Origin: Hymenobacter oligotrophus
GTDB lineage: Bacteria > Bacteroidota > Bacteroidia > Cytophagales > Hymenobacteraceae
Assembly: GCF_003574965.1 (NCBI RefSeq)
Contig: NZ_CP032317.1
Span: 124,001-188,000, forward strand
Direction: 5' to 3'
Length of the DNA stretch: 64,000 bases
Below, piece by piece: positions 1 through 64,000 of this stretch. The notes beneath the pieces are model-generated. The model made no database searches, was not told the origin of the DNA, and worked only from the letters and a program-made list of their open reading frames with translations. The stretch's first letter is position 1; every line of letters starts with the position of its first letter. The position numbers and the translations under genes were made by a program.

Positions 1-449
1 GGCGCGGTGCCATACACATCGGTGGGGCGGCCGCGCCGAATGTTTTCGAGCGTAGAGTTGACGTAGGCGTCGCCCAAAATCAGGCGCACAAAGCTGTCGT
101 CTTCGGCCGCCGACAGCGCACCTAGGCCCGCAAACAGCGAAAACAGCACAAAGGCCAGCAGCATGGGCCGCCAGTGGCGCGCCATCAGCAGGGGCAGCTC
201 GAGGCGCCAAAACGTACCTAGGGGCTGGCGGCGCGTGCTGCGGCGGCGGTACAGTTGCTCATGAAAGCGCGCGGCCAGCTGGTTGAGGTGCTCGGTAACG
301 GGCGCCGAGGGGTAGAACGTACGGGCGTACGCCAGGTCGTCGGTGAGGGCCACAAACCGCTCGGCCAGCTCCTCGGGCGTGCCGGCCGGGGTGTGTTCGT
401 AAGAGTGCCACCGCTCTTGGTTGCGGCGAATGAATACAGCTTCGCGCAT
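1..449 (-). CDS. SpoIIM-like (stage II sporulation protein M family) membrane protein, C-terminus cut off by window edge
   Basis: The minus strand reads from an ATG at 449 to the window edge without a stop, giving about 149 residues. It begins MREAVFIRRNQERW, a start I recognise from the SpoIIM-like membrane proteins of Bacteroidota, continues with a helical soluble part rich in charged residues, and reaches a first hydrophobic segment around residues 95-118. It is divergent from the RDD gene, 88 bp away, a pairing common in this phylum, where these genes often sit beside MoxR/DUF58-type clusters. The name is historical; no sporulation role is implied. The remaining membrane helices lie outside the window. 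Confidence 0.75.
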   Translation of the reverse strand, partial: MREAVFIRRNQERWHSYEHTPAGTPEELAERFVALTDDLAYARTFYPSAPVTEHLNQLAARFHEQLYRRRSTRRQPLGTFWRLELPLLMARHWRPMLLAFVLFSLFAGLGALSAAEDDSFVRLILGDAYVNSTLENIRRGRPTDVYGTA

Positions 450-502
450 AAAGAAACGCCCGACCAAAGGCAGCGGGCGCAAATCGTGTCAGGAAGATTA
501 TA

Positions 503-532
503 TTTTTGAAAGTATTCTCCAATTATAGTTTG
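503..532 (+). promoter_or_regulatory. Candidate promoter for the RDD gene
   Basis: A T-rich TTTTTG box at 503-508 is followed by TATAGTTTG at 524-532, close to the Bacteroidota -33/-7 pattern, in an AT-rich stretch six bases before the ATG at 538. The box spacing is not exact, so this is only a candidate. Confidence 0.35.
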
Positions 533-537
533 CCCCG

Positions 538-1287
538 ATGGCTCAGTTGCGCATCCCAACCACCCAAAACGTTACGCTCGAGTACGAAACCGCCTCTATT
601 GGCGAACGAATTGCCGCCACCTTGCTCGACGGCGTAGTGCAAGCCGGCTGGGTTATTTTGTGGATGCTGCTGCTGTTCGGCGTGTTCGACGTGCAGACCA
701 ACCGCAACGAGGTGCTGTTGGGCGTAATCGTGATTGGATTCGTGGTGCTGCCGCTGTTTTTGTACCACTTGGTGTCGGAGGCGCTGTGGCAGGGCCAGAG
801 CATCGGCAAGCGCATCATGAAGGTGCGCGTTATCAGCCTGAACGGCACGCCGGCGCGCTTTACGCAGTACCTGCTGCGCTGGGTGTTGCGCCTGGTTGAT
901 GTGAGCATGTTCTATGGCATTGTGGCCATTGCCTGCATTTTGGGCAGCGGCCGCGGGCAGCGCCTTGGCGATATGGCCGCCGGCACCGCCGTGGTACGCC
1001 TCAACCGCCGCCAAACCACCGCCGACAACTCCCTGTTCGGTTCCGATTACGACCCCAACTACCGCGTTACCTTTCCGCAGGTAGCGCAGCTCGCCGACCA
1101 CGACGTGCGCCTGATACAAGAGCTGGTAACGCAAAGCGAGAAACGCGGCGCCTACCACATCCTCGACGAAGTAGCCCAGCGCGTACGCACGCTTACCGGC
1201 ATCGAAACCACCATGCCTAACCACGAATTTTTGCTGGTGGTGCTGCGCGATTACGGCTACCTGGCCTCGCAGGCGGCGGCGCGCTAG
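538..1287 (+). CDS. RDD family membrane protein
   Basis: This 249-residue protein opens with a short hydrophilic stretch and then shows the RDD signature: an arginine followed by an aspartate inside the first helix (RIAATLLDG, residues 24-32), a second helix ending before GQSIGKRIMKVRV near residue 95, and a third helix followed by LGDMAAGTAVV near residue 140. The last 90 residues are soluble. RDD proteins are small integral membrane proteins of uncertain role, in some cases linked to ion transport. It is divergent from the SpoIIM-like gene. The stop TAG is part of a CTAGGTGCC motif. Confidence 0.85.
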   Translation: MAQLRIPTTQNVTLEYETASIGERIAATLLDGVVQAGWVILWMLLLFGVFDVQTNRNEVLLGVIVIGFVVLPLFLYHLVSEALWQGQSIGKRIMKVRVISLNGTPARFTQYLLRWVLRLVDVSMFYGIVAIACILGSGRGQRLGDMAAGTAVVRLNRRQTTADNSLFGSDYDPNYRVTFPQVAQLADHDVRLIQELVTQSEKRGAYHILDEVAQRVRTLTGIETTMPNHEFLLVVLRDYGYLASQAAAR

Positions 1288-1384
1288 GTGCCAATTGGCT
1301 GCCGCCCAGGCAACAAGGCCGGCCGCGCCCAACTCCGCTGCCGTTTGGCCGTAGCAGGAGGGTAAACCTTACGCTGATACCGCC

Positions 1385-1780
1385 ATGGCTACCGATAATA
1401 GAAACGACAACGACAAATTCGATTTCGTAAAGGACAACGACCCGCGCGAGTCGCCCAACCTCAGCCCCCAGCCCGAAAACCTGCGCCGGGGCGCCGAGGT
1501 AGCCAACCAGCCCGAGGGCATACCCGGCCAAACGGCCAACCCCGGCCTGCAGGCTCCGCACCAGCAGGCGCCCAACTACGGCGATTTTGGCAAGCCCGAA
1601 AACGTGCTGCCGCAAAGCCAGGCTTCGACCTCCGGCGAAAACTTTCAGCCGTACTACGGCCAGGAAACCCCGCCCGAGCCCGACACCACTCGCCACGGCG
1701 ACACACGTTTCCGGCAGAGCGGCACCCGCAACTGGGAAACCAACGAACCCGAAAACCCGCACCAGGGCTCCGAGAGCTAA
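1385..1780 (+). CDS. Small disordered hydrophilic protein of unknown function
   Basis: The 131-residue product has no hydrophobic segment and is made largely of Asn, Asp, Gln, Pro, Glu and Gly, so it is probably intrinsically disordered. No domain is recognised. It lies 97 bp after the RDD gene on the same strand and is followed by a strong hairpin at 1811-1840, which supports it being a real transcribed gene. Codon use matches the neighbours. Confidence 0.6.
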   Translation: MATDNRNDNDKFDFVKDNDPRESPNLSPQPENLRRGAEVANQPEGIPGQTANPGLQAPHQQAPNYGDFGKPENVLPQSQASTSGENFQPYYGQETPPEPDTTRHGDTRFRQSGTRNWETNEPENPHQGSES

Positions 1781-1810
1781 GCCCACGGGTCCTAGGTGCC
1801 TGATAGCAAT

Positions 1811-1840
1811 AAGCCCCTGCCAGCTTGCTGGCAGGGGCTT
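1811..1840. terminator. Bidirectional terminator between convergent genes
   Basis: Perfect 14-bp inverted repeat (AAGCCCCTGCCAGC and its complement, two-base centre) followed by TTT on the plus strand and preceded by A residues. It separates the plus-strand small gene from the minus-strand fusion gene ending at 1866. Confidence 0.85.
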
Positions 1841-1865
1841 TTTAGTAGCTAAGCAAACCGGACTG

Positions 1866-3590
1866 TTACCCGGCTGTGTGCTGCATCTTGTTTTTGCGAC
1901 CCGGCCGCACGGGTAGGCGGTCTTCGCCCTGGGCCAGCAAATCCTCGTCGCGTTCGGTTTTCTTCACCACCCAGCTTACCGAATACAGGTCTTTGCGCCG
2001 GTCGCGGAGGTTGCGAACGGCCCCGCTGGTGTTCAGGTCCTTCAGTAAGTCCAAGTCGAGGTCGGCGATGAGCGTCATCTCGGTGTTGGGCGTGGCCTCG
2101 GCCACGATGGCGTCGTGCGGGAAGGCAAAGTCGCTGGGGCTGAACACGGCCGACTGCGAGTACTGGATGTCCATGTTCTCGACGCGCGGCAGGTTGCCCA
2201 CCGAGCCGGTAATGGCCACGTAGCATTCGTTTTCGATGGCCCGCGCCTGGGCGCAGAGTCGTACGCGCTGGTAGGCGTTCTTGGTGTCGGTCCAGAAGGG
2301 CACGAACAGGATTTTCATGCCCTCGTCGGAAAGCATGCGCGAGAGTTCGGGGAACTCCACGTCGTAGCACACCAGAATGCCGATTTTGCCAAAGTCGGTA
2401 TCAAAGCACTTCAGCTTGTCGCCGCCGCGCATGCCCCAGTAGCTGGCCTCGTCGGGCGTAACGTGCAGCTTGTACTGCTCGTCCACGGTGCCGTCGCGGC
2501 GGCAGAGGTAGGCCACGTTGTGCAGCTTGCCGTCCTGGTACAGCGGCATCGAGCCGGCAATGATGTTGATGTTGTAGCTCAGGGCCAGCTCCATCATCTT
2601 GGTTTTGATGGGCTCGGTGAAAGCGGCCATGGCCCGAATGGCCACCGAGGGCGTGTCTTCGTTGGTTAGCGCCATTAGGGGCGCGTTGAAGAACTCCGGG
2701 AACATGACGCAGTCGGCTTTGTAGCCCGACACGGTATCCACGAAGAACTCGATCTGCTGAAACAGGTCTTCGAGCGAGCGGGTGCCGCGCATCTGCCACT
2801 GCACAATGCCAATGCGCACGTTGCTCTTAACGTTGCCGATGAGTTTCTCGGCATCCTCGTCGTAGTACACGTTAATCCACTCCAGCAGCGTGGCATAGGC
2901 CTTCGACTCGGAGTCGTAGGGCAAATAGCCGCGGATGATTTTGCGCACGTGAAACTCGTTGGAGAGCTGAAAGGTGAGGATGGGGTCGGTCAGCTCCTTG
3001 TTGCGCACCATTTCCACATACTTAGCGGGCGTCAACTCGTCGGCGTACTTGGCAAAGCCCGGTATGCGGCCGCCCGCCACCATGGCGCGCAGATTCAGGT
3101 TTTCGCACAGCTCCTTGCGCGCGTCGTACAAGCGCCGACCTAGGCGCAGGTTGCGGTACTCGGGGTCCACGAACACGTCGACGCCGTAGAGCGTGTCGCC
3201 GTCGGGGTTGTGCGTGTCGAACTTGCCGTTGCCGGTGATTTTGCCGTAGGTGTGCCGGTCGCCGAAATCGGAGTACTGCACGATGATGGCCAAGGCCGCG
3301 GCCACCACCAGGCCGTTGTCTTCGATGCAAATCTGGCCTTCCGGAAACTTCCGGATCAGGGCGTTGTATTCGTCTTGGGCCCAGGCACCTTCCATGTTGG
3401 AATACACCTTGTCCATGATGTCGCGCACGGCTTTGTAGTCCGATTTGCGGAGCGTGCGCAGCACCAGCTTGTGGGGCTGGGCGGCGTGGCCTTCCTCGGC
3501 GGCGGGCGTAGCGGCCGCAGCGGAAGGAGCGGGTTTCTTATCGGCCTTTTTGGCTTGGCCGTTTGATTTAGCGGAGGAACTCGAAGCCAT
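1866..3590 (-). CDS. GNAT acetyltransferase - carbon-nitrogen hydrolase (nitrilase) fusion protein
   Basis: About 574 residues. After a low-complexity Ala/Lys/Pro leader (residues 1-40) comes a GNAT N-acetyltransferase-like domain (about 42-240, with the acetyl-CoA region around YRNLRLGRRLYDARKEL), then a carbon-nitrogen hydrolase domain (about 260-545). The nitrilase catalytic triad is visible: Glu in MFPEFF, Lys in EQYKLHVTPDE and Cys in LVCYDVEFPE. This two-domain architecture is common in Bacteroidota but its substrate is unknown to me; acylation coupled to amide hydrolysis is an inference. The ATG at 3590 is chosen; the frame is open further upstream to 3620 but that extension looks non-coding. 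Confidence 0.85.
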   Translation of the reverse strand: MASSSSAKSNGQAKKADKKPAPSAAAATPAAEEGHAAQPHKLVLRTLRKSDYKAVRDIMDKVYSNMEGAWAQDEYNALIRKFPEGQICIEDNGLVVAAALAIIVQYSDFGDRHTYGKITGNGKFDTHNPDGDTLYGVDVFVDPEYRNLRLGRRLYDARKELCENLNLRAMVAGGRIPGFAKYADELTPAKYVEMVRNKELTDPILTFQLSNEFHVRKIIRGYLPYDSESKAYATLLEWINVYYDEDAEKLIGNVKSNVRIGIVQWQMRGTRSLEDLFQQIEFFVDTVSGYKADCVMFPEFFNAPLMALTNEDTPSVAIRAMAAFTEPIKTKMMELALSYNINIIAGSMPLYQDGKLHNVAYLCRRDGTVDEQYKLHVTPDEASYWGMRGGDKLKCFDTDFGKIGILVCYDVEFPELSRMLSDEGMKILFVPFWTDTKNAYQRVRLCAQARAIENECYVAITGSVGNLPRVENMDIQYSQSAVFSPSDFAFPHDAIVAEATPNTEMTLIADLDLDLLKDLNTSGAVRNLRDRRKDLYSVSWVVKKTERDEDLLAQGEDRLPVRPGRKNKMQHTAG

Positions 3591-3748
3591 GGTAGCAGAA
3601 TGATGAAACGCGGTGCACAAAAGTAGAAAGTTGGCGGCCGCGCAGGGGCAATACGTAGCAACGCAGCCGAAAGGCTGGGTGTTCCGCTGCCACGCCGCTT
3701 GCTGCCGGCCCTAGGTGCCGGCACTAGCGCCTAGGCCCGGCAGCAACA

Positions 3749-3784
3749 AAAAGCTTCGCCCGGCCCAAACCAAACGAAGCTTTT
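3749..3784 (-). terminator. Terminator after scoB
   Basis: Inverted repeat AAAAGCTTCG / CGAAGCTTTT with a 16-base loop, just downstream (minus-strand sense) of the scoB stop at 3809. A-rich plus-strand flanks give a U-run on the minus-strand transcript. Confidence 0.7.
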
Positions 3785-3808
3785 CAGGTAAGCGACGTTG
3801 CCGGTGGG

Positions 3809-4468
3809 CTAAAGGACCATTTCGGGCACGCCGCCCGCCGGAATCACCAGCTTGCCGGCCGTGGCGGCCTGTATTTGCTCCACCGACACGCCCGGGGCCC
3901 GCTCGCGCAGCACAAAGCCATCGGGTGTCACGTCGATAACGGCCAGCTCCGTTACAATCTTCTTCACGCAGCGCAGGCCCGTGATGGGCAGCGTGCAATC
4001 GGGCAGCAGTTTGCTGGAGCCGTCTTTGGCTACGTGCTGCATGGCCACGATGATGTTTTTGGCCGAGGCCACCAAATCCATGGCGCCGCCCATGCCCTTC
4101 ACCATTTTGCCCGGAATTTTCCAGTTGGCAATATCGCCGCGCTCCGATACCTCCATGGCGCCCAAAATGGTCAGGTCGACGTGCTCGCCCCGGATCATGC
4201 CAAACGACTCGGCCGAGGAGAAAATGCTGGAGCCCGGCAGCGTGGTGATGGTTTGCTTGCCGGCGTTGATGAGGTCGGGGTCTACCTCGGCTTCGGTGGG
4301 GAAAGGGCCCATGCCCAGCAGCCCGTTTTCCGACTGCAGCACCACGTTTACGCCCTGCGGAATGTAGTTGGCCACCAGCGTCGGAATGCCAATGCCGAGG
4401 TTTACGTAGTAGCCGTCGCGTACTTCTTTGGCAATGCGCTTGGCAATGCCGTGTTTATCTAAAGCCAT
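3809..4468 (-). CDS. scoB: 3-oxoacid CoA-transferase subunit B
   Basis: The 219-residue product is the beta subunit of a two-subunit CoA transferase that moves CoA from succinyl-CoA to acetoacetate or a similar 3-oxoacid. It carries the subunit B features [15 protein letters not shown] and the catalytic-glutamate region [12 protein letters not shown], and ends in a typical subunit B tail. Subunit A lies upstream on the same strand, separated by a 126-bp gap holding an inverted-repeat element, which is unusual because these genes normally overlap or abut. The ATG at 4468 ([13 protein letters not shown]) is preferred over upstream in-frame codons that run into the repeat. Confidence 0.92.
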
Positions 4469-4482
4469 AAAGGATTGTTTCT

Positions 4483-4590
4483 CGCTGAGGTTCGCTGAGG
4501 AATGCGCAGAGGTACGCAGAGGCCGTTGCGGCAATTGTTGAGCAGCTCAGCGAACCTCGGCGCTCAACTCTGCGGACCTCTGCGCGAAAA
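4483..4590. repeat. Intergenic element with crossed inverted repeats (A-B-A'-B')
   Basis: Arm A GAGGTTCGCTGAG (4487-4499) is exactly complementary to A' (4546-4558). Arm B GCGCAGAGGTACGCAGAG (4504-4521) matches B' (4568-4585) with one mismatch. The order A, B, A', B' means the two helices cross, as in a pseudoknot, rather than nest. CTCTGCGnACCTCTGCG-type words are familiar to me as dispersed intergenic repeats in several phyla. The element lies between scoA and scoB. Confidence 0.7.
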
Positions 4591-4594
4591 CTAA

Positions 4595-5290
4595 CTAGCC
4601 CCGAACCGTTCGCTGCTCGATGCGCTTCTCGTAGTGCTGGCCTTGGTAAATGCGCTGCACGTAAATGCCGGGCGTATGAATCTGGTTGGGGTCCAGCTCG
4701 CCGGCGGGTACCAGCTCCTCCACTTCGGCTACGGTGATTTTGCCCGCGGCGGCCATCATCGGGTTGAAGTTGCGCGCCGTGCCTTTGTAGATGAGGTTGC
4801 CGGCGGTGTCGCCCTTCCAGGCCTTCACGAAGGCGAAATCGGCGTGCAAAGCGGTTTCGAGCAAGTACATCTTGCCGTTGAACTCGCGGCTTTCTTTGCC
4901 TTCGCCCACCTCGGTGCCGTAGCCGGCGGGGGTGTAAAAGGCCGGAATGCCCGCGCCGCCCGCGCGGCAGCGCTCGGCCAGCGTGCCCTGCGGAATCAGC
5001 TCAACCTCCAACTCGCCCGAAAGCAGCTGGCGCTCGAACTCGGCGTTTTCGCCCACGTAGCTCGATATCATCTTTTTCACCTGGCGCTGTTGCAGCAGCA
5101 GGCCAATGCCAAAGTCATCGACGCCGGCGTTGTTGCTGATGCAGGTGAGGTTTTTCACACCCAGGCGCAGCAGCTCTTGAATGCTGTTTTCGGGAATGCC
5201 GCACAAGCCAAAGCCGCCGAGCATAAGCGTCATGCCGTCGGTGATGCCCTGCAGCGCGGCCTGGGCATCGGCCACTACTTTGTTGATCAT
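4595..5290 (-). CDS. scoA: 3-oxoacid CoA-transferase subunit A
   Basis: The 231-residue product matches CoA-transferase alpha subunits: [16 protein letters not shown] at the start, the glycine-rich [16 protein letters not shown] region that forms the CoA-binding turn, [17 protein letters not shown], and the [16 protein letters not shown] segment. With scoB it forms the heteromeric enzyme used in ketone body or branched-chain and acetoacetate catabolism. The start at 5290 is the ATG that aligns with family N-termini; the longer frame to 5320 is not needed. The stop TAG is followed by CTAACTAG-type sequence. Confidence 0.92.
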
Positions 5291-5324
5291 AGAAATCGGG
5301 TGGGAGTTTGGTGGCGCCAAAATA

Positions 5325-5367
5325 GCAACTCCCCGCCGAGCATGCGCAGTGCCGGGCGGGGAGTTGC
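5325..5367 (-). terminator. Terminator between ribF and scoA
   Basis: Stem GCAACTCCCCGCC (5325-5337) pairs with 5355-5367; on the minus strand it is followed by TATTTT. It would end the ribF transcript before scoA, making the CoA-transferase genes a separate unit. Confidence 0.65.
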
Positions 5368-5399
5368 GTGTACGAATGCAGGCGGCGGGCGGCGCAGCC

Positions 5400-5441
5400 C
5401 CTAGGTGCCGGCGCTACCAACGGGCCCCGGCACCTAGGGCG
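5400..5441. repeat. CCTAGGTGCCGG inverted pair
   Basis: CCTAGGTGCCGG and its exact complement CCGGCACCTAGG face each other across a spacer of about 15 bases. Both halves are extended copies of the CCTAGG motif that recurs through the window; a third CCTAGGTGC lies just downstream near 5453. Confidence 0.75.
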
Positions 5442-5472
5442 CGGCAGGGTAGCCTAGGTGCGCCAGGCCGCA

Positions 5473-6426
5473 TCAGCCGCTGATGAGGTGGCGCCGGGCC
5501 TCATCGGCATCCCGGCCAAGTTGTGCTTTCAGGGCCTCCAGGCCGTCGAACTTCTGCTCATCGCGCAGGCGGGCCACAAACTGCACCGTCAGGGGCTGGT
5601 CGTACAGGTCGCCGTCGAAATCGAGCAGGTGCGCCTCCACGGTTTCGGCTAGGTCGCCGCCCACGGTGGGCCGCACGCCAATGTTCAGCATGGCGGCGTG
5701 GTGGCGGCCGTCGGCGGTGGTGGCCATTACGGCGTACACGCCGCGGCCTGGTACCTGCTTCAGCGGCTCCTGGCACTTGATGTTGGCCGTGGGGTAGCCA
5801 ATAGTGCGGCCCAGCTGCTGCCCGCGCACCACCGTGCCGGTGTAGGGGTAATCGTAGCCGAGGTAGCGGTTGGCGGTGGCGATGTCGCCGGCCTCGAGGG
5901 CCCGCCGAATGCGCGTGCTGCTCACGCCCACGGCGTCCACGTCCTCGCGCGGAATTTCCTCCACCTCCAGCCCGTATTGGGCCGAATGCGCCTGCAGGTA
6001 CTCAAACCCGCCTTCCCGGTTTTTGCCAAAGCGGTGGTCGTAGCCAATTACGAGCTTGCCGGCGCCCACGGTGTCGAGCAGCAGCTCGCGGATGTACTGC
6101 TCCGATGTCCACTCGGCAAACTCGTGGGTAAAGGGCACAATCAGCAGATAGTCGACGCCGTGCGAAGCCAGCTTTTCGATGCGCTCCTCCAGCGTGTTCA
6201 GCAGGTGCAACTTCAGCGGCTCGGGGTGCGAAAGGGGCGGGGCCAGCACCATGCGCGGGTGCGGCCAGTAGGTAATAACCACGCTGGGCCCTTCGGATTG
6301 GCGCGCCACCTCTTGCAGGCGTTGCAGAATTTTCTGATGCCCTAGGTGCACGCCGTCGAAGGTGCCGCTGGTCACCACAGCGTTGGTTAAGCGCGGAAAC
6401 TCGGCGGGGTCGCGAACAACATGCAT
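5473..6426 (-). CDS. ribF: Bifunctional riboflavin kinase / FAD synthetase
   Basis: The 317-residue product has the N-terminal nucleotidyltransferase domain, with TSGTFDGVHLGHQKIL near residues 18-33 (the HxGH-type nucleotide-binding motif) and SSTRIRRAL near residue 165, followed by a flavokinase domain from about residue 185 with GRTIGYPTANI. It converts riboflavin to FMN and then FAD in the cytoplasm. The ATG at 6426 (MHVVRDPAEF) is chosen over upstream in-frame codons. It sits downstream of truB, as is usual in this phylum, with a 150-bp gap. Confidence 0.93.
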   Translation of the reverse strand: MHVVRDPAEFPRLTNAVVTSGTFDGVHLGHQKILQRLQEVARQSEGPSVVITYWPHPRMVLAPPLSHPEPLKLHLLNTLEERIEKLASHGVDYLLIVPFTHEFAEWTSEQYIRELLLDTVGAGKLVIGYDHRFGKNREGGFEYLQAHSAQYGLEVEEIPREDVDAVGVSSTRIRRALEAGDIATANRYLGYDYPYTGTVVRGQQLGRTIGYPTANIKCQEPLKQVPGRGVYAVMATTADGRHHAAMLNIGVRPTVGGDLAETVEAHLLDFDGDLYDQPLTVQFVARLRDEQKFDGLEALKAQLGRDADEARRHLISG

Positions 6427-6576
6427 GGGCAAGAAAGAAAAAGCTAGGTAGGCAGGATTACGCGGCGGGGCCGCAGCCGGGCCGCGGGCAAGGTGCCGGA
6501 AACTGTATACGGCCGTGCTCCCCCGGGCGGCCGGCCCGCCCAGCACCTAGGGCCGCCGAAGGCGCTGGCCAGCGCC

Positions 6577-7380
6577 TTACTCGGCCTCGGGCGCCGCGGC
6601 GGGCGGAAACGTATCGAGGTACTTGAGGTTGGAGCGGCGCTCGGGGCGTGGCCCGCGGGGCGGCCGGTCGGTTTCGCCCTCAGGGCGCGGAGGGCGGCGG
6701 GCCTCCAGGTCGGCAATGCTCAGGGCGTTTTCGAGGCGGTACTCGCCAATGCGCGTGCGCACCAGCCGGGTAAGGTGGGCGCCACAACCCAGCAGCTCGC
6801 CAAAGTCGCGGGCCAGGCTGCGGATGTACGTGCCCTTGGAGCAAACCACGCGAAAATGCACCTCGGGCCCGTTTACCTCGGGCAGCTCAAACACCTTGAT
6901 GTCGATGGTTTTGCTTTTGATTTCGGCCGTGTCGCCGCGGCGGGCCAGTTCGTAGGCCCGTTCGCCGTTGATTTTAACGGCCGAGTACAGCGGCGGCGTC
7001 TGCTCGATGAGGCCGGTAAGGCGCTGAGCGGCGGCTTGCAGGTCGGCCAGGGCAATGTGTTCCCAGGGTTTCTCCTCGGTTACGGCCGTTTCCAGGTCGT
7101 AGGAGGGCGTAATCTGACCTAGGCGAAACACCCCGGTGTATTCTTTTTCCTGCGCCTGAATGCTGTCGATGCTCTTGGTTTGCTTGCCGGTGCACAAAAT
7201 CAGCAAGCCGGTAGCCAGCGGATCGAGCGTGCCCGCGTGCCCGATTTTGCGGGGGCGCAGGGCGTACTTGGCCTTTTTTACCACGTCGAACGACGTCCAA
7301 TGCAAAGGTTTATCCACCAGCAGCACTTCGCCCGGCTCTTGCTCGGGCTGGGGGTGGCGGTGCTGTTTAGCCTGGCTCAT
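6577..7380 (-). CDS. truB: tRNA pseudouridine(55) synthase
   Basis: The 267-residue product makes pseudouridine 55 in the T-loop of tRNAs. The catalytic aspartate is D53 in GHAGTLDPLATGLL (residues 47-60), the KPLHWTSFDVV motif is at 24-34, and YSAVKINGERAYELAR lies mid-protein. The last 45 residues form a Pro/Arg-rich tail beyond the usual TruB core. Its ATG overlaps the uppP stop by four bases (ATGA), so the two are translationally coupled. A perfect palindrome GGCGCTGGCCAGCGCC sits just past the stop. Confidence 0.94.
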   Translation of the reverse strand: MSQAKQHRHPQPEQEPGEVLLVDKPLHWTSFDVVKKAKYALRPRKIGHAGTLDPLATGLLILCTGKQTKSIDSIQAQEKEYTGVFRLGQITPSYDLETAVTEEKPWEHIALADLQAAAQRLTGLIEQTPPLYSAVKINGERAYELARRGDTAEIKSKTIDIKVFELPEVNGPEVHFRVVCSKGTYIRSLARDFGELLGCGAHLTRLVRTRIGEYRLENALSIADLEARRPPRPEGETDRPPRGPRPERRSNLKYLDTFPPAAAPEAE

Positions 7381-8165
7381 ACCAACTGAAGATTAATGCC
7401 CAACCCAATCATCGTGAGGATAATGCCGCCCACGATGATGCGGTAAATGCCGAACGCACGAAAGCCGTAGCGGCTCACAAATGCCACAAACGATTTTACG
7501 GCCAGCAGCGCCACCACAAACGCCACCGCGTTGCCAAACAGCAGCACTTTGATGTCGGCCGACTGCAAGGGGTTCAGCTTGTAGGTCTTGTACAGCTCGT
7601 AGGCGGTGATTACCGTCATGGTAGGCACGGCCAACAAAAAGGAAAAGTCGGCGGCCGAGCGGCGGTCGAAGCCCTGCGCCAGCCCGCCCACAATGGTAGC
7701 CGCCGAGCGCGACACGCCCGGCACCAGCGCCAGGCATTGAAACAGGCCTATCTTGAATGCATTGGCAAAGCTGGGAGTGGTGGTTTGCTTGCCCGCGTCC
7801 TTGAAAATGCGGTCGATGAAAAGCAGCACGATGCCGCCCACCACCAGCGAAGTGGCCACCACCGTCACGCTTTTCAGCAGATCGGCAATTACGTCTTTCA
7901 GCAAGAAGCCCGCCACGCCAAACGGCAGAAAGGCCACGGCCAGCTTCAAGTAAAAATCGAAGCTCTGCAAAAAGCGGCGCCAGTACAGCACCACCACCGA
8001 CAAGATGGCCCCCAGCTGAATGCTGGTGATGTAGGTTTCGGTAAAAGGCAGTTGCCCGATGTTGAGCAAATTGGCCACAATGACCATGTGCCCGGTGCTG
8101 GAAACGGGCAGAAACTCCGTAAGGCCTTCCACAATTGCCAGCAGGAAGGCGTGCCAATAACTCAT
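7377..8165 (-). CDS. uppP: Undecaprenyl-diphosphatase (BacA/UppP family)
   Basis: The 262-residue integral membrane enzyme recycles undecaprenyl pyrophosphate to the monophosphate carrier used for peptidoglycan and other envelope polymers. Family motifs are clear: EGLTEFLPVSSTGH (residues 13-26) and PGVSRSAATIVGGL (about 148-161), with about seven or eight hydrophobic helices. It ends in an ATGA overlap with truB and begins seven bases after the DUF3098 gene, so it lies inside an envelope operon. Confidence 0.94.
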   Translation of the reverse strand: MSYWHAFLLAIVEGLTEFLPVSSTGHMVIVANLLNIGQLPFTETYITSIQLGAILSVVVLYWRRFLQSFDFYLKLAVAFLPFGVAGFLLKDVIADLLKSVTVVATSLVVGGIVLLFIDRIFKDAGKQTTTPSFANAFKIGLFQCLALVPGVSRSAATIVGGLAQGFDRRSAADFSFLLAVPTMTVITAYELYKTYKLNPLQSADIKVLLFGNAVAFVVALLAVKSFVAFVSRYGFRAFGIYRIIVGGIILTMIGLGINLQLV

Positions 8166-8171
8166 TGGTAC

Positions 8172-8486
8172 CTAGCGGCGCTGAAACGTAGGCTTAACCG
8201 GCTCGGCCGGGGCGGCGTTGGGCACGGTAGCGCTGTTGGAGCCTGCCGGCTGCGTGGGCCCGGCCGCCGCGTTGCCCGACGACGACTTGGCCATGATGGC
8301 GAAAAACTCGACCGTAAAGCCCAGGGCCAGCAAAATAGGACCTAGGGTAAGCCCCAAAAATCCCTCGCCGTAGTCGGCCGTATCCAGGCTCATCGTGATA
8401 AAGCCGGCAGCCAGCAGAGCCAGCCCGATAAACATCAGGCGGTAGTTGCGGGGCCCAAAGGCGAAGCGGTTGTTGCGCTGTTCCAT
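8172..8486 (-). CDS. DUF3098 small membrane protein
   Basis: The 104-residue product starts MEQRNNRFAFGPRNYRLMF, the typical beginning of DUF3098 proteins, and has two hydrophobic helices (about 15-38 and 48-67) followed by an Ala/Pro-rich cytoplasmic tail. Function is unknown, but DUF3098 genes are regularly found between ftsX and uppP in Bacteroidota, suggesting an envelope or division role. The ATG at 8486 is preferred; the frame opens further to 8543 without family support. The stop TAG is part of CTAGGTACC, a variant of the recurrent motif. Confidence 0.85.
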   Translation of the reverse strand: MEQRNNRFAFGPRNYRLMFIGLALLAAGFITMSLDTADYGEGFLGLTLGPILLALGFTVEFFAIMAKSSSGNAAAGPTQPAGSNSATVPNAAPAEPVKPTFQRR

Positions 8487-8548
8487 AATATGAGTTGGGA
8501 CGCTGGGCAGCAGGTGATTAGCCTTGTACGCTGCCGGCGCCAATCTGC

Positions 8549-9442
8549 TTAATACAAATCATCGAGCGACATGCGCAGGTACTTGCGCACGGCCCGGTAA
8601 GAGCTGAAAAAACCAATAACGCAGCCCAGCAACACCAGCGCAACCAGCACGGCCGCAATCAGGCGCTCGTCGCGCAGCAGCCGCAGCTCATCCAGCTGCA
8701 GGTACGCCGATTGCAGCAAGGCCAGCAGCAGCAACGCGGCCACGGTGCCGCTCACGAAACCCTGCCAGGTGGCCCGCCGCAAAAATGGCCCCTGAATAAA
8801 CCACGGCGTGGCGCCCACCAGCTGCATGGAGCGAATAAGGAAACGCTGCGAGAACAAGGCCAGCTTAATGGTATTGTTGATGAGCACTACCACCACCAGC
8901 GTCAGCAGCACCGCAAAGCCCAGCAGCACCAGGCTTACTTTGCGCACGTTTTGGTTAATGGAGCTAATCAGGCTTTGCACGTACGTAACCTCGTACACGC
9001 CTTGCTGCTGGCGCAAATCCTGGCTGATGCGGCGCAGCTGCACGGAATCGGCAAACTGCGGGTTGATTTTAAGGATGTAGGCGTCGCGCAACGGGTTGTC
9101 GCCCAAAAATTGCTGAAACTCCTCGCCGGTAAGCTCCACAAACTGCCGGGCGCCTTCTTCTTTCGACAGAAAACGCACCTGCGCCTGATTCTCGCGGTAG
9201 GCGATGTAGGGCTTTTGCGCAAACGTACGCTGCAAGCGCAGCAGCTGGGTTTCGGGCAGGTTGCGCTCGAGGTACACCTGCACCTCCAGGTTTTCCTTTA
9301 CCGCCTCCGATAGCTTGTGCGCGTGCACCAGCAGCAGCCCGAACAGCCCAATCACCAACAGCGCCAGCGTAATGCTGAACACCACCATGGTGTGCGGGTA
9401 AGACCCTAGTTTCTTTTTGCGTACGGGGCGGAACTGCGGCAT
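8549..9442 (-). CDS. ftsX: Cell division protein FtsX (permease of the FtsEX complex)
   Basis: The 297-residue product has a cytoplasmic N-terminus (MPQFRPVRKKKLGSYPHTM), a first helix at about 20-42, an extracytoplasmic domain of about 120 residues, then three helices and a closing YRAVRKYLRMSLDDLY tail, the FtsX layout. With the ATPase FtsE (not in this window) it couples division to peptidoglycan hydrolase activation. It heads the ftsX-DUF3098-uppP-truB-ribF cluster. The ATG at 9442 matches family N-termini. Confidence 0.9.
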   Translation of the reverse strand: MPQFRPVRKKKLGSYPHTMVVFSITLALLVIGLFGLLLVHAHKLSEAVKENLEVQVYLERNLPETQLLRLQRTFAQKPYIAYRENQAQVRFLSKEEGARQFVELTGEEFQQFLGDNPLRDAYILKINPQFADSVQLRRISQDLRQQQGVYEVTYVQSLISSINQNVRKVSLVLLGFAVLLTLVVVVLINNTIKLALFSQRFLIRSMQLVGATPWFIQGPFLRRATWQGFVSGTVAALLLLALLQSAYLQLDELRLLRDERLIAAVLVALVLLGCVIGFFSSYRAVRKYLRMSLDDLY

Positions 9443-9457
9443 CGGGGGGCAAAAGTA

Positions 9458-9571
9458 CAATGATCAATGAACAATGAGCAATTAGCCGCTCGGGATAACC
9501 GCCCACAAGTACCAGGCGTAGTGTAACAGCCAACTGAGCATTGCTAACTGCTCATTGGTAATCGATCATTG
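9458..9571. repeat. Imperfect inverted repeat between tamB and ftsX
   Basis: The left arm (9458-9485) is built of CAATGATCAATGAACAATG-like words and the right arm (9544-9571) is its imperfect complement, with further CATTG/ACTGAGCATTG words between. It fills almost the whole gap between the tamB stop and the ftsX start. Similar self-related words are common in intergenic regions of Bacteroidota and cyanobacteria. Confidence 0.7.
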
Positions 9572-9573
9572 TA

Positions 9574-12500
9574 TCACAGGGCCGTGCGCGGGTCGTCGTC
9601 GATGATGAGCTGTTCGCGGGCTTTGCGGCGGGCCTCCTCGCGGCGGCGCAGGCGCTTGCGGGCAAACAACTCGGTAAGGTTGTCGAACTGCTCGGTGTGC
9701 ACCACCGAAAGGCCGGCCCGCTGCTGGTTGGCAAACTGGGCCTGGTCGCCGATGTCGCGCGGGGTGGTTTCGTAACGCAAACGCACCCTGAACTTGCCGT
9801 CGGCACGCAGGAAATACTCCAGCCCGATGTCGCCGATCAGCGAGTTTTGCGCGGGGTTCACGGAGGTTCCGCTGGTGTTGTTGGTGATGCCGCCCGAGCG
9901 CGTTACGCGCAAGCGGCCCTGCAGCAAGCTGTAGCTCAGGCGTACTTGCAGGTCGCGGAGCTCCTCGGCCGTTACGCCGTCGAGGTTGAAGTCGATTTCG
10001 AGGTTCTGGTCGATTTGCGAGGTGAGCAAGCCGAGCTGCGTCGACAGAATTTGCCCTAGGCTGTTTTGCACGGCGTTGTTGCCGGCAAACAAATCGGGCG
10101 TGCCAAACTGGCCGGGCGCCGAAAGCTGCCGGAACAGCAGCAGCGAAAACACCTGCCGGTTGAGCTCCTGCTCGTCGTTGCGGATGTTGGAGAGGAAGGA
10201 GGTGAGCTGTCCTTCGAGCGTGGTGGGCGCGTCGTTGAACTCGAGGCCCAGCTGAATGCGCGGCAGCAGCATGTCGCCGGTGAGGTGCATTACGGCCGTA
10301 ACGCTCGCAAAAGCGCTGGTGCCCGTGGCATCGGCCCCGGCCAAAATGGGCGCCAACGAGGTGCGCTGGGTGTAGGCCGCGGTTACGTCCATCTGGCCTT
10401 CGAGGGGGCTGCCGTTCCAGGTGAGTGTGCCACCGGGGCGCACCTGAAATTCTTTGTTCACGAGGCCTTGCAGCGTGAAGTTGTAGGCGCCGCGCACCAC
10501 TTCCAGCTGCCCGTACATGTTAAAATCGCCGCGCGTATCGATGTTCATGCGCAACTGCCCGCTGGCCGTGCCCCGGATTACGTCGCCGGTGGTTTCGTCC
10601 AGAATTACCTCCATGTATGCGTCGGGCGTCACGTCGAAAACGCAGTTCAGCAAAATGCCCGATAAATCAACGGCAGCGCTTTTGGGAGCGGCCTGCGCCT
10701 TGGTGGTATCGGCCGGCACGTTGCGGTTTACGAACTGAATGTAGTTGGCCTGCGTGGCGGTGGCGGCGTTATCGAGCGGCAGCGAGAGGCGGGTGCCGGC
10801 TTCGCTGCGGGCCCGCACGTTGATGACCAGATTATCGGTGGGGCCCGTTACGCTGGCCTCGCCCGTGGCGAAGGCCGTGCCGAAGTACAGCTCGTTTTGC
10901 CGGCGCGTGGTGTTGAGCACCTGCATGCGCCGGAAGTTGGCGCGCAACGCCAGGCGCATCTGCTCGAAGCCTTGGTGGTAAATGGTGCCGTCGAGGGTGC
11001 CGGTGTTGCCCAGCACGTCGCGCAGGCGAATGCTCCGGAACACCATGCGGTCCTCGAAAAAGCGAATGTTGTCCTCGAAGGTGTACGTGGTGTTCAGGTA
11101 CGGAAACGTAAACACGCCTTGCCGCACGGCCACGTCGCCGCGCAGGGTGGGCGCCGAAAACGGCCCGACCAGCCGCAGGGTGCCGCGGCCGGTGCCGCCT
11201 AGGTTGGTCAGCACGCCCGCCAAAAAGGGCTCGGCCAGCTTCAGCGGGGCATCGTTGAGGGCGCCGGTAAGATTTAGCTGTTCCTGCGCGGCGCCCGGGG
11301 CAATGGTGCCCGCTACGCTCAGCACATTCAACTGGTCGCGCTCAACGGTGAGGTTCACACCTAGGCGCTTGTTGGGGTTGTCCCAGTTCGACATGCCCGA
11401 CACGTTGCCGATCAGTACGTTATCGAAGTACAGCGAGTCGACGGTGAGGCGCGAGGCGGCCACCAGCTGCCCGAACACGCCGCGCACGTCGCCGGTAGCG
11501 TTTACGCGGCCACGCATGTTCTGGCGCGTAAGCGGCGAAAGGGTCGCTAGCTCCAGGTCTTGTATTTCGAGGTGCAGCGTGCGGGCCGGGTCGTCGGATA
11601 CTTGGCCGGTGGCCAGGATGCGCTGCGGTCCGTTGGAAAGCGAAAAGTTCGGGACGGTTATTTCGTGGCCGGCACCGGCAATCAAAATGGCGTCGTCTTG
11701 GGCAATCGTCCACTCGCGCCCCAGCAGGTTTAGGCCCGATTTGCGGAAGACAATCTGCACGGCGTTCGGCAAAAAATCGAGGGCACCGTTGATGGTGGCC
11801 CGGTTGGTAGTGCCCGTTTGCGCCAACGACGACGAAAAGTTGATTTTGTCTTGGTCCCACACACCTTCGGCGTAAAACTGCTCGGTGCGGCCCAGCACGG
11901 GCATTTCTTGCCGGGCGCTGGTTACGCTGGCCTGGGCCAGCACATCGGGAGCATTGGGCACCTTCGAGGTTAGCAGGTCGAACTCCACGTTGTGGGCCCG
12001 CACGCTGTCGTACTGCACAAAACCCACCTTGCCACCTAGGGAAAGAATGGACGTGGCCCCGTTGCGGAACGAGCCCTCGATGCGCGCCGAGTCGCTGACG
12101 CTGAGCTGCGGCAGGAACACGTGAATCAGCGGGTTGGCCCGCTTCAGCAGCAAGTTCAGGTCGATAGCGTAGTCGGGCGTTACCTGTCGGCGCTTGCGGC
12201 GGTAGTAAGCAGCAGTGGCAGCAGCGTCGCCCTCGAAGTTGAGGCGATACTCCTGAATAAGCTGCCGCACATCGCGCATGGCCTGCGAAAACTGGTAGTT
12301 GCCGCGGGCCCGCAGCCGGAACGCATCGGAGCGCATGGCCAGCAGCCGTTCGCCGTCGCGGCGGTTGGCCAGCACATCCAGTGTGTCGAGGTGCACGGTG
12401 CGGCCGCGTAGGGTTAGGCGGGTATTGCGCAGGTGTATGCGCCCCAGCAGCTCATCGAGCGTGAGGCCCTGAAAGCGCACGTCGGCCTGGGTGCTCACCA

Positions 12501-14148
12501 CCAGCGGCTCGCCGATGATACCTAGGGCCTGCAGGTTGGCGCGGCGCACGTCGGTTACCAAATCGAAAGCCTGCCGGCCGCGGCCCCAGTTGATGTTGCC
12601 TTCGCCCGTGAGCTGCAAGTTGGGGTCGTTGATGTTCACCTTGCCCTCGAACTCCTGGCGGGTAAGGCGGCCGTTGGTTACCACGATGTTCTGGTAGCGG
12701 TAGCCTTTCAGCCAAATGTGCGGTATGGTGGCGTTGGCTTGCAGGCGGGCCGCGTCGGGCGCAAAGCCCACGCCCTCCACGCGCCCGTTCACGGCCACGT
12801 CGCGAATCAACGACTCGTCGCCGAGCAGCTTGCCCAGCTGAAAGCCGGCCGTGCGCACGGTGCCTTCGTAGCTGGAGTTGCGCGGGTCGGTTTTGAACTT
12901 CAGGTTGACGTCGGCCGTGAGCTTGCCCAGGTTGGTTTGGAAGTCGCCGTTGGCTACAAAGTCATTGTAAAAACCTAGGAAATGCCCGTTCAGCTTAACC
13001 GTGCCTAGGCGCTGGAAGTAAGGATACACCGAGGCCGGCAGCACCGGCTGCAAATCGCGCGGGTTGAGCACGGTGCCGGGGCGCAGGCGCAGCTCGGCAA
13101 AGGTTTCCTTCCACTCGGGCAGCCCCTCGGCCGATACGTTGCCGATGATGTGCGTGCCGCCGTTGCTGTACTTTACATTCAGGTTCTTGGCCGCGAAGTT
13201 GCGCACGTAGCCTTTGGCCTCGCCCGATATCAGCACGTGCTCGTGCCACTTTTCGAGCTGGGGTGCAAACTGGGCAATGTCGTCGGAGTACACGCTGCTG
13301 GGCTGCAGCCGCGCCGTTACCTTTACCGAGTCGTTGAAATCGGTGAAGTTGAGGAAGTGCTTGTACTCGAACTTCACGTAGTCGCTCAGGCGGCTTTGGC
13401 CTACGCGCAACGTCAGCTTGTCGAACTCCCAAAACCGCGACGCATACGTCATGTCGGCCGTAAGCTCGCGTAGCCGCGTTTTCGACGGAATATCGGTAGC
13501 CCGCAAGCCGTCGATCTGGGTATGCAAGGTGTCGCCCCGAAACCAGATTTGCGACAGATCGGCGTAAATGCTGTCGACAAACATGTGGGCGTAATCCATT
13601 GAGCGGCCGTACTCGCGGGCCCTAGGTCGGTCTCGGCGGTCGAGCACAAAGCGGGCGTTGCGCAGGGCCACGCGCTCAACCTTAAAGTCGAAGGGCTTGG
13701 CGGTTTTGGTGGTGTCGGGGGCACCTAGCAGCCGCTTGAAAGCCGTCAGAAACTCATCGAGGTTGGTGCGGGCGTTGGGCGCGTTGGGGTAGGTTACCAA
13801 GGCAAACCGGGCCTCGGTAAGGGTAACTTTGCTCAGGTAGAGCTTGTTGGGCGAAAAGATGGAGAACGTGCTGACGTCGGCCTCCAGCTCGCCGATGTAA
13901 AACAGCTGGCCACCGCGGCGGTCGAGCACCTGCACGCGGTCGAGCACCACTTTGGTAAACGGCCGAATGGTTACCTGCCCAATGCTTACGGGCTGTTCGA
14001 GCTTGTCCGACAGGATTTGGGCTGCCCGTTGCGCCACCCGGGTTTGCACCGACGGCACCCGCAAGGCCAGCACCGCCGCGCCCAGCAACAGGCCCAGCAC
14101 GAGCAATAGCCCGAGCAACACCTTCAGGATGGCCTTTATAACTTGCAC
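9574..14148 (-). CDS. tamB: Translocation and assembly module protein TamB family (AsmA-like, DUF490)
   Basis: About 1524 residues from a GTG at 14148. An N-terminal helix (IKAILKVLLGLLLVLGLLL) anchors it in the inner membrane; the rest is a very long repetitive beta-strand protein, as in the AsmA-like bridging family, ending in a TamB domain with SFLSNIRNDEQELNRQVFSLL and YSLLQGRLRVTRSG. These proteins span the periplasm and help outer membrane protein or phospholipid transport. The frame is open upstream to a TTG at 14262, but the membrane anchor begins directly at the GTG. It is divergent from tsaD. Confidence 0.88.
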   Translation of the reverse strand: MQVIKAILKVLLGLLLVLGLLLGAAVLALRVPSVQTRVAQRAAQILSDKLEQPVSIGQVTIRPFTKVVLDRVQVLDRRGGQLFYIGELEADVSTFSIFSPNKLYLSKVTLTEARFALVTYPNAPNARTNLDEFLTAFKRLLGAPDTTKTAKPFDFKVERVALRNARFVLDRRDRPRAREYGRSMDYAHMFVDSIYADLSQIWFRGDTLHTQIDGLRATDIPSKTRLRELTADMTYASRFWEFDKLTLRVGQSRLSDYVKFEYKHFLNFTDFNDSVKVTARLQPSSVYSDDIAQFAPQLEKWHEHVLISGEAKGYVRNFAAKNLNVKYSNGGTHIIGNVSAEGLPEWKETFAELRLRPGTVLNPRDLQPVLPASVYPYFQRLGTVKLNGHFLGFYNDFVANGDFQTNLGKLTADVNLKFKTDPRNSSYEGTVRTAGFQLGKLLGDESLIRDVAVNGRVEGVGFAPDAARLQANATIPHIWLKGYRYQNIVVTNGRLTRQEFEGKVNINDPNLQLTGEGNINWGRGRQAFDLVTDVRRANLQALGIIGEPLVVSTQADVRFQGLTLDELLGRIHLRNTRLTLRGRTVHLDTLDVLANRRDGERLLAMRSDAFRLRARGNYQFSQAMRDVRQLIQEYRLNFEGDAAATAAYYRRKRRQVTPDYAIDLNLLLKRANPLIHVFLPQLSVSDSARIEGSFRNGATSILSLGGKVGFVQYDSVRAHNVEFDLLTSKVPNAPDVLAQASVTSARQEMPVLGRTEQFYAEGVWDQDKINFSSSLAQTGTTNRATINGALDFLPNAVQIVFRKSGLNLLGREWTIAQDDAILIAGAGHEITVPNFSLSNGPQRILATGQVSDDPARTLHLEIQDLELATLSPLTRQNMRGRVNATGDVRGVFGQLVAASRLTVDSLYFDNVLIGNVSGMSNWDNPNKRLGVNLTVERDQLNVLSVAGTIAPGAAQEQLNLTGALNDAPLKLAEPFLAGVLTNLGGTGRGTLRLVGPFSAPTLRGDVAVRQGVFTFPYLNTTYTFEDNIRFFEDRMVFRSIRLRDVLGNTGTLDGTIYHQGFEQMRLALRANFRRMQVLNTTRRQNELYFGTAFATGEASVTGPTDNLVINVRARSEAGTRLSLPLDNAATATQANYIQFVNRNVPADTTKAQAAPKSAAVDLSGILLNCVFDVTPDAYMEVILDETTGDVIRGTASGQLRMNIDTRGDFNMYGQLEVVRGAYNFTLQGLVNKEFQVRPGGTLTWNGSPLEGQMDVTAAYTQRTSLAPILAGADATGTSAFASVTAVMHLTGDMLLPRIQLGLEFNDAPTTLEGQLTSFLSNIRNDEQELNRQVFSLLLFRQLSAPGQFGTPDLFAGNNAVQNSLGQILSTQLGLLTSQIDQNLEIDFNLDGVTAEELRDLQVRLSYSLLQGRLRVTRSGGITNNTSGTSVNPAQNSLIGDIGLEYFLRADGKFRVRLRYETTPRDIGDQAQFANQQRAGLSVVHTEQFDNLTELFARKRLRRREEARRKAREQLIIDDDPRTAL

Positions 14149-14301
14149 GCGGTTGTTGGCGGTGTGGTAGAAAGCGGAGCCGCTGCGCGACTGCCCAGCA
14201 GCAAGACGTAAACGCTGCCCCAACGGATGCTTGTGTGCTCCGAACGGGCAGATAATCTGCAAAAAAAGCTAACTGCCCGCACATAAGCCGCGGATCATCC
14301 T

Positions 14302-15312
14302 ATGGAACACCCAATTATTCTGGCCATTGAATCATCGTGCGACGATACAGGAGCAGCTGTAATGGCCGGGGGCAAAATCCTGGCCAACGTGGTTGCCTCG
14401 CAGCAAGTGCACGAATTATACGGCGGCGTGGTGCCCGAACTGGCCTCGCGCGCCCACCAGCAGCACATTTTGCCGGTGGTGCAGGCGGCGCTGCAAAAAG
14501 CCGGGGTGCAAAAGGAAGACCTCGACGCCATAGCCTTTACGCAAGGCCCGGGCTTGCTGGGCTCGTTGCTGGTGGGCGGCATGTTTGCCAAAAGTTTTGC
14601 CCTGGCCCTGGGCAAGCCGCTGCTGGCCGTAAACCACATGCGTGCGCACATTTTGGCGCATTTCATTGAGGAGCCGCGGCCCGAATTCCCATTTCTGTGC
14701 CTGACGGTAAGTGGCGGCCACACCCAGCTGGTGGTGGTGCGCAGCGCCCTGCACATGGAAATTGTTGGCCAAACCCAGGACGACGCCGCCGGCGAAGCCT
14801 TCGACAAAACGGCCAAGCTGCTGGGCCTGCCGTACCCCGGCGGACCTAGGCTCGACAAATTGGCTCAGCAGGGTAACCCGTTGCGCTTCCCGTTCCCGGT
14901 AAACCAAATGCCCGGCTACGATTTTTCGTTTTCGGGTGTGAAAACGGCCGTGATGTACTTTCTGCGCCAACAAACGCAGCAGAATCCCCAGTTCATCGAG
15001 GAAAACCTGCCCGACCTCTGCGCCAGCATCCAGCACACCATTCTGCAAACGCTGATGCGCCAGCTGCGCCGCGCCGCCGCCGACTTCAACCTTACCAACA
15101 TTGCCATTGCCGGAGGCGTAGCGGCCAACTCGGGCCTGCGGGCCGAGCTGCAGCGCCTGGCCGAAGACCACGACTGGCGCGTGTTCATCCCGGCTTTTCA
15201 GTACTGCACCGATAACGCCGGCATGATTGCCATGGCCGCGCACTTTCAGTACCTAGCCGGCGACTTTGCCTCCCAATTGGCCAGCCCCGACCCTAGGTTG
15301 AAGCTGGCGTAA
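14302..15312 (+). CDS. tsaD: tRNA N6-adenosine threonylcarbamoyltransferase
   Basis: The 336-residue product transfers the threonylcarbamoyl group to A37 of tRNAs reading ANN codons. It has the Kae1/TsaD signature: IILAIESSCDDTGAAV at residues 5-20, the metal ligands H112 and H116 in NHMRAHILAH, VSGGHTQLV and IAIAGGVAANSGLR. It needs TsaB, TsaC and TsaE, which are not in this window. It is divergent from tamB with about 150 bp between starts. Confidence 0.96.
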   Translation: MEHPIILAIESSCDDTGAAVMAGGKILANVVASQQVHELYGGVVPELASRAHQQHILPVVQAALQKAGVQKEDLDAIAFTQGPGLLGSLLVGGMFAKSFALALGKPLLAVNHMRAHILAHFIEEPRPEFPFLCLTVSGGHTQLVVVRSALHMEIVGQTQDDAAGEAFDKTAKLLGLPYPGGPRLDKLAQQGNPLRFPFPVNQMPGYDFSFSGVKTAVMYFLRQQTQQNPQFIEENLPDLCASIQHTILQTLMRQLRRAAADFNLTNIAIAGGVAANSGLRAELQRLAEDHDWRVFIPAFQYCTDNAGMIAMAAHFQYLAGDFASQLASPDPRLKLA

Positions 15313-15404
15313 GAATTGGTTTTTCGTTTTTGGTTGTTGGTTTATGGCGTTTTGCCGTTCGTTTCTCCGCTTCGAAATACTGACAACCAACAACGAAAAA
15401 CCAA
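15313..15404. repeat. Imperfect inverted repeat between tsaD and the thioesterase gene
   Basis: Words such as TTGGTTTTTCG and GTTGTTGGTT (15316-15342) recur as complements at about 15384-15404 (AACCAACAACGAAAAACCAA). The element runs right up to the ATG at 15405, so it forms the leader of the thioesterase gene. Confidence 0.65.
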
Positions 15405-15812
15405 ATGCATAATCCCTACCACCCAGGCGACCAGAAAACCCACCACTACACCGTCGTACCCGCCGACTTCGCCAGCTTTGAGGCCGGCAACGGGCTGGTG
15501 CATCCCGTGCTGAGCACCTTTGCCCTAGGGCGCGAAATGGAGTGGGCGGGCCGGTTGTTCGTGCTCGAGATGCGCGAAGCAGGGGAGGAGGGCATTGGAA
15601 CCATGCTGGAGGTGCAGCACCATGCGCCTGCTTTTGAGGGCGAAACCGTACGGGTTACTGCTACCTTTGCCGCCCTGCACGGCCGCGAACTTACTTGCAC
15701 CGTAGAAGCGCGGGTGGGCGAGCGGCTGGTAGCCACGGGCCGCACCGGCCAGCGCATCGTCGATAAAGCCAAGCTCGAGGCCCGGTTTGCGGCCTTGCGC
15801 GCGGCCCACTAA
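15405..15812 (+). CDS. Hotdog-fold thioesterase family protein
   Basis: The 135-residue product resembles small hotdog thioesterases of the fluoroacetyl-CoA thioesterase-like type: an N-terminal strand, the helix segment FEAGNGLVHPVLSTFALGREME, then LEVQHHAPAFEGETVRVTATFAAL, where the glutamate in the strand after the central helix is typical, and VGERLVATGRTGQRIVD at the end. Substrate unknown. It lies between tsaD and smpB on the same strand. Confidence 0.7.
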   Translation: MHNPYHPGDQKTHHYTVVPADFASFEAGNGLVHPVLSTFALGREMEWAGRLFVLEMREAGEEGIGTMLEVQHHAPAFEGETVRVTATFAALHGRELTCTVEARVGERLVATGRTGQRIVDKAKLEARFAALRAAH

Positions 15813-15885
15813 CACCACCGCGCCCGCACTATTTCCGTAAAGCAACGGCCGCTGCAGCCACTGCTCTATTCCGCCACATCAATCC

Positions 15886-16356
15886 ATGGCAAAAGCCACC
15901 GACACCAAGCCGCGCTCCGTCAACATCCAAAACCGCCGGGCCGGGTACGAGTATTCGTTTCTGATCAAGTACACCGCCGGCATGGTGCTGGTAGGCACCG
16001 AAATCAAAAGCCTGCGCGAGGGCAACGCCAACATTACCGATGGTTACTGCACCTTCGGCGCCAACGGCACGCTGTGGCTGCACGGGGTAACCATTGCGCA
16101 ATACACCCAAGGCACCTACAACAACCACGAGCCCACCCGCGCGCGGCAGCTGTTGCTCACTAAAAAAGAAATGCGCCAGCTCGAGGCCAAAAGCCAGGAG
16201 CAGGGCCTCACCATTATTCCGCTGCGCATGTTCATCGGCGAGCGGGGTTTTGCCAAGGTCGAAATTGCGTTGGCCAAAGGCAAAAAGCTGTTCGACAAAC
16301 GCGAGGACATCAAAGCCCGCGACGTTAAGCGCGAAATGGACCGCAACCAGTATTAG
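15886..16356 (+). CDS. smpB: SsrA-binding protein SmpB
   Basis: The 156-residue product binds tmRNA and delivers it to stalled ribosomes. It shows the SmpB pattern: NRRAGYEYSFLIKYTAGMVL, GTEIKSLREGNANITDGYC, LTKKEMRQLEAKSQEQGLTIIPL, and a basic C-terminal helix (FDKREDIKARDVKREMDR) that enters the ribosome. No ssrA (tmRNA) gene was seen in the window. Confidence 0.95.
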   Translation: MAKATDTKPRSVNIQNRRAGYEYSFLIKYTAGMVLVGTEIKSLREGNANITDGYCTFGANGTLWLHGVTIAQYTQGTYNNHEPTRARQLLLTKKEMRQLEAKSQEQGLTIIPLRMFIGERGFAKVEIALAKGKKLFDKREDIKARDVKREMDRNQY

Positions 16357-16445
16357 TGCTGATGCCAAGTGCGAAGCAGAGAGCAGGGGCGAAAATTTAC
16401 CCCCGGTGCCTCGGTTTCGCTCCACCTGACAAAGCTTTCCGTGCG

Positions 16446-16453
16446 TACCTTGC
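16446..16453 (+). promoter_or_regulatory. Promoter -7 box of the NlpC/P60 gene
   Basis: TACCTTGC followed by GGCC is a good match to the Bacteroidota -7 element (TAnnTTTG), 27 bases before the proposed TTG start. No clear -33 TTG was found. Its position argues against start codons upstream of 16453. Confidence 0.5.
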
Positions 16454-16479
16454 GGCCTGATTTACCTGTTATTACCCCC

Positions 16480-17283
16480 TTGGAACACGGAGTTTGCGCC
16501 CTGAGCGCGGTGCCGGTACGGGCCGAACCGGCTGACAAAGCCGAAATCGTAACCCAACTGGTTTTCGGCGACTGCTACAGCCTGGTGCAAACGCAGGGCA
16601 ACTGGGTGCAGGTGCGCACCACCGCCGACGATTACCTAGGGTGGATGGACGTGAAACAGCACACGCCCGTGTCGGCGGAGTACCTGGCCGCCTGGAGCGC
16701 ACAGGAGCACCCGCGCAGCCTCGATGTGGTGCAGGTAGTCAGCAATGCCACCACCCGCATTCCGATTACCCTAGGCGCCCGCCTGCCGTTTTTCGACGGC
16801 ATGACTTTGCGTCTGGGCTCCGAAACGTACTTCTACAACGGCGCCGCCACCAACCCACTCAACGGCCACGGTCCGCTGGGCCCCACCGACAAACGCACGG
16901 CCCTGCTGCTGAAAGCTGGCCAGCTGTTTCTGAAAGCGCCGTACCTGTGGGGCGGCCGTACGCTTTTCGGCGTCGATTGCTCGGGCCTGATGCAGCAGCT
17001 GTTTGGGCTGATTGGCGTGCAGCTCCCGCGCGATGCCCGGCAGCAAATCGACCTAGGCGAGGTGGTGCACTTTGTGGACCAAACCCGCCCCGGCGACCTA
17101 GCCTTTTTCGACAACGCCGAGGGGCGCATCATCCACGTGGGCATGATGCTCGACGACCAGCAGATTTTGCACGCCAGCGGCGAGGTGCGCATCGACGTGC
17201 TCGACCACAACGGCATCTACAACAAGCAGCGCCAGAAGTACACCCACAAGCTGCGCCTTATTAAGCGCGTGCTGCCCGCCTAG
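16480..17283 (+). CDS. NlpC/P60 (C40 family) cell-wall peptidase with SH3-like N-terminus
   Basis: About 267 residues. The N-terminal part (GVCALSAVPVRAEPADKAEI) is a bacterial SH3-like domain, followed by a second SH3-like segment and a C-terminal NlpC/P60 domain with catalytic Cys about 167 (FGVDCSGLMQ), His about 219 (IIHVGMM) and a following HASG. Such enzymes cut the D-Glu to diamino acid bond of peptidoglycan stem peptides. The TTG at 16480 is chosen because the promoter box lies at 16446-16453 and conserved sequence begins there; GTG at 16441 or 16369 are alternatives. No signal peptide is seen. The TAG stop lies in CCTAGGTGCC. Confidence 0.82.
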   Translation: MEHGVCALSAVPVRAEPADKAEIVTQLVFGDCYSLVQTQGNWVQVRTTADDYLGWMDVKQHTPVSAEYLAAWSAQEHPRSLDVVQVVSNATTRIPITLGARLPFFDGMTLRLGSETYFYNGAATNPLNGHGPLGPTDKRTALLLKAGQLFLKAPYLWGGRTLFGVDCSGLMQQLFGLIGVQLPRDARQQIDLGEVVHFVDQTRPGDLAFFDNAEGRIIHVGMMLDDQQILHASGEVRIDVLDHNGIYNKQRQKYTHKLRLIKRVLPA

Positions 17284-17418
17284 GTGCCGCTCGGGCCCGG
17301 CAAAGTACAAGCACAATAGGCAAGCTCAACTTGAACCAACCCGCACCGGTGTTGGTTGCGTAAACGGCTGGAAAGCCCTAGCTTACGGCTAGTTCCGAAC
17401 GCTTACGACCCCCGGTGT

Positions 17419-17913
17419 ATGGACCAAAAAGTGCTCGTGTTGAATGGCGACTACTCCGCCATTACCCTCTGCAGCGTGCAGAAGGCATTTGTGTTGCTGT
17501 ACCTCGAAAAAGCCGAGCTGATTGCCAACAAAGAGGGCGCGTTCTTGCGCACCGTCAGCATGGCTTATCCCAAACCGAGCATTATCCGCCTGCAGCGCTA
17601 CGTGCGGGTGCCCTACAAAGGCATTGCCCTGAGCCGGCACAACGTGATGAAGCGCGACAACTTTGAGTGCCAGTACTGCGGCTCCACCAAAAACCTCACC
17701 CTCGACCACGTGCTGCCCCGTTCGCGCGGCGGCGACTCGAGTTGGGGCAACCTGCTGACCGCCTGCGCCCGCTGCAACCACGCCAAAGGCCACCGCACCC
17801 CCGAAGAAGCTGGCCTAACCGTTCGGCAAAAGCCCAAAAAGCCCACCTTGGCTGGTTTTCTGAAACTTAGTGCCGGCACCATCGACCACACTTGGCACGC
17901 CTACCTCAACTGA
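17419..17913 (+). CDS. HNH endonuclease family protein
   Basis: The 164-residue protein starts MDQKVLVLNGDYSAITLCS and has a C-terminal HNH domain: CQYCG and CARC zinc-ligand pairs around LTLDHVLPRSRGG and NLLTACARCNHAKG (about residues 85-128). This type, with a leading LVLN region and a zinc finger-like HNH, is widespread as a chromosomal single gene of unclear function, so no restriction role is implied. The start at 17419 fits family members better than the longer frame from 17356. Confidence 0.88.
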   Translation: MDQKVLVLNGDYSAITLCSVQKAFVLLYLEKAELIANKEGAFLRTVSMAYPKPSIIRLQRYVRVPYKGIALSRHNVMKRDNFECQYCGSTKNLTLDHVLPRSRGGDSSWGNLLTACARCNHAKGHRTPEEAGLTVRQKPKKPTLAGFLKLSAGTIDHTWHAYLN

Positions 17914-17982
17914 ACCGGCGCAGCACCAGCTGCCCGGTTTTTTTATGCCCAGGGCCCTAGGTGCTCAAGGCCACCGCAATAC

Positions 17983-18021
17983 CACAAGGGCCCGGCAGCT
18001 GCCAGCTGCCGGGCCCTTGTG
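17983..18021. terminator. Strong bidirectional terminator
   Basis: Perfect 18-bp stem CACAAGGGCCCGGCAGCT (17983-18000) with a three-base loop, between the convergent HNH and alpha/beta hydrolase genes. Confidence 0.85.
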
Positions 18022-18044
18022 CTTATTTGGGTTGAAGTTGCGGC

Positions 18045-18950
18045 TTAACGGTTGCCCTGCGGTTGCTGCGTTGCGCCGTGGCGGCTGTCGTCGCTTACGG
18101 GAGTGTTAGAGGCGCCCGTAAAATTCAGCAAGTCTTGCGTGAGGCGGTCTTTGCCATCGGCCGTGGCAAACAGGCCGTGCGGCTCGCCATCGTAGCGAAC
18201 GTAGGTGGCTTGGGGCAGCAGCTTGGCCAGTTGATCGGAGCTGGATTCAATGGGCACTGTTTTGTCGCTGGTGCCGTGAATGATGAGCGTAGGCACCCGA
18301 ATGGCCAGCACATCCTGGCGGAAGTCGGTTTCGGCCCAGGCGTGGGCGCAAGCTTCGGTGGCGTGCGGCGAGGCCTGCAGGCAAATCGTCTGCATCCAGT
18401 CGAGCATGGCCTGGCTAACGGGGTGGCTTACCACCCCCACGCCGTAAAATTGCTTGCCAAAGGTTTGCAAAAAATCGGGGCGGTCTTTGCGCAGGTTCTT
18501 CATGATGTCGTCGAACGTCGACTTATCCACGCCATCGGGGTTGTCGTCGGTTTTTAGCAGGTAGGGCAGCACGCTGGCTACCAGCACCACCTTGCTCACA
18601 CGGGCGCCGCCGTAGCGGTTCATGTAGCGGGCTACTTCGCCTCCGCCCATCGAAAAGCCCACTAGCGTTACGTTTTGCAGGTTCAGGCCTTCCAGAATGG
18701 CGTTCAGGTCGCTGGCCAGCGTGTCGTAGTGATAGCCGTTCCAGGGTTTATCTGACTTGCCGAAGCCGCGGCGGTCGTAGGCAATTACGCGCTTTCCGTA
18801 GTGCGGCAAGGTATGGGCCTGGTGCTCCCACATTTGGTGGTCGGCAGGCCAGCCATGAATCAGCACCACCGGGTCGCCTTGGCCCCAGTCTTGGTAAAAG
18901 ATATTAACGGGGTTGCCTTGGGCATCTTGCCCAACTTTAAGGTAGCTCAT
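18045..18950 (-). CDS. Alpha/beta hydrolase (non-heme haloperoxidase-like)
   Basis: The 301-residue product has VVLIHGWPADHQMW (oxyanion-hole HG, residues 28-41), the nucleophile S100 in GFSMGGGEV, a strand ending PTLIIHGTSDKTVP with the acid residue and His in GEPHGLF. The whole pattern is that of cofactor-free haloperoxidases/esterases; the natural substrate is unknown. The C-terminal 20 residues are Gln/Asn/Ser-rich and extra. It is monocistronic, bounded by a terminator and a 527-bp gap. Confidence 0.85.
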   Translation of the reverse strand: MSYLKVGQDAQGNPVNIFYQDWGQGDPVVLIHGWPADHQMWEHQAHTLPHYGKRVIAYDRRGFGKSDKPWNGYHYDTLASDLNAILEGLNLQNVTLVGFSMGGGEVARYMNRYGGARVSKVVLVASVLPYLLKTDDNPDGVDKSTFDDIMKNLRKDRPDFLQTFGKQFYGVGVVSHPVSQAMLDWMQTICLQASPHATEACAHAWAETDFRQDVLAIRVPTLIIHGTSDKTVPIESSSDQLAKLLPQATYVRYDGEPHGLFATADGKDRLTQDLLNFTGASNTPVSDDSRHGATQQPQGNR

Positions 18951-19477
18951 ACGCGGTGTGGTTGTGGGTTGTGTTCAATGCTGAATTTATTCAGTACTGC
19001 CGCAACCCGCCCGGCGTTGGCTCGCCTGCGCACAGCACGCACGCACTTTGCGCCACATTTGGCGGCCAGCACCCACGGCAGCCCGGCTAACCAGGCTTTT
19101 CGCCCGACAAACTTTTACCAGCCTTGCCTTATTAAATCGTTGTTGCCTCTCCGGAACTGGCGCCGCGGTGGTAATCACACTAGCCCCTAGGTGCATACCC
19201 ACGCGTGCTTGTTTGGCAGCCTCAGGCAACCGGACTTAACTTCTTAATGCGCTAAAGCAAGCCCTTTGCGAGAGCGTGCCCCCTCGGGCGAGGCGCTACC
19301 CAAGTGCTTAATTCTTATCCTTATCAGGGAACGAGCGGCATCGTAGGCGCGTATAAAAGGCCTGCCACCCGCGCGCCATCCAAAACTGACAAATGTCATT
19401 TGTTGGCTTTGGCCCGTCGATGTGCGCAGCAGTCATTACCGCGTACCTTCGCGGCCCCATAGTTTTTCCCCGATTGC
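18951..19477. other. 527-bp intergenic region upstream of the desaturase
   Basis: No convincing gene. It holds a CTGAAT-TT-ATTCAG palindrome at 18981-18994 near the hydrolase start, a CCTAGGTGC copy near 19186, an overlapping-palindrome site at 19387-19403 and a promoter-like box at 19444-19451. Confidence 0.6.
19387..19403. promoter_or_regulatory. Operator-like overlapping palindromes upstream of the desaturase
   Basis: TGACA-AA-TGTCA overlaps ACAAATG-T-CATTTGT, both perfect dyads in one 17-base stretch, about 40 bases upstream of a -7-like TACCTTCG box (19444-19451) and 75-90 bases before the desaturase ATG. The position suits an activator or repressor of fatty-acid desaturation. Confidence 0.5.
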
Positions 19478-20551
19478 ATGTCAGTACCCAAGTTTGCCGC
19501 CGTTCGGCAAAAAGAGTCGTTTCACAATGAGCTGAAGCGGCGCGTCAACGCCTATTTCGAAGAATCGGGCAAAGCCACCACCGGCAATGCCACCTTGTTC
19601 ACGAAGGCCGCCCTGCTTACCGGTGCGCTGCTGTTTCTCTACATCCACCTGGTGTTCTTCACGCCTTCCACGGGTTTGGCCATTCTGGAGTGTATCCTGA
19701 TGGGTGGGGTAGGAGCCGCTATCGGCTTCAACATCATGCACGACGGCGCCCACGGCTCCTTTTCGAAGCACGGCTGGCTAAACCAAGCCGCCGCGTTTAC
19801 CCTGAACGTGTTCGGCGGCAACTCCTTCATGTGGAACATGAAGCACAACCTCATCCACCACATGTACACCAACATCGATGGCGTAGACGACGACATCGAT
19901 GCCCAGCCCTGGTTGCGCCTGAGCGAAACCCAGCCGCGCCGCGCCCTGCACCGCTACCAGCACTACTACTTCTGGTTTTTGTACGCGCTGTTTTACCTGG
20001 CCTGGGTCGTGATGATGGACTACCAAAAATACTTCAAAGGCTCTATCGGCTCGGTTCCGCTGAAGAAGATGGAAACCAAAGATCAGCTGGTGTTCTGGGG
20101 CTTTAAGGCGCTGTACCTCGTGCTGTTCGTGGGCATTCCCATCTACGTCGTGGGCTTCGTGTCGTGGGTTATCGGCTTTCTGATCTTCGCCGCCGTGGCC
20201 GGTTTCTCGCTGAGCCTGGTGTTCCAGCTGGCCCACACCGTAGAGCCCGCCACCTTCCCTGTACCCGACGCGCAGACCTACAAAATGGAAGACGAGTGGG
20301 CCGTGCATCAGCTCAAAACCACCGCCAACTTCGCCACTAACAACAAGGTGGTAACCTGGCTCCTAGGTGGCCTGAACTTCCAAGTAGAGCATCACCTGTT
20401 TCCCAAGATTTCGCACGTTCACTACCCGGCCATCAGCAAGATCATCAAGCAGGCCTGCGAGGAGTTCAACGTGACCTACAACGAATTCCCCCGCATGCGC
20501 TCGGCCGTGCTGTCGCACGTGCTGTTTTTGCGGCAGATGGGACGGGCGTAG
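19478..20551 (+). CDS. Membrane fatty acid (acyl-CoA/acyl-lipid) desaturase
   Basis: The 357-residue protein has the three histidine boxes of the front-end/linoleoyl-CoA-like desaturase family: HDGAH (88-92), HNLIHH (123-128) and QVEHH (about 301-305), which bind the di-iron centre, separated by pairs of membrane helices. No cytochrome b5 domain is fused. It introduces a double bond into fatty acyl chains of membrane lipids; regiospecificity cannot be read. It is monocistronic with its own operator-like site and terminator, as expected of a temperature- or fluidity-controlled gene. Confidence 0.9.
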   Translation: MSVPKFAAVRQKESFHNELKRRVNAYFEESGKATTGNATLFTKAALLTGALLFLYIHLVFFTPSTGLAILECILMGGVGAAIGFNIMHDGAHGSFSKHGWLNQAAAFTLNVFGGNSFMWNMKHNLIHHMYTNIDGVDDDIDAQPWLRLSETQPRRALHRYQHYYFWFLYALFYLAWVVMMDYQKYFKGSIGSVPLKKMETKDQLVFWGFKALYLVLFVGIPIYVVGFVSWVIGFLIFAAVAGFSLSLVFQLAHTVEPATFPVPDAQTYKMEDEWAVHQLKTTANFATNNKVVTWLLGGLNFQVEHHLFPKISHVHYPAISKIIKQACEEFNVTYNEFPRMRSAVLSHVLFLRQMGRA

Positions 20552-20572
20552 TAATTGTCGCTGACCTTTATT

Positions 20573-20608
20573 AGCAACGGCCTGCTTCCCTTGAAGCAGG
20601 CCGTTGCT
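20573..20608 (+). terminator. Terminator after the desaturase
   Basis: Stem AGCAACGGCCTGCTT (20573-20587) with exact complement 20594-20608, followed by ATTTTT. Confidence 0.85.
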
Positions 20609-20675
20609 ATTTTTCAGGTTATGCAAGTGGCCTAGGGCTTCAGATGCTAAGCCAATAGTTCAGGTATATGTACCT

Positions 20676-21017
20676 ATGCGACGGAAAAAACAGCAATCAA
20701 CCTTAATCAGAGCCTTAATTTATATATGGGTACATCGAATTGACCTCACCTTACTGTTAATGTTTCCCTTATTATTTATAGCCATTGAAGCAGTCAAACG
20801 GCAGTGGCGGAACAATCTATTGCATAATGGGAAAGAAGCATACGGGGTTATTACAAGTGTGAACAGTAAGAATACTCGCGTTAGCTATAAGGTAAGCGGC
20901 ACAAAAGTCGATGCAGTGGTATCAACCCATTCTAGTGATGAGTTGAAAGCCGGAGACACGTGTAAACTCAAGTATAATCCTCACGACCTCCAAGAGGTAA
21001 TTCTGGTTGTAAAATGA
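20676..21017 (+). CDS. AT-rich small membrane protein, DUF3592-like
   Basis: The 113-residue product starts with a basic segment (MRRKKQQS), has one hydrophobic helix (about 25-45: DLTLLLMFPLLFIAIEAV) and a soluble part ending KLKYNPHDLQEVILVVK, resembling the end of DUF3592 domains. Its base composition is clearly AT-richer than every neighbouring gene (many AAA, TTA, ATA codons), which suggests recent transfer. The flanks are also AT-rich. The ATG at 20676 is chosen. No partner gene is evident. Confidence 0.6.
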   Translation: MRRKKQQSTLIRALIYIWVHRIDLTLLLMFPLLFIAIEAVKRQWRNNLLHNGKEAYGVITSVNSKNTRVSYKVSGTKVDAVVSTHSSDELKAGDTCKLKYNPHDLQEVILVVK

Positions 21018-21095
21018 GGGCAATCAATACTTAATTGAATAGTAGCGTAAACTTCGTAGCAGTCAGCTACATCTATTTTACTGACTTAAAATCAG

Positions 21096-21103
21096 TATCT
21101 TTG
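21096..21103 (+). promoter_or_regulatory. Promoter -7 box of rpsA
   Basis: TATCTTTG followed by CGGCC is a perfect TAnnTTTG box, about 110 bp upstream of the rpsA ATG, leaving a long leader that could host autoregulation by S1. The -33 region is T-rich rather than a clear TTG. Confidence 0.6.
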
Positions 21104-21212
21104 CGGCCCTGCCAGGGTGGCGGGACAGGGCTTTAGCTCTGGAAATCAATACAAACGCGTTCCGGAGGCGGGCCCTGCGCCGGACGTGTACACGAGGGCC
21201 AACTGCAATATC

Positions 21213-23045
21213 ATGGCAGAAATGGTAGACAACTTCGACTGGGACAACGTCGGAGCCAACAGCTTCGGCGGCAACTACTCGCAAGAGGAGCGCGCCCGTC
21301 TCGAAGAAATGTACGCCGGTACGCTCACCACCGTTGAGGAGGAGCAAGTAGTAAAAGGCACGGTAGTTTCGGTCGGCGACCGTGACGTAATCGTGAACAT
21401 CGGTTTCAAATCGGACGGTCTGGTTCCGCGCTCGGAATTCCGCGACCTGACCGACCTGAAAGCCGGTGACGAGGTTGAAGTATTCATCGAAGACCAGGAA
21501 GATGCCAACGGCCAGCTGATCCTTTCGCGTAAGAAGGCGAAGATCAAGCAGGCTTGGAAGGCCATCTACGACGCGCTCGAAAACGACACCATCCTGGAAG
21601 GTGTAGTTAAGCGTCGTACCAAGGGCGGTCTGATCATGGAGCTGGACGGCGTAGAAGCCTTCTTGCCCGGCTCGCAGATCGACGTGAAGCCCATCCGCGA
21701 CTTCGACATCTATGTTGGTCGTCGCATGGAGGTGAAAGTGGTGAAAATCAACGCCGCTTTCGACAACGTGGTTGTTTCGCACAAAGTCCTCATCGAAAAG
21801 GACCTGGAGAAGCAGCGCGAAGCCATCCTCAACAACCTGGAGAAAGGCCAGATCCTCGAGGGCGTTATCAAGAACATGACCAACTTCGGTGTGTTCATCG
21901 ACCTCGGCGGCGTAGACGGCCTGCTGCACATCACCGACATCTCGTGGGGCCGCATCGCTCACCCGAGCGAGGTATTGCAGCTCGACCAGAAGCTGAACGT
22001 AGTAGTTCTGGACTTCGACGAAGCCAAGAAGCGTATTTCGCTTGGCCTGAAGCAGCTGACCCCGCACCCGTGGGATTCGTTGCCGCAAGACCTGCAGCCC
22101 GGCTCGCGCGTACAAGGCCGCATTGTGAACGTAGCCGACTACGGTGCGTTCATGGAGATTGTGCCTGGCGTTGAAGGCCTGATCCACGTTTCGGAAATGT
22201 CGTGGAGCCAGCACCTGCGCAACCCGCAGGACTTCATCAAGCAGGGCGACGTAGTAGAGGCTCAGATCCTGACCCTCGACCGCGACGAGCGCAAGATGAG
22301 CCTCGGCATCAAGCAACTGACCGAAGATCCGTGGACCCGCGCCGATTTCGGTGGCAAGTACGCTGTAGGTTCGAAGCACAACGGCCTGGTGCGTAACCTC
22401 ACCAACTTCGGCCTGTTCGTAGAACTGGAAGAAGGTGTTGACGGCCTCGTGCACGTTTCGGACCTGTCGTGGACCAAGAAGGTGAAGCACCCCTCGGAAA
22501 TGGTGAAGGTGGGCGACCGTCTGGACGTAGTAGTTCTCGAACTCGACGTGCAGAACCGCCGCCTGGCCCTGGGCCACAAGCAGCTGGAAGAAAACCCCTG
22601 GGACACCTTCCAGACGGTATTCACCCCCGGCTCGGTGCACAAGGCTACCATCACCGAGAAGTCGGACCGCGGCGCCGTGCTGGAGCTGCCCTACGGCATC
22701 GAAGGTTTTGCTTACCCCAAGTCGCTGGCCAAAGAAGATGGCTCGCAGCCTGAAGTAGGCGAGGCGCTGGACTTCCGCGTAGTTGAGTTCTCGAAAGACG
22801 ACCGTCGCATCGTGCTGTCGCACTCTGCAACTTACGGTGCCGGCCAAGAGGAGGAAAACAACCGCGCTGCCAAGTTCCAGAAGAAGAAGCCTGCTGCTGG
22901 CGCTAACGCAGGTGGCAACACCGGCGAAGGCAAAGTTGCCGATCTGAAGAAAGCGGAGAAGTCGACCCTAGGTGACCTCGACGCCCTGAGCGCCCTGCGC
23001 GACCGGATGATGGGTAACGAGCGCGACGCCGAAAACAACGGCTAA
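21213..23045 (+). CDS. rpsA: 30S ribosomal protein S1
   Basis: The 610-residue protein has six S1 RNA-binding domains, visible as repeated units such as VKGTVVSVGDRDVIVNIG, LEGVIKNMTNFGVFIDLGG and HNGLVRNLTNFGLFVELEEG, each ending in a GL-HVS-SW type motif; the first two and the last are more diverged. A Lys/Ala/Gly-rich tail follows. S1 binds mRNA on the small subunit. The ATG at 21213 (MAEMVDNFDWD) is chosen; the longer frame from 21117 would begin inside the leader. Codon use is strongly biased, as expected of a highly expressed gene. Confidence 0.95.
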   Translation: MAEMVDNFDWDNVGANSFGGNYSQEERARLEEMYAGTLTTVEEEQVVKGTVVSVGDRDVIVNIGFKSDGLVPRSEFRDLTDLKAGDEVEVFIEDQEDANGQLILSRKKAKIKQAWKAIYDALENDTILEGVVKRRTKGGLIMELDGVEAFLPGSQIDVKPIRDFDIYVGRRMEVKVVKINAAFDNVVVSHKVLIEKDLEKQREAILNNLEKGQILEGVIKNMTNFGVFIDLGGVDGLLHITDISWGRIAHPSEVLQLDQKLNVVVLDFDEAKKRISLGLKQLTPHPWDSLPQDLQPGSRVQGRIVNVADYGAFMEIVPGVEGLIHVSEMSWSQHLRNPQDFIKQGDVVEAQILTLDRDERKMSLGIKQLTEDPWTRADFGGKYAVGSKHNGLVRNLTNFGLFVELEEGVDGLVHVSDLSWTKKVKHPSEMVKVGDRLDVVVLELDVQNRRLALGHKQLEENPWDTFQTVFTPGSVHKATITEKSDRGAVLELPYGIEGFAYPKSLAKEDGSQPEVGEALDFRVVEFSKDDRRIVLSHSATYGAGQEEENNRAAKFQKKKPAAGANAGGNTGEGKVADLKKAEKSTLGDLDALSALRDRMMGNERDAENNG

Positions 23046-23073
23046 GCTTCGCTGCTAACCACAGCTAAATGAG

Positions 23074-23102
23074 AAGCCCCCGGCCCACAAGGCCGGGGGT
23101 TT
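23074..23102 (+). terminator. Terminator of rpsA
   Basis: GC-rich stem AAGCCCCCGGCC / GGCCGGGGGTTT with a short loop and a run of six T. Confidence 0.85.
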
Positions 23103-23221
23103 TTTAGTGATATTTTTTGGGCACGCTACCAATGTGTTAGCGCTTGATGGCGCAAATACTGCAGCTTAGGTTTTGCAAAAGCAGCGGAATAAACTATGTT
23201 TGCGGCCCCAAGTCTTATTAA

Positions 23222-23292
23222 GGTGACGTGACCGAGAGGCTAGGTAGAGGTCTGCAAAACCTCGTACAGCGGTTCGAATCCGCTCGTCACCT
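23222..23292 (+). tRNA. tRNA-Cys (anticodon GCA)
   Basis: A 71-base cloverleaf: acceptor stem GGTGACG (23222-23228) with CGTCACC (23285-23291) and discriminator T; anticodon stem GAGGT/ACCTC around loop CTGCAAA with anticodon GCA at 23254-23256; T-arm AGCGG-TTCGAAT-CCGCT. CCA is not encoded. The D-arm is short (ACC/GGT). It is followed at once by its own terminator. Confidence 0.95.
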
Positions 23293-23298
23293 CAGCCA

Positions 23299-23332
23299 AA
23301 GCCGGCCCGAGCTTGTTAGCTCGGGCCGGCTT
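23299..23332 (+). terminator. Terminator after tRNA-Cys
   Basis: Perfect 15-bp stem AAGCCGGCCCGAGCT with loop TGTT, followed by a run of T. Confidence 0.85.
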
Positions 23333-23406
23333 TTTTGCGTTGTGCTGTGCCTAGATACTTTTGTTGAGCCGGTTAAGCAGGCAGGCAGTGGCACGTATTA
23401 AAGCAT

Positions 23407-23435
23407 AAAGCCCCGGTTCAGCGAACCGGGGCTTT
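23407..23435. terminator. Second hairpin after tRNA-Cys
   Basis: Perfect 13-bp stem AAAGCCCCGGTTC with loop AGC and T-rich tail; it could end transcription from either side. Confidence 0.65.
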
Positions 23436-23539
23436 TGGGCTAACCTAGCAGCCAACTGTTGTCGGCTGTCAATACCTACGAGGCTGGACGCGGGGTTGGA
23501 TTGGGGCAAAAGGAAAAACTTACGACCCTAGATAACGGA

Positions 23540-23570
23540 AAAAGCCGCGGGCCAGTGGACCGCGGCTTTT
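23540..23570 (-). terminator. Hairpin suggesting a minus-strand transcript end
   Basis: AAAAGCCGCGG (23540-23550) pairs with CCGCGGCTTTT (23560-23570). It lies downstream (minus-strand sense) of the doubtful membrane ORF remnant at 23571-23989, and supports there being a transcribed unit. Confidence 0.5.
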
Positions 23571-23989
23571 CCCATATTCCAAACAAAAACGCCCTAGGGC
23601 GTTCTGCAGTGTAAACCAGCCGGCGGGCTGATAAGTGCCGGAAGCGAAGCAAGAAAATCGGATGCCCAGCAACCAGTAAGTGGCCGCTGCGAAGGCCAAA
23701 ACCCAATGCAAGGAGTTGGCAGCAATGCCGCCTCCGTATTTGTACGCGGCAAAATGCGTATCGGGCGCTAGCCGGTGGGCAAAGAGGAGCCGTAGAATAA
23801 ACGTGCAACCGGAGCGCAGGGTAGCAATGCGCGAAAATGCTTGAGCTTGAGGTAAGTGGCCAGGTGTTTCGCAAAACAAAGCACTGCAACCAACGCCGCA
23901 ATAACGAGCGGAAAACGTAAAATAGCCTTTCCTAAGCTGCTGAAGCCACATCCCAAAGCCAAGCTCAGCCGTAGAAGCGCCCGACCCAT
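23571..23989 (-). pseudogene. Possible broken or frameshifted small membrane protein gene
   Basis: One minus-strand frame from an ATG at 23989 to a stop at 23768 gives a 73-residue product with a convincing hydrophobic helix followed by a basic stretch (AALVAVLCFAKHLATYLKLK). Beyond its stop a different frame continues with protein-like, aromatic and hydrophobic sequence (HWVLAFAAATYWLLGIRF), and a minus-strand hairpin follows at 23540-23570. One shift near 23780 would join them into a protein of about 140-155 residues. No family recognised. Alternatives: a genuine 73-residue protein, or chance. Confidence 0.3.
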
Positions 23990-24012
23990 ATTCTCTCAAC
24001 CTTCCCTCAGCT

Positions 24013-26658
24013 ATGAAAATCGTCGACCTCCGCACCATGCGTGGGCCTAGCTACTGGTCCGTGAAGCACCCCAAGATCATCGTGCTGAAACTCGACCTAG
24101 AAGACCTGGCCGATACCTGGAGCAACGCCGTGCCGGGCCTCGATGCGCGCTTGCTGCGCTTGCTGCCCGACCTCGAGAAGCCCCGCAGCAACGACGCCCG
24201 CGAATCGGCGAAGCGCCCGCCGCTTACGTGCGAGCAAATTGCCGACGGCGAGCCGTGGGGGCACATTGTGCAGCACGTGGCGTTGGAGCTGCAGCGCATG
24301 GCAGGCATGCCCATGCGTTGGGGCAAATCGCACCCAGCCCACGAGGAAAACATGGAGATGGTGCTGTTTGAGTACCAGGAGGAGCGGGCGGGCCGCGTGG
24401 CGGCCGAGGCTGCCGTGGACCTGCTGAACGCCTTGGTGCGCAAAGAGAAATACGACGTGCGCGCCATCGTTGATGAGCTGCACGAAATTCGGGAGGAGGA
24501 GTACTTTGGGCCGAGCACCTACAGCATTGTTGCCGAAGCGGCCTCGCGCGGCATTCCGTACATCCAGCTGCGCGAAAGCAACATCATTCAGCTGGGGTAC
24601 GGGGTAAACCAAAAGCGCATTTGGGCCACCACCAGCAGCTACACCTCGCACGCCGCCGTTGAAATTGCGGGCAATAAAAACCGCACAAAGGCCATGCTGG
24701 CCGAAGCCGGGGTGCCGGTGCCGCGCGGTACCACCGTGTACGATGCCGACGAGCTAAAGCAAGCCGTGGAGGATCTAGGCTACCCCATTGTAACGAAGCC
24801 GCTTGACGGCAACCACGGCAAGGGCGCTACCATCAACATCAAGAACTGGAAGGAGGCTTTGGCTGGCCTGAAGGCCGCACAGCAATACTCCGAAGCCGTA
24901 ATTGTGGAGCAATTCATCGAGGGTTTCGACTTCCGGTTGCTGGTGATTAACGGCAAGCTGGTAGCCGCGGCCAAGCGTACGCCAGCCGCCGTTACCGGCG
25001 ACGGGGTACACACCATTCAGGAGCTAATCGACGAAATCAACAAGGACCCGCGCCGCGGGGTGGGGCACGAGAAGGTGCTCACCAAAATCAAGATCGATAA
25101 GCACACCAACCAAATCCTGAAGGCCCGCGAATTGACGCCCAAATCGGTGCTGCCGGAAGGGGAGGTGCTGTACCTTAAGAGCACGGCCAACATCAGCACG
25201 GGCGGCACCGCCACCGACGTTACCGACCTCGTGGACCCGTACAACGTGCTGCTGGCCGAACGCGTGGCTGGCATCATCGGCCTCGACATTTGCGGCATCG
25301 ATGTGCTGACCACCGACATTGCCATTCCGCTAAACGAAACCCGCGGGGCCGTAATCGAAGTGAATGCCGCGCCCGGTTTCCGCATGCACATCTCGCCGGC
25401 CGAAGGGTTGCCGCGCAACGTGGCCGCGCCTGTGGTGGACATGCTCTTCCCGCGCGGAGCCAACTCCCGCATTCCCATTTTCGCCGTTACGGGTACCAAC
25501 GGCAAAACCACTACTACTTTGCTGCTCTCGCACTTAGTGGCCTCCAAGGGCTACAAAGTGGGGCACACCACCACCAGCGGCATTTACATACAAGGGCGGC
25601 AGCTGCAAAGCGGCGACTGTACCGGCTCGCAGAGCACCGAGTTTGTGCTGAAAGACCCCACCGTAAATTTTGCGGTGCTGGAGGTAGCCCGCGGCGGTAT
25701 GCTGCGCTCGGGCCTCGGGTTTCAATACTGCGACGTGGCCGTGGTAACCAACGTAGCCGCCGACCACCTAGGCATGCGCGACATCCACACAGTGGAGGAA
25801 ATGGCCGCCGTGAAGGGCGTGCTGCCGCGCACCGTGCGCAAAAGCGGCTGGGCCGTGCTCAACGCCGACAACGACTACACCTACGCCATGCGCCAGTGGG
25901 TCGATTGCAAAGTGGCCCTGTTTAGCATGGACGAGAACAGCCCGCGCATTCGTAGCCACGTGGAGGCCGGCGGGTTGGCCGCGGTGTACGAAGAAGGCTA
26001 CATCACCATCTACAAGAACACCTACAAGCTGCGCATCGATCAGGCCGAGAACTTTCCCATCACCCTAGGTGGTCGGGCCAAGTTCAACATCGAGAATGCC
26101 TTGGCAGCATCCTTGGCGGCGTACTGCTACGGCTTCGAGAAGGACGACATCAAAACGGCGCTGCGCACGTTTGTGCCCTCGGCTACCAAAACGCCGGGCC
26201 GTATGAACGTCTTCCGCTTTCCCAACTTCGAGGTTATCGTCGATTACGCCCACAACACCCACGGCATCGAGAAATTCGGCGAGTTTTTGGCGGCCACGCC
26301 GGCCTCGCACCGCGTTGGCATCATTTCGGGCCTCGGCGACCGGCGCGAAGAAGACACCATCGATTACGCCCGAACGGCCGGCCGCATCTTCGACGAGGTG
26401 GTGCTGCGGCAGGACCGCGACCTGCGCGGCAAAACCGCCGAAGAGCTGGAGCGCCTCATGCGCTCGGGCCTGATTATGGACAAGCCCAATCTGCCCATCA
26501 CGTACATCGAAGACGAGCTCGACGCCATTGAGTACGCCGTGCAAACCGCCCGCGAGGGTTCGGTTATTACCGTGTTCACCGAAAACATCAAGGGTGCCCT
26601 AGGGAAGCTGGAGGAGCTGCAGGAGCGGGTAGGCCAGCCGCAGCAGCAACCCGCCTAA
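24013..26658 (+). CDS. cphA: Cyanophycin synthetase
   Basis: The 881-residue enzyme polymerises aspartate and arginine into cyanophycin (multi-L-arginyl-poly-L-aspartate), using ATP for each addition. It has the CphA1 layout: N-terminal domain (1-about 160), ATP-grasp domain (about 210-475, with GYPIVTKPLDGNHGKGATIN and VIEVNAAPGFRMH) and a Mur-ligase-like domain (about 490-870) with the P-loop GTNGKTTTT near 494-502 and VVDYAHNTHG-like sequence around residue 745. It is monocistronic, bounded by a strong terminator. No cyanophycinase (cphB) or isoaspartyl dipeptidase gene is in the window. Confidence 0.95.
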   Translation: MKIVDLRTMRGPSYWSVKHPKIIVLKLDLEDLADTWSNAVPGLDARLLRLLPDLEKPRSNDARESAKRPPLTCEQIADGEPWGHIVQHVALELQRMAGMPMRWGKSHPAHEENMEMVLFEYQEERAGRVAAEAAVDLLNALVRKEKYDVRAIVDELHEIREEEYFGPSTYSIVAEAASRGIPYIQLRESNIIQLGYGVNQKRIWATTSSYTSHAAVEIAGNKNRTKAMLAEAGVPVPRGTTVYDADELKQAVEDLGYPIVTKPLDGNHGKGATINIKNWKEALAGLKAAQQYSEAVIVEQFIEGFDFRLLVINGKLVAAAKRTPAAVTGDGVHTIQELIDEINKDPRRGVGHEKVLTKIKIDKHTNQILKARELTPKSVLPEGEVLYLKSTANISTGGTATDVTDLVDPYNVLLAERVAGIIGLDICGIDVLTTDIAIPLNETRGAVIEVNAAPGFRMHISPAEGLPRNVAAPVVDMLFPRGANSRIPIFAVTGTNGKTTTTLLLSHLVASKGYKVGHTTTSGIYIQGRQLQSGDCTGSQSTEFVLKDPTVNFAVLEVARGGMLRSGLGFQYCDVAVVTNVAADHLGMRDIHTVEEMAAVKGVLPRTVRKSGWAVLNADNDYTYAMRQWVDCKVALFSMDENSPRIRSHVEAGGLAAVYEEGYITIYKNTYKLRIDQAENFPITLGGRAKFNIENALAASLAAYCYGFEKDDIKTALRTFVPSATKTPGRMNVFRFPNFEVIVDYAHNTHGIEKFGEFLAATPASHRVGIISGLGDRREEDTIDYARTAGRIFDEVVLRQDRDLRGKTAEELERLMRSGLIMDKPNLPITYIEDELDAIEYAVQTAREGSVITVFTENIKGALGKLEELQERVGQPQQQPA

Positions 26659-26670
26659 CGGCCCTAGGTG

Positions 26671-26723
26671 CCGCAACGCAAAACGCCCCGCCGGATGCTC
26701 CGGCGGGGCGTTTTGCGTTGCGG
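26671..26723. terminator. Very long bidirectional terminator
   Basis: Perfect 25-bp inverted repeat (26671-26695 with 26699-26723, loop TGC) between the convergent cphA and coiled-coil genes; the stem contains AAAACGCCCC and GGGGCGTTTT, giving U-rich ends in both directions. Confidence 0.9.
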
Positions 26724-26731
26724 CTTAAGCC

Positions 26732-27679
26732 TTATTTCAGCGTGAAGGTGGTTTTGCCGATCAGGTAGCCGTCGGCGTACAGCTCCACGGTGTGGGGGCC
26801 GGTTTTGTACTCGTTGCCTTTGGCGTACACAAACTGCACGGGCTGGCGCGTGTTGTCGTACACGATTTCCTGCTTGGCGGTGTAGAAGGCTTCGTTGCCG
26901 TCGATCAGGAACGTGCCGCCGCCGGTGCTCAGGTTGTACAGCGCCGAGCCATCGGGCTCGAGCAGGCGCATCATGATTAGCTTGGTTTCCTTCGGGGCCA
27001 CGTCGTTGCGCGACAGGTTGAAGGTAACCTTGATCTTCTCGACGCGCTTGGCTTTAAACTCGTTGTCTTCGTCTTGCGCTTCCTTGTTGCGGCGGTTTAC
27101 CACGCCCACCCGAATGTTCTCGGCTTGCAGGCGCGAGGCAATGGCTACTTTTTCGCTCAGCTCCTGGTTGGAGCGGGCAATGGTGCCGAGGGTATCGGTA
27201 AGCTTGTTCTGACGCTCCTTCAGGGTTTGCGTCTCCGTGAACAGCATCTCGTTGTCCTTCTTCAGCTGGGCAATTTCATCGTCCTTCTGGCGCAGCTGGC
27301 GCTCAAAGTTTTGGGCGCGTTGCTGGTAGCGCTTTTGGTCGGCCAGCGAAAACGAGCCCGCCCGGAACGAGCGCAGCTTCAGCAAGTCGGCATTTACGCT
27401 GGCAATTTTGGCTTCGAGCGAGTCGTTGGCGAGGCCCATGCCTTGTAGCTCTTGGCTTTGACGCTCAAAATCGGCTTTCAGGGCTTCGTATTGCTTGATC
27501 TGTTCCTCCAGCTTGGTGTCCTTTACCTTGATATCGGCGGCGAGCTGCTCGTTCTGCTTGCTCTTCTGCTGATTCATGTAAAACAGGATACCGTTGATGC
27601 CTAGCAGCACGAGAAACAGCGCGACAATCAGCAGCACGCGATTATTGTTGCGGCGTTCGGGGGCTTGCTCTTGTTCCAT
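26732..27679 (-). CDS. Membrane-anchored coiled-coil protein of unknown function
   Basis: The 315-residue product has a short cytoplasmic head, one helix (about 15-35: VLLIVALFLVLLGINGILFY), a long coiled coil rich in Glu, Lys and Gln (about 38-200) and a C-terminal beta-rich domain (about 215-315) with KIKVTFNLSRNDVA and PHTVELYADGYLIGKTTFTLK. Homologous architectures are frequent in Bacteroidota and often carry vague labels such as chromosome segregation-like; no activity is known to me. It is probably periplasmic after the anchor. Confidence 0.75.
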   Translation of the reverse strand: MEQEQAPERRNNNRVLLIVALFLVLLGINGILFYMNQQKSKQNEQLAADIKVKDTKLEEQIKQYEALKADFERQSQELQGMGLANDSLEAKIASVNADLLKLRSFRAGSFSLADQKRYQQRAQNFERQLRQKDDEIAQLKKDNEMLFTETQTLKERQNKLTDTLGTIARSNQELSEKVAIASRLQAENIRVGVVNRRNKEAQDEDNEFKAKRVEKIKVTFNLSRNDVAPKETKLIMMRLLEPDGSALYNLSTGGGTFLIDGNEAFYTAKQEIVYDNTRQPVQFVYAKGNEYKTGPHTVELYADGYLIGKTTFTLK

Positions 27680-27804
27680 AGGGGGGTGGAAAGTGAATGA
27701 AACCGCACCGGGATTAGCCCGGCCACAGCGTTACCTTTACGCCAAAAATACACGGATATTATAGCCGAGCAACTTTATTGCCCAGCTAGCCCATCGGTCA
27801 TTGC

Positions 27805-28416
27805 ATGTCAGCAACCACTTTCGACGCCGCTTATTGGAGTGCCCGCTACGCCGCCGGCCGCGACCAATGGGATGCGGGCACCGTTACGGAACCCCTGCGG
27901 GCGTACTTCGCCCAGCTGGGCCCCGCCGATGCCCGGCGTATTCTCATTCCGGGAGCGGGGCGGGCCTACGAGGCTGAGTACCTGCACCGTGCAGGTTTTT
28001 CGGAGGTGTACGTAGCCGATATTGCCCCCGAAGCCCTAGGTGCCTTGCAACAGCGCGTGCCCGATTTCCCAGCGGAGCACTTGCTGCTTCAGGATTTCTT
28101 TGCCCTGCGCGGGCCCTACGACCTTATCGTGGAGCAAACATTTTTCTGCGCCCTCGATCCGAAGCTGCGCCCCCGCTACGCAAAGCAATGCGCGCACCTG
28201 TTGCGGCCCGGTGGCAAGCTGGTGGGTTTGCTTTTCGAGGGGCAAGTGGGCCCCGGCAACGAACCGCCCTTTGGCGGCACGCGCAAGGAGTACCGCCGGT
28301 ACTTCGAGCCGTACTTCGATTTCGTGCATTTCGACGCGGCTTATAACTCCATCAAGCCGCGGGCCGACCGTGAGCTGTTTATCTGCCTTCAGAAAAAAGC
28401 CGACGTTGTGGCCTAG
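27805..28416 (+). CDS. TPMT-family SAM-dependent methyltransferase
   Basis: The 203-residue protein begins FDAAYWSARYAAGRDQWDAG, the N-terminal pattern of thiopurine S-methyltransferase-like enzymes, followed by the SAM-binding ILIPGAGRAYEAEYL (about 47-61), VYVADIAPEAL and DLIVEQTFFCALDP. Members methylate thiols, halides or metalloids, among others; substrate here is unknown. It is 27 bp upstream of kdsA, so the two may be cotranscribed. Its stop TAG lies in CCTAGGTGCC. Confidence 0.85.
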   Translation: MSATTFDAAYWSARYAAGRDQWDAGTVTEPLRAYFAQLGPADARRILIPGAGRAYEAEYLHRAGFSEVYVADIAPEALGALQQRVPDFPAEHLLLQDFFALRGPYDLIVEQTFFCALDPKLRPRYAKQCAHLLRPGGKLVGLLFEGQVGPGNEPPFGGTRKEYRRYFEPYFDFVHFDAAYNSIKPRADRELFICLQKKADVVA

Positions 28417-28443
28417 GTGCCACAAGGTCATTTCACTACTTAC

Positions 28444-29268
28444 ATGCTCAATACCCTAACCGCTGCACTGCCCAACTTCGCGCACACCAACTCGGGCCAG
28501 TTTTTCCTCATGGCCGGCCCCTGCGTTATCGAAGGCGAAGAAATGGCCCTGCGCATTGCCGAACAGGTGCGCGCCATGTGCGACCGGCTGCAAATTCCGT
28601 TCATCTTTAAGGGCTCGTACCGCAAAGCCAACCGCTCGCGCCTCGATTCCTTCACCGGCATCGGCGACGAAACCGCCCTTAAGATCCTGCAGAAGGTAGG
28701 CCGCGAAATAGGCGTGCCCACCGTTACCGACATTCACGAGTCGGGCGAGGCGGCTATGGCGGCCGAGTACGTGGATATGCTGCAGATACCGGCTTTCCTG
28801 TGCCGCCAAACCGAGCTGCTGGTAGCTGCAGCTAACACGGGCAAGGTGGTCAACATCAAAAAAGGCCAGTTTCTGTCGGGTGAGTCGATGGGCTTTGCCG
28901 TGGACAAAGTGCGCCAATCGGGCAACCCACACGTTATTCTCACCGACCGCGGCAACTCCTTCGGCTACTCCGATCTGGTGGTGGATTACCGCAACATTCC
29001 GGCCATGCAAAGCTTTGGTGTGCCCGTGGTGATGGACGTAACGCACTCCTTGCAGGAGCCCAACCAAAGCAGCGGCGTAACCGGAGGGAAACCGCAGCTC
29101 ATTCAAACCATTGCCAGCGCCGCCATTGCCGTTGGGGCCGATGGGCTGTTTATCGAAACGCACCCCACGCCCGCCACGGCCAAATCCGACGGGGCCAACA
29201 TGCTGCAGCTCGATCGTTTGCAGACCCTGCTGGAGCGCCTAACGCGCATTCGCGAGGCGGTACGCTAA
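28444..29268 (+). CDS. kdsA: 3-deoxy-8-phosphooctulonate synthase
   Basis: The 274-residue enzyme condenses arabinose 5-phosphate with phosphoenolpyruvate to KDO-8-phosphate for lipopolysaccharide inner core. KdsA motifs: FFLMAGPCVIEGEEMAL near the start, FKGSYRKANRSRLDSFTG, PVVMDVTHSLQEPN and DGLFIETHP-TPATAKSDG near the end. The ATG at 28444 is chosen; the open frame to 28417 is not conserved. Its presence implies LPS with KDO. Confidence 0.95.
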   Translation: MLNTLTAALPNFAHTNSGQFFLMAGPCVIEGEEMALRIAEQVRAMCDRLQIPFIFKGSYRKANRSRLDSFTGIGDETALKILQKVGREIGVPTVTDIHESGEAAMAAEYVDMLQIPAFLCRQTELLVAAANTGKVVNIKKGQFLSGESMGFAVDKVRQSGNPHVILTDRGNSFGYSDLVVDYRNIPAMQSFGVPVVMDVTHSLQEPNQSSGVTGGKPQLIQTIASAAIAVGADGLFIETHPTPATAKSDGANMLQLDRLQTLLERLTRIREAVR

Positions 29269-29280
29269 ACGGTTTTTCTC

Positions 29281-29514
29281 TGTCATCCTGAGTCTAGCGA
29301 AGGGCCTTATTACGTGGGCCCGACCCCCCAACCCCCTCCCCAAAAGGAGAGGGGAGTAGATGCTATCAGACGTCAGCACCCCAGATGTCTCGCTTCGCTC
29401 GACATAATAACGCCCTAGGTCGCCAGACTTCCCCTCTCCCGGAGGGGAGGGGCCGCGCCCCGTGGGGGTCCCGTGGGGTCCCGAGAAGGTACCTACTTTG
29501 TAAGGATGACAGTA
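29281..29514. repeat. Composite intergenic repeat between kdsA and the O-methyltransferase gene
   Basis: The ends TGTCATCCT (29281-29289) and AGGATGACA (near 29503-29511) are inverted. Inside are a CCCCAACCCCCTCCCC-type word with AGGAGAGGGG, and CCCCTCTCCCGGAGGGGAGG, themselves self-complementary. These words are typical dispersed intergenic repeats of Bacteroidota. No gene is seen in this gap. Confidence 0.6.
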
Positions 29515-29529
29515 ATATTGGGTCGAATC

Positions 29530-30339
29530 TTACACGCCCAAGCCGCGCGACGCTATGCGCAGGGTAAAATGCTGCTTGGGCGCATTGCGGCGGAAGAACA
29601 CCAAACCAACAAAGAACAAGTCGATGGTCAGCGTCACTTCAGGGTGGGCTTTGATGGCTTCCCAGGCCCGGTCCATCTCGCCCGACCAATGAATGTCGTC
29701 GAACACGAACACCGATTCGTCGGTGCGGTGGGGGAGGCACTGCTCGAAGTAGCGCAGCGTGGGCTCGTAGCGGTGGTTGCCGTCGAAGAAGGCAAAGTCG
29801 ATGGGCTGCTCCAACCGACCTAGGGCCTGCGGCAGCGTTTCGTCGAAGTTGCCCTCGATCAGCTCAACGTTGCCTAGGTGCAACTGGTCAAAGGTTTCGC
29901 GGGCAACGGCCGCCGTTTGCGGGCAGCCTTCGAAGCTAAATACGCGGGCCCGCGAACTGGCCGAAGCCAAGTAGGCCGCAGTCAGACCAAGGGACGTGCC
30001 CAACTCCAGAATGGTAGCGGGCTGCAGGTAATTTACCAACCGAAACAGCAGCTGCGCCAACCTAGGCGGTTTGGCCGCCGCGCGAGCAATGCTGCCCACG
30101 GCGCGCTCGGTGCCGGCGCCGGTGTGGGAGCCGGCACCAAAATCGGTGATGCGCAGGCGGCGCGTGTCCTCGCGCAGCGCGTGGCGGCGGGCCTCGATGG
30201 CCTGAAAAGGCCCGAACTCGCCGGTGTGGCAGACGACGTCGAGGTAAAGCGAAAAAACAAACGGGGAATGCAGCCCGTGTGCATTCCCCGATCGAAGCCA
30301 GTAGCGGATGTAGCGCAGTGCCTGGGGCAGTAGCGACAA
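29530..30339 (-). CDS. Class I SAM-dependent methyltransferase (O-methyltransferase-like)
   Basis: The 269-residue product starts with LRYIRYWLRSGNAHGLHSPFVF, a pattern of a Bacteroidota methyltransferase group, and has the SAM-binding core LQPATILELGTSLGLTAAYLA (about 105-125), VFSFEGCPQTAAVARETF and PIDFAFFDGNHRYEPTLRYF. The start must be TTG at 30339, because an in-frame stop (the apaG stop codon) lies five codons upstream and no ATG or GTG intervenes. It therefore follows apaG by 12 bases in one transcript. Confidence 0.8.
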   Translation of the reverse strand: MSLLPQALRYIRYWLRSGNAHGLHSPFVFSLYLDVVCHTGEFGPFQAIEARRHALREDTRRLRITDFGAGSHTGAGTERAVGSIARAAAKPPRLAQLLFRLVNYLQPATILELGTSLGLTAAYLASASSRARVFSFEGCPQTAAVARETFDQLHLGNVELIEGNFDETLPQALGRLEQPIDFAFFDGNHRYEPTLRYFEQCLPHRTDESVFVFDDIHWSGEMDRAWEAIKAHPEVTLTIDLFFVGLVFFRRNAPKQHFTLRIASRGLGV

Positions 30340-30351
30340 AGCGGAGCGGGT

Positions 30352-30738
30352 TTAGTTGAGGCGGAACGGTACCACGAGCGTAAACTCGGGAATTTCGACC
30401 TCAAAGGTACGGCCGTCGGCCACACGCTCCATCAGGTAGGTGCCGCGCATCTTGCCGATGCCGGTTTTCAGGTTACAGCCCGATACGTACTGGTGCGCAT
30501 CGCCGGGCTCGAGGGTGGGTTGCTGGCCCACCACGCCTTCGCCCTCTACCTCGCGTACCACGCCGTTGGCGTCGTAAATGTGCCAGTGGCGGCGTAGCAG
30601 CTTCACGGTGTATTCGCTGTGGTTGCGAATGTCGATTCTATAAGCAAAAACGAAATGTTCCTGGTTGGGGCTCGAATACTCGGACAGGTAGCTGGTCGAT
30701 ACGCTAACCGTCACGCCCTGAGTGGTTGTTGAGTTCAT
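30352..30738 (-). CDS. apaG: ApaG protein (DUF525)
   Basis: The 128-residue product matches ApaG throughout: VSVSTSYLSEYSSPNQEHFVFAY, IRNHSEYTVKLLRRHWHIYDANG, VEGEGVVGQQPTLEPGDAHQYVSG and MRGTYLMERVADG. ApaG has an immunoglobulin-like fold; its precise role is unsettled (linked to Co/Mg homeostasis in enterobacteria). It is the first gene of a two-gene unit with the O-methyltransferase. Confidence 0.93.
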   Translation of the reverse strand: MNSTTTQGVTVSVSTSYLSEYSSPNQEHFVFAYRIDIRNHSEYTVKLLRRHWHIYDANGVVREVEGEGVVGQQPTLEPGDAHQYVSGCNLKTGIGKMRGTYLMERVADGRTFEVEIPEFTLVVPFRLN

Positions 30739-30808
30739 GGCAACGGGGCCGAAACGGCAATGGGTGAGGTTGGAAGGAGCTAACAGCAGCCTTTCGGATT
30801 TGGTTTAC

Positions 30809-30840
30809 GTACGCAAGCCGGCTACGTTTGGCCCAAGTTG
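30809..30840 (+). promoter_or_regulatory. Consensus promoter of ung
   Basis: TTTG (30809-30812), a 20-base spacer, then TACGTTTG (30833-30840): the clearest Bacteroidota -33/-7 pair in the window, 25 bases before the ung ATG. Confidence 0.75.
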
Positions 30841-30865
30841 ACGCATACGTTTACCCCTCAGAGGC

Positions 30866-31528
30866 ATGACCGTAAAGATAGATGAAAGCTGGCGCAAGGT
30901 GTTGCAGCCCGAGTTTGAGAAGCCCTATTTTCAGGAGCTCATCCAATTTGTAAAGCAGGAGTACCAAACCCAAACGGTGTACCCCGCCGGCGGGCAAATT
31001 TTCCATGCTTTCGATGCCTGCCCCTTCGATCGGGTGAAGGTGGTAATCCTAGGTCAGGACCCGTACCACGGCAAAGGGCAGGCCCACGGGTTGGCCTTCT
31101 CGGTGCAATTTGGGGTACGCTCACCGCCTTCGCTCGTCAACGTGTTCAAGGAGCTGGAAAGCGACCTAGGCATGCCGCGCCCCGACAACGGCAACCTCGA
31201 CCGGTGGGCGCAGCAAGGCGTGCTGCTGCTGAATGCCACGCTTACCGTGCGGGCCTCCACGCCCGGCTCGCACCAAAAAAAGGGCTGGGAGGAGTTTACC
31301 GATGCCGTTATCCGTATCATCTCCGAGCAGAAGGAGCACGTGGTGTTTGTTCTGTGGGGTGCCTACGCTCAGAAAAAGGCCGAGCTGATCGACAGCCGCA
31401 AGCACCTCGTGCTAAAAGCCGCGCACCCCTCGCCCTACGCCGCCGACAAAGGCTTTTTCGGCTCCAAACCCTTCAGCAAAACCAACGCCTACTTGCAGCA
31501 ACAAGGCCTGGAGCCCATTCAGTGGTAA
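30866..31528 (+). CDS. ung: Uracil-DNA glycosylase
   Basis: The 220-residue family 1 UDG removes uracil from DNA. Motifs are intact: water-activating Asp in VVILGQDPYHGKGQAHGLAFSV (about 60-81), PSLVNVFKELESD, LLLNATLTVRASTPGSHQKKGW and the DNA-intercalating HPSPYA loop near residue 188. It stands alone under its own promoter and is followed by a large inverted-repeat element. Confidence 0.96.
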   Translation: MTVKIDESWRKVLQPEFEKPYFQELIQFVKQEYQTQTVYPAGGQIFHAFDACPFDRVKVVILGQDPYHGKGQAHGLAFSVQFGVRSPPSLVNVFKELESDLGMPRPDNGNLDRWAQQGVLLLNATLTVRASTPGSHQKKGWEEFTDAVIRIISEQKEHVVFVLWGAYAQKKAELIDSRKHLVLKAAHPSPYAADKGFFGSKPFSKTNAYLQQQGLEPIQW

Positions 31529-31539
31529 GGCCGTTCCAG

Positions 31540-31917
31540 CAGCTGTCATTGCGAGGACGAAGGACATTCCGCGCTTCGAGCGGCGTCAATTTTTCCTCTC
31601 GAGGCACAACTCCTCACCCAGCAGCAACCGAAAACGACCTAGGGCTGTAGCGCGGACTCTGTTCCGCGTTGGCCAGCACGAAATCGTGCGCGTGCTTTCG
31701 CCCATTGTCGATCGATCAAGACAAACGCGGGCTCAAGCCCACGCTACACGCACCGCATCCCTAGGTCAGGAATTACTATCTGGGGACGCGGACTACAACC
31801 GAAAATCGGTGTAGCCAAAGCCCGTGCTACAGCCCTAGGTCGTTTTCGCTTAGTGCTAAGGGTACGGCTCTGCCCAGCCCAGGACCGATTGCTTCACTTG
31901 GCTCGCAATGACAGCTC
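31540..31917. repeat. Nested inverted-repeat element downstream of ung (about 380 bp)
   Basis: Outer arms AGCTGTCATTGCGAG (about 31539-31553) and CTCGCAATGACAGCT (near 31903-31917) are exact complements. Inside, a 23-base arm starting CGAAAACGACCTAGGGC (near 31629) is repeated as an exact complement near 31820-31843, and GCGGGCTCAAGCCCACGC forms a central hairpin. The gap holds no gene. Confidence 0.75.
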
Positions 31918-31934
31918 GGGAGCAGTGGCTTCAA

Positions 31935-31975
31935 AACACAACGGCCCAGTGAGCAACTCACCGGGCCGTTGTGTT
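31935..31975. terminator. Terminator after lepB (and ung side)
   Basis: A 19-bp stem (AACACAACGGCCC... with one mismatch) and loop CAA, A/T-rich on both ends, just past the lepB stop at 31994. Confidence 0.8.
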
Positions 31976-31993
31976 TGATAAAATCCTGTGCGC

Positions 31994-33154
31994 CTAGTCG
32001 ATGGTATTGAACAGGCGGCTCCAGCGGATTTTGCCACCTAGGCCCGCGTTCGGGTCAACCGACATCCAGATGAGCACGGCTTTGCCCACAATGTGGTCGG
32101 CGGGCACGAAGCCCCAGTAGCGCGAGTCGAGCGAGTCGTGGCGGTTGTCGCCCATCATGAAGTAGTAATCCTGCTTGAAGGTGTAGCTCGCCAAGGGCGT
32201 GCCGTTTTGCAGAATCTGTCCGTTGGCTACCGTAATGCCTTCGTTGTGCTCGTAGCGCTGAATGATCTTCTGGTAGATCGGAACGTTCTGTGCCGTAAGC
32301 TGTACGGTCTGGCCTTTTTTGGGTACCTGCAGCGGGCCGTAGTTGTCGCGGTTCCAGTTCACGAGCGGGGCCGGGGTGCTGTGCGGGTAGTCGGGGTTGT
32401 TCGGGAACACGTCGGCCTCCGCTTTGCCCGGCTCGGTGGCGTCGTTCACGATGCTGCGCACGTAGGGCTGCTTCTTGAAGAAAGCGGCCGTGGTGGCCGT
32501 CATGTCAACCATGTACACCGGCGTGTTGAAAGCCGGGTTGGGCTGCGGCGTGCCACCTTGGGCGTAGTAATCAACCACGCCTTGCTGCTGAAACGCGTTC
32601 TTGAGGTCGTCGTTGGGTTGCGGCACATCCACAAAGTAGCGGCGCTGCGACTGCGGCGGCGTGGGCTGCTGCTTGCCGTTGATGAAGACTTCCTGGTTTT
32701 TGATTTCGAGCACGTCGCCGGCTACGGCCACGCAACGCTTGATGTAGTTGGTGCGCAAATCGGCCGGGTGCTGGTCCTCGAAGGGCACGTTGAACACCAC
32801 CACATCGCCGCGCTTCACCTCCGAAAAGCCCGGCAGGCGGTAGGAGGGCAGCTGAATCAGGTCGGAGTAGCTTTTGATGGAGGTGCCCCACAGCGTTTGG
32901 TGCGTAAGCGGCACTTGCAGCGGCGTTTGCGGGGTGCGCGGGCCGTAGTGCAACTTGCTCACAAACAAGTAGTCGCCCACCAGCAACGAGTGCTCCATGG
33001 AGGGCGTCGGGATGGTGTAAGCCTCGAACGTAGCCCAGCGGATAAGCGTAGCGGCCACCACCGCAAACAGGATGGCATCGCCCCACTCGCGCCAGAAACC
33101 TTTGGGTTTGGTTGGCTGCTCGGCCGGTTTTTTCTTCCAAAAAGTAACTGCCAT
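31994..33154 (-). CDS. lepB: Signal peptidase I, enlarged Bacteroidota type
   Basis: The 386-residue inner-membrane serine protease removes signal peptides from exported proteins. The catalytic Ser52 is in IPTPSMEHSLLVGDY; the general-base Lys lies in NYIKRCVAVAGD (about residue 126); the C-terminal GDNRHDSLDSRYWGFVP box is present. One N-terminal helix (about 25-42). Between boxes D and E there is an insertion of well over 100 residues, which roughly doubles the usual length and is typical of this phylum. Last gene of the parB-DUF5683-dapB-lepB cluster, 199 bp after dapB. Confidence 0.93.
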   Translation of the reverse strand: MAVTFWKKKPAEQPTKPKGFWREWGDAILFAVVAATLIRWATFEAYTIPTPSMEHSLLVGDYLFVSKLHYGPRTPQTPLQVPLTHQTLWGTSIKSYSDLIQLPSYRLPGFSEVKRGDVVVFNVPFEDQHPADLRTNYIKRCVAVAGDVLEIKNQEVFINGKQQPTPPQSQRRYFVDVPQPNDDLKNAFQQQGVVDYYAQGGTPQPNPAFNTPVYMVDMTATTAAFFKKQPYVRSIVNDATEPGKAEADVFPNNPDYPHSTPAPLVNWNRDNYGPLQVPKKGQTVQLTAQNVPIYQKIIQRYEHNEGITVANGQILQNGTPLASYTFKQDYYFMMGDNRHDSLDSRYWGFVPADHIVGKAVLIWMSVDPNAGLGGKIRWSRLFNTID

Positions 33155-33353
33155 GGAGAACAACAAAGCGGCAACGCCGCCTTTGGGTGTCGGTAGTGAA
33201 AAGATTTATGCGGCTGAATATCCGATTTTCCGCGTCGATTAGCGCTAACGCTGGCAAAAAGCTGGTATTGCAGCCAGAAGACAGATGCTTTTGCCGGATA
33301 TAAAAAGAACGCGCCGAAACGCGTTCCATTTACTCGGGGCAAACCCTAGGTGC

Positions 33354-34073
33354 TTAGAGGCCTAGCAAGTCCTTCATGCCGAATACGCCCTTGTGGCCCG
33401 GCAACCACTCGGCGGCCAGCACGGCACCGTGTGCAAACCCTTCGCGCGAGTAGGCTTCGTGCTTCAGCTCCAGGCCATCCACGGGCGAGGTGTAGGTTAC
33501 CACGTGGGTGCCTACGGTTTCGGCCAGGCGTTCCGATATGATGGCCAACTCCTCCGGGGCTTGGGCCGGGTCGTTGCGCCAGCGTTTCTTTTCGGGGTAG
33601 TGGCGCATAATGCCTTCGGCCACGGTAAGGGCGGTGCCGCTGGGCTGGTCGACCTTGTGCACGTGGTGAATTTCGCGCACTTGCACATCGTAGCCGCCAA
33701 ATTGGTGCATTTTGGCCGCGATGTACTCGTTGAAGTGGAAAAACAGGTTTACGCCTACGCTGTAGTTGGAGGCGTAGAACAACGCGCCGCCCTTTTCCTG
33801 CGCCAAAGCGCGGGCTTCCGAGAAGTGGTGCAGCCAGCCCGTGGAGCCGCACACCACCGGCAAGCCTTGCTGCAGGCAAGCCTTTACGTTCTCGAAAGCC
33901 GCATCGGGGTGCGTAAACTCAATGGCTACATCGGCCTCGGCGGGGCCGAACTGGCTAAGCTGGGTTTCGGGGCGGGCCGGGTCGATGATGCCGACAACTT
34001 GGTGGCCGCGGCTTATGGCTTGGGCCTCAATGGCTTGGCCCATTTTGCCATAGCCAATCAAAAGAATCTTCAT
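33354..34073 (-). CDS. dapB: 4-hydroxy-tetrahydrodipicolinate reductase
   Basis: The 239-residue enzyme reduces the DapA product in the lysine/diaminopimelate pathway using NAD(P)H. The N-terminal MKILLIGYGKMGQAIEAQA is the dinucleotide-binding loop, VREIHHVHKVDQPSGTAL carries the catalytic His and Lys region, and LKHEAYSREGFAHGAVLAAEWL is the conserved C-terminal part. It is shorter than proteobacterial DapB, as usual in Bacteroidota. The start at 34073 is seven bases after the DUF5683 stop. Confidence 0.94.
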   Translation of the reverse strand: MKILLIGYGKMGQAIEAQAISRGHQVVGIIDPARPETQLSQFGPAEADVAIEFTHPDAAFENVKACLQQGLPVVCGSTGWLHHFSEARALAQEKGGALFYASNYSVGVNLFFHFNEYIAAKMHQFGGYDVQVREIHHVHKVDQPSGTALTVAEGIMRHYPEKKRWRNDPAQAPEELAIISERLAETVGTHVVTYTSPVDGLELKHEAYSREGFAHGAVLAAEWLPGHKGVFGMKDLLGL

Positions 34074-34080
34074 AGAAGAG

Positions 34081-34746
34081 CTAAAAGCGGCGCGGCACTG
34101 CCGGGCTGTGCCCGGGCCGCAGCGTAAAGGTAATGGCAACACCAGCCGCCGGCCCACTAGGAGTTGGCAAGGTGGTAGGCTGCCAGCGCAAGCTAAGGTC
34201 GTCGCTTACGTCGAAGTCGTGCAAGTGCGCATCAACCAGCGCATCCAGCATCTGCAGGGCGTAAGCGCCCGCAATGTAGGCAAAGAACACGTCGCGCTGC
34301 GTGCGGTAAAAGTTCAGGGCTTGCTGTTGGCTGGCATCAGTGCTGAATTTGCTTGAACGCTCGCCTGGATCGGGAAGCCCTGCGCGGCGCGCATTGTACC
34401 CGTCGCGAAACTCGCGGTAGCGGTCGAGGTAAAACAGCTCGCCGGCAATGGTGCCGCCTAGGGCGCCGTACACCAGCGGCAGCTTCCAATACTTGCGGTT
34501 GTACACCTGCCCCGCGCCGGGCAGTACCGCGGCCAGTATCACGGCCTTGGTCGGGCGGCTCACCCGAATACCTAGGAGCCGTTCGCGGCGGCGCAGCGAG
34601 TCGGGCACCGTGGGGCCAGCGGCCACCCGTGCCGAGTCGGAGCCGGCGGTAACCGTTTGGGCCTGTGCCGGTGCGGAAAGACAAAGCAGCCCCACTGCCA
34701 TGAGCAATGGGGCCACCAGTAGGCGTATAGCGAATGGGTTGCTCAT
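34081..34746 (-). CDS. DUF5683 family membrane protein
   Basis: The 221-residue product has a signal peptide (1-about 30, cleavage after APAQAQ), then VSRPTKAVILAAVLPGAGQVYNR and YWKLPLVYGALGGTIAGELFY, the hydrophobic DUF5683 signature, and YFAYIAGAYALQML-like sequence. Function unknown. Found between parB and dapB in many Bacteroidota, as here (7 bp to dapB, 19 bp from parB). Confidence 0.88.
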   Translation of the reverse strand: MSNPFAIRLLVAPLLMAVGLLCLSAPAQAQTVTAGSDSARVAAGPTVPDSLRRRERLLGIRVSRPTKAVILAAVLPGAGQVYNRKYWKLPLVYGALGGTIAGELFYLDRYREFRDGYNARRAGLPDPGERSSKFSTDASQQQALNFYRTQRDVFFAYIAGAYALQMLDALVDAHLHDFDVSDDLSLRWQPTTLPTPSGPAAGVAITFTLRPGHSPAVPRRF

Positions 34747-34765
34747 AGTGCCACCCTCAACGTGG

Positions 34766-35716
34766 TTAGGCCGGTTGCAGTATGCTGATGATGCGGTGCA
34801 TGTCTTCGGCCGAATCGAAGCTGATGCGGATTTCGCCCCGGCCCTGCGCTGTGGGTTTTACTTGTACGCGCGAACCAAAGCGGTCGGACAAGTAACGCTC
34901 GGCACGTTTTACCTCGGCCGGCGGCACGGGTAGGGCATCCTCGGCCGGTTGGGGCTGGTTGGGCTTGGCAGCCACGGGTACCCCTTGGCGTACCAGTTGC
35001 TCGATGCGGCGCACCGACAGCTCTTCGGCCACAATGCGGTTGAACAGGTTGAGCTGGTGCTGCGCATCCTCCACGCTTAGCAGCGCGCGGGCATGGCCCA
35101 TGCTGATGACGTTGTCGCGCAGGCCGATTTGAATATCGGGCGGCAGCTTGAGCAGGCGCAGGTAGTTGGTTACGGTCGAGCGGTTTTTGCCCACCCGGTC
35201 GCCTAGTTCTTCCTGTTTTAGGTTGCACTCGCTCACCAGGCGCTGGTAGCTCAACGCAATTTCGATGGCGTTGAGGTTTTCGCGCTGGATGTTCTCGATC
35301 AGGGCCATTTCCAGCATTTGCTGGTCGTCGGCCTTGCGGATGTACGCCGGAATAGTCTCCAGACCCGCTAGGCGCGAGGCCTGCAAACGACGCTCACCCG
35401 AAATCAGCTGGTAAGCGGCGGGGCCGGTTTGGCGCACCGTGATGGGTTGGATAATGCCCTGTACCCGAATGCTTTCGGCCAGCTCTTGCAGCGCTTCCTG
35501 ATCGAAGTGCGTGCGGGGCTGGTAGGGGTTAGCTTCGATCTGATCGGTTGGGATCAGCCCTACGGAGTTGACGGGGTGGGGCACCAAGCTGCTCACCCGC
35601 TCGCTTTTCTTTTCGTAGCTACCCTCGATGAGGGCATTCAACCCGCGGCCCAGGCCACCCACGCGGCGCTTGGCCAGCGGCGTTTGGGCGGTTTTCTCTT
35701 CGTGCTTCTCTGACAT
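34766..35716 (-). CDS. parB: Chromosome partitioning protein ParB/Spo0J
   Basis: The 316-residue product begins with a basic leader including LAKRRVGGLGRGLNALI, then the CTP-binding/ParB-N domain (about 40-135) with NPYQPRTHFDQEALQELAESIR and LISGERRLQASRLAGL, a helix-turn-helix (LGDRVGKNRSTVTNYLRLL, about 165-185) that reads parS, and a C-terminal dimerisation domain. The usual partner parA is not adjacent; a parA-like gene lies 14 kb away at 49698. Start: ATG at 35716; a GTG two codons upstream is possible. Confidence 0.95.
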   Translation of the reverse strand: MSEKHEEKTAQTPLAKRRVGGLGRGLNALIEGSYEKKSERVSSLVPHPVNSVGLIPTDQIEANPYQPRTHFDQEALQELAESIRVQGIIQPITVRQTGPAAYQLISGERRLQASRLAGLETIPAYIRKADDQQMLEMALIENIQRENLNAIEIALSYQRLVSECNLKQEELGDRVGKNRSTVTNYLRLLKLPPDIQIGLRDNVISMGHARALLSVEDAQHQLNLFNRIVAEELSVRRIEQLVRQGVPVAAKPNQPQPAEDALPVPPAEVKRAERYLSDRFGSRVQVKPTAQGRGEIRISFDSAEDMHRIISILQPA

Positions 35717-35754
35717 ACTCACTCTGAGGCCCTAGGGCCAGACGGCGGCCGAAG

Positions 35755-35940
35755 GGAAATCAAAAATAGCACAAAGCCCACGGAAGAAATCCACAATTTT
35801 TGTGGAACGTTGGTGGATAAAGTATATATGTTGTTGATGATCAATATTATATGCGTGGAACAATTCTTTGTTATGGTTCCAATACATGACTGTTTATGCT
35901 CCTTGGACGTATCGTAACTGATTCAGCTACAAGCTTAAAA
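35755..35940. other. AT-rich dyad-containing region upstream of parB
   Basis: A sharp drop in GC. It contains TCCACAA-TTT-TTGTGGA (35790-35806), a DnaA-box-like GTGGATAA (35813-35820), TGGAAC (35856-35861) facing GTTCCA (35876-35881), and two GTGGAAC words. It could hold the parB promoter, partition sites or an origin-like region; nothing decisive. Confidence 0.45.
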
Positions 35941-35967
35941 GTGGTATTAGGGAAGCTTGAGCCCTTG

Positions 35968-37320
35968 CTATAACCGCTCGCGCACCAGCGTAAGCACGCG
36001 CTCCATTTCGTTGCGTATCTCGGGGCTCCCGGCTAAGTGGTTGTTGTTCATGAAGCTGAAGGCCAGCAACTGCCCCGAGCGCGTGCGCAGAAAGCCGCAC
36101 AGGTTGTGCGCGTTGGTGAGCGTACCGGTTTTTCCCCACAGCCACAGCCCGGTTGGGTCGCGGTACACGCGGCGCAGGGTGCCTTGCCGCCCGCCGGCCG
36201 CCAGCAAATCGAATAGGCGAGCTTCCGGAACAAGCCGGTGCAGTTTCAGCAGCAAAGCCACTTGGTTGCGCGGGGTGGTGAGGTTTTGGCGCGAGAGGCC
36301 CGAGCCATCGACCCAGGCAAGCGAATCGGGTAAATCGAGCAGCCATTGCTTGCGGGCGTGGGCAATTACGCGTGCTACGCTCAGGCTGTCGTGGCCGAGT
36401 TGGCTGGAGCAAAGCAGCAGGGTCTGTTCGGCCAGCAGGTTGTCGCTCACGCGCATGGTGCGCCGCAGCAGCGAGTCGATACCCAGGCTGTAGTAAGTCC
36501 TAGGTGTTTCGGTGGGCCGGAGGCGCCAAGGGGCAGGGCGCACTTTGCGCTTGAGGGTATCGCGCAGCAGCGTAAGCAGTAGCTCGCGGCTTGTCCGGAA
36601 CGGCGACTCATCGGTCCAGGAGGACCTAGGGCTGGGGTACCAGGTGTAGCGGTTGGCCTCCAGCGCACGGGCCACGTGGTCGGGGCTGGTGGCGCCGCCG
36701 GCCGCCGGCTTCACGTACTTGGCAAACCACCGCGGCTGCACCGTTATGGTTGGTTGGCCGGGCTGGCGGTACTTGAAACGCACAACGTTGCCATAGATGG
36801 GGAATGTGCTGCGCTCGGGCTGAAAGTAGTACGGGTAATCATCCCAACTCCAGCCAGGGCCAAACTTGGGTTCGGCAGCGGGCGTCTCGGCGTAGTACAG
36901 CCTGCCCTGCCAGCGCTTGAGCAAATCGTATGCGCGGCGGCTCGGTACGTCGCCGTGCAGCAGGGTAGGGTCGCCGGTGCCCCGGAAAATCAGCGAGTCG
37001 CCGTGCACCACGTACTGCAGGGCGGGCACCGAATCGGGCAGTATACGCAGGGCAGCGTACAGCGTAAGCAGCTTGTGCGTGCTGGCCGGCACAAAGTACT
37101 TATCGGCTTGCCACGCCGTGAGCGGTTGCCCGGTAGCCACGTCGGTTAGCTGAAAGCCAACGTGGTGCTGGCGCAGCACCGGGGAGTTGTGTAGCTCGCG
37201 CAGTAGCCATTCGGCCGGTGCAGCCGAGGCGCTGGGCGCAGCAACGGGCAACGGGGTTTGGGCTTGTACTACGGCGACAAGCAAACCCAATTGAGCAAGT
37301 AACAGAAGCAAACGGCGCAT
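35968..37320 (-). CDS. dacB: D-alanyl-D-alanine carboxypeptidase/endopeptidase (PBP4, DacB family)
   Basis: The 450-residue periplasmic class C-type penicillin-binding protein trims or opens peptidoglycan peptide cross-links. Signal peptide 1-about 20 (ending VVQAQ). The three active-site motifs are present: SxxK as STHK near residue 79, SxN as SDN near residue 292 (MRVSDNLLAEQ) and KTG (WGKTGTLTNAHN) near residue 397. Between the first two lies the large insert typical of PBP4. It precedes parB on the same strand but the AT-rich gap suggests separate transcription. Confidence 0.93.
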   Translation of the reverse strand: MRRLLLLLAQLGLLVAVVQAQTPLPVAAPSASAAPAEWLLRELHNSPVLRQHHVGFQLTDVATGQPLTAWQADKYFVPASTHKLLTLYAALRILPDSVPALQYVVHGDSLIFRGTGDPTLLHGDVPSRRAYDLLKRWQGRLYYAETPAAEPKFGPGWSWDDYPYYFQPERSTFPIYGNVVRFKYRQPGQPTITVQPRWFAKYVKPAAGGATSPDHVARALEANRYTWYPSPRSSWTDESPFRTSRELLLTLLRDTLKRKVRPAPWRLRPTETPRTYYSLGIDSLLRRTMRVSDNLLAEQTLLLCSSQLGHDSLSVARVIAHARKQWLLDLPDSLAWVDGSGLSRQNLTTPRNQVALLLKLHRLVPEARLFDLLAAGGRQGTLRRVYRDPTGLWLWGKTGTLTNAHNLCGFLRTRSGQLLAFSFMNNNHLAGSPEIRNEMERVLTLVRERL

Positions 37321-37504
37321 GGAGCGCCTAAGCTACAACTCAGATGTACTCGGGTCGTGCGCCTGGGTGCAACTTGGCCTGCGGTGCTGCAAATTGCTGC
37401 AGCGCCCCTAGGTTGCTGCCATGGGTGGGTGCATAGTCAGGTGCAGGAACACATGCGGCGCTTGCCTGTTGTAAGGTCCACTCCAGCACCAACAACTCCT
37501 CCCC

Positions 37505-38527
37505 ATGGAAATCGGCATTGATAGTTTTGCGGCCGCCCTGCCCGACCCCAGCACCGGCATTACGCCCAGCGGCGCCGAGGCAATGGAGCAATTGCTCACG
37601 CGCATTGAGTACGCCGAGCAAGTTGGGCTCGATGTATTTGGCATCGGCGAGCATCACCGCTCGGAGTACCTCGATTCGGCAACGGCGGTAATACTGGCCG
37701 CCGCCGCTGCCCGCACCAAGCGCATTCGGCTTACCAGTGCCGTAACAGTGCTCAGCGCCGCCGATCCGGTGCGGGTGTTTCAGCAGTTTGCCACCCTCGA
37801 CCTCATTTCGCAGGGTCGCGCCGAAATGGTCGTCGGGCGGGCTTCCTCCATCGAGGCATTTCCGCTGTTCGGCTACGACCTCGATGACTACGACGAGTTG
37901 TTTGTGGATAAGCTCGACTTGCTGCTCAACATCCGCAGCAACGAGCGCGTGCAGTGGTCGGGCAAGTTCCGGCCGGCGCTTACCGGGCAAGGCGTGTACC
38001 CGCGCCCCGTGCAGCAGCCCCTGCCCGTTTGGATTGGGGTAGGGGGTACGCCGCAGTCGTTTGCCCGGGCCGGGGCCCTAGGTTTGCCGCTGATGGTGGC
38101 CATCATCGGCGGCGAAACGCACCGCTTCCGGCCCCTCATCGACTTGTACCGCGAGGCGGGCAACCGAGCCGGGCACGCTCCCGAAAGCCTCAAGGTAGGC
38201 CTGCACTCCCTAGGTTACGTGGCCGAAACCACCCAGCAGGCACACAATGAGTTCTTCCCCGGCTACGCTCGTACCTTTTCGGCCCGAGCACGCGAGCGGG
38301 GCGGCATGCCCATTACGCGTCCGCAGTTCGACGCGCAGGTTGGGCCGCGCGGTGCCCTGCTGGTGGGCAGCCCCGAAGAAGTTGCCGAGAAAATCCTGCG
38401 GCACAGCGAAGCCCTAGGTGGTATTTCGCGGGTAACGTTTCAGCAGGACGTGGCCGCGCTGCCGCACGAGAAAATTGCGCGCTCCATCGAGCTGTTGGGT
38501 ACCCGCGTGGCTCCGCTGATTCGATAA
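37505..38527 (+). CDS. LLM class flavin-dependent oxidoreductase (luciferase-like)
   Basis: The 340-residue protein is a bacterial luciferase-like TIM-barrel oxidoreductase: EYAEQVGLDVFGIGEHHRSEY (about 34-54), RIRLTSAVTVLSAADPVRVF, LDLISQGRAEMVVGRASSIE and LPVWIGVGGTPQSFARAGALGLPLM in short pieces. These use FMNH2 or F420-type cofactors; Bacteroidota members are presumably FMN-dependent, substrate unknown. It converges on the methyltransferase gene, 21 bp away. Confidence 0.88.
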   Translation: MEIGIDSFAAALPDPSTGITPSGAEAMEQLLTRIEYAEQVGLDVFGIGEHHRSEYLDSATAVILAAAAARTKRIRLTSAVTVLSAADPVRVFQQFATLDLISQGRAEMVVGRASSIEAFPLFGYDLDDYDELFVDKLDLLLNIRSNERVQWSGKFRPALTGQGVYPRPVQQPLPVWIGVGGTPQSFARAGALGLPLMVAIIGGETHRFRPLIDLYREAGNRAGHAPESLKVGLHSLGYVAETTQQAHNEFFPGYARTFSARARERGGMPITRPQFDAQVGPRGALLVGSPEEVAEKILRHSEALGGISRVTFQQDVAALPHEKIARSIELLGTRVAPLIR

Positions 38528-38548
38528 GCAGAACCGGAAAAGCAAAGA

Positions 38549-39331
38549 CTAAGCCGGCAGACCAAGCAAGTACAAGCGCTTTGCTTTGCCCGTGAGCACG
38601 CCTTTCTCCCAGGTGTAATCCGCCGATTGCAGCCCATCGAGCAGGCCATCTAAGTCTTGCAATGTGTAGGTGCGGGCATTCGAAACGGCGCCGTCCCAGG
38701 CAAAGCAAAGCGGAATGATGGGGATGAGGTAAGTAAACAGCAGCTGCCGCCAGGTAAGGGGCCGGGCAAACGGCGTGATGAAGAAGGCCATGATGAAAAC
38801 CACGGGGATGGAAATCCACCACAGCAAGGCCGGCGAGCTGTTGTCGCTGATTTCGTAGATGCAAATGGGCTGCCGGCTGCGCTGCGCATCCTGCAGTATG
38901 CCGCGGGCTATGGCAGGAGGCATGTGGTGAAAGCTGCATACCATCGTCCGAATGCCCGTTAACTCTGGCCCAACTTGGGTGGCATCGACGGGGGCGGTGC
39001 GATAAGAGATGCTGTTATCGGCCGTTTGGTTGATGGCCGCGGCAAAACCTAGGTCGGGGTATAAGTCGGTTAGCAGCAGCGACGAGTTGGCCGACTGATT
39101 GCGCTTTTGCAGCTCCGTGAATACTTCGGGCATTGGGCCGCCGCTGCCCGAGCACAGATCGATGATGTTGTGCAGGCCCGTTCGTTCCATGATTTTGGTG
39201 AGGAGGAGCACCAAATCCTCGCGCGAGCCCAAAAACCGGTGCATAACGTTTAGCAGCCGCGTCATGCAGGTTCTGATCCACTCCGGAAACCACGGCAGGT
39301 CCTCAAACTCGAACAGGTGTATTCTTTTCAT
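38549..39331 (-). CDS. SAM-dependent methyltransferase-like protein with two C-terminal membrane helices
   Basis: About 260 residues. The N-terminal two thirds look like a class I methyltransferase: IIDLCSGSGGPMPEVF (motif I, about 56-71), LLLTDLYPD and MVCSFHHMPPAIARGIL. From about residue 160 the protein has two hydrophobic segments (LLWWISIPVVFIMAFFITPF and QLLFTYLIPIIPLCFAW), then a short soluble tail with ARTYTLQDLDGLLDGL, typical of the last strands of these enzymes. A membrane-embedded loop inside a methyltransferase is unusual and points to a lipid or membrane-bound substrate (inference). An in-frame ATG three codons upstream is possible. Confidence 0.75.
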   Translation of the reverse strand: MKRIHLFEFEDLPWFPEWIRTCMTRLLNVMHRFLGSREDLVLLLTKIMERTGLHNIIDLCSGSGGPMPEVFTELQKRNQSANSSLLLTDLYPDLGFAAAINQTADNSISYRTAPVDATQVGPELTGIRTMVCSFHHMPPAIARGILQDAQRSRQPICIYEISDNSSPALLWWISIPVVFIMAFFITPFARPLTWRQLLFTYLIPIIPLCFAWDGAVSNARTYTLQDLDGLLDGLQSADYTWEKGVLTGKAKRLYLLGLPA

Positions 39332-39479
39332 GGCAGGCATGTTAAAGAAAGCAGCGGATCCGCATTGTTTTTTTTCGGGTAGACCGATGATGGCGGGTAC
39401 CGCATCGAGCGCTTAGGTCGAGGCTGGAGCTACGATGTTGTGGCCGGCATTTTCCGTCGCGGTACGGTTAAATATATGC

Positions 39480-40019
39480 TTATCTGAATTTTTTCCAGAG
39501 TTTGGGTAGCATCCTCGGCAAGTCTTCTTCAACCCAATCCTCGCCTTGGGTTTCAGCGGCCATAAAATCGTAGTCCAGGCCTTGGCTTAGGGCTACGCTG
39601 CGCGGGAACGTGTCGTCTTCCTCTTTGCCGGTTTGGCGTTGGTAAGCGGCGGTGGCTACGTACAGCAAGCTCTCAAAATCGCATTCGTAGGGGCCAGGCA
39701 CCACTGCTGTTAGGGTATCGGGGTTTTGCAAAGCTGCCGCGAATACGGCTTGTCCTTGGCCGATTAGCCAGCAGCGGAAATACAGCCACGAATCATCCGT
39801 AACGTAGCCATCGATGATCTTTTGCGCAGCCATCAGGCCGTAATCGTCGGCGGCAATGATGTGCTGGCGCAGTGCCAGTTCAAAGGCAACAATTTCTTCC
39901 AGCGGCTTGGCCGCCAAGGCATTCATCAAGAAATGCTCTTTGCCCTCGTTGTCGGCGGGCGCAGCGGCAACGGCTTGGTCGATAAGTTGCCAGAAGGCGG
40001 CAGCGGGCATTGCGTTCAT
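39480..40019 (-). CDS. DUF4240 domain protein
   Basis: The 179-residue soluble protein has the DUF4240 pattern: FWQLIDQA near the start, LALRQHIIAADDYGLMAAQKII, then DDSWLYFRCWLIGQGQAVF and DFESLLYVATAAYQRQTG. Function unknown; similar proteins sit among DUF/WGR-type proteins in many genomes. The C-terminus is acidic, then ends LPKLWKKFR. Divergent from pyrG, 164 bp apart. Confidence 0.8.
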   Translation of the reverse strand: MNAMPAAAFWQLIDQAVAAAPADNEGKEHFLMNALAAKPLEEIVAFELALRQHIIAADDYGLMAAQKIIDGYVTDDSWLYFRCWLIGQGQAVFAAALQNPDTLTAVVPGPYECDFESLLYVATAAYQRQTGKEEDDTFPRSVALSQGLDYDFMAAETQGEDWVEEDLPRMLPKLWKKFR

Positions 40020-40144
40020 TTGGTTCGTTTTCGGGTTTAGTCGAGTACAAGAGGCAAGTTAGCCTAGGCGGCCGGCGTACGAAGCAGCAAGGCCCGAAAT
40101 CAAGAGCCAGGCAAGGAAAAACAAAGTAGCGCGCAAGGAAGTAG

Positions 40145-41842
<1,698 letters not shown>

Positions 41843-41894
41843 AGCTTGCATGTAGCGCGGATAGAAAAAAGAAGCATTTTTATGCCATTTGGGT

Positions 41895-41986
41895 CGTCAT
41901 GCTGAGCCCCGTCGAAGCATCTCTATGCTTCGCCAGATACTACTCAACGAAGCGGTAGACATGCTTCGACGGGGCTCAGCATGACG
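41895..41986. repeat. 26-bp perfect inverted repeat behind pyrG
   Basis: The arm at 41895-41920 (CGTCATGCTGAGCCCCGTCG...) is exactly complementary to 41961-41986, with a 40-base centre that holds a second weak dyad (CTTCGCC / AACGAAGCGG). GTCATGCTGAGC-GTCGAAGCAT words are dispersed repeats of Hymenobacter-like genomes. The rest of the pyrG-yidC gap (41843-42182) has a CCTAGGTGCG copy and the yidC promoter. Confidence 0.85.
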
Positions 41987-42079
41987 TTCTTTTTTCGGTG
42001 TTGCACCGGCCAATTTGGCATGTTGCCCTAGGTGCGCCCGGTTGTTGCACCCCCGGAACCCAACCGACTTTGCACCGGG

Positions 42080-42113
42080 TTGTTAGCAGTTAGCTGATTG
42101 CCACGTACTTTTG
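42080..42113 (+). promoter_or_regulatory. Promoter of yidC
   Basis: TTG at 42080-42082, 23-base spacer, TACTTTTG at 42106-42113 followed by CGG; about 70 bases upstream of the ATG at 42183. Confidence 0.6.
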
Positions 42114-42182
42114 CGGTTCGCTTGGGCAGTGGCGAGCCGGAGGCCGGCTGTAACTGCCTTTTACCCAATACCTAATCCATTC

Positions 42183-44018
42183 ATGGATAGAAATCAGGCC
42201 ACCGGCCTCATGCTCATGTCGGCCATGCTGCTGGTTTACCTGTTCTTCTTCTCGCCGAAGAAGGAGGAACAAGCCCAGCAGCCCGCCAAGCCAGCAGCTG
42301 CCGCCGCCGCAGCCCGCCCCGATACCGCCACCGCCGTTGCCCGGCCCGACTCGGCCACGCTGGTGCGCAACCTAGGTGCGTTTGCCGCTGCCGCCCAAGG
42401 CGCCGAGCAAAGCGTGGAGTTGCGCAACAACAAGGTTACCGTTTCGCTGAGTACCCGCGGCGGCCGCCCGCAAGTGGTGCTGCTCAACGACGAAAAGACG
42501 TACTTCGGTACCCCGCTGTACCTGCTCGATAAGCAGAGCGGCGGCATTGATGTGCAGGTACCCGCCGCCGACGGCCGCAAGGTGAAGCTCTCGAGCCTCA
42601 ACTTCCGCCCCTCGGCTGTGCAGCCCGTAACCGAAGGCAACAAGCAAGGCCAGCGCGTGCAGATGGTAGCCGAACTGGCTCCGGGCCAGCAGATTCTGCA
42701 AACCTACACGCTCTACAACGACTCGTACCAGCTGGCCTACAACCTGAAGTTTCAGGGCCTGAATGGTTTGGTTACGGCCGAGCCGCTGACGCTGACCTGG
42801 CTCGACAAAGTGCGCCAGACGGAGAAAAGCGCCAAGCAGAACCGCAGCCACACCACCATCAACTACTACCTGGCCGAAGACGACCTAGGCTCGATTGCCG
42901 AGGCCAGCGAAGACCCCGAGGAGCAGGTGGCGCCCGGCCCCGTCAAATGGATCGGCCACAAGCACGACTTCTTCACGGCCGGCCTGATTGCCGACAAGGA
43001 GTTTGCCAGCGGCAAGTTCAACTCGAACGTTAACACCGCCGACAGCACTTTCCTGAAGACGCTGCAAAGCACCGTGCAAATTCCGGCCGCCGATGTGCAG
43101 TCGGCCAGCGGGGCCAGCTTCCAGTACTACTTCGGCCCGAACTCTTTCCCCATCCTCAAGAAAGTGGCGCCCAACTTCGAGCGCAACGTGTACCTGGGCT
43201 GGGGCGTGTTTCGCTACGTCAACCGTTTCCTGGTTATTCCGGTCTTCAACTTTCTTGAGCAGTACATCAGCTCGTATGGATTGATCATCGTGCTGCTGGT
43301 GGTTATCATCAAGCTGGCCCTGTGGCCGCTGGTGTACAAGTCGTACCTCTCGCAGGCCAAAATGCGCGTGCTGAAGCCCGAGATTGACCAGATCAAGGAA
43401 AAGTTCGGCGACGATCAGATGGCCGTGCAGCAGGAAACCATGAAGCTGTACCAGAGCACCGGCGCCAGCCCCCTGAGTGGCTGCTTGCCTATGCTGGCTA
43501 CGCTGCCCATCCTGTTCGCGCTGTTCCAGTTCTTCCCCAACGCCATTGAGCTGCGCGGCGAGTCGTTTTTGTGGGCGCAGGACCTGAGCACTTACGACGA
43601 CCCGATTAAGCTGCCGTTTATGGTGCCTTTCTTGGGCAACCACATCAGTTTGTTCACGCTGCTGATGACCATCTCGACGCTGCTGATGACCTGGCAGAGC
43701 AACCAGATGAACCCGGCTGCCATGCAGGGCCCGATGAAGTTCTACAGCTACCTCATGCCGCTAATCTTCTTCTTCGTACTGAACGACTTTCCGGCGGGCC
43801 TCACGTGGTACTACTTCGTGTCGAACATCGTGACGTTTGCGCAGCAAGCCATTACCCGCACCTTCGTCGACGAAGACAAGCTGCACGCCCAACTGCAAGC
43901 CAACAAGGAGAAAAACAAAGACAAGAAACCCGGCGGCTTCCAGGCTCGCCTCGCCGATGCAATGAAGGCGGCGCAGGAGCGCGAAACCGAAACGCGCAAG
44001 CAGTCGAAGAAGAAATAA
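42183..44018 (+). CDS. yidC: Membrane protein insertase YidC
   Basis: The 611-residue insertase places proteins in the inner membrane. N-terminal helix (MDRNQATGLMLMSAMLLVYLFFF in pieces, about 6-22), an Ala/Pro-rich linker, a large periplasmic P1 domain (about 70-355) and the conserved C-terminal helices starting YGLIIVLLVVIIKLALWPL, with KMRVLKPEIDQIKEKF and GCLPMLATLPILFALF, and a Lys-rich tail. The ATG at 42183 is chosen over a leader frame from 42111 that lies in the promoter. Confidence 0.95.
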   Translation: MDRNQATGLMLMSAMLLVYLFFFSPKKEEQAQQPAKPAAAAAAARPDTATAVARPDSATLVRNLGAFAAAAQGAEQSVELRNNKVTVSLSTRGGRPQVVLLNDEKTYFGTPLYLLDKQSGGIDVQVPAADGRKVKLSSLNFRPSAVQPVTEGNKQGQRVQMVAELAPGQQILQTYTLYNDSYQLAYNLKFQGLNGLVTAEPLTLTWLDKVRQTEKSAKQNRSHTTINYYLAEDDLGSIAEASEDPEEQVAPGPVKWIGHKHDFFTAGLIADKEFASGKFNSNVNTADSTFLKTLQSTVQIPAADVQSASGASFQYYFGPNSFPILKKVAPNFERNVYLGWGVFRYVNRFLVIPVFNFLEQYISSYGLIIVLLVVIIKLALWPLVYKSYLSQAKMRVLKPEIDQIKEKFGDDQMAVQQETMKLYQSTGASPLSGCLPMLATLPILFALFQFFPNAIELRGESFLWAQDLSTYDDPIKLPFMVPFLGNHISLFTLLMTISTLLMTWQSNQMNPAAMQGPMKFYSYLMPLIFFFVLNDFPAGLTWYYFVSNIVTFAQQAITRTFVDEDKLHAQLQANKEKNKDKKPGGFQARLADAMKAAQERETETRKQSKKK

Positions 44019-44043
44019 TTATTCGATTGACTGACAATGAATT

Positions 44044-44076
44044 AAAAGCCTCTCGGTTTATTGCCGGGAGGCTTTT
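44044..44076 (+). terminator. Terminator after yidC
   Basis: Stem AAAAGCCTCTCGG with CCGGGAGGCTTTT (one G-T pair), followed by TTTT. Confidence 0.8.
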
Positions 44077-44155
44077 TTGTGCTCAAATATTCGGTATTTG
44101 CAGTATTGGTCCGCTTTTGGCAATGGCCTGCGCACCACTTCTCTCAACAACTGTT

Positions 44156-45403
44156 ATGCGTGCAACTTTACTTACGTTGGGCCTAGGTTTGCTGATTGGC
44201 GCGCTGCCCGCCTGCACCGTAAACTACTACGTGGCCACCCCAGCTGCCGCTCCGGCACCAGCCCCTGGCCCACAGCCCGGCTACGACTACGATTACCCTG
44301 TGCCCGGCCCGGTAGCCACGGGCCCGACTGGCCCCGGTAGAGGCCCTGCCTACCCACCGCCCACGGCACCACCTAGGGTGCCGCCCGTGCGCAGCACGCC
44401 TCCGCCGGTGCGCACCACGCCGCCACCCGTCCGGAATACGCCGCCCGTCAGAACTCCACCGCCCCCGGTGCGCAACAACCCGGCCCCAACCACTCCGCCG
44501 CCTGCGCAGGCGCCGAGTGGCCCCGCTACGCCGCCGCCTACCCAAACGCCGCCGGTGCGTCCGCCTCGTCCGCCGCGGCCCAGGGTAGACGAAACCAGCC
44601 CCAACCCCGCGCCACCCACCCAACCTCCGGGCAGCGGTACGCAGCCCCTGCCTACCGGCCCGCACAAGCCAGCTAACCCCAACACGCCACCCACAGGCAG
44701 TACTGTGCCTGCGCCGGCACCGCAACCGCCCGCGCTGCCCACGGCTCCGCCAAAACGGGCCGAGGTACCACCAGTTATTGCAACCGAAAGCCCGGCACCT
44801 CCGGTCAAACCCGATGTGGACCCTGGCCAGCCCCCGCGCCCCGCGCCCCACACCTCCGATACCGGCGTAACCCCGGGCCCAGGGCGCACAACCGAGGCAG
44901 AGCCCGTGCCGACGGCATTACCCATCGAGAGCAGCCCGCAGGTGCCCACGGGCCCCACCACGCGCCTGCCCGTTGAGTCGGAACCTTCGGCCGAAAACGC
45001 TCCGGTACCGCAAAGCAACACGCCGGTGTTGGTGTTCCGCAAAACGCCATGCCTGGGTAGGTGCCCGCACTACGAGGCCAGCATTTTTGCCGATGGCCGG
45101 GTGCGGTACATCGGCTACCAAAACGTGGCTAAAAGCGGTACGCACGAGCTGCACCTGCCCGCCGAGGTGGTGAAAACAATGCTGAGCCGCGCGGCCGGGG
45201 TAGGGTTCGGCGATTTGCAGACGCAATACCTAAGCGGAGCCAGCGACATGCCCTCTACTTTCCTTACCCTCAATGCGCCGGGCAAGCCCAGCAAAACGGT
45301 GCAGGTAGAGGAAGGCGGCCCCGCTGAGTTGGTTGCCCTGCTTAATTACATAAGCGCCGAGCTGGCCCGCGTGGGCGCCGGCGACGTAGTGCTCGACCGC
45401 TAA
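44156..45403 (+). CDS. Proline-rich lipoprotein with C-terminal DUF6438 domain
   Basis: The 415-residue product has a lipoprotein signal peptide with lipobox LPAC (Cys20). Residues about 25-285 are a low-complexity Pro/Thr/Ala/Val region with short PPPVRTTPPPVRN-like repeats, probably an extended spacer. The C-terminal part (about 288-405) is a DUF6438 domain: PVLVFRKTPCLGRCPHYEAS, with two conserved cysteines, followed by IFADGRVRYIGYQNVAKSG. Likely an outer-membrane or periplasmic lipoprotein; function unknown. The ATG at 44156 gives the signal peptide directly; the longer open frame upstream overlaps yidC and is rejected. Confidence 0.85.
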   Translation: MRATLLTLGLGLLIGALPACTVNYYVATPAAAPAPAPGPQPGYDYDYPVPGPVATGPTGPGRGPAYPPPTAPPRVPPVRSTPPPVRTTPPPVRNTPPVRTPPPPVRNNPAPTTPPPAQAPSGPATPPPTQTPPVRPPRPPRPRVDETSPNPAPPTQPPGSGTQPLPTGPHKPANPNTPPTGSTVPAPAPQPPALPTAPPKRAEVPPVIATESPAPPVKPDVDPGQPPRPAPHTSDTGVTPGPGRTTEAEPVPTALPIESSPQVPTGPTTRLPVESEPSAENAPVPQSNTPVLVFRKTPCLGRCPHYEASIFADGRVRYIGYQNVAKSGTHELHLPAEVVKTMLSRAAGVGFGDLQTQYLSGASDMPSTFLTLNAPGKPSKTVQVEEGGPAELVALLNYISAELARVGAGDVVLDR

Positions 45404-45414
45404 GTACATCGCGC

Positions 45415-45462
45415 AAACCGCAGGCCCCGCACAACGCTATGGTTGTGCGGGGCCTGCGGTTT
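45415..45462 (+). terminator. Strong terminator after the DUF6438 gene
   Basis: Perfect 21-bp stem beginning AAACCGCAGGCCCCGCACAAC, short loop, then TTTTT. Confidence 0.9.
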
Positions 45463-45643
45463 TTACTTAGGTTGGTGGGCAAGCAAAGCGGTTTCGGCGG
45501 CAGGTTTCGCCGTTCTGTCGAATAAACGGTAAGCATATATTTTGTTCAATATTATGTATTAATAACAATAAAGCCGGGGCGGGCGTAAAGCAAAATGTGG
45601 TGTTTGACAATCAGCCGCATTTTGTTCAACAAACCAACTTGAT

Positions 45644-46336
45644 ATGTCTCATGCAGAAGCCCAGGCAATATCAGGGGAATACCTCGCGTTTATAAACAAC
45701 AAAGAATTCCCTTGCGTAGCGGCCAAAACGGCCCTCACCTGGAATCAACTCCACTGCTTGGTGGTCGACCACTTGGCTTGCCCCAAGGACGATGCCGACA
45801 TCCTGCAGTTCATATACGATTTCGTAGACGACTACCGCCAGTCGGAAAAGCTGTACCACAGCGCCGCCGTGGTGTTTAAAGGCCCCGAAGAAACCACCGA
45901 GGCAATGTTTGAGCAGCTGTTTTGGCAGCGGTTGCAAAGCCTCTCTAACCTCGATGCCCGCCGCTATGGCTACGACCCGCGCGTTGTGGCCGACCCCACC
46001 TCGCCCGATTTTAGCTTTAGCTTGAAGGAGGAGGCGTTTTTTGTAATAGGCCTGCACCCCGGCAGCAGCCGCGCCGCCCGCCGCTTTAAGTACCCCACCA
46101 TGGTATTTAATGCGCACCAGCAATTCGAGCAGCTGCGCGAAAACGGCCGTTACGAGTATTTGCAGCAAACCATTCGTAAGCGCGACGAGGCATTTTCTGG
46201 CTCGATAAACCCCATGCTGGCCAACTTTGGCGAGGCCTCGGAAGCCCACCAGTACACCGGCAGCCTGCACGACGATTCCTGGAAATGCCCATTTTTAAGC
46301 CAACATGGACGAATTGACCGTAATACCGCCGCGTAG
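45644..46336 (+). CDS. YqcI/YcgG family heme-dependent N-oxygenase (GntA-like)
   Basis: The 230-residue protein has the YqcI/YcgG pattern: FINNKEFPCVAAKTAL near residue 17, DILQFIYDFVDDYR, FKGPEETTEAMFEQLFWQRLQ, FSLKEEAFFVIGLHPGSSRAAR, YPTMVFNAHQQFEQLR and DDSWKCPF near the end. The family includes GntA, which N-hydroxylates a cyclic arginine derivative in guanitoxin biosynthesis using heme. The downstream DUF1989 gene overlaps it by 32 bases. It has an AT-rich upstream region with two TTTTGTTCAA words (near 45537 and 45619). Substrate is unknown; a guanidino compound is a reasonable guess from family knowledge. Confidence 0.85.
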   Translation: MSHAEAQAISGEYLAFINNKEFPCVAAKTALTWNQLHCLVVDHLACPKDDADILQFIYDFVDDYRQSEKLYHSAAVVFKGPEETTEAMFEQLFWQRLQSLSNLDARRYGYDPRVVADPTSPDFSFSLKEEAFFVIGLHPGSSRAARRFKYPTMVFNAHQQFEQLRENGRYEYLQQTIRKRDEAFSGSINPMLANFGEASEAHQYTGSLHDDSWKCPFLSQHGRIDRNTAA

Positions 46337-46895
46337 CGGCGCTGCCTTCGAGCTGCGCAAAGGCCAGCGCCTGCGCGTGATGGATTTGCAGGGCGAGCAA
46401 GTGTCGGATTTTGTGTGCTACAACCTGCACGACCGCGACGAGTACCTTTCGTCGGGACGTACCATCGACTACGCCGAAACCATCTTTCTCACCAAGGGCC
46501 ACCCGTTTTACTCGAATCGCAGCAACGTGATGTTTGAGCTGGTGGAGGATACCGTGGGCCGCCACGATTTCCTGCTCACGCCGTGCTCGGCCGATACTTT
46601 CCGGATTATTTACGGGCACGAGCACCCGCACCGCGGCTGCTTCGGCAACCTCAGCGAAGCGTTGCAGCCCTACGGCATTAGCCCCGATGCCATCCCGATC
46701 TGCTTCAACATCTTCATGCACGTAACCGTGGATGGCGAAACCGGCAAAGTAGGCGTGCTACCGCCCAAAAGCCGCGCCGGCGACTACGTGGTAATCGAAG
46801 CCAAGATGGACTTGATTGTGGGTATGACGGCGTGTTCGGCCGAAATGTCGAACAACTACGCCTTCAAGCCCATCGGGTACCAGATAGAGGGCTAG
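46305..46895 (+). CDS. DUF1989 (urea carboxylase-associated family) protein
   Basis: The 196-residue product has the DUF1989 pattern: GAAFELRKGQRLRVMDLQGEQVSDFVCYNLHD in pieces, YLSSGRTIDYAETIFLTKGHPFYSN, LLTPCSADTFRIIYG, CFGNLSEALQPYGI, PICFNIFMHVTVDGETGKVGV and KAGDYV-like SRAGDYVVIEAKMDLIVGMTACS. DUF1989 includes the two subunits of carboxyguanidine deiminase (formerly urea carboxylase-associated proteins). Here a single DUF1989 gene overlaps the upstream GntA-like gene, which implies coupled translation and a shared pathway; the exact reaction is not known. Confidence 0.87.
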   Translation: MDELTVIPPRSGAAFELRKGQRLRVMDLQGEQVSDFVCYNLHDRDEYLSSGRTIDYAETIFLTKGHPFYSNRSNVMFELVEDTVGRHDFLLTPCSADTFRIIYGHEHPHRGCFGNLSEALQPYGISPDAIPICFNIFMHVTVDGETGKVGVLPPKSRAGDYVVIEAKMDLIVGMTACSAEMSNNYAFKPIGYQIEG

Positions 46896-46916
46896 CGGCC
46901 CTAGGTGTCCGAAAAG

Positions 46917-46953
46917 CGCCGGCCCGGCTGCAACGCTTGCAGCCGGGCCGGCG
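46917..46953. terminator. Bidirectional terminator after the DUF1989 gene
   Basis: Perfect 17-bp stem CGCCGGCCCGGCTGCAA with loop CGC, AAAA before and GTGTTTTT after; separates it from the convergent SBP gene. Confidence 0.85.
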
Positions 46954-46978
46954 TGTTTTTAAGCAGGCGTGCCCTAGG

Positions 46979-48709
46979 TCAGTCCTTCCAGACGCGCTCC
47001 AGCACCAGTTGGTTCATGGGGTTGGGCGTGAGGCCGTGCACGTTGTTTTGCGTAAGGCGCACCACTTGGTCGTAGTACAGCGGAATAACGGGTACATCGC
47101 GCACCACGAGGCGGTCCATGGCTTGGTACAGCTCCCAACGGCGGCGGTCGTCGCGCTCCAATTTGGCTTGCTCGTACAGGCGGTCGAATTCGGGGTTGCG
47201 GTAGTGCGTTTTGTTGGGCCCGGCCGGCGAGAAGTTGGGGCCGTAGAACAAGGCCAGGTAATTTTCGGCGTCGGGGTAGTCGCCGAGCCACGACTTGGTA
47301 AACAGTGCGGCGCGGCCGTTGTCGACCATTTCCTGATGCGCCGCCGATTGATTTACATCAATCTGCACCTGCACGCCCACCTCGGCCCACTTCTTCTGCA
47401 GGTACTCACTTATTTCCTTAGTATCGGCCACGGTGCTCAGGCGCAGGCGCAGCGGCTTGCTGGGGCCGTAACCCGCTTCGCGCAGCAATTGCCGGGCTTT
47501 TTCGGGCTGATACAGGTAGCCCGGCACGGCTTGCTGGCTAAACGACGGCAGCGACGAAGGCACAAAGCCCGAGTGGCCCGGCACGCCCACGTTGTTCAGA
47601 AAATAAGCCAGCAGCTCGGGTTTGTTGAGGGCGTAATTGAGGGCCTGCCGCACGCGCCGGTCGCGCAGGGCGGGCTGGTCGGCGTCGCCGCGCAGGTTGG
47701 TGGGGTCTTGCTGAATGCCTAGGTACTCGGTGTTCAGGTACGGCACCTTTTCGAAGCGGAACTTGCCCGCAAAGTCTTCGCGCAGCTGGCCGTTGGGGTA
47801 CAAAATCAGGTCGCGCGAGCCAGCCCGGATGCCCGACAGGAAATCGAGCTTGCCCTGCTGAAACGTCAGGAACTCCGATTTGCGGTCGGAAATAAAGCTG
47901 ATCTGCACCGCATCGAGGTAAGGGAGTTGCTTGCCCTTGGCATCGCGGCGCCAGTAGTTGGGGTTGCGGTGGTACACAATGGCCGAGCCTTCGTCCCAAC
48001 GCCTAAACACAAAGGGGCCGGTACCCACCGGGTGCTCCCGAAAGTCTTTGCCGTAGCGTTGCACGGCCTCGTGCGGCACCACGTAGGCGTAGGGCATCGT
48101 CAGGATACCCAGGAAAGGAATGAACGGCTCCTTGAGGTAAACGCGCACCGTGGAGTCGTTGGCCGCCACAAAGCAAGTGTCCGACGGCTCGCCCTGCCCG
48201 TTTTCGAGCACCTTGCCCCGGAAAATCCAGCCGCCGGGGCTGGCCGTGGTTTTGTCGAGCAGGCGCCGGAACGAGTACACCACATCGTGCGCCGTAACGG
48301 CCCGGCCTTTGCCGCCGGCAAACACCTCCGAGTCGTGGAAGCGCACCCCCACGCGCAGCACAAAGGTGTAGCGGCGGCCGTCGGGCGAAATGTCGTAGTG
48401 GCGGGCTAGGGCAGGGGCGGGGCGCAATGAATCGTTCAGCTCCACCAGGCCGTTGTAGAGCTGGGTAACCGCCCAAATGTTGGCCTGATTGCGGGAGAAA
48501 GCCGGATCGAGCGAGGTAAGCGCCTCGGGCTGGTTGTAGCGAAACACGCGCCGCTCGTCGGCCGATTTTTCCGCGGTGCCGCAAGCATTCAGCAGTGCCA
48601 GCACCGGTAGCACGAGGCTGCGCCCTAGGTGCGGGCGGCGGCGGAAGAACGCGGGAGGGGAGAGAAGAGGGTTCAAGTGCTTACGGGGCAAGGCACCGGC
48701 GGCGGCCAT
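46979..48709 (-). CDS. ABC transporter substrate-binding lipoprotein (oligopeptide type, SBP family 5)
   Basis: The 576-residue protein has a lipoprotein signal with lipobox LNAC near residue 42, then RRVFRYNQPEALTSLDPAFSR, DGRRYTFVLRVGVRFHD and VTAHDVVYSFRRLLD, RRVRQALNYALNKPELL, EVGVQVQIDVNQSA and the C-terminal YQAMDRLVVRDVPVIPLYY, all characteristic of OppA/DppA-type binding proteins. No permease or ATPase genes are adjacent. The N-terminal extension before the lipobox is unusually long and basic; the ATG at 48709 is the best start, but one nearer the lipobox is possible. Confidence 0.87.
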   Translation of the reverse strand: MAAAGALPRKHLNPLLSPPAFFRRRPHLGRSLVLPVLALLNACGTAEKSADERRVFRYNQPEALTSLDPAFSRNQANIWAVTQLYNGLVELNDSLRPAPALARHYDISPDGRRYTFVLRVGVRFHDSEVFAGGKGRAVTAHDVVYSFRRLLDKTTASPGGWIFRGKVLENGQGEPSDTCFVAANDSTVRVYLKEPFIPFLGILTMPYAYVVPHEAVQRYGKDFREHPVGTGPFVFRRWDEGSAIVYHRNPNYWRRDAKGKQLPYLDAVQISFISDRKSEFLTFQQGKLDFLSGIRAGSRDLILYPNGQLREDFAGKFRFEKVPYLNTEYLGIQQDPTNLRGDADQPALRDRRVRQALNYALNKPELLAYFLNNVGVPGHSGFVPSSLPSFSQQAVPGYLYQPEKARQLLREAGYGPSKPLRLRLSTVADTKEISEYLQKKWAEVGVQVQIDVNQSAAHQEMVDNGRAALFTKSWLGDYPDAENYLALFYGPNFSPAGPNKTHYRNPEFDRLYEQAKLERDDRRRWELYQAMDRLVVRDVPVIPLYYDQVVRLTQNNVHGLTPNPMNQLVLERVWKD

Positions 48710-48856
48710 GGGCTTAGGCAAAGGAAAACAACTCAGAGACAGACTTTTGTTGGGCGGATGAGCACGGGCTTGGCTCGGCGTTCGGGCACCGCCCGAAGAG
48801 GTTTCGGGAAGCCCGCCAGAAGCCAAAAAACGGGCTCCGCGAACGGGAAAGACGTG

Positions 48857-48864
48857 TATATTTG
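48857..48864 (+). promoter_or_regulatory. Promoter -7 box of the UPF0173 gene
   Basis: TATATTTG, a perfect match to the Bacteroidota -7 element, about 60 bases upstream of the ATG at 48926. No clear -33 element. Confidence 0.5.
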
Positions 48865-48925
48865 TAGCAAAGTACGGCTAAATCTGCGCTCGGCCGCAGC
48901 CGTGTTTATCCGCTAACTTCGTTGC

Positions 48926-49606
48926 ATGGAACTTACCTACTACGGACACTCCTGCTTTGGTCTGCACGTGGGGGGCTCGCGCCTCCTGTTCGACCCGTTT
49001 ATCCGCCCCAACGCGTTGGCCAAGGATGTACAGGTAGATCAAATCGAAGCCGATTTTATCCTGCTCTCGCACGGCCACTTCGACCACGTGTCGGAGGTTG
49101 AGGAAATAGGCAAGCGCACCAACGCGCCGCTAGTAGGCATGTTTGAGGTGCTCAGCTGGTTTGAGCAAAAAGGCCTGCAGGCGCCGTACAAAATGAACAT
49201 TGGCGGGCGGGCGCAGCTGCCCTTCGGCACCGTGAAGATGGTTCCGGCCGTTCACAGCTCCTCGATGCCCGATGGCTCGTACGGCGGTGTAGCGGGCGGC
49301 TTTGTGCTCGAAACAAACGAAGGCAACCTGTACTTCGCCGGCGACACGGCCCTGACGTACGAAATGAAGCTCATCGGCGAGCGGACCAAGCTCGATGTAG
49401 CGCTGCTGCCCATTGGCGACAATTTCACCATGGGCATCGACGATGCCCTGCAGGCGGCCCAGTGGCTGGGCGTGAAGCGCGTGGTAGGCATGCACTACGA
49501 CACCTTCCCGCCGATTAAGCTCGATCACGAAGCTGCGCAACGCAAGGCACAGCAGGCCGGCGTAGAGCTGCTGCTGCTGAGCATCGGGCAAACGATTAAT
49601 CTGTAA
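48926..49606 (+). CDS. UPF0173 metal-dependent hydrolase (metallo-beta-lactamase fold)
   Basis: The 226-residue protein starts MELTYYGHSCFGLHVGGSRLLFDPFI, typical of UPF0173/YtkL-like proteins, with the zinc-binding HGHFDHV at about residues 50-56, AVHSSSMPDG, YFAGDTALTYEMKLIGE and VGMHYDTFPPIKLD near the end. Cytoplasmic, substrate unknown. It is followed by an inverted-repeat element and parA. Confidence 0.9.
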   Translation: MELTYYGHSCFGLHVGGSRLLFDPFIRPNALAKDVQVDQIEADFILLSHGHFDHVSEVEEIGKRTNAPLVGMFEVLSWFEQKGLQAPYKMNIGGRAQLPFGTVKMVPAVHSSSMPDGSYGGVAGGFVLETNEGNLYFAGDTALTYEMKLIGERTKLDVALLPIGDNFTMGIDDALQAAQWLGVKRVVGMHYDTFPPIKLDHEAAQRKAQQAGVELLLLSIGQTINL

Positions 49607-49609
49607 GTT

Positions 49610-49690
49610 GGCCGTTAGCGGTTGTCAGTTGGCAGTTTCTTACCTTCAAAAACTGAACACTGACAACGGACAACTGGCCACTGTCAACTA
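49610..49690. repeat. Imperfect inverted repeat between the UPF0173 gene and parA
   Basis: Words GTTGTCAGTTGGCAGTTT (near 49621) recur as imperfect complements AAACTGAACACTGACAAC and ACAACTGGCCACTGTCAAC (to 49688). It ends ten bases before the parA ATG, so it forms most of the parA leader. Same style as the elements at 9458 and 15313. Confidence 0.65.
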
Positions 49691-49697
49691 AAAAGAA

Positions 49698-50507
49698 ATG
49701 GGTAAAATTATTGCGGTAGCAAACCAGAAAGGCGGCGTGGGCAAAACCACCTCGTCCATCAACCTCGCGGCGTCGTTGGCTGCGCTGGAATACCGCACCC
49801 TGCTGGTAGATGCCGATCCGCAGGCCAACGCCACCTCCGGCGTCGGCTTCGATCCAAAAGACATCCAACACAGCATTTACGAGTGCATGGTCGACGGCAT
49901 CAATGCCCAGGACATCATCCTGCAGACCAATATTCTGCCTCACCTCGATCTGATGCCTTCGCACATCGACCTGGTGGGCGCCGAAGTGGAGATGATCAAC
50001 CTGCCCAACCGCGAGGAGAAGATGAAGCAGGCGCTGGCGGCGCTGACCGACCAGTACGACTTCATCATCATCGACTGCTCGCCTTCCCTAGGTCTGATCA
50101 CAGTAAACGCCCTTACGGCAGCCAATTCGGTAATCATTCCGGTGCAGTGCGAGTACTTCGCTCTGGAGGGTCTGGGCAAGCTACTGAATACCATCAAGAT
50201 CATTCAAAGCCGCCTCAACCCGCAGCTCGAAATTGAGGGCATTTTGCTGACGATGTACGACGTGCGCCTGCGCCTCTCCAACCAAGTGGTAGAGGAGGTG
50301 AAACTGCACTTCCAGCAGTTGGTGTTCGATACCATCATCCCGCGCAACGTAAAACTTTCGGAGTCGCCGAGCTTTGGTATTCCGGTTATTCTGCACGATG
50401 CCGAAAGCAAAGGCTCGATCAGCTACCTGAACTTGGCCCGCGAAATCGTGGAGAAGAACTCCGTAACGCAAGACGGCGCCGCGTACGCCGAAGGCGACGC
50501 CGCCTAG
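49698..50507 (+). CDS. parA: ParA family ATPase (chromosome partitioning, Soj-like)
   Basis: The 269-residue protein has the deviant Walker [10 protein letters not shown] (11-19), then [18 protein letters not shown] (Walker A'), [20 protein letters not shown] (Walker B) and VPRN-like [19 protein letters not shown], the full ParA/Soj pattern. It moves ParB-parS complexes over the nucleoid. Unusually, parB is 14 kb away on the other strand. A short hydrophilic tail follows the conserved domain. Confidence 0.93.
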
Positions 50508-50530
50508 CCGTAACCGGCGTTTGTGCTGCA

Positions 50531-50560
50531 AAGGGCATCCCCTATCTAGGGGCTGCCCTT
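50531..50560 (+). terminator. Terminator after parA
   Basis: AAGGGCATCCCCT (50531-50543) pairs with AGGGGCTGCCCTT (50548-50560), one mismatch, followed by TTGTTTT. Confidence 0.75.
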
Positions 50561-50868
50561 TTGTTTTGCCTGCGTGCGGCGCCGCTTTACTGCAAACGCC
50601 CCGATTATCTACCCGAGAACAGCTGGCCCGAATGTGTGCACAATAAGCACTTCTGCGGGGCCGAGAACCCGGCCACTAGGGTGAATTATAACATAATGTA
50701 GAGCTTTTGTACTTGTTATATTATTCCTTGATACAATAAAATTTAGCTAGTATATTATCTAAACAAAACTTAAAACCGTACAAGGTATGCTCCTCTCCAG
50801 CTACTGCCCTCAGGCCGTGGCGCACTTCTGCTCTTCGCTCTTAGCTGCCCATTTTTTCTCCACCCGCT
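50561..50868. other. AT-rich leader region of a T9SS cargo gene
   Basis: About 308 bases with no convincing gene. The part at 50690-50790 is strongly AT-rich (TATAACATAATG, TTATATTATTCC), very unlike the genome, and presumably holds the promoter; no clear TAnnTTTG box was found. A 60-codon open frame at 50787-50969 is not supported. Confidence 0.45.
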
Positions 50869-51825
50869 ATGAAGCACGCTTTACTGTCATTTCTCCTGTT
50901 GATAGGACAGGGGGGATACTTCAGCGGTTCGGCTTCGGGGCAAAACCTGATCCAGAACGGCACTTTTAACAGCTACCCCACAACCTCGGCCACTGGCAAC
51001 GAGTTGCCGCCCGGTACCGACCTAGGCGGCTGGAGCAGCGGCTTGGGCTACGCTGGCACCGGCATGTACCCGCCCGACACCAAAATATCAGTGCAAACCG
51101 GCGCTGTGGTGTATTACTACAACATGGTGCGCCAAGGCAGCTTCCCCGGCGACGCGGCCCACCGCGTGCCGCCCGCCAACACCTGGCTGTACTCCAACGG
51201 CAACGTTAGCGGCTTGCCCATGACGGTTTGGATTCAGCGCGTGAACGTGAAGCCCAACACCGACTACCTCTTCTCGTTTTACACTTCCAACGCCATCAGC
51301 TCGGAGCGCGACCTGAAGTCGGACCCGGTGCTGCGAGTCGAGGTCGACGGCAAGCCCGTGGGCAAGGACATGCAGGTGTACGACGAAGCCGACCCCCGCT
51401 CGGGCCACAACGGCCGCGACGGTTGGGACCGTCGCGTGGTGCATTTTCAAACTGGGCCCGCCACCACCAACATCGAGCTGAAGATTATTGACCTTGCCAA
51501 CGACAGCAACGGCGACGACTTGGCCCTGACGGCCCTGGACCTGCACCAGGCCACCAAAGAGGAAATTGCCCGAACCACGGGCCCTACCGGGCTGGCATTG
51601 TTTCCGAACCCCGCCGTGCGCGCCACCCGGCTTGATTTGCGCACCCTGCCATTGGGCAAGTACGAGATAACGTTTGTTGATGCCGTGGGGCGCTGGATAC
51701 GTTCCGAGCAGCACATAGGCGGCGAAATGCAGGCCATTGATCTGCGCGACTTGCCGGTAGGTACCTACCTTGTGCGGGTGCGGGGCGCCAACACCAACCA
51801 CACCCTGCGCCTGCTGAAAGAGTAA
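50869..51825 (+). CDS. Secreted protein with T9SS type A sorting domain
   Basis: The 318-residue product has a signal peptide (about 1-24, ending ASGQ), begins NLIQNGTFNSYP like carbohydrate-binding modules of cell-surface proteins, and ends with a type IX secretion C-terminal domain (about 245-318): LALFPNPAVRATRLDL, YEITFVDAVGRWI and DLPVGTYLVRVRGANTNHTL. It should be exported through Sec and then T9SS and displayed on the cell surface. The middle domain (LRVEVDGKPV, NIELKIIDLAND) is a jelly-roll-like fold by inference; binding target unknown. Confidence 0.85.
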   Translation: MKHALLSFLLLIGQGGYFSGSASGQNLIQNGTFNSYPTTSATGNELPPGTDLGGWSSGLGYAGTGMYPPDTKISVQTGAVVYYYNMVRQGSFPGDAAHRVPPANTWLYSNGNVSGLPMTVWIQRVNVKPNTDYLFSFYTSNAISSERDLKSDPVLRVEVDGKPVGKDMQVYDEADPRSGHNGRDGWDRRVVHFQTGPATTNIELKIIDLANDSNGDDLALTALDLHQATKEEIARTTGPTGLALFPNPAVRATRLDLRTLPLGKYEITFVDAVGRWIRSEQHIGGEMQAIDLRDLPVGTYLVRVRGANTNHTLRLLKE

Positions 51826-51847
51826 CCAACTGCTGACACCTAGCAAT

Positions 51848-51895
51848 CCCGGGCGCGGGCCCGAAGCACCAACGTGTTTCGGGCCCGCGCCCGGG
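51848..51895 (+). terminator. Strong terminator after the T9SS gene
   Basis: Perfect 18-bp stem CCCGGGCGCGGGCCCGAA with a 12-base loop, then GTTTTTT. Confidence 0.88.
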
Positions 51896-52243
51896 GTTTT
51901 TTAACACTGCGCTAGCCGCTCGCTGGTTTGGTAACTGCGGCAAACCTTGCAGATATCTTAAAATAGATTATAACTTTTCTTATGATCAAATGCTGGCGTC
52001 AGCGCTGATTCCAGCCAATCAAATACATCTTGGGTAGCTTATGTTTCGGCTTCCGGAAAATTTAACGGCCTTGCAGATCAAGGAAAACATTGGCTTGAAT
52101 GCACTGAAAAGGCGTTTTAAAAGTTAACGACCGACAAACACGGTGATGCCAAAGCCACGGCGTTGCCGCTGGCTCATCTATAAACTGTAAATTTGTGCTT
52201 CATCCGGTACTTTGCCGGTAATATCACTCTTAATCATAACACG
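51896..52243. other. Intergenic leader between two T9SS cargo genes
   Basis: About 350 bases without a gene, AT-rich at 51950-52130. The promoter of the next gene lies at its end (52163-52195). No repeat was recognised. Confidence 0.5.
52163..52195 (+). promoter_or_regulatory. Promoter of the PA14-RICIN gene
   Basis: TTG at 52163-52165, 22-base spacer, TAAATTTG at 52188-52195, about 50 bases before the ATG at 52244. Confidence 0.6.
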
Positions 52244-53899
52244 ATGCGTAGTCTGATATTCTGCACAGTACTGGCCGGGCTTGCTGCCGGCCCGCTTGGG
52301 TTGGTAAGTGCCAATGCACACGCGGGAAGTGGGGAGGGAACAGCTCGGATGTTCGGCAACGCGGCAACGCGTTTGGCCAGCCCTGCGGCCTTGCCTGTGC
52401 AAGGCGCAGGTAGCGGACTTACGGCCAGCTATTTTGCCAACGGCACGTTGGCGGGCGCCCCCAGCGTGCGCCGCATCGATGCCGCTATCGATTTTAACTG
52501 GGGCACCAGCGCCCCGGCCGAGGGCCTGCCCGCCGATAACTTTTCGGTGCGTTGGGAGGGCCTGCTGGCGGCGCCCACCACCGGCCGTTACCGCTTTTTG
52601 GCCCGCACCGACGACGAAATACGCGTGTGGGTAAACGGCAAGCAGATGCTCGACACCTGGAACGGCCGCAAACCCAGCGCCGGCGAAGGCTACGTGGAGC
52701 TGGCCGCCGGCGAAAAAACCAGCATCCGGATTGAGTACGCCGACTCCGACGGCGACGCCCGCCTGCAGCTGCAATGGGTGCCTCCGGGCCAAGCGGCGCA
52801 GGTTATCGGCACGGGCTACCTGTACCCGCTCGGCTCACCTACCACGCCCGACCCAATAAACCCGGCAGCAGCCGTGGCGGCCGCCCCCGTGGCCAAGCCG
52901 CAACCAACCCCAGCCAAAAAAGCTGCGCCCGCACCTGCCAAGCCGGCTCCTAAAGCAACCGCTGCCAAATCGGCCGAGGCTAAACCCGTGGCCAAAGCCG
53001 CCCCCAAACCTGAAACCCCTAAACCCGAAGCTAAGCCCAAGCCAAGCAAGGCCGACGCCAAAGCTGCGGAAACCGTTGCTGCGCTGCCGGCTGGGGTGTA
53101 TATCCTCACGTCGCGGGCGGGCAACAAACCGCTGGAAGTGATTGAGCCCGGCCGCCCCAACCGCCGGGCCTACGCCGAAGCCGGGGTTGGCGGACCCACT
53201 GCCGATGGCCGCAGCACTGCCCCGCAGTGGCGCATCGAGAGCTTGGGCAACGGCTACTACCGCATTGGTGTGCAGGGCAGCAACAAGGTGCTCGAGGTGC
53301 TGGGCAGCGCTACCTCCAATGGCACGCCCATGAGCCTATGGACGTACTACAGCGGCAACAACCAACTGTGGCGCATCGAGCCGGCCGAAGGCACTTACTA
53401 CAAGCTCATTGCCAAGCACAGCAACAAAGCCCTCACGGCCAAGGACTCGATCGAGGGCGGCCTGCAGCAGTGGCGTTACAGCGCCCGCGTCGATCAGCAG
53501 TGGAAGTTGGAGGCCATAGCGCCCGAAGACAACGTGGCGCCCGTAACGGCGGCTGCCCCCGCCGACCTCAAAGGCACTGGCTCGTACAACATGAGTATTT
53601 ACCCCAACCCCAGCAACGGCGTGGTGCAGCTGCGCTACTCCCTGCCCGAGGAAATTCCGATGGGGTGGGTGCTGTATAACCAAAATGGCGCTCCGGTGCG
53701 CGTATCGGACTACCGCCGCAAAGCCGCCGGCGCCCACCACCAAACGCTCGATTTTACGGGCCTGCCCGCCGGCGACTACAACCTGCGCATGACCGTAGGG
53801 GCCAATACCACCCGCGTGCAGGTGCAATTGCGCACGCCCTCGGCCGGCGAGGCTACCCCCGCCGAAGAGGCTTCTGCCGCAGGCACCAAGCAGCCCTAG
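52244..53899 (+). CDS. Secreted PA14 - RICIN lectin - T9SS sorting domain protein
   Basis: The 551-residue product has a signal peptide (about 1-27), a PA14 domain (about 57-195: SGLTASYFANGTLAG, GRYRFLARTDDEIRVWVNGK, RIEYADSDGDARLQLQW), an Ala/Pro/Lys-rich linker (about 205-290), a ricin-type beta-trefoil (about 292-425, repeats of VLEVLGSATSNGTP and ALTAKDSIEGGLQQW type) and a T9SS sorting domain (about 447-525: MSIYPNPSNGVVQLRYSL). Both binding domains suggest carbohydrate binding on the cell surface. Unusually, about 22 more residues, rich in Ala, Glu and Thr, follow the sorting domain, which is normally terminal. Stop TAG lies in CCTAGG. Confidence 0.87.
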   Translation: MRSLIFCTVLAGLAAGPLGLVSANAHAGSGEGTARMFGNAATRLASPAALPVQGAGSGLTASYFANGTLAGAPSVRRIDAAIDFNWGTSAPAEGLPADNFSVRWEGLLAAPTTGRYRFLARTDDEIRVWVNGKQMLDTWNGRKPSAGEGYVELAAGEKTSIRIEYADSDGDARLQLQWVPPGQAAQVIGTGYLYPLGSPTTPDPINPAAAVAAAPVAKPQPTPAKKAAPAPAKPAPKATAAKSAEAKPVAKAAPKPETPKPEAKPKPSKADAKAAETVAALPAGVYILTSRAGNKPLEVIEPGRPNRRAYAEAGVGGPTADGRSTAPQWRIESLGNGYYRIGVQGSNKVLEVLGSATSNGTPMSLWTYYSGNNQLWRIEPAEGTYYKLIAKHSNKALTAKDSIEGGLQQWRYSARVDQQWKLEAIAPEDNVAPVTAAAPADLKGTGSYNMSIYPNPSNGVVQLRYSLPEEIPMGWVLYNQNGAPVRVSDYRRKAAGAHHQTLDFTGLPAGDYNLRMTVGANTTRVQVQLRTPSAGEATPAEEASAAGTKQP

Positions 53900-53918
53900 G
53901 TCGCATTAAGCTCAACAG

Positions 53919-53959
53919 CCACAAAGGGCTGGCTCCGTGCAGGAGCCAGCCCTTTGTGG
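53919..53959. terminator. Bidirectional terminator between PA14-RICIN gene and serA
   Basis: Perfect 18-bp stem CCACAAAGGGCTGGCTCC with loop GTGCA, abutting the serA stop codon. Confidence 0.85.
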
Positions 53960-55867
53960 TTAGTACAGCACCCGAAATTTAATCGTTTGCTCTACCTGCC
54001 GCAGGGCCTTGATTACCTCCTGGTCGTATTCGCGGTTCACGTCGGTAATCACGTAGCCGATGTGCTCGTTGGTTTTGAGGTACTGACCCAGAATATTGAC
54101 GGAGTGCGCCGCCAGCACATTGTTGATGTGGGCCAGCACGCCCGGCACGTTGTGGTGGATGTGAATAAGCCGGTGCGCTTGCTGTTGCGGGGGCAGCTGA
54201 ATGTTAGGCAAGTTCACGCTCTGCAAGGTATTGCCGGTGTTCACGTAGCCAATAATGCGCTCAGGCACAAACTCGGCAATGTTGCGCTGCGCCTCGGCCG
54301 TGCTGCCGCCCACGTGCGGGGTAAGCAACACATTGGGCAAGCCGCGCAGCGGGCTTGCGAAGGGCTCGTCGTTGGTTTTGGGTTCGTACGGAAACACATC
54401 CACCGAAGCGCCGCCTAGGTGCCCCGCGCGCAAGGCATCGGCCAGAGCATCGATATCCACGACGTGGCCACGGGCGTTGTTGAGCAGCAACGCGCCGGGC
54501 TTCATCAGGGCCAGCTCGGCGGCGCCAATAAGATGGGTGTTTTCGGGGCGGCCGTCTACGTGCAGCGTCACCACATCGGCTTGGCGCAGCAGCTCCTCGA
54601 GGGTGCGGCACTTGGTGGCGTTGCCGAGCTGCAGCTTTTCGGCAATGTCGTAGTACAGCACCTGCATGCCCACGGCCTCGGCCACCACCGAAAGCTGCGA
54701 GCCAATGTTGCCGTAGCCCACAATGCCCAGCTTTTTGCCCCGGATTTCGAACGCGCCGTGGGCCGATTTGTCCCACACGCCGCGGTGCATCTGCTCCGAC
54801 TTCACGGGCAGGCGGCGGGCCAGGGCAATGATTTCACCTAGGGCCAGCTCTACCACCGAGCGCGTGTTCGAAAACGGCGCGTTGAACACGGCAATGCCGC
54901 GCTGCATGCAGCCCAGCAAATCAATTTGGTTGGTGCCAATGCAAAAGGCGCCCACGGCCACAAGGCGGTTGGCGCGCTCCAGCACCCGCGGCGTTACCTG
55001 CGTTTTCGAGCGAATGCCCAGGATGCTTACGCCCTCGATGCGCGCCAGCAACTCCTCCTCGTCGAGGCCGCCGGGCACCACTTCCACCTGGTATCCTTCC
55101 TCGCGAAACAGGCGCTCGGCCGTGGGGTCGATATTTTCGAGCAGCAGCGCGCGGATGCGGTTTTTGGGGTAGGAGAGGGTCATCGGCAATTTGTTTTGGT
55201 AGAGAAACTCGTCGAACGAGGGCACCACCTCATCGGCTTGCGCCACCACGGCCGGCCGGGCCACGTTCTCGGTGAAAGCGTAGAAGCGGGCCGCCAGGCC
55301 AGCCTCCCGAATCTGGTAATCGGTGATGCCGTCGCCGAGCACGTACACCGGGGCGTCGTCGAGGCCCATCAGGCGCAACTGCCGAATTTTGCCGCCGTCC
55401 TGGCTTAACGGGTTGTCGGGGTCGAAGCCGGTGATGCGGCCTTCGGCATCGAAGGTGAAGGTATTGGCCAGCACTTGCTCGGGCGGAATGCCAAACTCGG
55501 CCACCACCGGCTCGATGAACTCGCGGAAGCCGCTGCTCACAATGTACACGCGGGCGGCGTATTGCTGAAAAAACGCTTGGTTGCGCCGGATGCTCTCGGT
55601 AACCTTGGTGCGCAGGTGCTCTACTAGTAGGTGCAGGTGTTCGCGGCGCGCAGGCAGCAACTCGATGCGCCGCCGCAACGATTCGCTGAACGACACGGAG
55701 CCGTCCATGCCGCCGTCGGTGAGGGCTTTTATTTGCGCTACTACTTGCTCGCGCTCGGGGCGGCCGCGCAGGGCAATATCAGCCAGTTCATCGAGCGCCT
55801 CCACTTGGGTAAAGGTGCTGTCGAAATCAATAACGATGTACGGAAGCGGCGGTGCGGTATTGGCCAT
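53960..55867 (-). CDS. serA: Fused phosphoserine phosphatase - phosphoglycerate dehydrogenase (SerB-SerA)
   Basis: The 635-residue protein joins a HAD phosphatase domain (about 1-215) to a full 3-phosphoglycerate dehydrogenase (about 225-635). The HAD part has YIVIDFDSTFTQVEALDEL (nucleophile and acid Asp in DFDST), SSGFREFIEPV and GDGITDYQI, as in phosphoserine phosphatase. The SerA part has VAVGAFCIGTNQIDL, the NAD loop GIVGYGNIGSQ, NNARGHVVDIDAL and LLTPHVGGSTAEAQ (catalytic His), and a C-terminal ACT domain (about 565-635) with HHNVPGVLAHINNVLA. It would catalyse the first and last steps of serine synthesis; SerC is not in the window. ATG at 55867. Confidence 0.9.
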   Translation of the reverse strand: MANTAPPLPYIVIDFDSTFTQVEALDELADIALRGRPEREQVVAQIKALTDGGMDGSVSFSESLRRRIELLPARREHLHLLVEHLRTKVTESIRRNQAFFQQYAARVYIVSSGFREFIEPVVAEFGIPPEQVLANTFTFDAEGRITGFDPDNPLSQDGGKIRQLRLMGLDDAPVYVLGDGITDYQIREAGLAARFYAFTENVARPAVVAQADEVVPSFDEFLYQNKLPMTLSYPKNRIRALLLENIDPTAERLFREEGYQVEVVPGGLDEEELLARIEGVSILGIRSKTQVTPRVLERANRLVAVGAFCIGTNQIDLLGCMQRGIAVFNAPFSNTRSVVELALGEIIALARRLPVKSEQMHRGVWDKSAHGAFEIRGKKLGIVGYGNIGSQLSVVAEAVGMQVLYYDIAEKLQLGNATKCRTLEELLRQADVVTLHVDGRPENTHLIGAAELALMKPGALLLNNARGHVVDIDALADALRAGHLGGASVDVFPYEPKTNDEPFASPLRGLPNVLLTPHVGGSTAEAQRNIAEFVPERIIGYVNTGNTLQSVNLPNIQLPPQQQAHRLIHIHHNVPGVLAHINNVLAAHSVNILGQYLKTNEHIGYVITDVNREYDQEVIKALRQVEQTIKFRVLY

Positions 55868-55939
55868 GGTGCGGGCAAGGTAGGGCAGAAACGGGTAGGC
55901 TGCCACGAAAGCGGCACCGCGGCGCGGGCAGCACAAAAA

Positions 55940-55966
55940 AGCCCGCCGGCAACGGGTGCCGGCGGG
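55940..55966 (-). terminator. Terminator of the Thr-rich gene
   Basis: GCCCGCCGGCA (55940-55950) pairs with TGCCGGCGGGC (55956-55966); on the minus strand it is followed by TTTTTTG. Confidence 0.75.
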
Positions 55967-55996
55967 CCAAGCTTCAAAAGCTCGAAACGGCGCAGG

Positions 55997-56320
55997 TTAG
56001 TCGTCGATTTTAGCTTTCGACTTCTTCTTTTTCTCCTTGATTTTGGCGTCGGCCTTGCCGCCCGGAGCCGTCAGCACCGAGGTGCCGTTGGTAGAGCCGG
56101 TGGCTGGCTGGGTGGTCGTCGGGCTGCCGGTAGTGGTCGATTCTACCGTGGTGGTAGTGGTTTCGGTGGTGGTGGCAGGCGTGGTTACGGGAGCTTGCGG
56201 CGCCGTTTGGGCCGGAGTGGTGGTCGATTGCTTGGTGGTGGTAGTAGTAGTGCTGGTTTGGGCGCTAGCGGCATAGGTACCGCCTACCAGCAGAGCGGCA
56301 AGAACAACAAACTTTTTCAT
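55997..56320 (-). CDS. Secreted threonine-rich low-complexity protein
   Basis: The 107-residue product has a signal peptide (MKKFVVLAALLVGGTYAASAQ), then a Thr-rich region of runs such as TTTTTTKQSTTT and TETTTTTVESTTT, with Pro, Gln and Ala, and a Lys-rich end (KIKEKKKKSKAKIDD). Probably periplasmic or surface, disordered. No family recognised. Between the serA gene (same strand, upstream start 55867 is downstream of it) and the divergent transglutaminase gene. Confidence 0.75.
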   Translation of the reverse strand: MKKFVVLAALLVGGTYAASAQTSTTTTTTKQSTTTPAQTAPQAPVTTPATTTETTTTTVESTTTGSPTTTQPATGSTNGTSVLTAPGGKADAKIKEKKKKSKAKIDD

Positions 56321-56505
56321 GGGGAGTGGGTTAAAAACGCTCACACATACAGGCTCCTGAAACGAAGCTCGCTTTAGATTAGCCTTCAACGATATTTCGT
56401 GCGCAAGGTTGCCAACCGGGCCAACACCACGGCGCAGCCACCGGCTGCCGCCAGGGCAGGCCAAGGGCCATTGGGGCCGGCGCTTACTAACTTGGCGTTG
56501 TTTTG

Positions 56506-57492
56506 ATGGTACCCGAACTACTACTCGCCTTGTCGGCACTGATTGCGACTGCACCAACCGCTGCCGAGCAGCCCGCCCGCACGCGCACCTTTGGGCTGGA
56601 GTGCACCACCACCGTGGGGCCGGCTGCCGGCGGAGCGCTCGAGTTGTGGGTGCCGGTGCCGCACTCCGACGCCTCGCAGGAAATAACGGCCGTGGAGGTA
56701 GAAACGGCTTACCCCTACGAGCTGCTCGAAGGCCGCTACGGCAACCGCATGCTGCACCTGCGCCTGGCCCAGCCGCCCGCCGCCGGCTTCAGCCTAACGC
56801 TGCGCTGCCGGGTTACCCGCCTCGAGCACCGCAACCCGCTGCTACCTAGGGCCGCCATGCGCAAGCTGCCCAAACCCCCGCCCGACCCCGAGCTGAAGCG
56901 CTGGCTTGGGCCCGACCGCCTGGTGCCGCTCGACGACCGGATTCGGCTGTGGGCGCACGAGGTGGTGGCCAAAGCCAATGCCCAAACCGACCTCGAAAAA
57001 GCCCGCGCCGTGTACGAGCACGTGGTAAGCACCGTGCGCTACGACAAAAGCGGGCAAGGCTGGGGCCGCGGCGACATTTACTACGCCTGCGACGCCCGGC
57101 GCGGCAACTGCACCGATTTTCACGCGGTGTTTATTGGCTATTGCCGCGCCCTAGGTATCCCTGCCCGGTTTAGCATTGGGCTGCCGCTGCCCGCCGAGCG
57201 CGGCACCGGCGAGGTGAAAGGCTACCACTGCTGGGCCGAGTTTTACACCAAGCAAACCGGCTGGGTGCCCATCGATGCCTCCGAGGCTGCCAAAAACCCC
57301 GACAAGCGCGCGTACTACTTTGGCACCCACGACGAAAACCGCGTCGAGTTCAGCCGCGGCCGCGACCTGGTACTCACGCCCGCGCAGCAGGGCGAGCCGC
57401 TCAACTACTTCGTGTTTCCGTACGCCGAGCTTGGGGGCAAGCCCTACAGCGGCCTGAGCCACCAATACCGCTACCGCGACGCCGCCGAGTAA
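56506..57492 (+). CDS. Secreted transglutaminase-like cysteine protease family protein
   Basis: The 328-residue product has a signal peptide (about 1-20) and a C-terminal transglutaminase-like domain with the catalytic triad Cys in ARRGNCTDFHAVF (about residue 203), His in GYHCWAEFY (about 243) and Asp in WVPIDASEA (about 259). The N-terminal half is a beta-rich domain of the kind that precedes this fold (LELWVPVPHSDASQEI). Periplasmic; may cleave or cross-link peptides. The ATG at 56506 is used; the codon before it is TTG. Followed by a membrane AraC regulator gene 43 bp downstream. Confidence 0.88.
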   Translation: MVPELLLALSALIATAPTAAEQPARTRTFGLECTTTVGPAAGGALELWVPVPHSDASQEITAVEVETAYPYELLEGRYGNRMLHLRLAQPPAAGFSLTLRCRVTRLEHRNPLLPRAAMRKLPKPPPDPELKRWLGPDRLVPLDDRIRLWAHEVVAKANAQTDLEKARAVYEHVVSTVRYDKSGQGWGRGDIYYACDARRGNCTDFHAVFIGYCRALGIPARFSIGLPLPAERGTGEVKGYHCWAEFYTKQTGWVPIDASEAAKNPDKRAYYFGTHDENRVEFSRGRDLVLTPAQQGEPLNYFVFPYAELGGKPYSGLSHQYRYRDAAE

Positions 57493-57535
57493 CCCCGCCC
57501 CAAGCGCTGCCTGCGGCCAAGCCCATTCCTGAGCT

Positions 57536-58744
57536 ATGCAAATTGCCTTTACCCCGCTGGTAGTGCTGTTGTGGGCCGTGGTGGCGCAAGCCTTGTTTGC
57601 CGCGGCCCTGCTCTGGACGGCGCCGCTCAACCGGCTGCCCAACCGCTTTTTGGCTCTGCTGATGCTAGCTATTGCCCTGTGGCTGCTAGATGCGTTTTTT
57701 CGGGCGGCCAACGTGTACGGGCAAAACCCCAACTGGTACTTTGCCCCGATTTACTACTCGTTTGCGTTTGGGCCCTTGCTGTACTTGTACGTGCAGAGCC
57801 TCGTCAACCACGGGTTTCGGTTGCGCCTGCGGCATGGTTGGCACTTTGGCCCCGTAGTGTTGCAGGCGGCGCTGTACTGGTGGCTGCGCTTTCAGCCCTA
57901 CGAAACGCGCAATTGGTTTTGGCAAACCGTGCACCAACCCTACACCTATCGGATCGAGTTTGTTGGCACGTGGGTTTCGCTGATGGTTTACCTAGGGCTG
58001 AGCCTGCAACTGCTGCGCCGCTACGGCCGCTACCTCAACGACAACTTCTCCGAAACCTCGCAGCTGCGCCTGCGGTGGCTGCGCGCCCTGCTGCTCGTGC
58101 TGGCTGCGGTAAGCGCGCAGTGGTTGCTAGAGGTGGTGCTGCGCGAGTTTTTCGGGCTGTATTACCGCTACGACTACTCCACCGAGTTGCTGGGCGGCGT
58201 GGTGCTGCTCATTGGGGTGGTGGGGCTTCGGCAGGCCAACATGGCGGCCGTGCATTTCGAGCCCGAAACCGAAACTCTGTTGCCCGAGCCGGTGGCCAAG
58301 TTCTACCAGCCAGAGGAAAGCCTAGCGTTGGCCTTGCCCAATGCCGCCGCGCAAACCCCGCTTGTCGCCAACGCCGCACTTGCAACGCGCCCTGCCCAAG
58401 CCGTGGATGCCGCGGTGGCCGAGCGCATACGCCACGCCCTCGAAGTCGAGCGGCTGTACTTGAACCCCACGCTTACGCTGGCCGAGCTGGCGGCCCACAC
58501 CGGCTTGGCCCCCCGGCTGATTTCGTTTACCGTGAACACCGGTTTGGGCCAGTCCTTCAACGATTTAGTCAACGGCTACCGGGTGTCAGAAGTAAAGCGC
58601 CGCTTAGCCAATACCGACGATGCCGCCCGGCTCACGCTGCTGGGCATTGCTTTCGAGAGCGGGTTCAACTCCAAAACCACATTCAACCGCATCTTCCGGC
58701 AGTTTACCGGCATGGCCCCGCGCGAGTACGCCCGCCTGCAATAG
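57536..58744 (+). CDS. Membrane-anchored AraC family transcriptional regulator
   Basis: The 402-residue protein has about seven hydrophobic segments in residues 1-240 and a C-terminal AraC double helix-turn-helix domain (about 295-400): LAELAAHTGLAPRLISFTVN, FNDLVNGYRVSEVKRRL, IAFESGFNSKTTFNRIFRQF and TGMAPREYARL. The membrane sensor plus AraC output is a one-component design common in Bacteroidota. It probably senses an envelope or extracellular signal. It lies between a transglutaminase gene (43 bp upstream) and two envelope genes (58853, 59404), all on one strand, so it may control them. Confidence 0.88.
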   Translation: MQIAFTPLVVLLWAVVAQALFAAALLWTAPLNRLPNRFLALLMLAIALWLLDAFFRAANVYGQNPNWYFAPIYYSFAFGPLLYLYVQSLVNHGFRLRLRHGWHFGPVVLQAALYWWLRFQPYETRNWFWQTVHQPYTYRIEFVGTWVSLMVYLGLSLQLLRRYGRYLNDNFSETSQLRLRWLRALLLVLAAVSAQWLLEVVLREFFGLYYRYDYSTELLGGVVLLIGVVGLRQANMAAVHFEPETETLLPEPVAKFYQPEESLALALPNAAAQTPLVANAALATRPAQAVDAAVAERIRHALEVERLYLNPTLTLAELAAHTGLAPRLISFTVNTGLGQSFNDLVNGYRVSEVKRRLANTDDAARLTLLGIAFESGFNSKTTFNRIFRQFTGMAPREYARLQ

Positions 58745-58852
58745 CCGGAAAGGGCCCACATCATGATTCGGGGCGTGCCAACAACCGAATTGGGGCGTTT
58801 GGGGGCAACGCCATTGGCACTTTTGAGGCGTTAATCTCAACCCCGACGCCCC

Positions 58853-59392
58853 ATGAAAACCCTGATGTTGGCCCCGGCTACCTGCCTGCTCGGCCTATTA
58901 CTTGTAGCACCTAGGGCGCACGCCCAAGCCGCCTGGCCCGACCGCACCCGCGTGCTGCCTGACAAGCTGCGCCAAGTGCCGGTGGGCCTCGTGCTCTGGC
59001 ACACGCCCAACCCCGCTTACCCCGAGCCAAACCCCAGTCAGCCCGGCCAGTACGTTTGGCGGCACAGCACCGCCGTGCGGGCCGACGTTGCCGATTTGCA
59101 GGTTGTGGAGTGCGGCAGTTTTATCTGGTACAACGAAAGCGGCTGGCAAGCCAACGTACGCTTATCGCCCGCCGAGTTTGCCGCCCAGTTTGGATGCCTG
59201 CAAGGCAAGCTCGCCAAAGGCCGCACCTACACCTACCCGCGCAACTACCGCTACGCTCCTGGCCAGCAGCTCTACGGCGGCGATGCCCTGTGGTACATTC
59301 TGGCTACCAACAGCCGCGGCCAGCTATTCAAAGGCATAGGCCTGATGGAAACCGAAGCCCAGCCGCTCAGCAACGCGGTCCGCACCCGCTAA
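58853..59392 (+). CDS. Secreted protein of unknown function
   Basis: The 179-residue product has a signal peptide (about 1-24, ending AHAQA) and one folded domain without a recognised family: RTRVLPDKLRQVPVGLVLW, YVWRHSTAVRADVADLQVVECG, SFIWYNESGWQANVRLSPAEFAAQF in short pieces, and a C-terminal WYILATNSRGQLFKG. It contains two cysteines (CG and FGC). It is 108 bp after the AraC-type gene and eleven bases before the YceI gene. Confidence 0.65.
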   Translation: MKTLMLAPATCLLGLLLVAPRAHAQAAWPDRTRVLPDKLRQVPVGLVLWHTPNPAYPEPNPSQPGQYVWRHSTAVRADVADLQVVECGSFIWYNESGWQANVRLSPAEFAAQFGCLQGKLAKGRTYTYPRNYRYAPGQQLYGGDALWYILATNSRGQLFKGIGLMETEAQPLSNAVRTR

Positions 59393-59403
59393 ACCCCGTC
59401 GCC

Positions 59404-60045
59404 ATGATTACGAAAATGCTACTCATGCTCCACCGCCGGCCGCGTTTGCGGGTGCTGCTGTTGCTGGGCCTAACCGGGTGGTTGCTGATGGCCTTGCGGC
59501 CTGCGGCCACGCGCTACGTGGTGCGCCCATCGGCGTGCCAACTTACCTGGACGGGCTACGCCGAAGTAGGCGCGTGGGCACCCAGCGGTACCGTGCAGCT
59601 GCGGCAGGGCGAGTTTGAATACGACGGCACTACCGTGCGCAACGGAATGTTCGAGGTAGACCTGCGCACCATAGCCCACGATAATGCCCAGCTACAGCAG
59701 CACCTGCGCGGCGCCGATTTTTTTGCCGTCGAGGCATTTCCGGTTGCTGTGTTTCGGCTGGGGCAGGTGAGCAACGGGTTGGCAGCAGGGCAGCTTACCA
59801 TCAAGGGCGTTACGCAACGCGTGGTGTTTCCGGTGGCGGTGCAGCGCACCGGCAAGGAACTGCGCGTTCGGGGTGCCGTAACCCTCGACCGCACGCAATA
59901 CGGCATCCGCTACAACTCGCGCAGCTTTTTTGCCGACCTGGGCGAGCAAGCCATCCGCAACGATTTTCGGCTGGTGTTCGACGTGGTGGCAGTTGCCCAA
60001 CGGCAGCCCGTACCTAGGCACGGCAAACCAACGTCAAAAAAGTAA
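59404..60045 (+). CDS. YceI family protein
   Basis: The 213-residue protein has an N-terminal hydrophobic segment (about 15-30), then a YceI-like lipocalin fold: YVVRPSACQLTWTGYAEVGAWAPSGTV in pieces, LTIKGVTQRVVFPVAV and VTLDRTQYGIRYNSRSFFADLGEQAIRNDFRLVF. YceI proteins bind isoprenoid or quinone-like lipids in the periplasm. It follows the secreted unknown protein by 11 bases, probably one transcript. A CCTAGG copy lies inside the tail. Confidence 0.85.
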   Translation: MITKMLLMLHRRPRLRVLLLLGLTGWLLMALRPAATRYVVRPSACQLTWTGYAEVGAWAPSGTVQLRQGEFEYDGTTVRNGMFEVDLRTIAHDNAQLQQHLRGADFFAVEAFPVAVFRLGQVSNGLAAGQLTIKGVTQRVVFPVAVQRTGKELRVRGAVTLDRTQYGIRYNSRSFFADLGEQAIRNDFRLVFDVVAVAQRQPVPRHGKPTSKK

Positions 60046-60133
60046 GCCAAGCTCGCCCACGGTTCAAAACATAAACAATTTGCTGCACCGCCTAGGTGCT
60101 ACGCCACTGTGCGCGGCCTGGCACCTAGGCGGC

Positions 60134-60952
60134 CTAGCCCTCGTGGTAGAGCTTGCCTGCTTTGTCGGCCGAAACTTTGATGCCTTTGATCATGGCCGAG
60201 CTGAAGCCCTGGTGCTCCATTTCGTTGAGGCCGGCAATGGTGCAGCCCTTGGGCGAGGTTACTTTGTCGATTTCCTGCTCGGGGTGCGAGGCCAGCTGCA
60301 ACAGTAAATCAGCGGCCCCTTTGGCTGTTTGGGCGGCCATTTTCAAGGCATCGTGGGCATGGAAGCCGATTTCGGTGCCGCCCTGCGAGGCCGCCCGGAT
60401 AGCCCGTAGAAAAAACGCAATGCCGCAGGCGCACAGGGCGGTGGCCGAGGTCATGAGCTCCTCGTTGATGCGAATGCTCACGCCCACCGTGTCGAACAAA
60501 CGTTCTACCAAATCCAGGTCTTCTTCCGGAGCTTCGTCGGTGGCTACGCACGTCATCGATTGGCCAATGGCAATGGCCGTGTTGGGCATGGCGCGCACCA
60601 CCCGCGCCGGTTGCTGCAGGTGCCGCCGAATGTCGGCGCAGCTCACCCCCGAAACCACCGAAATCAGCAAGGGCTGAGCGTGTTGGAAGGCCGGGGCTAT
60701 TTCGTCGAGCAGTTTGTTGAGCTGCTGTGGCAGCACGGCCAGCACCACAATGTCGGCGCCCTGCACGGCCCCTAGGTTGTTGGAGGTAGTGGCGTAGCCA
60801 GCGGCGGCTAGGGGCGCCAGGGCCGCGGTGTTGCGGCGCGTAAGCGTAATGCGTGCAGGCTCGGCCATGCCGGCTTTCACCAGGCCCTTGGCCAGCGAAA
60901 GGCCAATGTTGCCGCTGCCCAAAATGGCAATGCGCGGGTTCGTGGGGTTCAT
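60134..60952 (-). CDS. proC: Pyrroline-5-carboxylate reductase
   Basis: The 272-residue enzyme makes the last step of proline synthesis. N-terminal IAILGSGNIGLSLAKGLVKAG is the dinucleotide-binding loop; VVRAMPNTAIAIGQSMT and the C-terminal ALCACGIAFFLRAIRAASQGG and VTSPKGCTIAGLNEME match ProC. The ATG at 60952 is used; a TTG directly before it is in frame. It converges on the YceI gene; its stop TAG lies beside a CCTAGG copy. Confidence 0.94.
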   Translation of the reverse strand: MNPTNPRIAILGSGNIGLSLAKGLVKAGMAEPARITLTRRNTAALAPLAAAGYATTSNNLGAVQGADIVVLAVLPQQLNKLLDEIAPAFQHAQPLLISVVSGVSCADIRRHLQQPARVVRAMPNTAIAIGQSMTCVATDEAPEEDLDLVERLFDTVGVSIRINEELMTSATALCACGIAFFLRAIRAASQGGTEIGFHAHDALKMAAQTAKGAADLLLQLASHPEQEIDKVTSPKGCTIAGLNEMEHQGFSSAMIKGIKVSADKAGKLYHEG

Positions 60953-61118
60953 CAACGATGGCTATTGTGGTGGGTGCCCGCCGCAGCGCCGGTGCGGCCT
61001 TAACAGGGCGGTGCTAGGTGGCACAATAATAACACTGCCGTAACAGGGGAGCGGGCTTCAGATCAGACCTTTGCACCGAGGTTTGCCCGCTCTGAGCTAC
61101 GGGCGTAACCTAACCTGA

Positions 61119-61147
61119 AAAGCCCCGGCGCCAGGCGCCGGGGCTTT
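61119..61147. terminator. Terminator near the yetF-like gene end
   Basis: AAAGCCCCGGCGCC with its complement separated by one A; ends in GGCTTTGTGTT, directly after the stop of the DUF421 gene (minus-strand sense). Confidence 0.75.
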
Positions 61148-61160
61148 GTGTTGGGGCATG

Positions 61161-61886
61161 TTACAGGGCCGGCTCGTTTTGGCGCTGCGCGGTGCAAGCG
61201 GGTATCCAGGCAGTGGCTTGGCAGTTGGGGCAAGTAGCAGCGGCGCCGCGCTCCAGCTGCTGCACGCGGCCGCATTGGCAGCAAGCGTGCAGCCCGGCTT
61301 GCTCCACACGCTTGCGCTCCTGGCCCAGGCGCTCGGGCCAAATGGGCAGGCCGGGCTGCACGGCGTCGGGCTCGTAAAAATAGGCGCTGATGTTGCCGGT
61401 GGCCTCGATGTAGGCGCGGCGCACCTGGCCCAAGTGCTCTACCTGCAGCTGGCGCAGCTCGCCAAACAGCTCCTTCTGCGTCAGGTTTTGCTTGCGGAAG
61501 TTGTCGAGGTGCACGCGGCCTTCCTCAATCAGCAGCACCGGCGCGCCCTCGAGCCAGTCGCTAAAGCGGGGCAGCTTTTCGGTGAGGCGGTTGAAAAGCG
61601 TGTACAGCCCGGCAATCATGGCAAATACCACGGTCACGTGCAGCAGCGGCACGTCGTCGTAAAACATGGCGTCGCCGGCGGCCGAACCCAGGGCCAGAAT
61701 AATGCTCAGCTCGAAGATAGACAGCTGCCGCACGCCGCGGCGCCCCGTAATGCGCAGCAAGCCCAACGTGAGCAGGTAAGTAACCAGGCAGCGAAAAGCC
61801 ACCTCGAGCAAATAGGCGGGCGGAGCCTCGTCCGACCACAGCAAGCGCTGCCAGTCGAATGGCTCGATGGAGGTAAGCAACAACAT
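61161..61886 (-). CDS. DUF421/YetF family membrane protein with C-terminal CxxC pairs
   Basis: The 241-residue product has an N-terminal cytoplasmic segment, three hydrophobic helices (about 30-110: VAFRCLVTYLLTLGLLRITG, LSIFELSIILALGSAAGDAM, VTVVFAMIAGLYTLF), then the soluble DUF421 domain with APVLLIEEGRVHLDNFRKQNLT and LGQVRRAYIEATGNISAYF. The C-terminal 45 residues add two cysteine pairs (CCQCG and CPNC) that could form a zinc ribbon, not a usual part of the family core. Function unknown. Confidence 0.82.
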   Translation of the reverse strand: MLLLTSIEPFDWQRLLWSDEAPPAYLLEVAFRCLVTYLLTLGLLRITGRRGVRQLSIFELSIILALGSAAGDAMFYDDVPLLHVTVVFAMIAGLYTLFNRLTEKLPRFSDWLEGAPVLLIEEGRVHLDNFRKQNLTQKELFGELRQLQVEHLGQVRRAYIEATGNISAYFYEPDAVQPGLPIWPERLGQERKRVEQAGLHACCQCGRVQQLERGAAATCPNCQATAWIPACTAQRQNEPAL

Positions 61887-62074
61887 GGCGGCAACTCTAG
61901 GGCCCGGCTGCGGCCGGGCGGTAGCACAAAAGCGCAGCACCGGTGTGGCGGTGCTGCGCACTTTTACGGAGCCGCGCCAATTTGGGCCGGCGCGCGGGCC
62001 ACATTGCCGCCGAAGCGGTGCCTAAGTGGCTGCCTGCTGCGCGCGGTGCTTGCCGCACCTGGGGCCGCGGCCAC

Positions 62075-63025
62075 CTAGGCGCTGGCCTGGTTGAGGTGAC
62101 GCAAATCGGGGCCGCTGAGCGCGAGGTGCATGGCTTGCAGCAAATCCTGCACTTGCTCGGGGCTGGTGGCGCTGGCAATGGGCGCCGTGAGGCCGGGCTG
62201 GGCCATAATCCAGGCCAGGGCAACCTGGGCGGGCGTGGCACCTAGGCGGGCCGCTACTTCATCGAGGGCACTTACTATGCGCAGGCCGCGCTCGTTGAGG
62301 TACTTGGCCCCCACGCCGCCGCCGCGGGCGCTTTTCTGCAAATCGGCTGCGGAGCGGTACTTGCCCGTCAGGAAACCCGCCGCGAGGCCGTAGTACGGAA
62401 TGACGCCCAAGCCGTGCTGCTGGCACACAGGCAGCAGGTGCTCCTCAAAATCGGCGCGGTCGTAGAGGTTGTAGAGGGGCTGCAGGCTTTCGTAGCGCGG
62501 CAAGCCGTGCTGCGCGCTGGCGTGCAGGGCTTCGGTGAGGCGCTCGGCCGAAAAGTTGGAAGCCCCAATGGCGCGCACCTTGCCTTCCTGGATAAGCTGG
62601 GCATAGGCCTCGAGCGGTTCGGTTACGGGCACGGTGGGGTCGTCTTTGTGCGACTGGTACAAATCGATGTAGTCGGTTTGCAGGCGCTTCAAGGAGCCTT
62701 CTACGGTGCGCAAAATGTAGCTTTTGCTAAGGCCTTTCTGATCGGGCGCTACCTCCCAACCTACTTTGGTGGCGATGACGACGTCGTGGCGGCGGCCGCG
62801 CTGCTTCAGCCATTTGCCGATAATGGTTTCCGACTCGCCGCCGTGGTGCCCGGGTACCCACACCGAGTAACCGTGGGCCGTGTCGATGGCGTTGCCGCCC
62901 CCGGCCACAAAGGCATCGAGCACCCGAAAAGAAGTGGCTTCGTCGGCCGTCCAGCCGAACACGTTGGCGCCCAGCACCAGCGGCGCAATCGAGAGGCCCG
63001 AGCGGCCCAAAGAGCGTTGTTGCAT
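62075..63025 (-). CDS. Aldo/keto reductase
   Basis: The 316-residue protein is an NADPH-dependent TIM-barrel aldo/keto reductase of the YajO/Tas-like group. GLSIAPLVLGANVFGWTADE, the catalytic Asp/Tyr in NAIDTAHGYSVW, KVGWE with the catalytic Lys, YIDLYQSHKDDPTVP and IPYYGLAAGFLTGKYR are present. Substrate unknown. The TAG stop lies in CCTAGG. It is divergent from the deacylase gene at 63179. Confidence 0.9.
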   Translation of the reverse strand: MQQRSLGRSGLSIAPLVLGANVFGWTADEATSFRVLDAFVAGGGNAIDTAHGYSVWVPGHHGGESETIIGKWLKQRGRRHDVVIATKVGWEVAPDQKGLSKSYILRTVEGSLKRLQTDYIDLYQSHKDDPTVPVTEPLEAYAQLIQEGKVRAIGASNFSAERLTEALHASAQHGLPRYESLQPLYNLYDRADFEEHLLPVCQQHGLGVIPYYGLAAGFLTGKYRSAADLQKSARGGGVGAKYLNERGLRIVSALDEVAARLGATPAQVALAWIMAQPGLTAPIASATSPEQVQDLLQAMHLALSGPDLRHLNQASA

Positions 63026-63178
63026 AGTCGAAATCGGAAAGAAAAGCCGCCCAACGGCGGATGACGCAAAATAAAAGCAGCAACTACCCCGGCGGGCCAT
63101 GCTGCCAAGCCAGTGCATACGCAAACCAACCGGGCGGGGCCGGCCGCAGCTTGCGCGCCGCGCTGTATCTTGGGCACT

Positions 63179-64000
63179 ATGCCACGGTTTCGTTTACCTG
63201 TTTTTAAGAGCCACCGCCTGGCCCGCTGGCCTTGGTTGGTGGCCGCGTTGCTGCTGGCCGCCAATGGCGCCCAGGCCCAGCAGGCACCTAGGGCTTCGCT
63301 TATCATCCGAAACGGGCGCGTGCTCGATGGCTCCGGCAACTCTTGGTTTCGCGGCGACGTGGCCGTGCACCAAGGGCGCATCGTGGCCGTGGGCCGCCTG
63401 CCGGCCAACTTCCTGGCCGATACCGTTATCGATGCCAACGGCTTGGTGGTAGCGCCGGGGTTTATCGATGTGCACACCCACATCGAGGACGATGAGCTGC
63501 GCCAGCCCACCGCCGACAACTTCATTTACGACGGGGTAACCACGGTAATTACCGGCAACTGCGGCTCCTCGCGCCTCGACATAGGCCGTTACTTTCAGGT
63601 GCTCGATAGTGCGCGGCTGTCGGTGAACGTGGCCTCGCTTATTGGCCACGGCGATGTGCGCAAGGCCGTGCTGGGCCGGGCCAAGCGCCAAGCTACCGAG
63701 GCCGAGCTGCAGCAAATGGAGCAATTGGTAGCCCGCGCCATGCAAGCGGGCGCCGTTGGCCTGTCCACGGGGCTGATTTACATACCCGGCACCTACACCC
63801 GCACGCCCGAACTGGTGCGCTTGGCACGCGTAGCGGGGCAGTACCGCGGCCTCTACGCCACGCACATGCGCAACGAAGGCGACAGTGTGCTGCAGGCCAT
63901 ACAGGAGGCGCTGCTGATTGGCCGCGAAGCCCGCTTGCCGGTCCAGATTTCGCACCTGAAAATAGGTGGCAAGCAGAACTGGGGCCGCGCGCCGCAAGCT
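63179..64000 (+). CDS. N-acyl-D-amino-acid deacylase family amidohydrolase (start only)
   Basis: 274 codons are visible, open to the window edge. Signal peptide about 1-35 (ending GAQAQQ), then LIIRNGRVLDGSGNSWFRGD, the metal-binding GFIDVHTHIEDDE (HxH), VTGNCGSSR, LIGHGDVR and GLSTGLIYIPGTYTRTPEL, ATHMRNEGDSVL and QISHLKIGGKQNWG, all as in D-aminoacylases of the amidohydrolase superfamily. Exported, so likely periplasmic. About half the protein is beyond the window. Confidence 0.88.
   Translation, partial: MPRFRLPVFKSHRLARWPWLVAALLLAANGAQAQQAPRASLIIRNGRVLDGSGNSWFRGDVAVHQGRIVAVGRLPANFLADTVIDANGLVVAPGFIDVHTHIEDDELRQPTADNFIYDGVTTVITGNCGSSRLDIGRYFQVLDSARLSVNVASLIGHGDVRKAVLGRAKRQATEAELQQMEQLVARAMQAGAVGLSTGLIYIPGTYTRTPELVRLARVAGQYRGLYATHMRNEGDSVLQAIQEALLIGREARLPVQISHLKIGGKQNWGRAPQA

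What the first reader, a model, noticed from the sequence alone, without database searches (positions are those of the whole stretch)
121..63293. CCTAGG palindrome occurs about 90 times across the window
Counting by eye gave about 90 copies of CCTAGG, roughly one per 700 bp. With about 60% GC, base composition alone predicts about 20. CTAG tetramers are normally rare in bacteria, and here most CTAG copies (all but about 25 or 30) are inside CCTAGG, mainly with A or C before and T or G after (ACCTAGG, CCTAGGT). Copies lie both inside genes (rpsA, cphA, pyrG, tamB) and between them, on no particular strand. The pattern resembles HIP1 (GCGATCGC) of cyanobacteria: a short palindrome multiplied over the genome, possibly kept by methylation, repair bias or a DNA-binding protein.
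Basis: partly seen in the sequence, partly recalled or inferred. Interest (0 to 1): 0.72.

Follow-up and report, generated by a model that had tools for sequence, protein, structure and literature searches.

The report
Iterated CCTAGG palindrome without matching methylase
A six-letter DNA palindrome, CCTAGG, has been multiplied to thousands of copies across the chromosomes of a few bacteria related to Hymenobacter and is actively kept there, much like a famous unexplained repeat in cyanobacteria, but no DNA-marking enzyme that would match it was found.

Summary
Confirmed: the window holds exactly 90 CCTAGG (20.9 expected from composition, 10.9 from a second-order Markov model); the 4.19 Mb genome holds 5678. 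It is a Hymenobacteraceae close to Solirubrum puertoriconensis. Among 204 family genomes 9 exceed 5000, 4 lie at 1209-2331, the rest at 54-888. The nine are not one clade (at least 4 changes on a pyrG tree), and clades differ in the bases flanking the hexamer. In the window's clade the flanks exclude each other (exactly one A/T side in 524 of 622 sites; 311 expected). The motif fills 40% of usable Leu-Gly codon pairs (poor relatives 0-3%, own small contigs 2%) and is conserved at synonymous sites (CTA kept 84% inside, 35% outside), so it is maintained. Each of five methyltransferase families searched, and Vsr, is missing from at least one rich genome; in the window's genome only an HsdM-like and an MmeI-like enzyme were found, and the latter's target domain does not track the motif. 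It behaves like cyanobacterial HIP1 without the methylase link. Most likely: selection for a chromosome-wide binding site of an unidentified protein; biased repair is the main rival.

The parts
121..63292 (.). 90 copies of CCTAGG spread over the window; 79 read CCTAGGT on at least one strand
   Evidence: spacing tested on 196 kb that include the window
9574..14262 (-). tamB: 8 copies (10055, 11198, 11360, 12035, 12521, 12974, 13004, 13621)
   Evidence: Pfam TamB; positions
22967..22972 (.). single copy near the 3' end of rpsA (21117-23045 +)
24013..26658 (+). cyanophycin-synthetase-like gene: copies at 25767, 26064, 26598
40172..41842 (+). pyrG: copies at 40429, 41062, 41518; this gene was used for the family tree (codon positions 1 and 2)
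5400..5458 (.). cluster of three copies (5400, 5433, 5453) spaced 33 and 20 bp
3710..3735 (.). pair of copies 20 bp apart in a GC-rich stretch that looks, by eye, like an inverted repeat

Best explanation
CCTAGG is a highly iterated palindrome that behaves like HIP1, on the chromosomes of a few Hymenobacteraceae lineages, gained by point mutations and then actively kept. SHOWN: genome-wide enrichment, lineage-specific gain or loss, clade-specific flanks, heavy use of permissive sites, conservation at synonymous positions, near-absence from the sampled small contigs, and no tested DNA-methyltransferase family or Vsr common to the rich genomes. INFERRED: the force is weak selection, site by site, for a chromosome-wide binding site of a sequence-specific host protein that is not a cognate DNA methyltransferase. 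The core CCTAGG is read in all lineages, while each lineage's version of the protein reads the flanks differently; in the window's clade it reads the site in one orientation (S-CCTAGG-T), which is why the two flanks exclude each other. Many such sites would mark the resident chromosome as self (nucleoid binding, recombination or repair), and newly arrived plasmids would lack the mark.
For: Whole genome 5678 copies. Family survey: 9 of 204 above 5000, 4 of 204 at 1209-2331, the other 191 at 54-888. Outside the family the highest counts seen were 807 among 38 same-order genomes and 734 in a phylum sample of 395. The nine rich genomes, a set defined by count before the tree, are rejected as one clade (p-AU 4e-50), with at least 4 changes on a one-gene pyrG tree, intermediates left out. 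Flank dialects: clade A has exactly one A/T flank in 524/622, 301/355, 193/244 sites against 311, 177, 122 expected if sides were independent; clade B (61 sites) has A/T on both sides in 38; D has G/C on both sides in 138/159; no clear exclusion outside A. In G000 the dialect is the same between genes (119/146) and in genes (291/342), so it acts on DNA. 297/734 usable Leu-Gly pairs in G000 are written NNC-CTA-GGN against 1/131, 0/132, 4/148 in poor sisters and 3/176 on its small contigs, at about the same rate in all codon-bias quartiles (0.38-0.43). CTA inside CCTAGG is kept in 103/122 (G007) and 97/140 (G005) against 59/169 and 50/220 elsewhere; the flanking T is kept as well (54/61 and 62/73 against 135/255 and 128/316). 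Methylases: PF00145 and PF01555 (22 genomes, 4 of the 9 rich) are both absent from G000; PF02086 is absent from all 9 rich and 4 intermediate genomes; PF02384 and PF07669 are absent from G007; MmeI-like enzyme excluded as common writer; no Vsr in 7 of 9 rich. Near-miss hexamers are not cleared: 6 of 9 one-off classes are commoner in rich than in poor genomes, which fits selection with mutational decay better than a repair ratchet.
Against: No protein has been found; an unbiased gene-content comparison could not be run. Spacing is random (CV 0.98, simulated 1.03 +/- 0.06) and use of permissive sites does not fall with codon bias, which also fits a mutational or repair drive. As whole hexamers, TGCGCA and CCGCGG are lost about as rarely as CCTAGG (0.17, 0.19, 0.18). 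The one small-contig stretch that I compared (L161) is 90.6% identical over 72% to a plasmid of another Hymenobacter, so the small contigs may have arrived recently. Methylase families outside the five tested (e.g. MT-A70, the MmeI models themselves) and non-methyl modifications were not searched; two of the five were searched in only 4 of the 9 rich genomes. The tree rests on one gene, and the clade B dialect on 20 kb per genome.
Confidence: 0.48

Rival explanations
1. Biased mutation or mismatch repair (a ratchet as in Elhai's HIP model, but without a cognate methylase): a mismatch-processing nuclease or glycosylase favours CCTAGG whenever one strand carries it, so copies pile up with no function.
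For: Usage independent of codon bias, random spacing, both arms of terminator-like stems converted in examples seen by eye, e.g. CCTAGGTGC...GCACCTAGG. Pull on amino acids: motif CTA codons align with a non-Leu residue in three poor sisters in 74/259 comparisons against 71/391 for other CTA codons, p=0.002, the same G000 sites being counted up to three times; Leu-Gly itself is conserved in 22/39 motif against 64/80 other pairs in G003, 25/38 against 57/71 in G002, but 20/27 against 41/49 in G006. CCCAGG/CCTGGG is at 0.65 of the poor level in rich genomes and supplies 12 of 21 scored gains.
Against: 6 of 9 one-off hexamer classes are commoner, not rarer, in rich genomes. Recent conversion of one-off sites in 64 kb is not clearly raised: 0/44, 0/45, 3/49 with 0.46, 0.32, 0.68 expected (small numbers). 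Vsr is absent from 7 of the 9 rich genomes.
Confidence: 0.3
2. Cognate DNA methylation, as proposed for HIP1: an orphan CCTAGG methyltransferase of a family not searched here, or one that was lost recently, made or keeps the sites.
For: [quoted passage not shown] Other palindromes are enriched in relatives (CTATAG in Pontibacter burrus), as varied type II specificities would give.
Against: PF00145, PF01555 and PF02086 gave no match in G000; G007 has no match to PF00145, PF02384, PF02086 or PF07669, and its one PF01555 enzyme sits beside a SmaI-family nuclease. The MmeI-like enzyme has a 98% identical MTase domain but a 53% identical recognition domain between G000 and G005, which share motif and dialect, and a 99% identical recognition domain between rich G058 and poor G049. 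The sites are conserved among the three members of clade A.
Confidence: 0.14
3. Polar or uptake signals (Chi, KOPS, DNA-uptake sequence): CCTAGG marks self DNA for recombination, segregation or transformation.
For: Nearly absent from the small contigs, dialects between clades, asymmetric octamer in clade A.
Against: No consistent orientation along the chromosome in the sampled stretches, origin not mapped; little conservation beyond one base on either side, whereas known uptake words are longer (e.g. the 10-mer in PMC1939737); the clade B and D forms are symmetric; only 9 of 204 family genomes have it at full density.
Confidence: 0.08

Closest known systems
HIP1 (GCGATCGC) and alternate HIPs of cyanobacteria (Elhai 2015, PMC4390886)
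   Same: Short GC-rich palindrome at about one per kilobase over the genome, present in some lineages and replaced or lost in others
   Different: Different sequence and phylum; no cognate methylase found (though Elhai also notes some HIP1-rich genomes without a CGATCG MTase); clade-specific flanks, mutually exclusive in one clade; single differences from the motif lie mainly at the central two bases, not at the outer ones
DNA uptake sequences (Pasteurellaceae, Neisseriaceae; PMC1939737, passages)
   Same: Many copies of a self-specific short word; lineage dialects (dialects recalled)
   Different: Palindromic 6-8 bp core instead of a longer non-palindromic word; link to competence not tested
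Chi sites (recalled)
   Same: Chromosome-enriched short words
   Different: No consistent orientation along the chromosome; palindromic core; present in few relatives
Dcm/Vsr very-short-patch repair (recalled)
   Same: A repair system known to shift CTAG-type word frequencies
   Different: Vsr is expected to lower CTAGG rather than raise CCTAGG, and is absent from 7 of the 9 rich genomes

Membership tests
HIP (highly iterated palindrome) | short palindrome over-represented to about one per 1000 nt over the whole genome | tested here: met
   5678 in 4.19 Mb, one per 738 bp; 11-19 per 10 kb in fourteen sampled chromosome stretches
HIP (highly iterated palindrome) | in and between genes, on no fixed strand | tested here: met
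   genic 11.8, intergenic 30.5 per 10 kb with my own ORF caller; no consistent orientation
HIP (highly iterated palindrome) | sporadic gain and loss among relatives | tested here: met
HIP (highly iterated palindrome) | genome carries a methyltransferase able to methylate the sequence | tested here: not met
   no candidate in G000 or G007 among PF00145, PF01555, PF02086, PF02384, PF07669; other families not searched, so absence is not complete
HIP1 proper | sequence GCGATCGC in a cyanobacterium | tested here: not met
   CCTAGG in Hymenobacteraceae
Chi / KOPS-type polar signal | orientation bias along the replichore | tested here: inconclusive
   forward/reverse CCTAGGT counts in sampled stretches show no consistent bias, but the origin was not mapped
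DNA uptake sequence | conserved word of about 9 bp or more | tested here: not met
   little conservation beyond one base on either side
DNA uptake sequence | preferred in natural transformation | not testable with these tools
   needs an experiment
Vsr/Dcm signature | Vsr and a Dcm-like m5C methylase present | tested here: not met
   PF03852 absent from 7 of 9 rich genomes (present in G005 and G109); PF00145 absent from G000, G007, G058 and present in G005, the other five rich genomes not searched

The most novel reading that the evidence does not exclude
A methylation-independent class of iterated palindrome: a chromosome-wide self mark read by an unknown protein whose flank specificity evolves into dialects, and which in one clade reads a palindromic core in one orientation so that the two flanks exclude each other. 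HIP1 in cyanobacteria would then also need a reader other than its methylases.
Probability: 0.35. Interest if true: 0.87.

Novelty: new variant of a known kind. Interest (0 to 1): 0.7.

Why it matters
HIP1 was described in 1995 and its cause is still open; the leading clue is its link with methyltransferases (Elhai 2015). Here is a separate case in another phylum in which no matching methylase was found, with several rich lineages on the tree next to poor ones (in the window's genus, aligned DNA is 79-82% identical to poor sisters and 88-89% to rich ones). That makes the cause findable: the gene or process should differ between close relatives. The force is strong, since 40% of usable Leu-Gly pairs carry the motif.

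Tried and rejected
Methylation: PF00145 and PF01555 were searched in 22 genomes (4 of the 9 rich), PF02384, PF02086 and PF07669 in 31 (all 9 rich and 4 intermediate); each family is missing from at least one rich genome. Rich genomes do have other methylases: for instance G005 hits PF00145, PF01555, PF02384 and PF07669, and G058 hits PF01555, PF02384 and PF07669; their specificities are unknown. The MmeI-like enzyme looked promising because clade A's site is asymmetric, but among 12 such proteins (chosen from the PF07669 hits) the recognition domain does not follow the motif; whether G007 has one was not settled.

Vsr repair: rejected as a general cause, since it is absent from 7 of 9 rich genomes. 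G005, which has Vsr, shows 28 of 35 scored losses going to CCCAGG/CCTGGG, but the same pattern can be read as gains in the other two species, so this stays unproven; CCAGG counts do not decide it, since the poor genomes without Vsr look like G005.

Spacing-selected function: gaps are Poisson-like. Polar signal: no consistent orientation. Translational cause: the pattern is equally strong between genes and independent of codon bias. Base composition as the cause of dialects: G000 and G058 have nearly the same G+C (0.61, 0.62) but different flanks.

The recent-gain test in 64 kb was too small to decide; the set was enlarged for gains and losses. Literature: in the rows listed by seven searches of the open-access library (three of them listed only part of their hits) I saw no paper on CCTAGG iteration or on iterated palindromes in Bacteroidota. 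PMC4390886 was read as outline and abstract, section 18 (part 1 of 2) and sections 12, 17 and 19; PMC1939737 as passages. Papers of subscription journals are largely missing from the library.
Full report
OBSERVATION. The window holds exactly 90 CCTAGG, 4.3 times the composition figure and 8 times a second-order Markov model, with the highest ratio to the third-order model of the 64 palindromic hexamers. The genome (4 contigs, 4.19 Mb) holds 5678, one per 738 bp. The tool's control, the reversed word GGATCC, occurs 67 times but is itself avoided, so it is a poor yardstick; scaled composition gives about 1370. Density is even along the chromosome: 11-19 per 10 kb in each of fourteen sampled 20 kb stretches.

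WHERE IT OCCURS. rpsA relatives place the genome in Hymenobacteraceae, nearest to Solirubrum. Sister G007 has the contig length of Solirubrum puertoriconensis MC1A and G158 that of Hymenobacter setariae Fur1 (an inference). In the 204 family genomes held, nine exceed 5000 copies (G000, G005, G007; G109, G115, G190; G158, G173; G058), four lie at 1209-2331 and the other 191 at 54-888. Outside the family the highest counts were 807 among 38 same-order genomes and 734 in a phylum sample of 395. On a pyrG tree of 44 chosen genomes (codon positions 1 and 2) the nine are not one clade (p-AU 4e-50); clades A and B are not one (6e-6) and C plus D is not rejected (0.22), these two groups having been named after seeing the tree; at least four changes are needed, intermediates left out. 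The tree is one gene.

DIALECTS. The hexamer is constant but its neighbours differ by clade. Clade A (G000, G005, G007): exactly one flank is A/T in 524/622, 301/355 and 193/244 sites against 311, 177 and 122 expected if the sides were independent. Clade B (one 20 kb stretch per genome): A/T on both sides in 38 of 61. Clade C (97 sites): mixed, close to independent. Clade D: G/C on both sides, 138/159. Intermediate group E (46 sites): mostly G. Clear exclusion between the two sides is seen only in clade A. In G000 the pattern is as strong between genes (119/146) as inside genes (291/342), so it acts on DNA. Beyond one base on either side there is little conservation (at most about 0.1 bit).

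STRENGTH. In genes the motif can sit as x-Leu-Gly (NNC CTA GGN) or Pro-Arg (CCT AGG); the third frame would hold a stop. Leu-Gly predominates, 155 against 22 in 184 kb of G000. In G000 297 of 734 usable Leu-Gly pairs are written this way, 105 of 154 when the preceding codon has A in the middle, against 1/131, 0/132 and 4/148 in three poor sisters and 3/176 on G000's own small contigs. Use does not depend on codon bias (0.38-0.43 in four quartiles). Intergenic density is 2.6 times genic (30.5 against 11.8 per 10 kb). Gaps are Poisson-like. Some terminator-like inverted repeats carry it in both arms, seen by eye.

MAINTENANCE. Aligned to rich sisters, a Leu CTA codon inside CCTAGG stays CTA in 103/122 (G007) and 97/140 (G005) cases where Leu is conserved; elsewhere in 59/169 and 50/220 (p about 1e-17 and 2e-18). 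The flanking T is kept likewise. In poor sisters almost no site is present: 0/39, 0/47, 1/49 aligned. Of 21 scored gains 12 come from CCTGGG/CCCAGG and 4 from CCGAGG/CCTCGG. The pull touches proteins: motif CTA codons align with a non-Leu residue in poor sisters in 74/259 comparisons against 71/391 for other CTA codons, p=0.002, with the same sites counted in up to three sisters; per sister, Leu-Gly conservation is 22/39 against 64/80, 25/38 against 57/71 and 20/27 against 41/49, the last being weak. Against 15 other palindromes the loss rate is 0.18, the others 0.17-0.52; TGCGCA (0.17) and CCGCGG (0.19) are as stable, so hexamer-level conservation alone is not decisive and the codon-matched test is the stronger one.

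NO METHYLASE FOUND. G000 (99.97% complete) has no match to PF00145, PF01555, PF02086 or Vsr. Its one PF02384 hit is HsdM-like, and a PF07669 hit below the curated cut-off is an MmeI-like protein. G007 has no match to PF00145, PF02384, PF02086 or PF07669; its single PF01555 enzyme lies beside a SmaI-family nuclease. Other rich genomes carry methylases of several families whose specificity is unknown; PF00145 and PF01555 were not searched in G109, G115, G190, G158 and G173. The MmeI-like protein occurs in rich and poor genomes alike, and its recognition domain is 53% identical between G000 and G005 (MTase domain 98%) but 99% identical between rich G058 and poor G049. Families not searched include MT-A70, and non-methyl modifications.

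READING. It works like HIP1 (PMC4390886, parts read). [quoted passage not shown] That link was tested here and not met, so I do not file this as HIP1. I favour selection for binding by an unknown protein, because 6 of 9 one-off hexamer classes are commoner, not rarer, in rich genomes, whereas a repair ratchet should clear them; the choice between selection and repair drive is not settled. The small contigs lack the motif (3 in 82.7 kb for G000; 7 in 80 kb sampled from two G005 contigs), but the one stretch compared resembles plasmids of other Hymenobacter and may be a recent arrival.

NOVELTY. In the rows listed by seven searches of the open-access library I saw nothing on CCTAGG iteration or HIPs in Bacteroidota. 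A table in PMC1939737, in what appears to be its E. coli column, gives the octamer GCCTAGGC as 0 seen against 151 expected (passage), an example of avoidance elsewhere.

Noticed in passing
L039 (Pontibacter burrus), whole locus: CTATAG occurs 38 times in 21.8 kb, 9 times the second-order Markov expectation: a second, different iterated palindrome in a relative.
   Followed up: no
L049 (Cytophagales MAG UBA10427): GGCGCC 11 times in 12 kb, 5.5 times expectation.
   Followed up: no
L005-L027 and window: TGCGCA is 1.4-3.1 times over-represented in most of these Hymenobacter loci, 2.2 times in the window, and conserved between sisters: a milder, widespread enriched palindrome.
   Followed up: partly
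L168:3398-6958 (-) and L316: MmeI-like enzymes of G000 and G005 share 98% of the MTase domain but only 53% of the recognition domain: a likely specificity swap between sister species.
   Followed up: yes
L096:1372-3150: Methylase beside a SmaI-family nuclease in G007; the 3.7 kb locus has 1 CCTAGG.
   Followed up: partly
L140-L143, L281-L285 (G005): G005, the only clade A member with Vsr, has 28 of 35 scored CCTAGG losses to CCCAGG/CCTGGG; G000 6 of 15, G007 1 of 12. Possible erosion by Vsr, or gains in the other two.
   Followed up: partly
L160-L164 (G000 small contigs): Three small contigs nearly free of CCTAGG; the one stretch compared, L161, carries conjugative transposon genes and matches Hymenobacter plasmids at 90.6% over 72% and 93.1% over 49%.
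   Followed up: partly
family survey: GGATCC counts vary from 0 to 645 between family genomes, suggesting strong, variable avoidance of GATC-type sites.
   Followed up: no
L175 (G005 contig 2): TTATAA 12 times in 20 kb, 0.7 expected.
   Followed up: no
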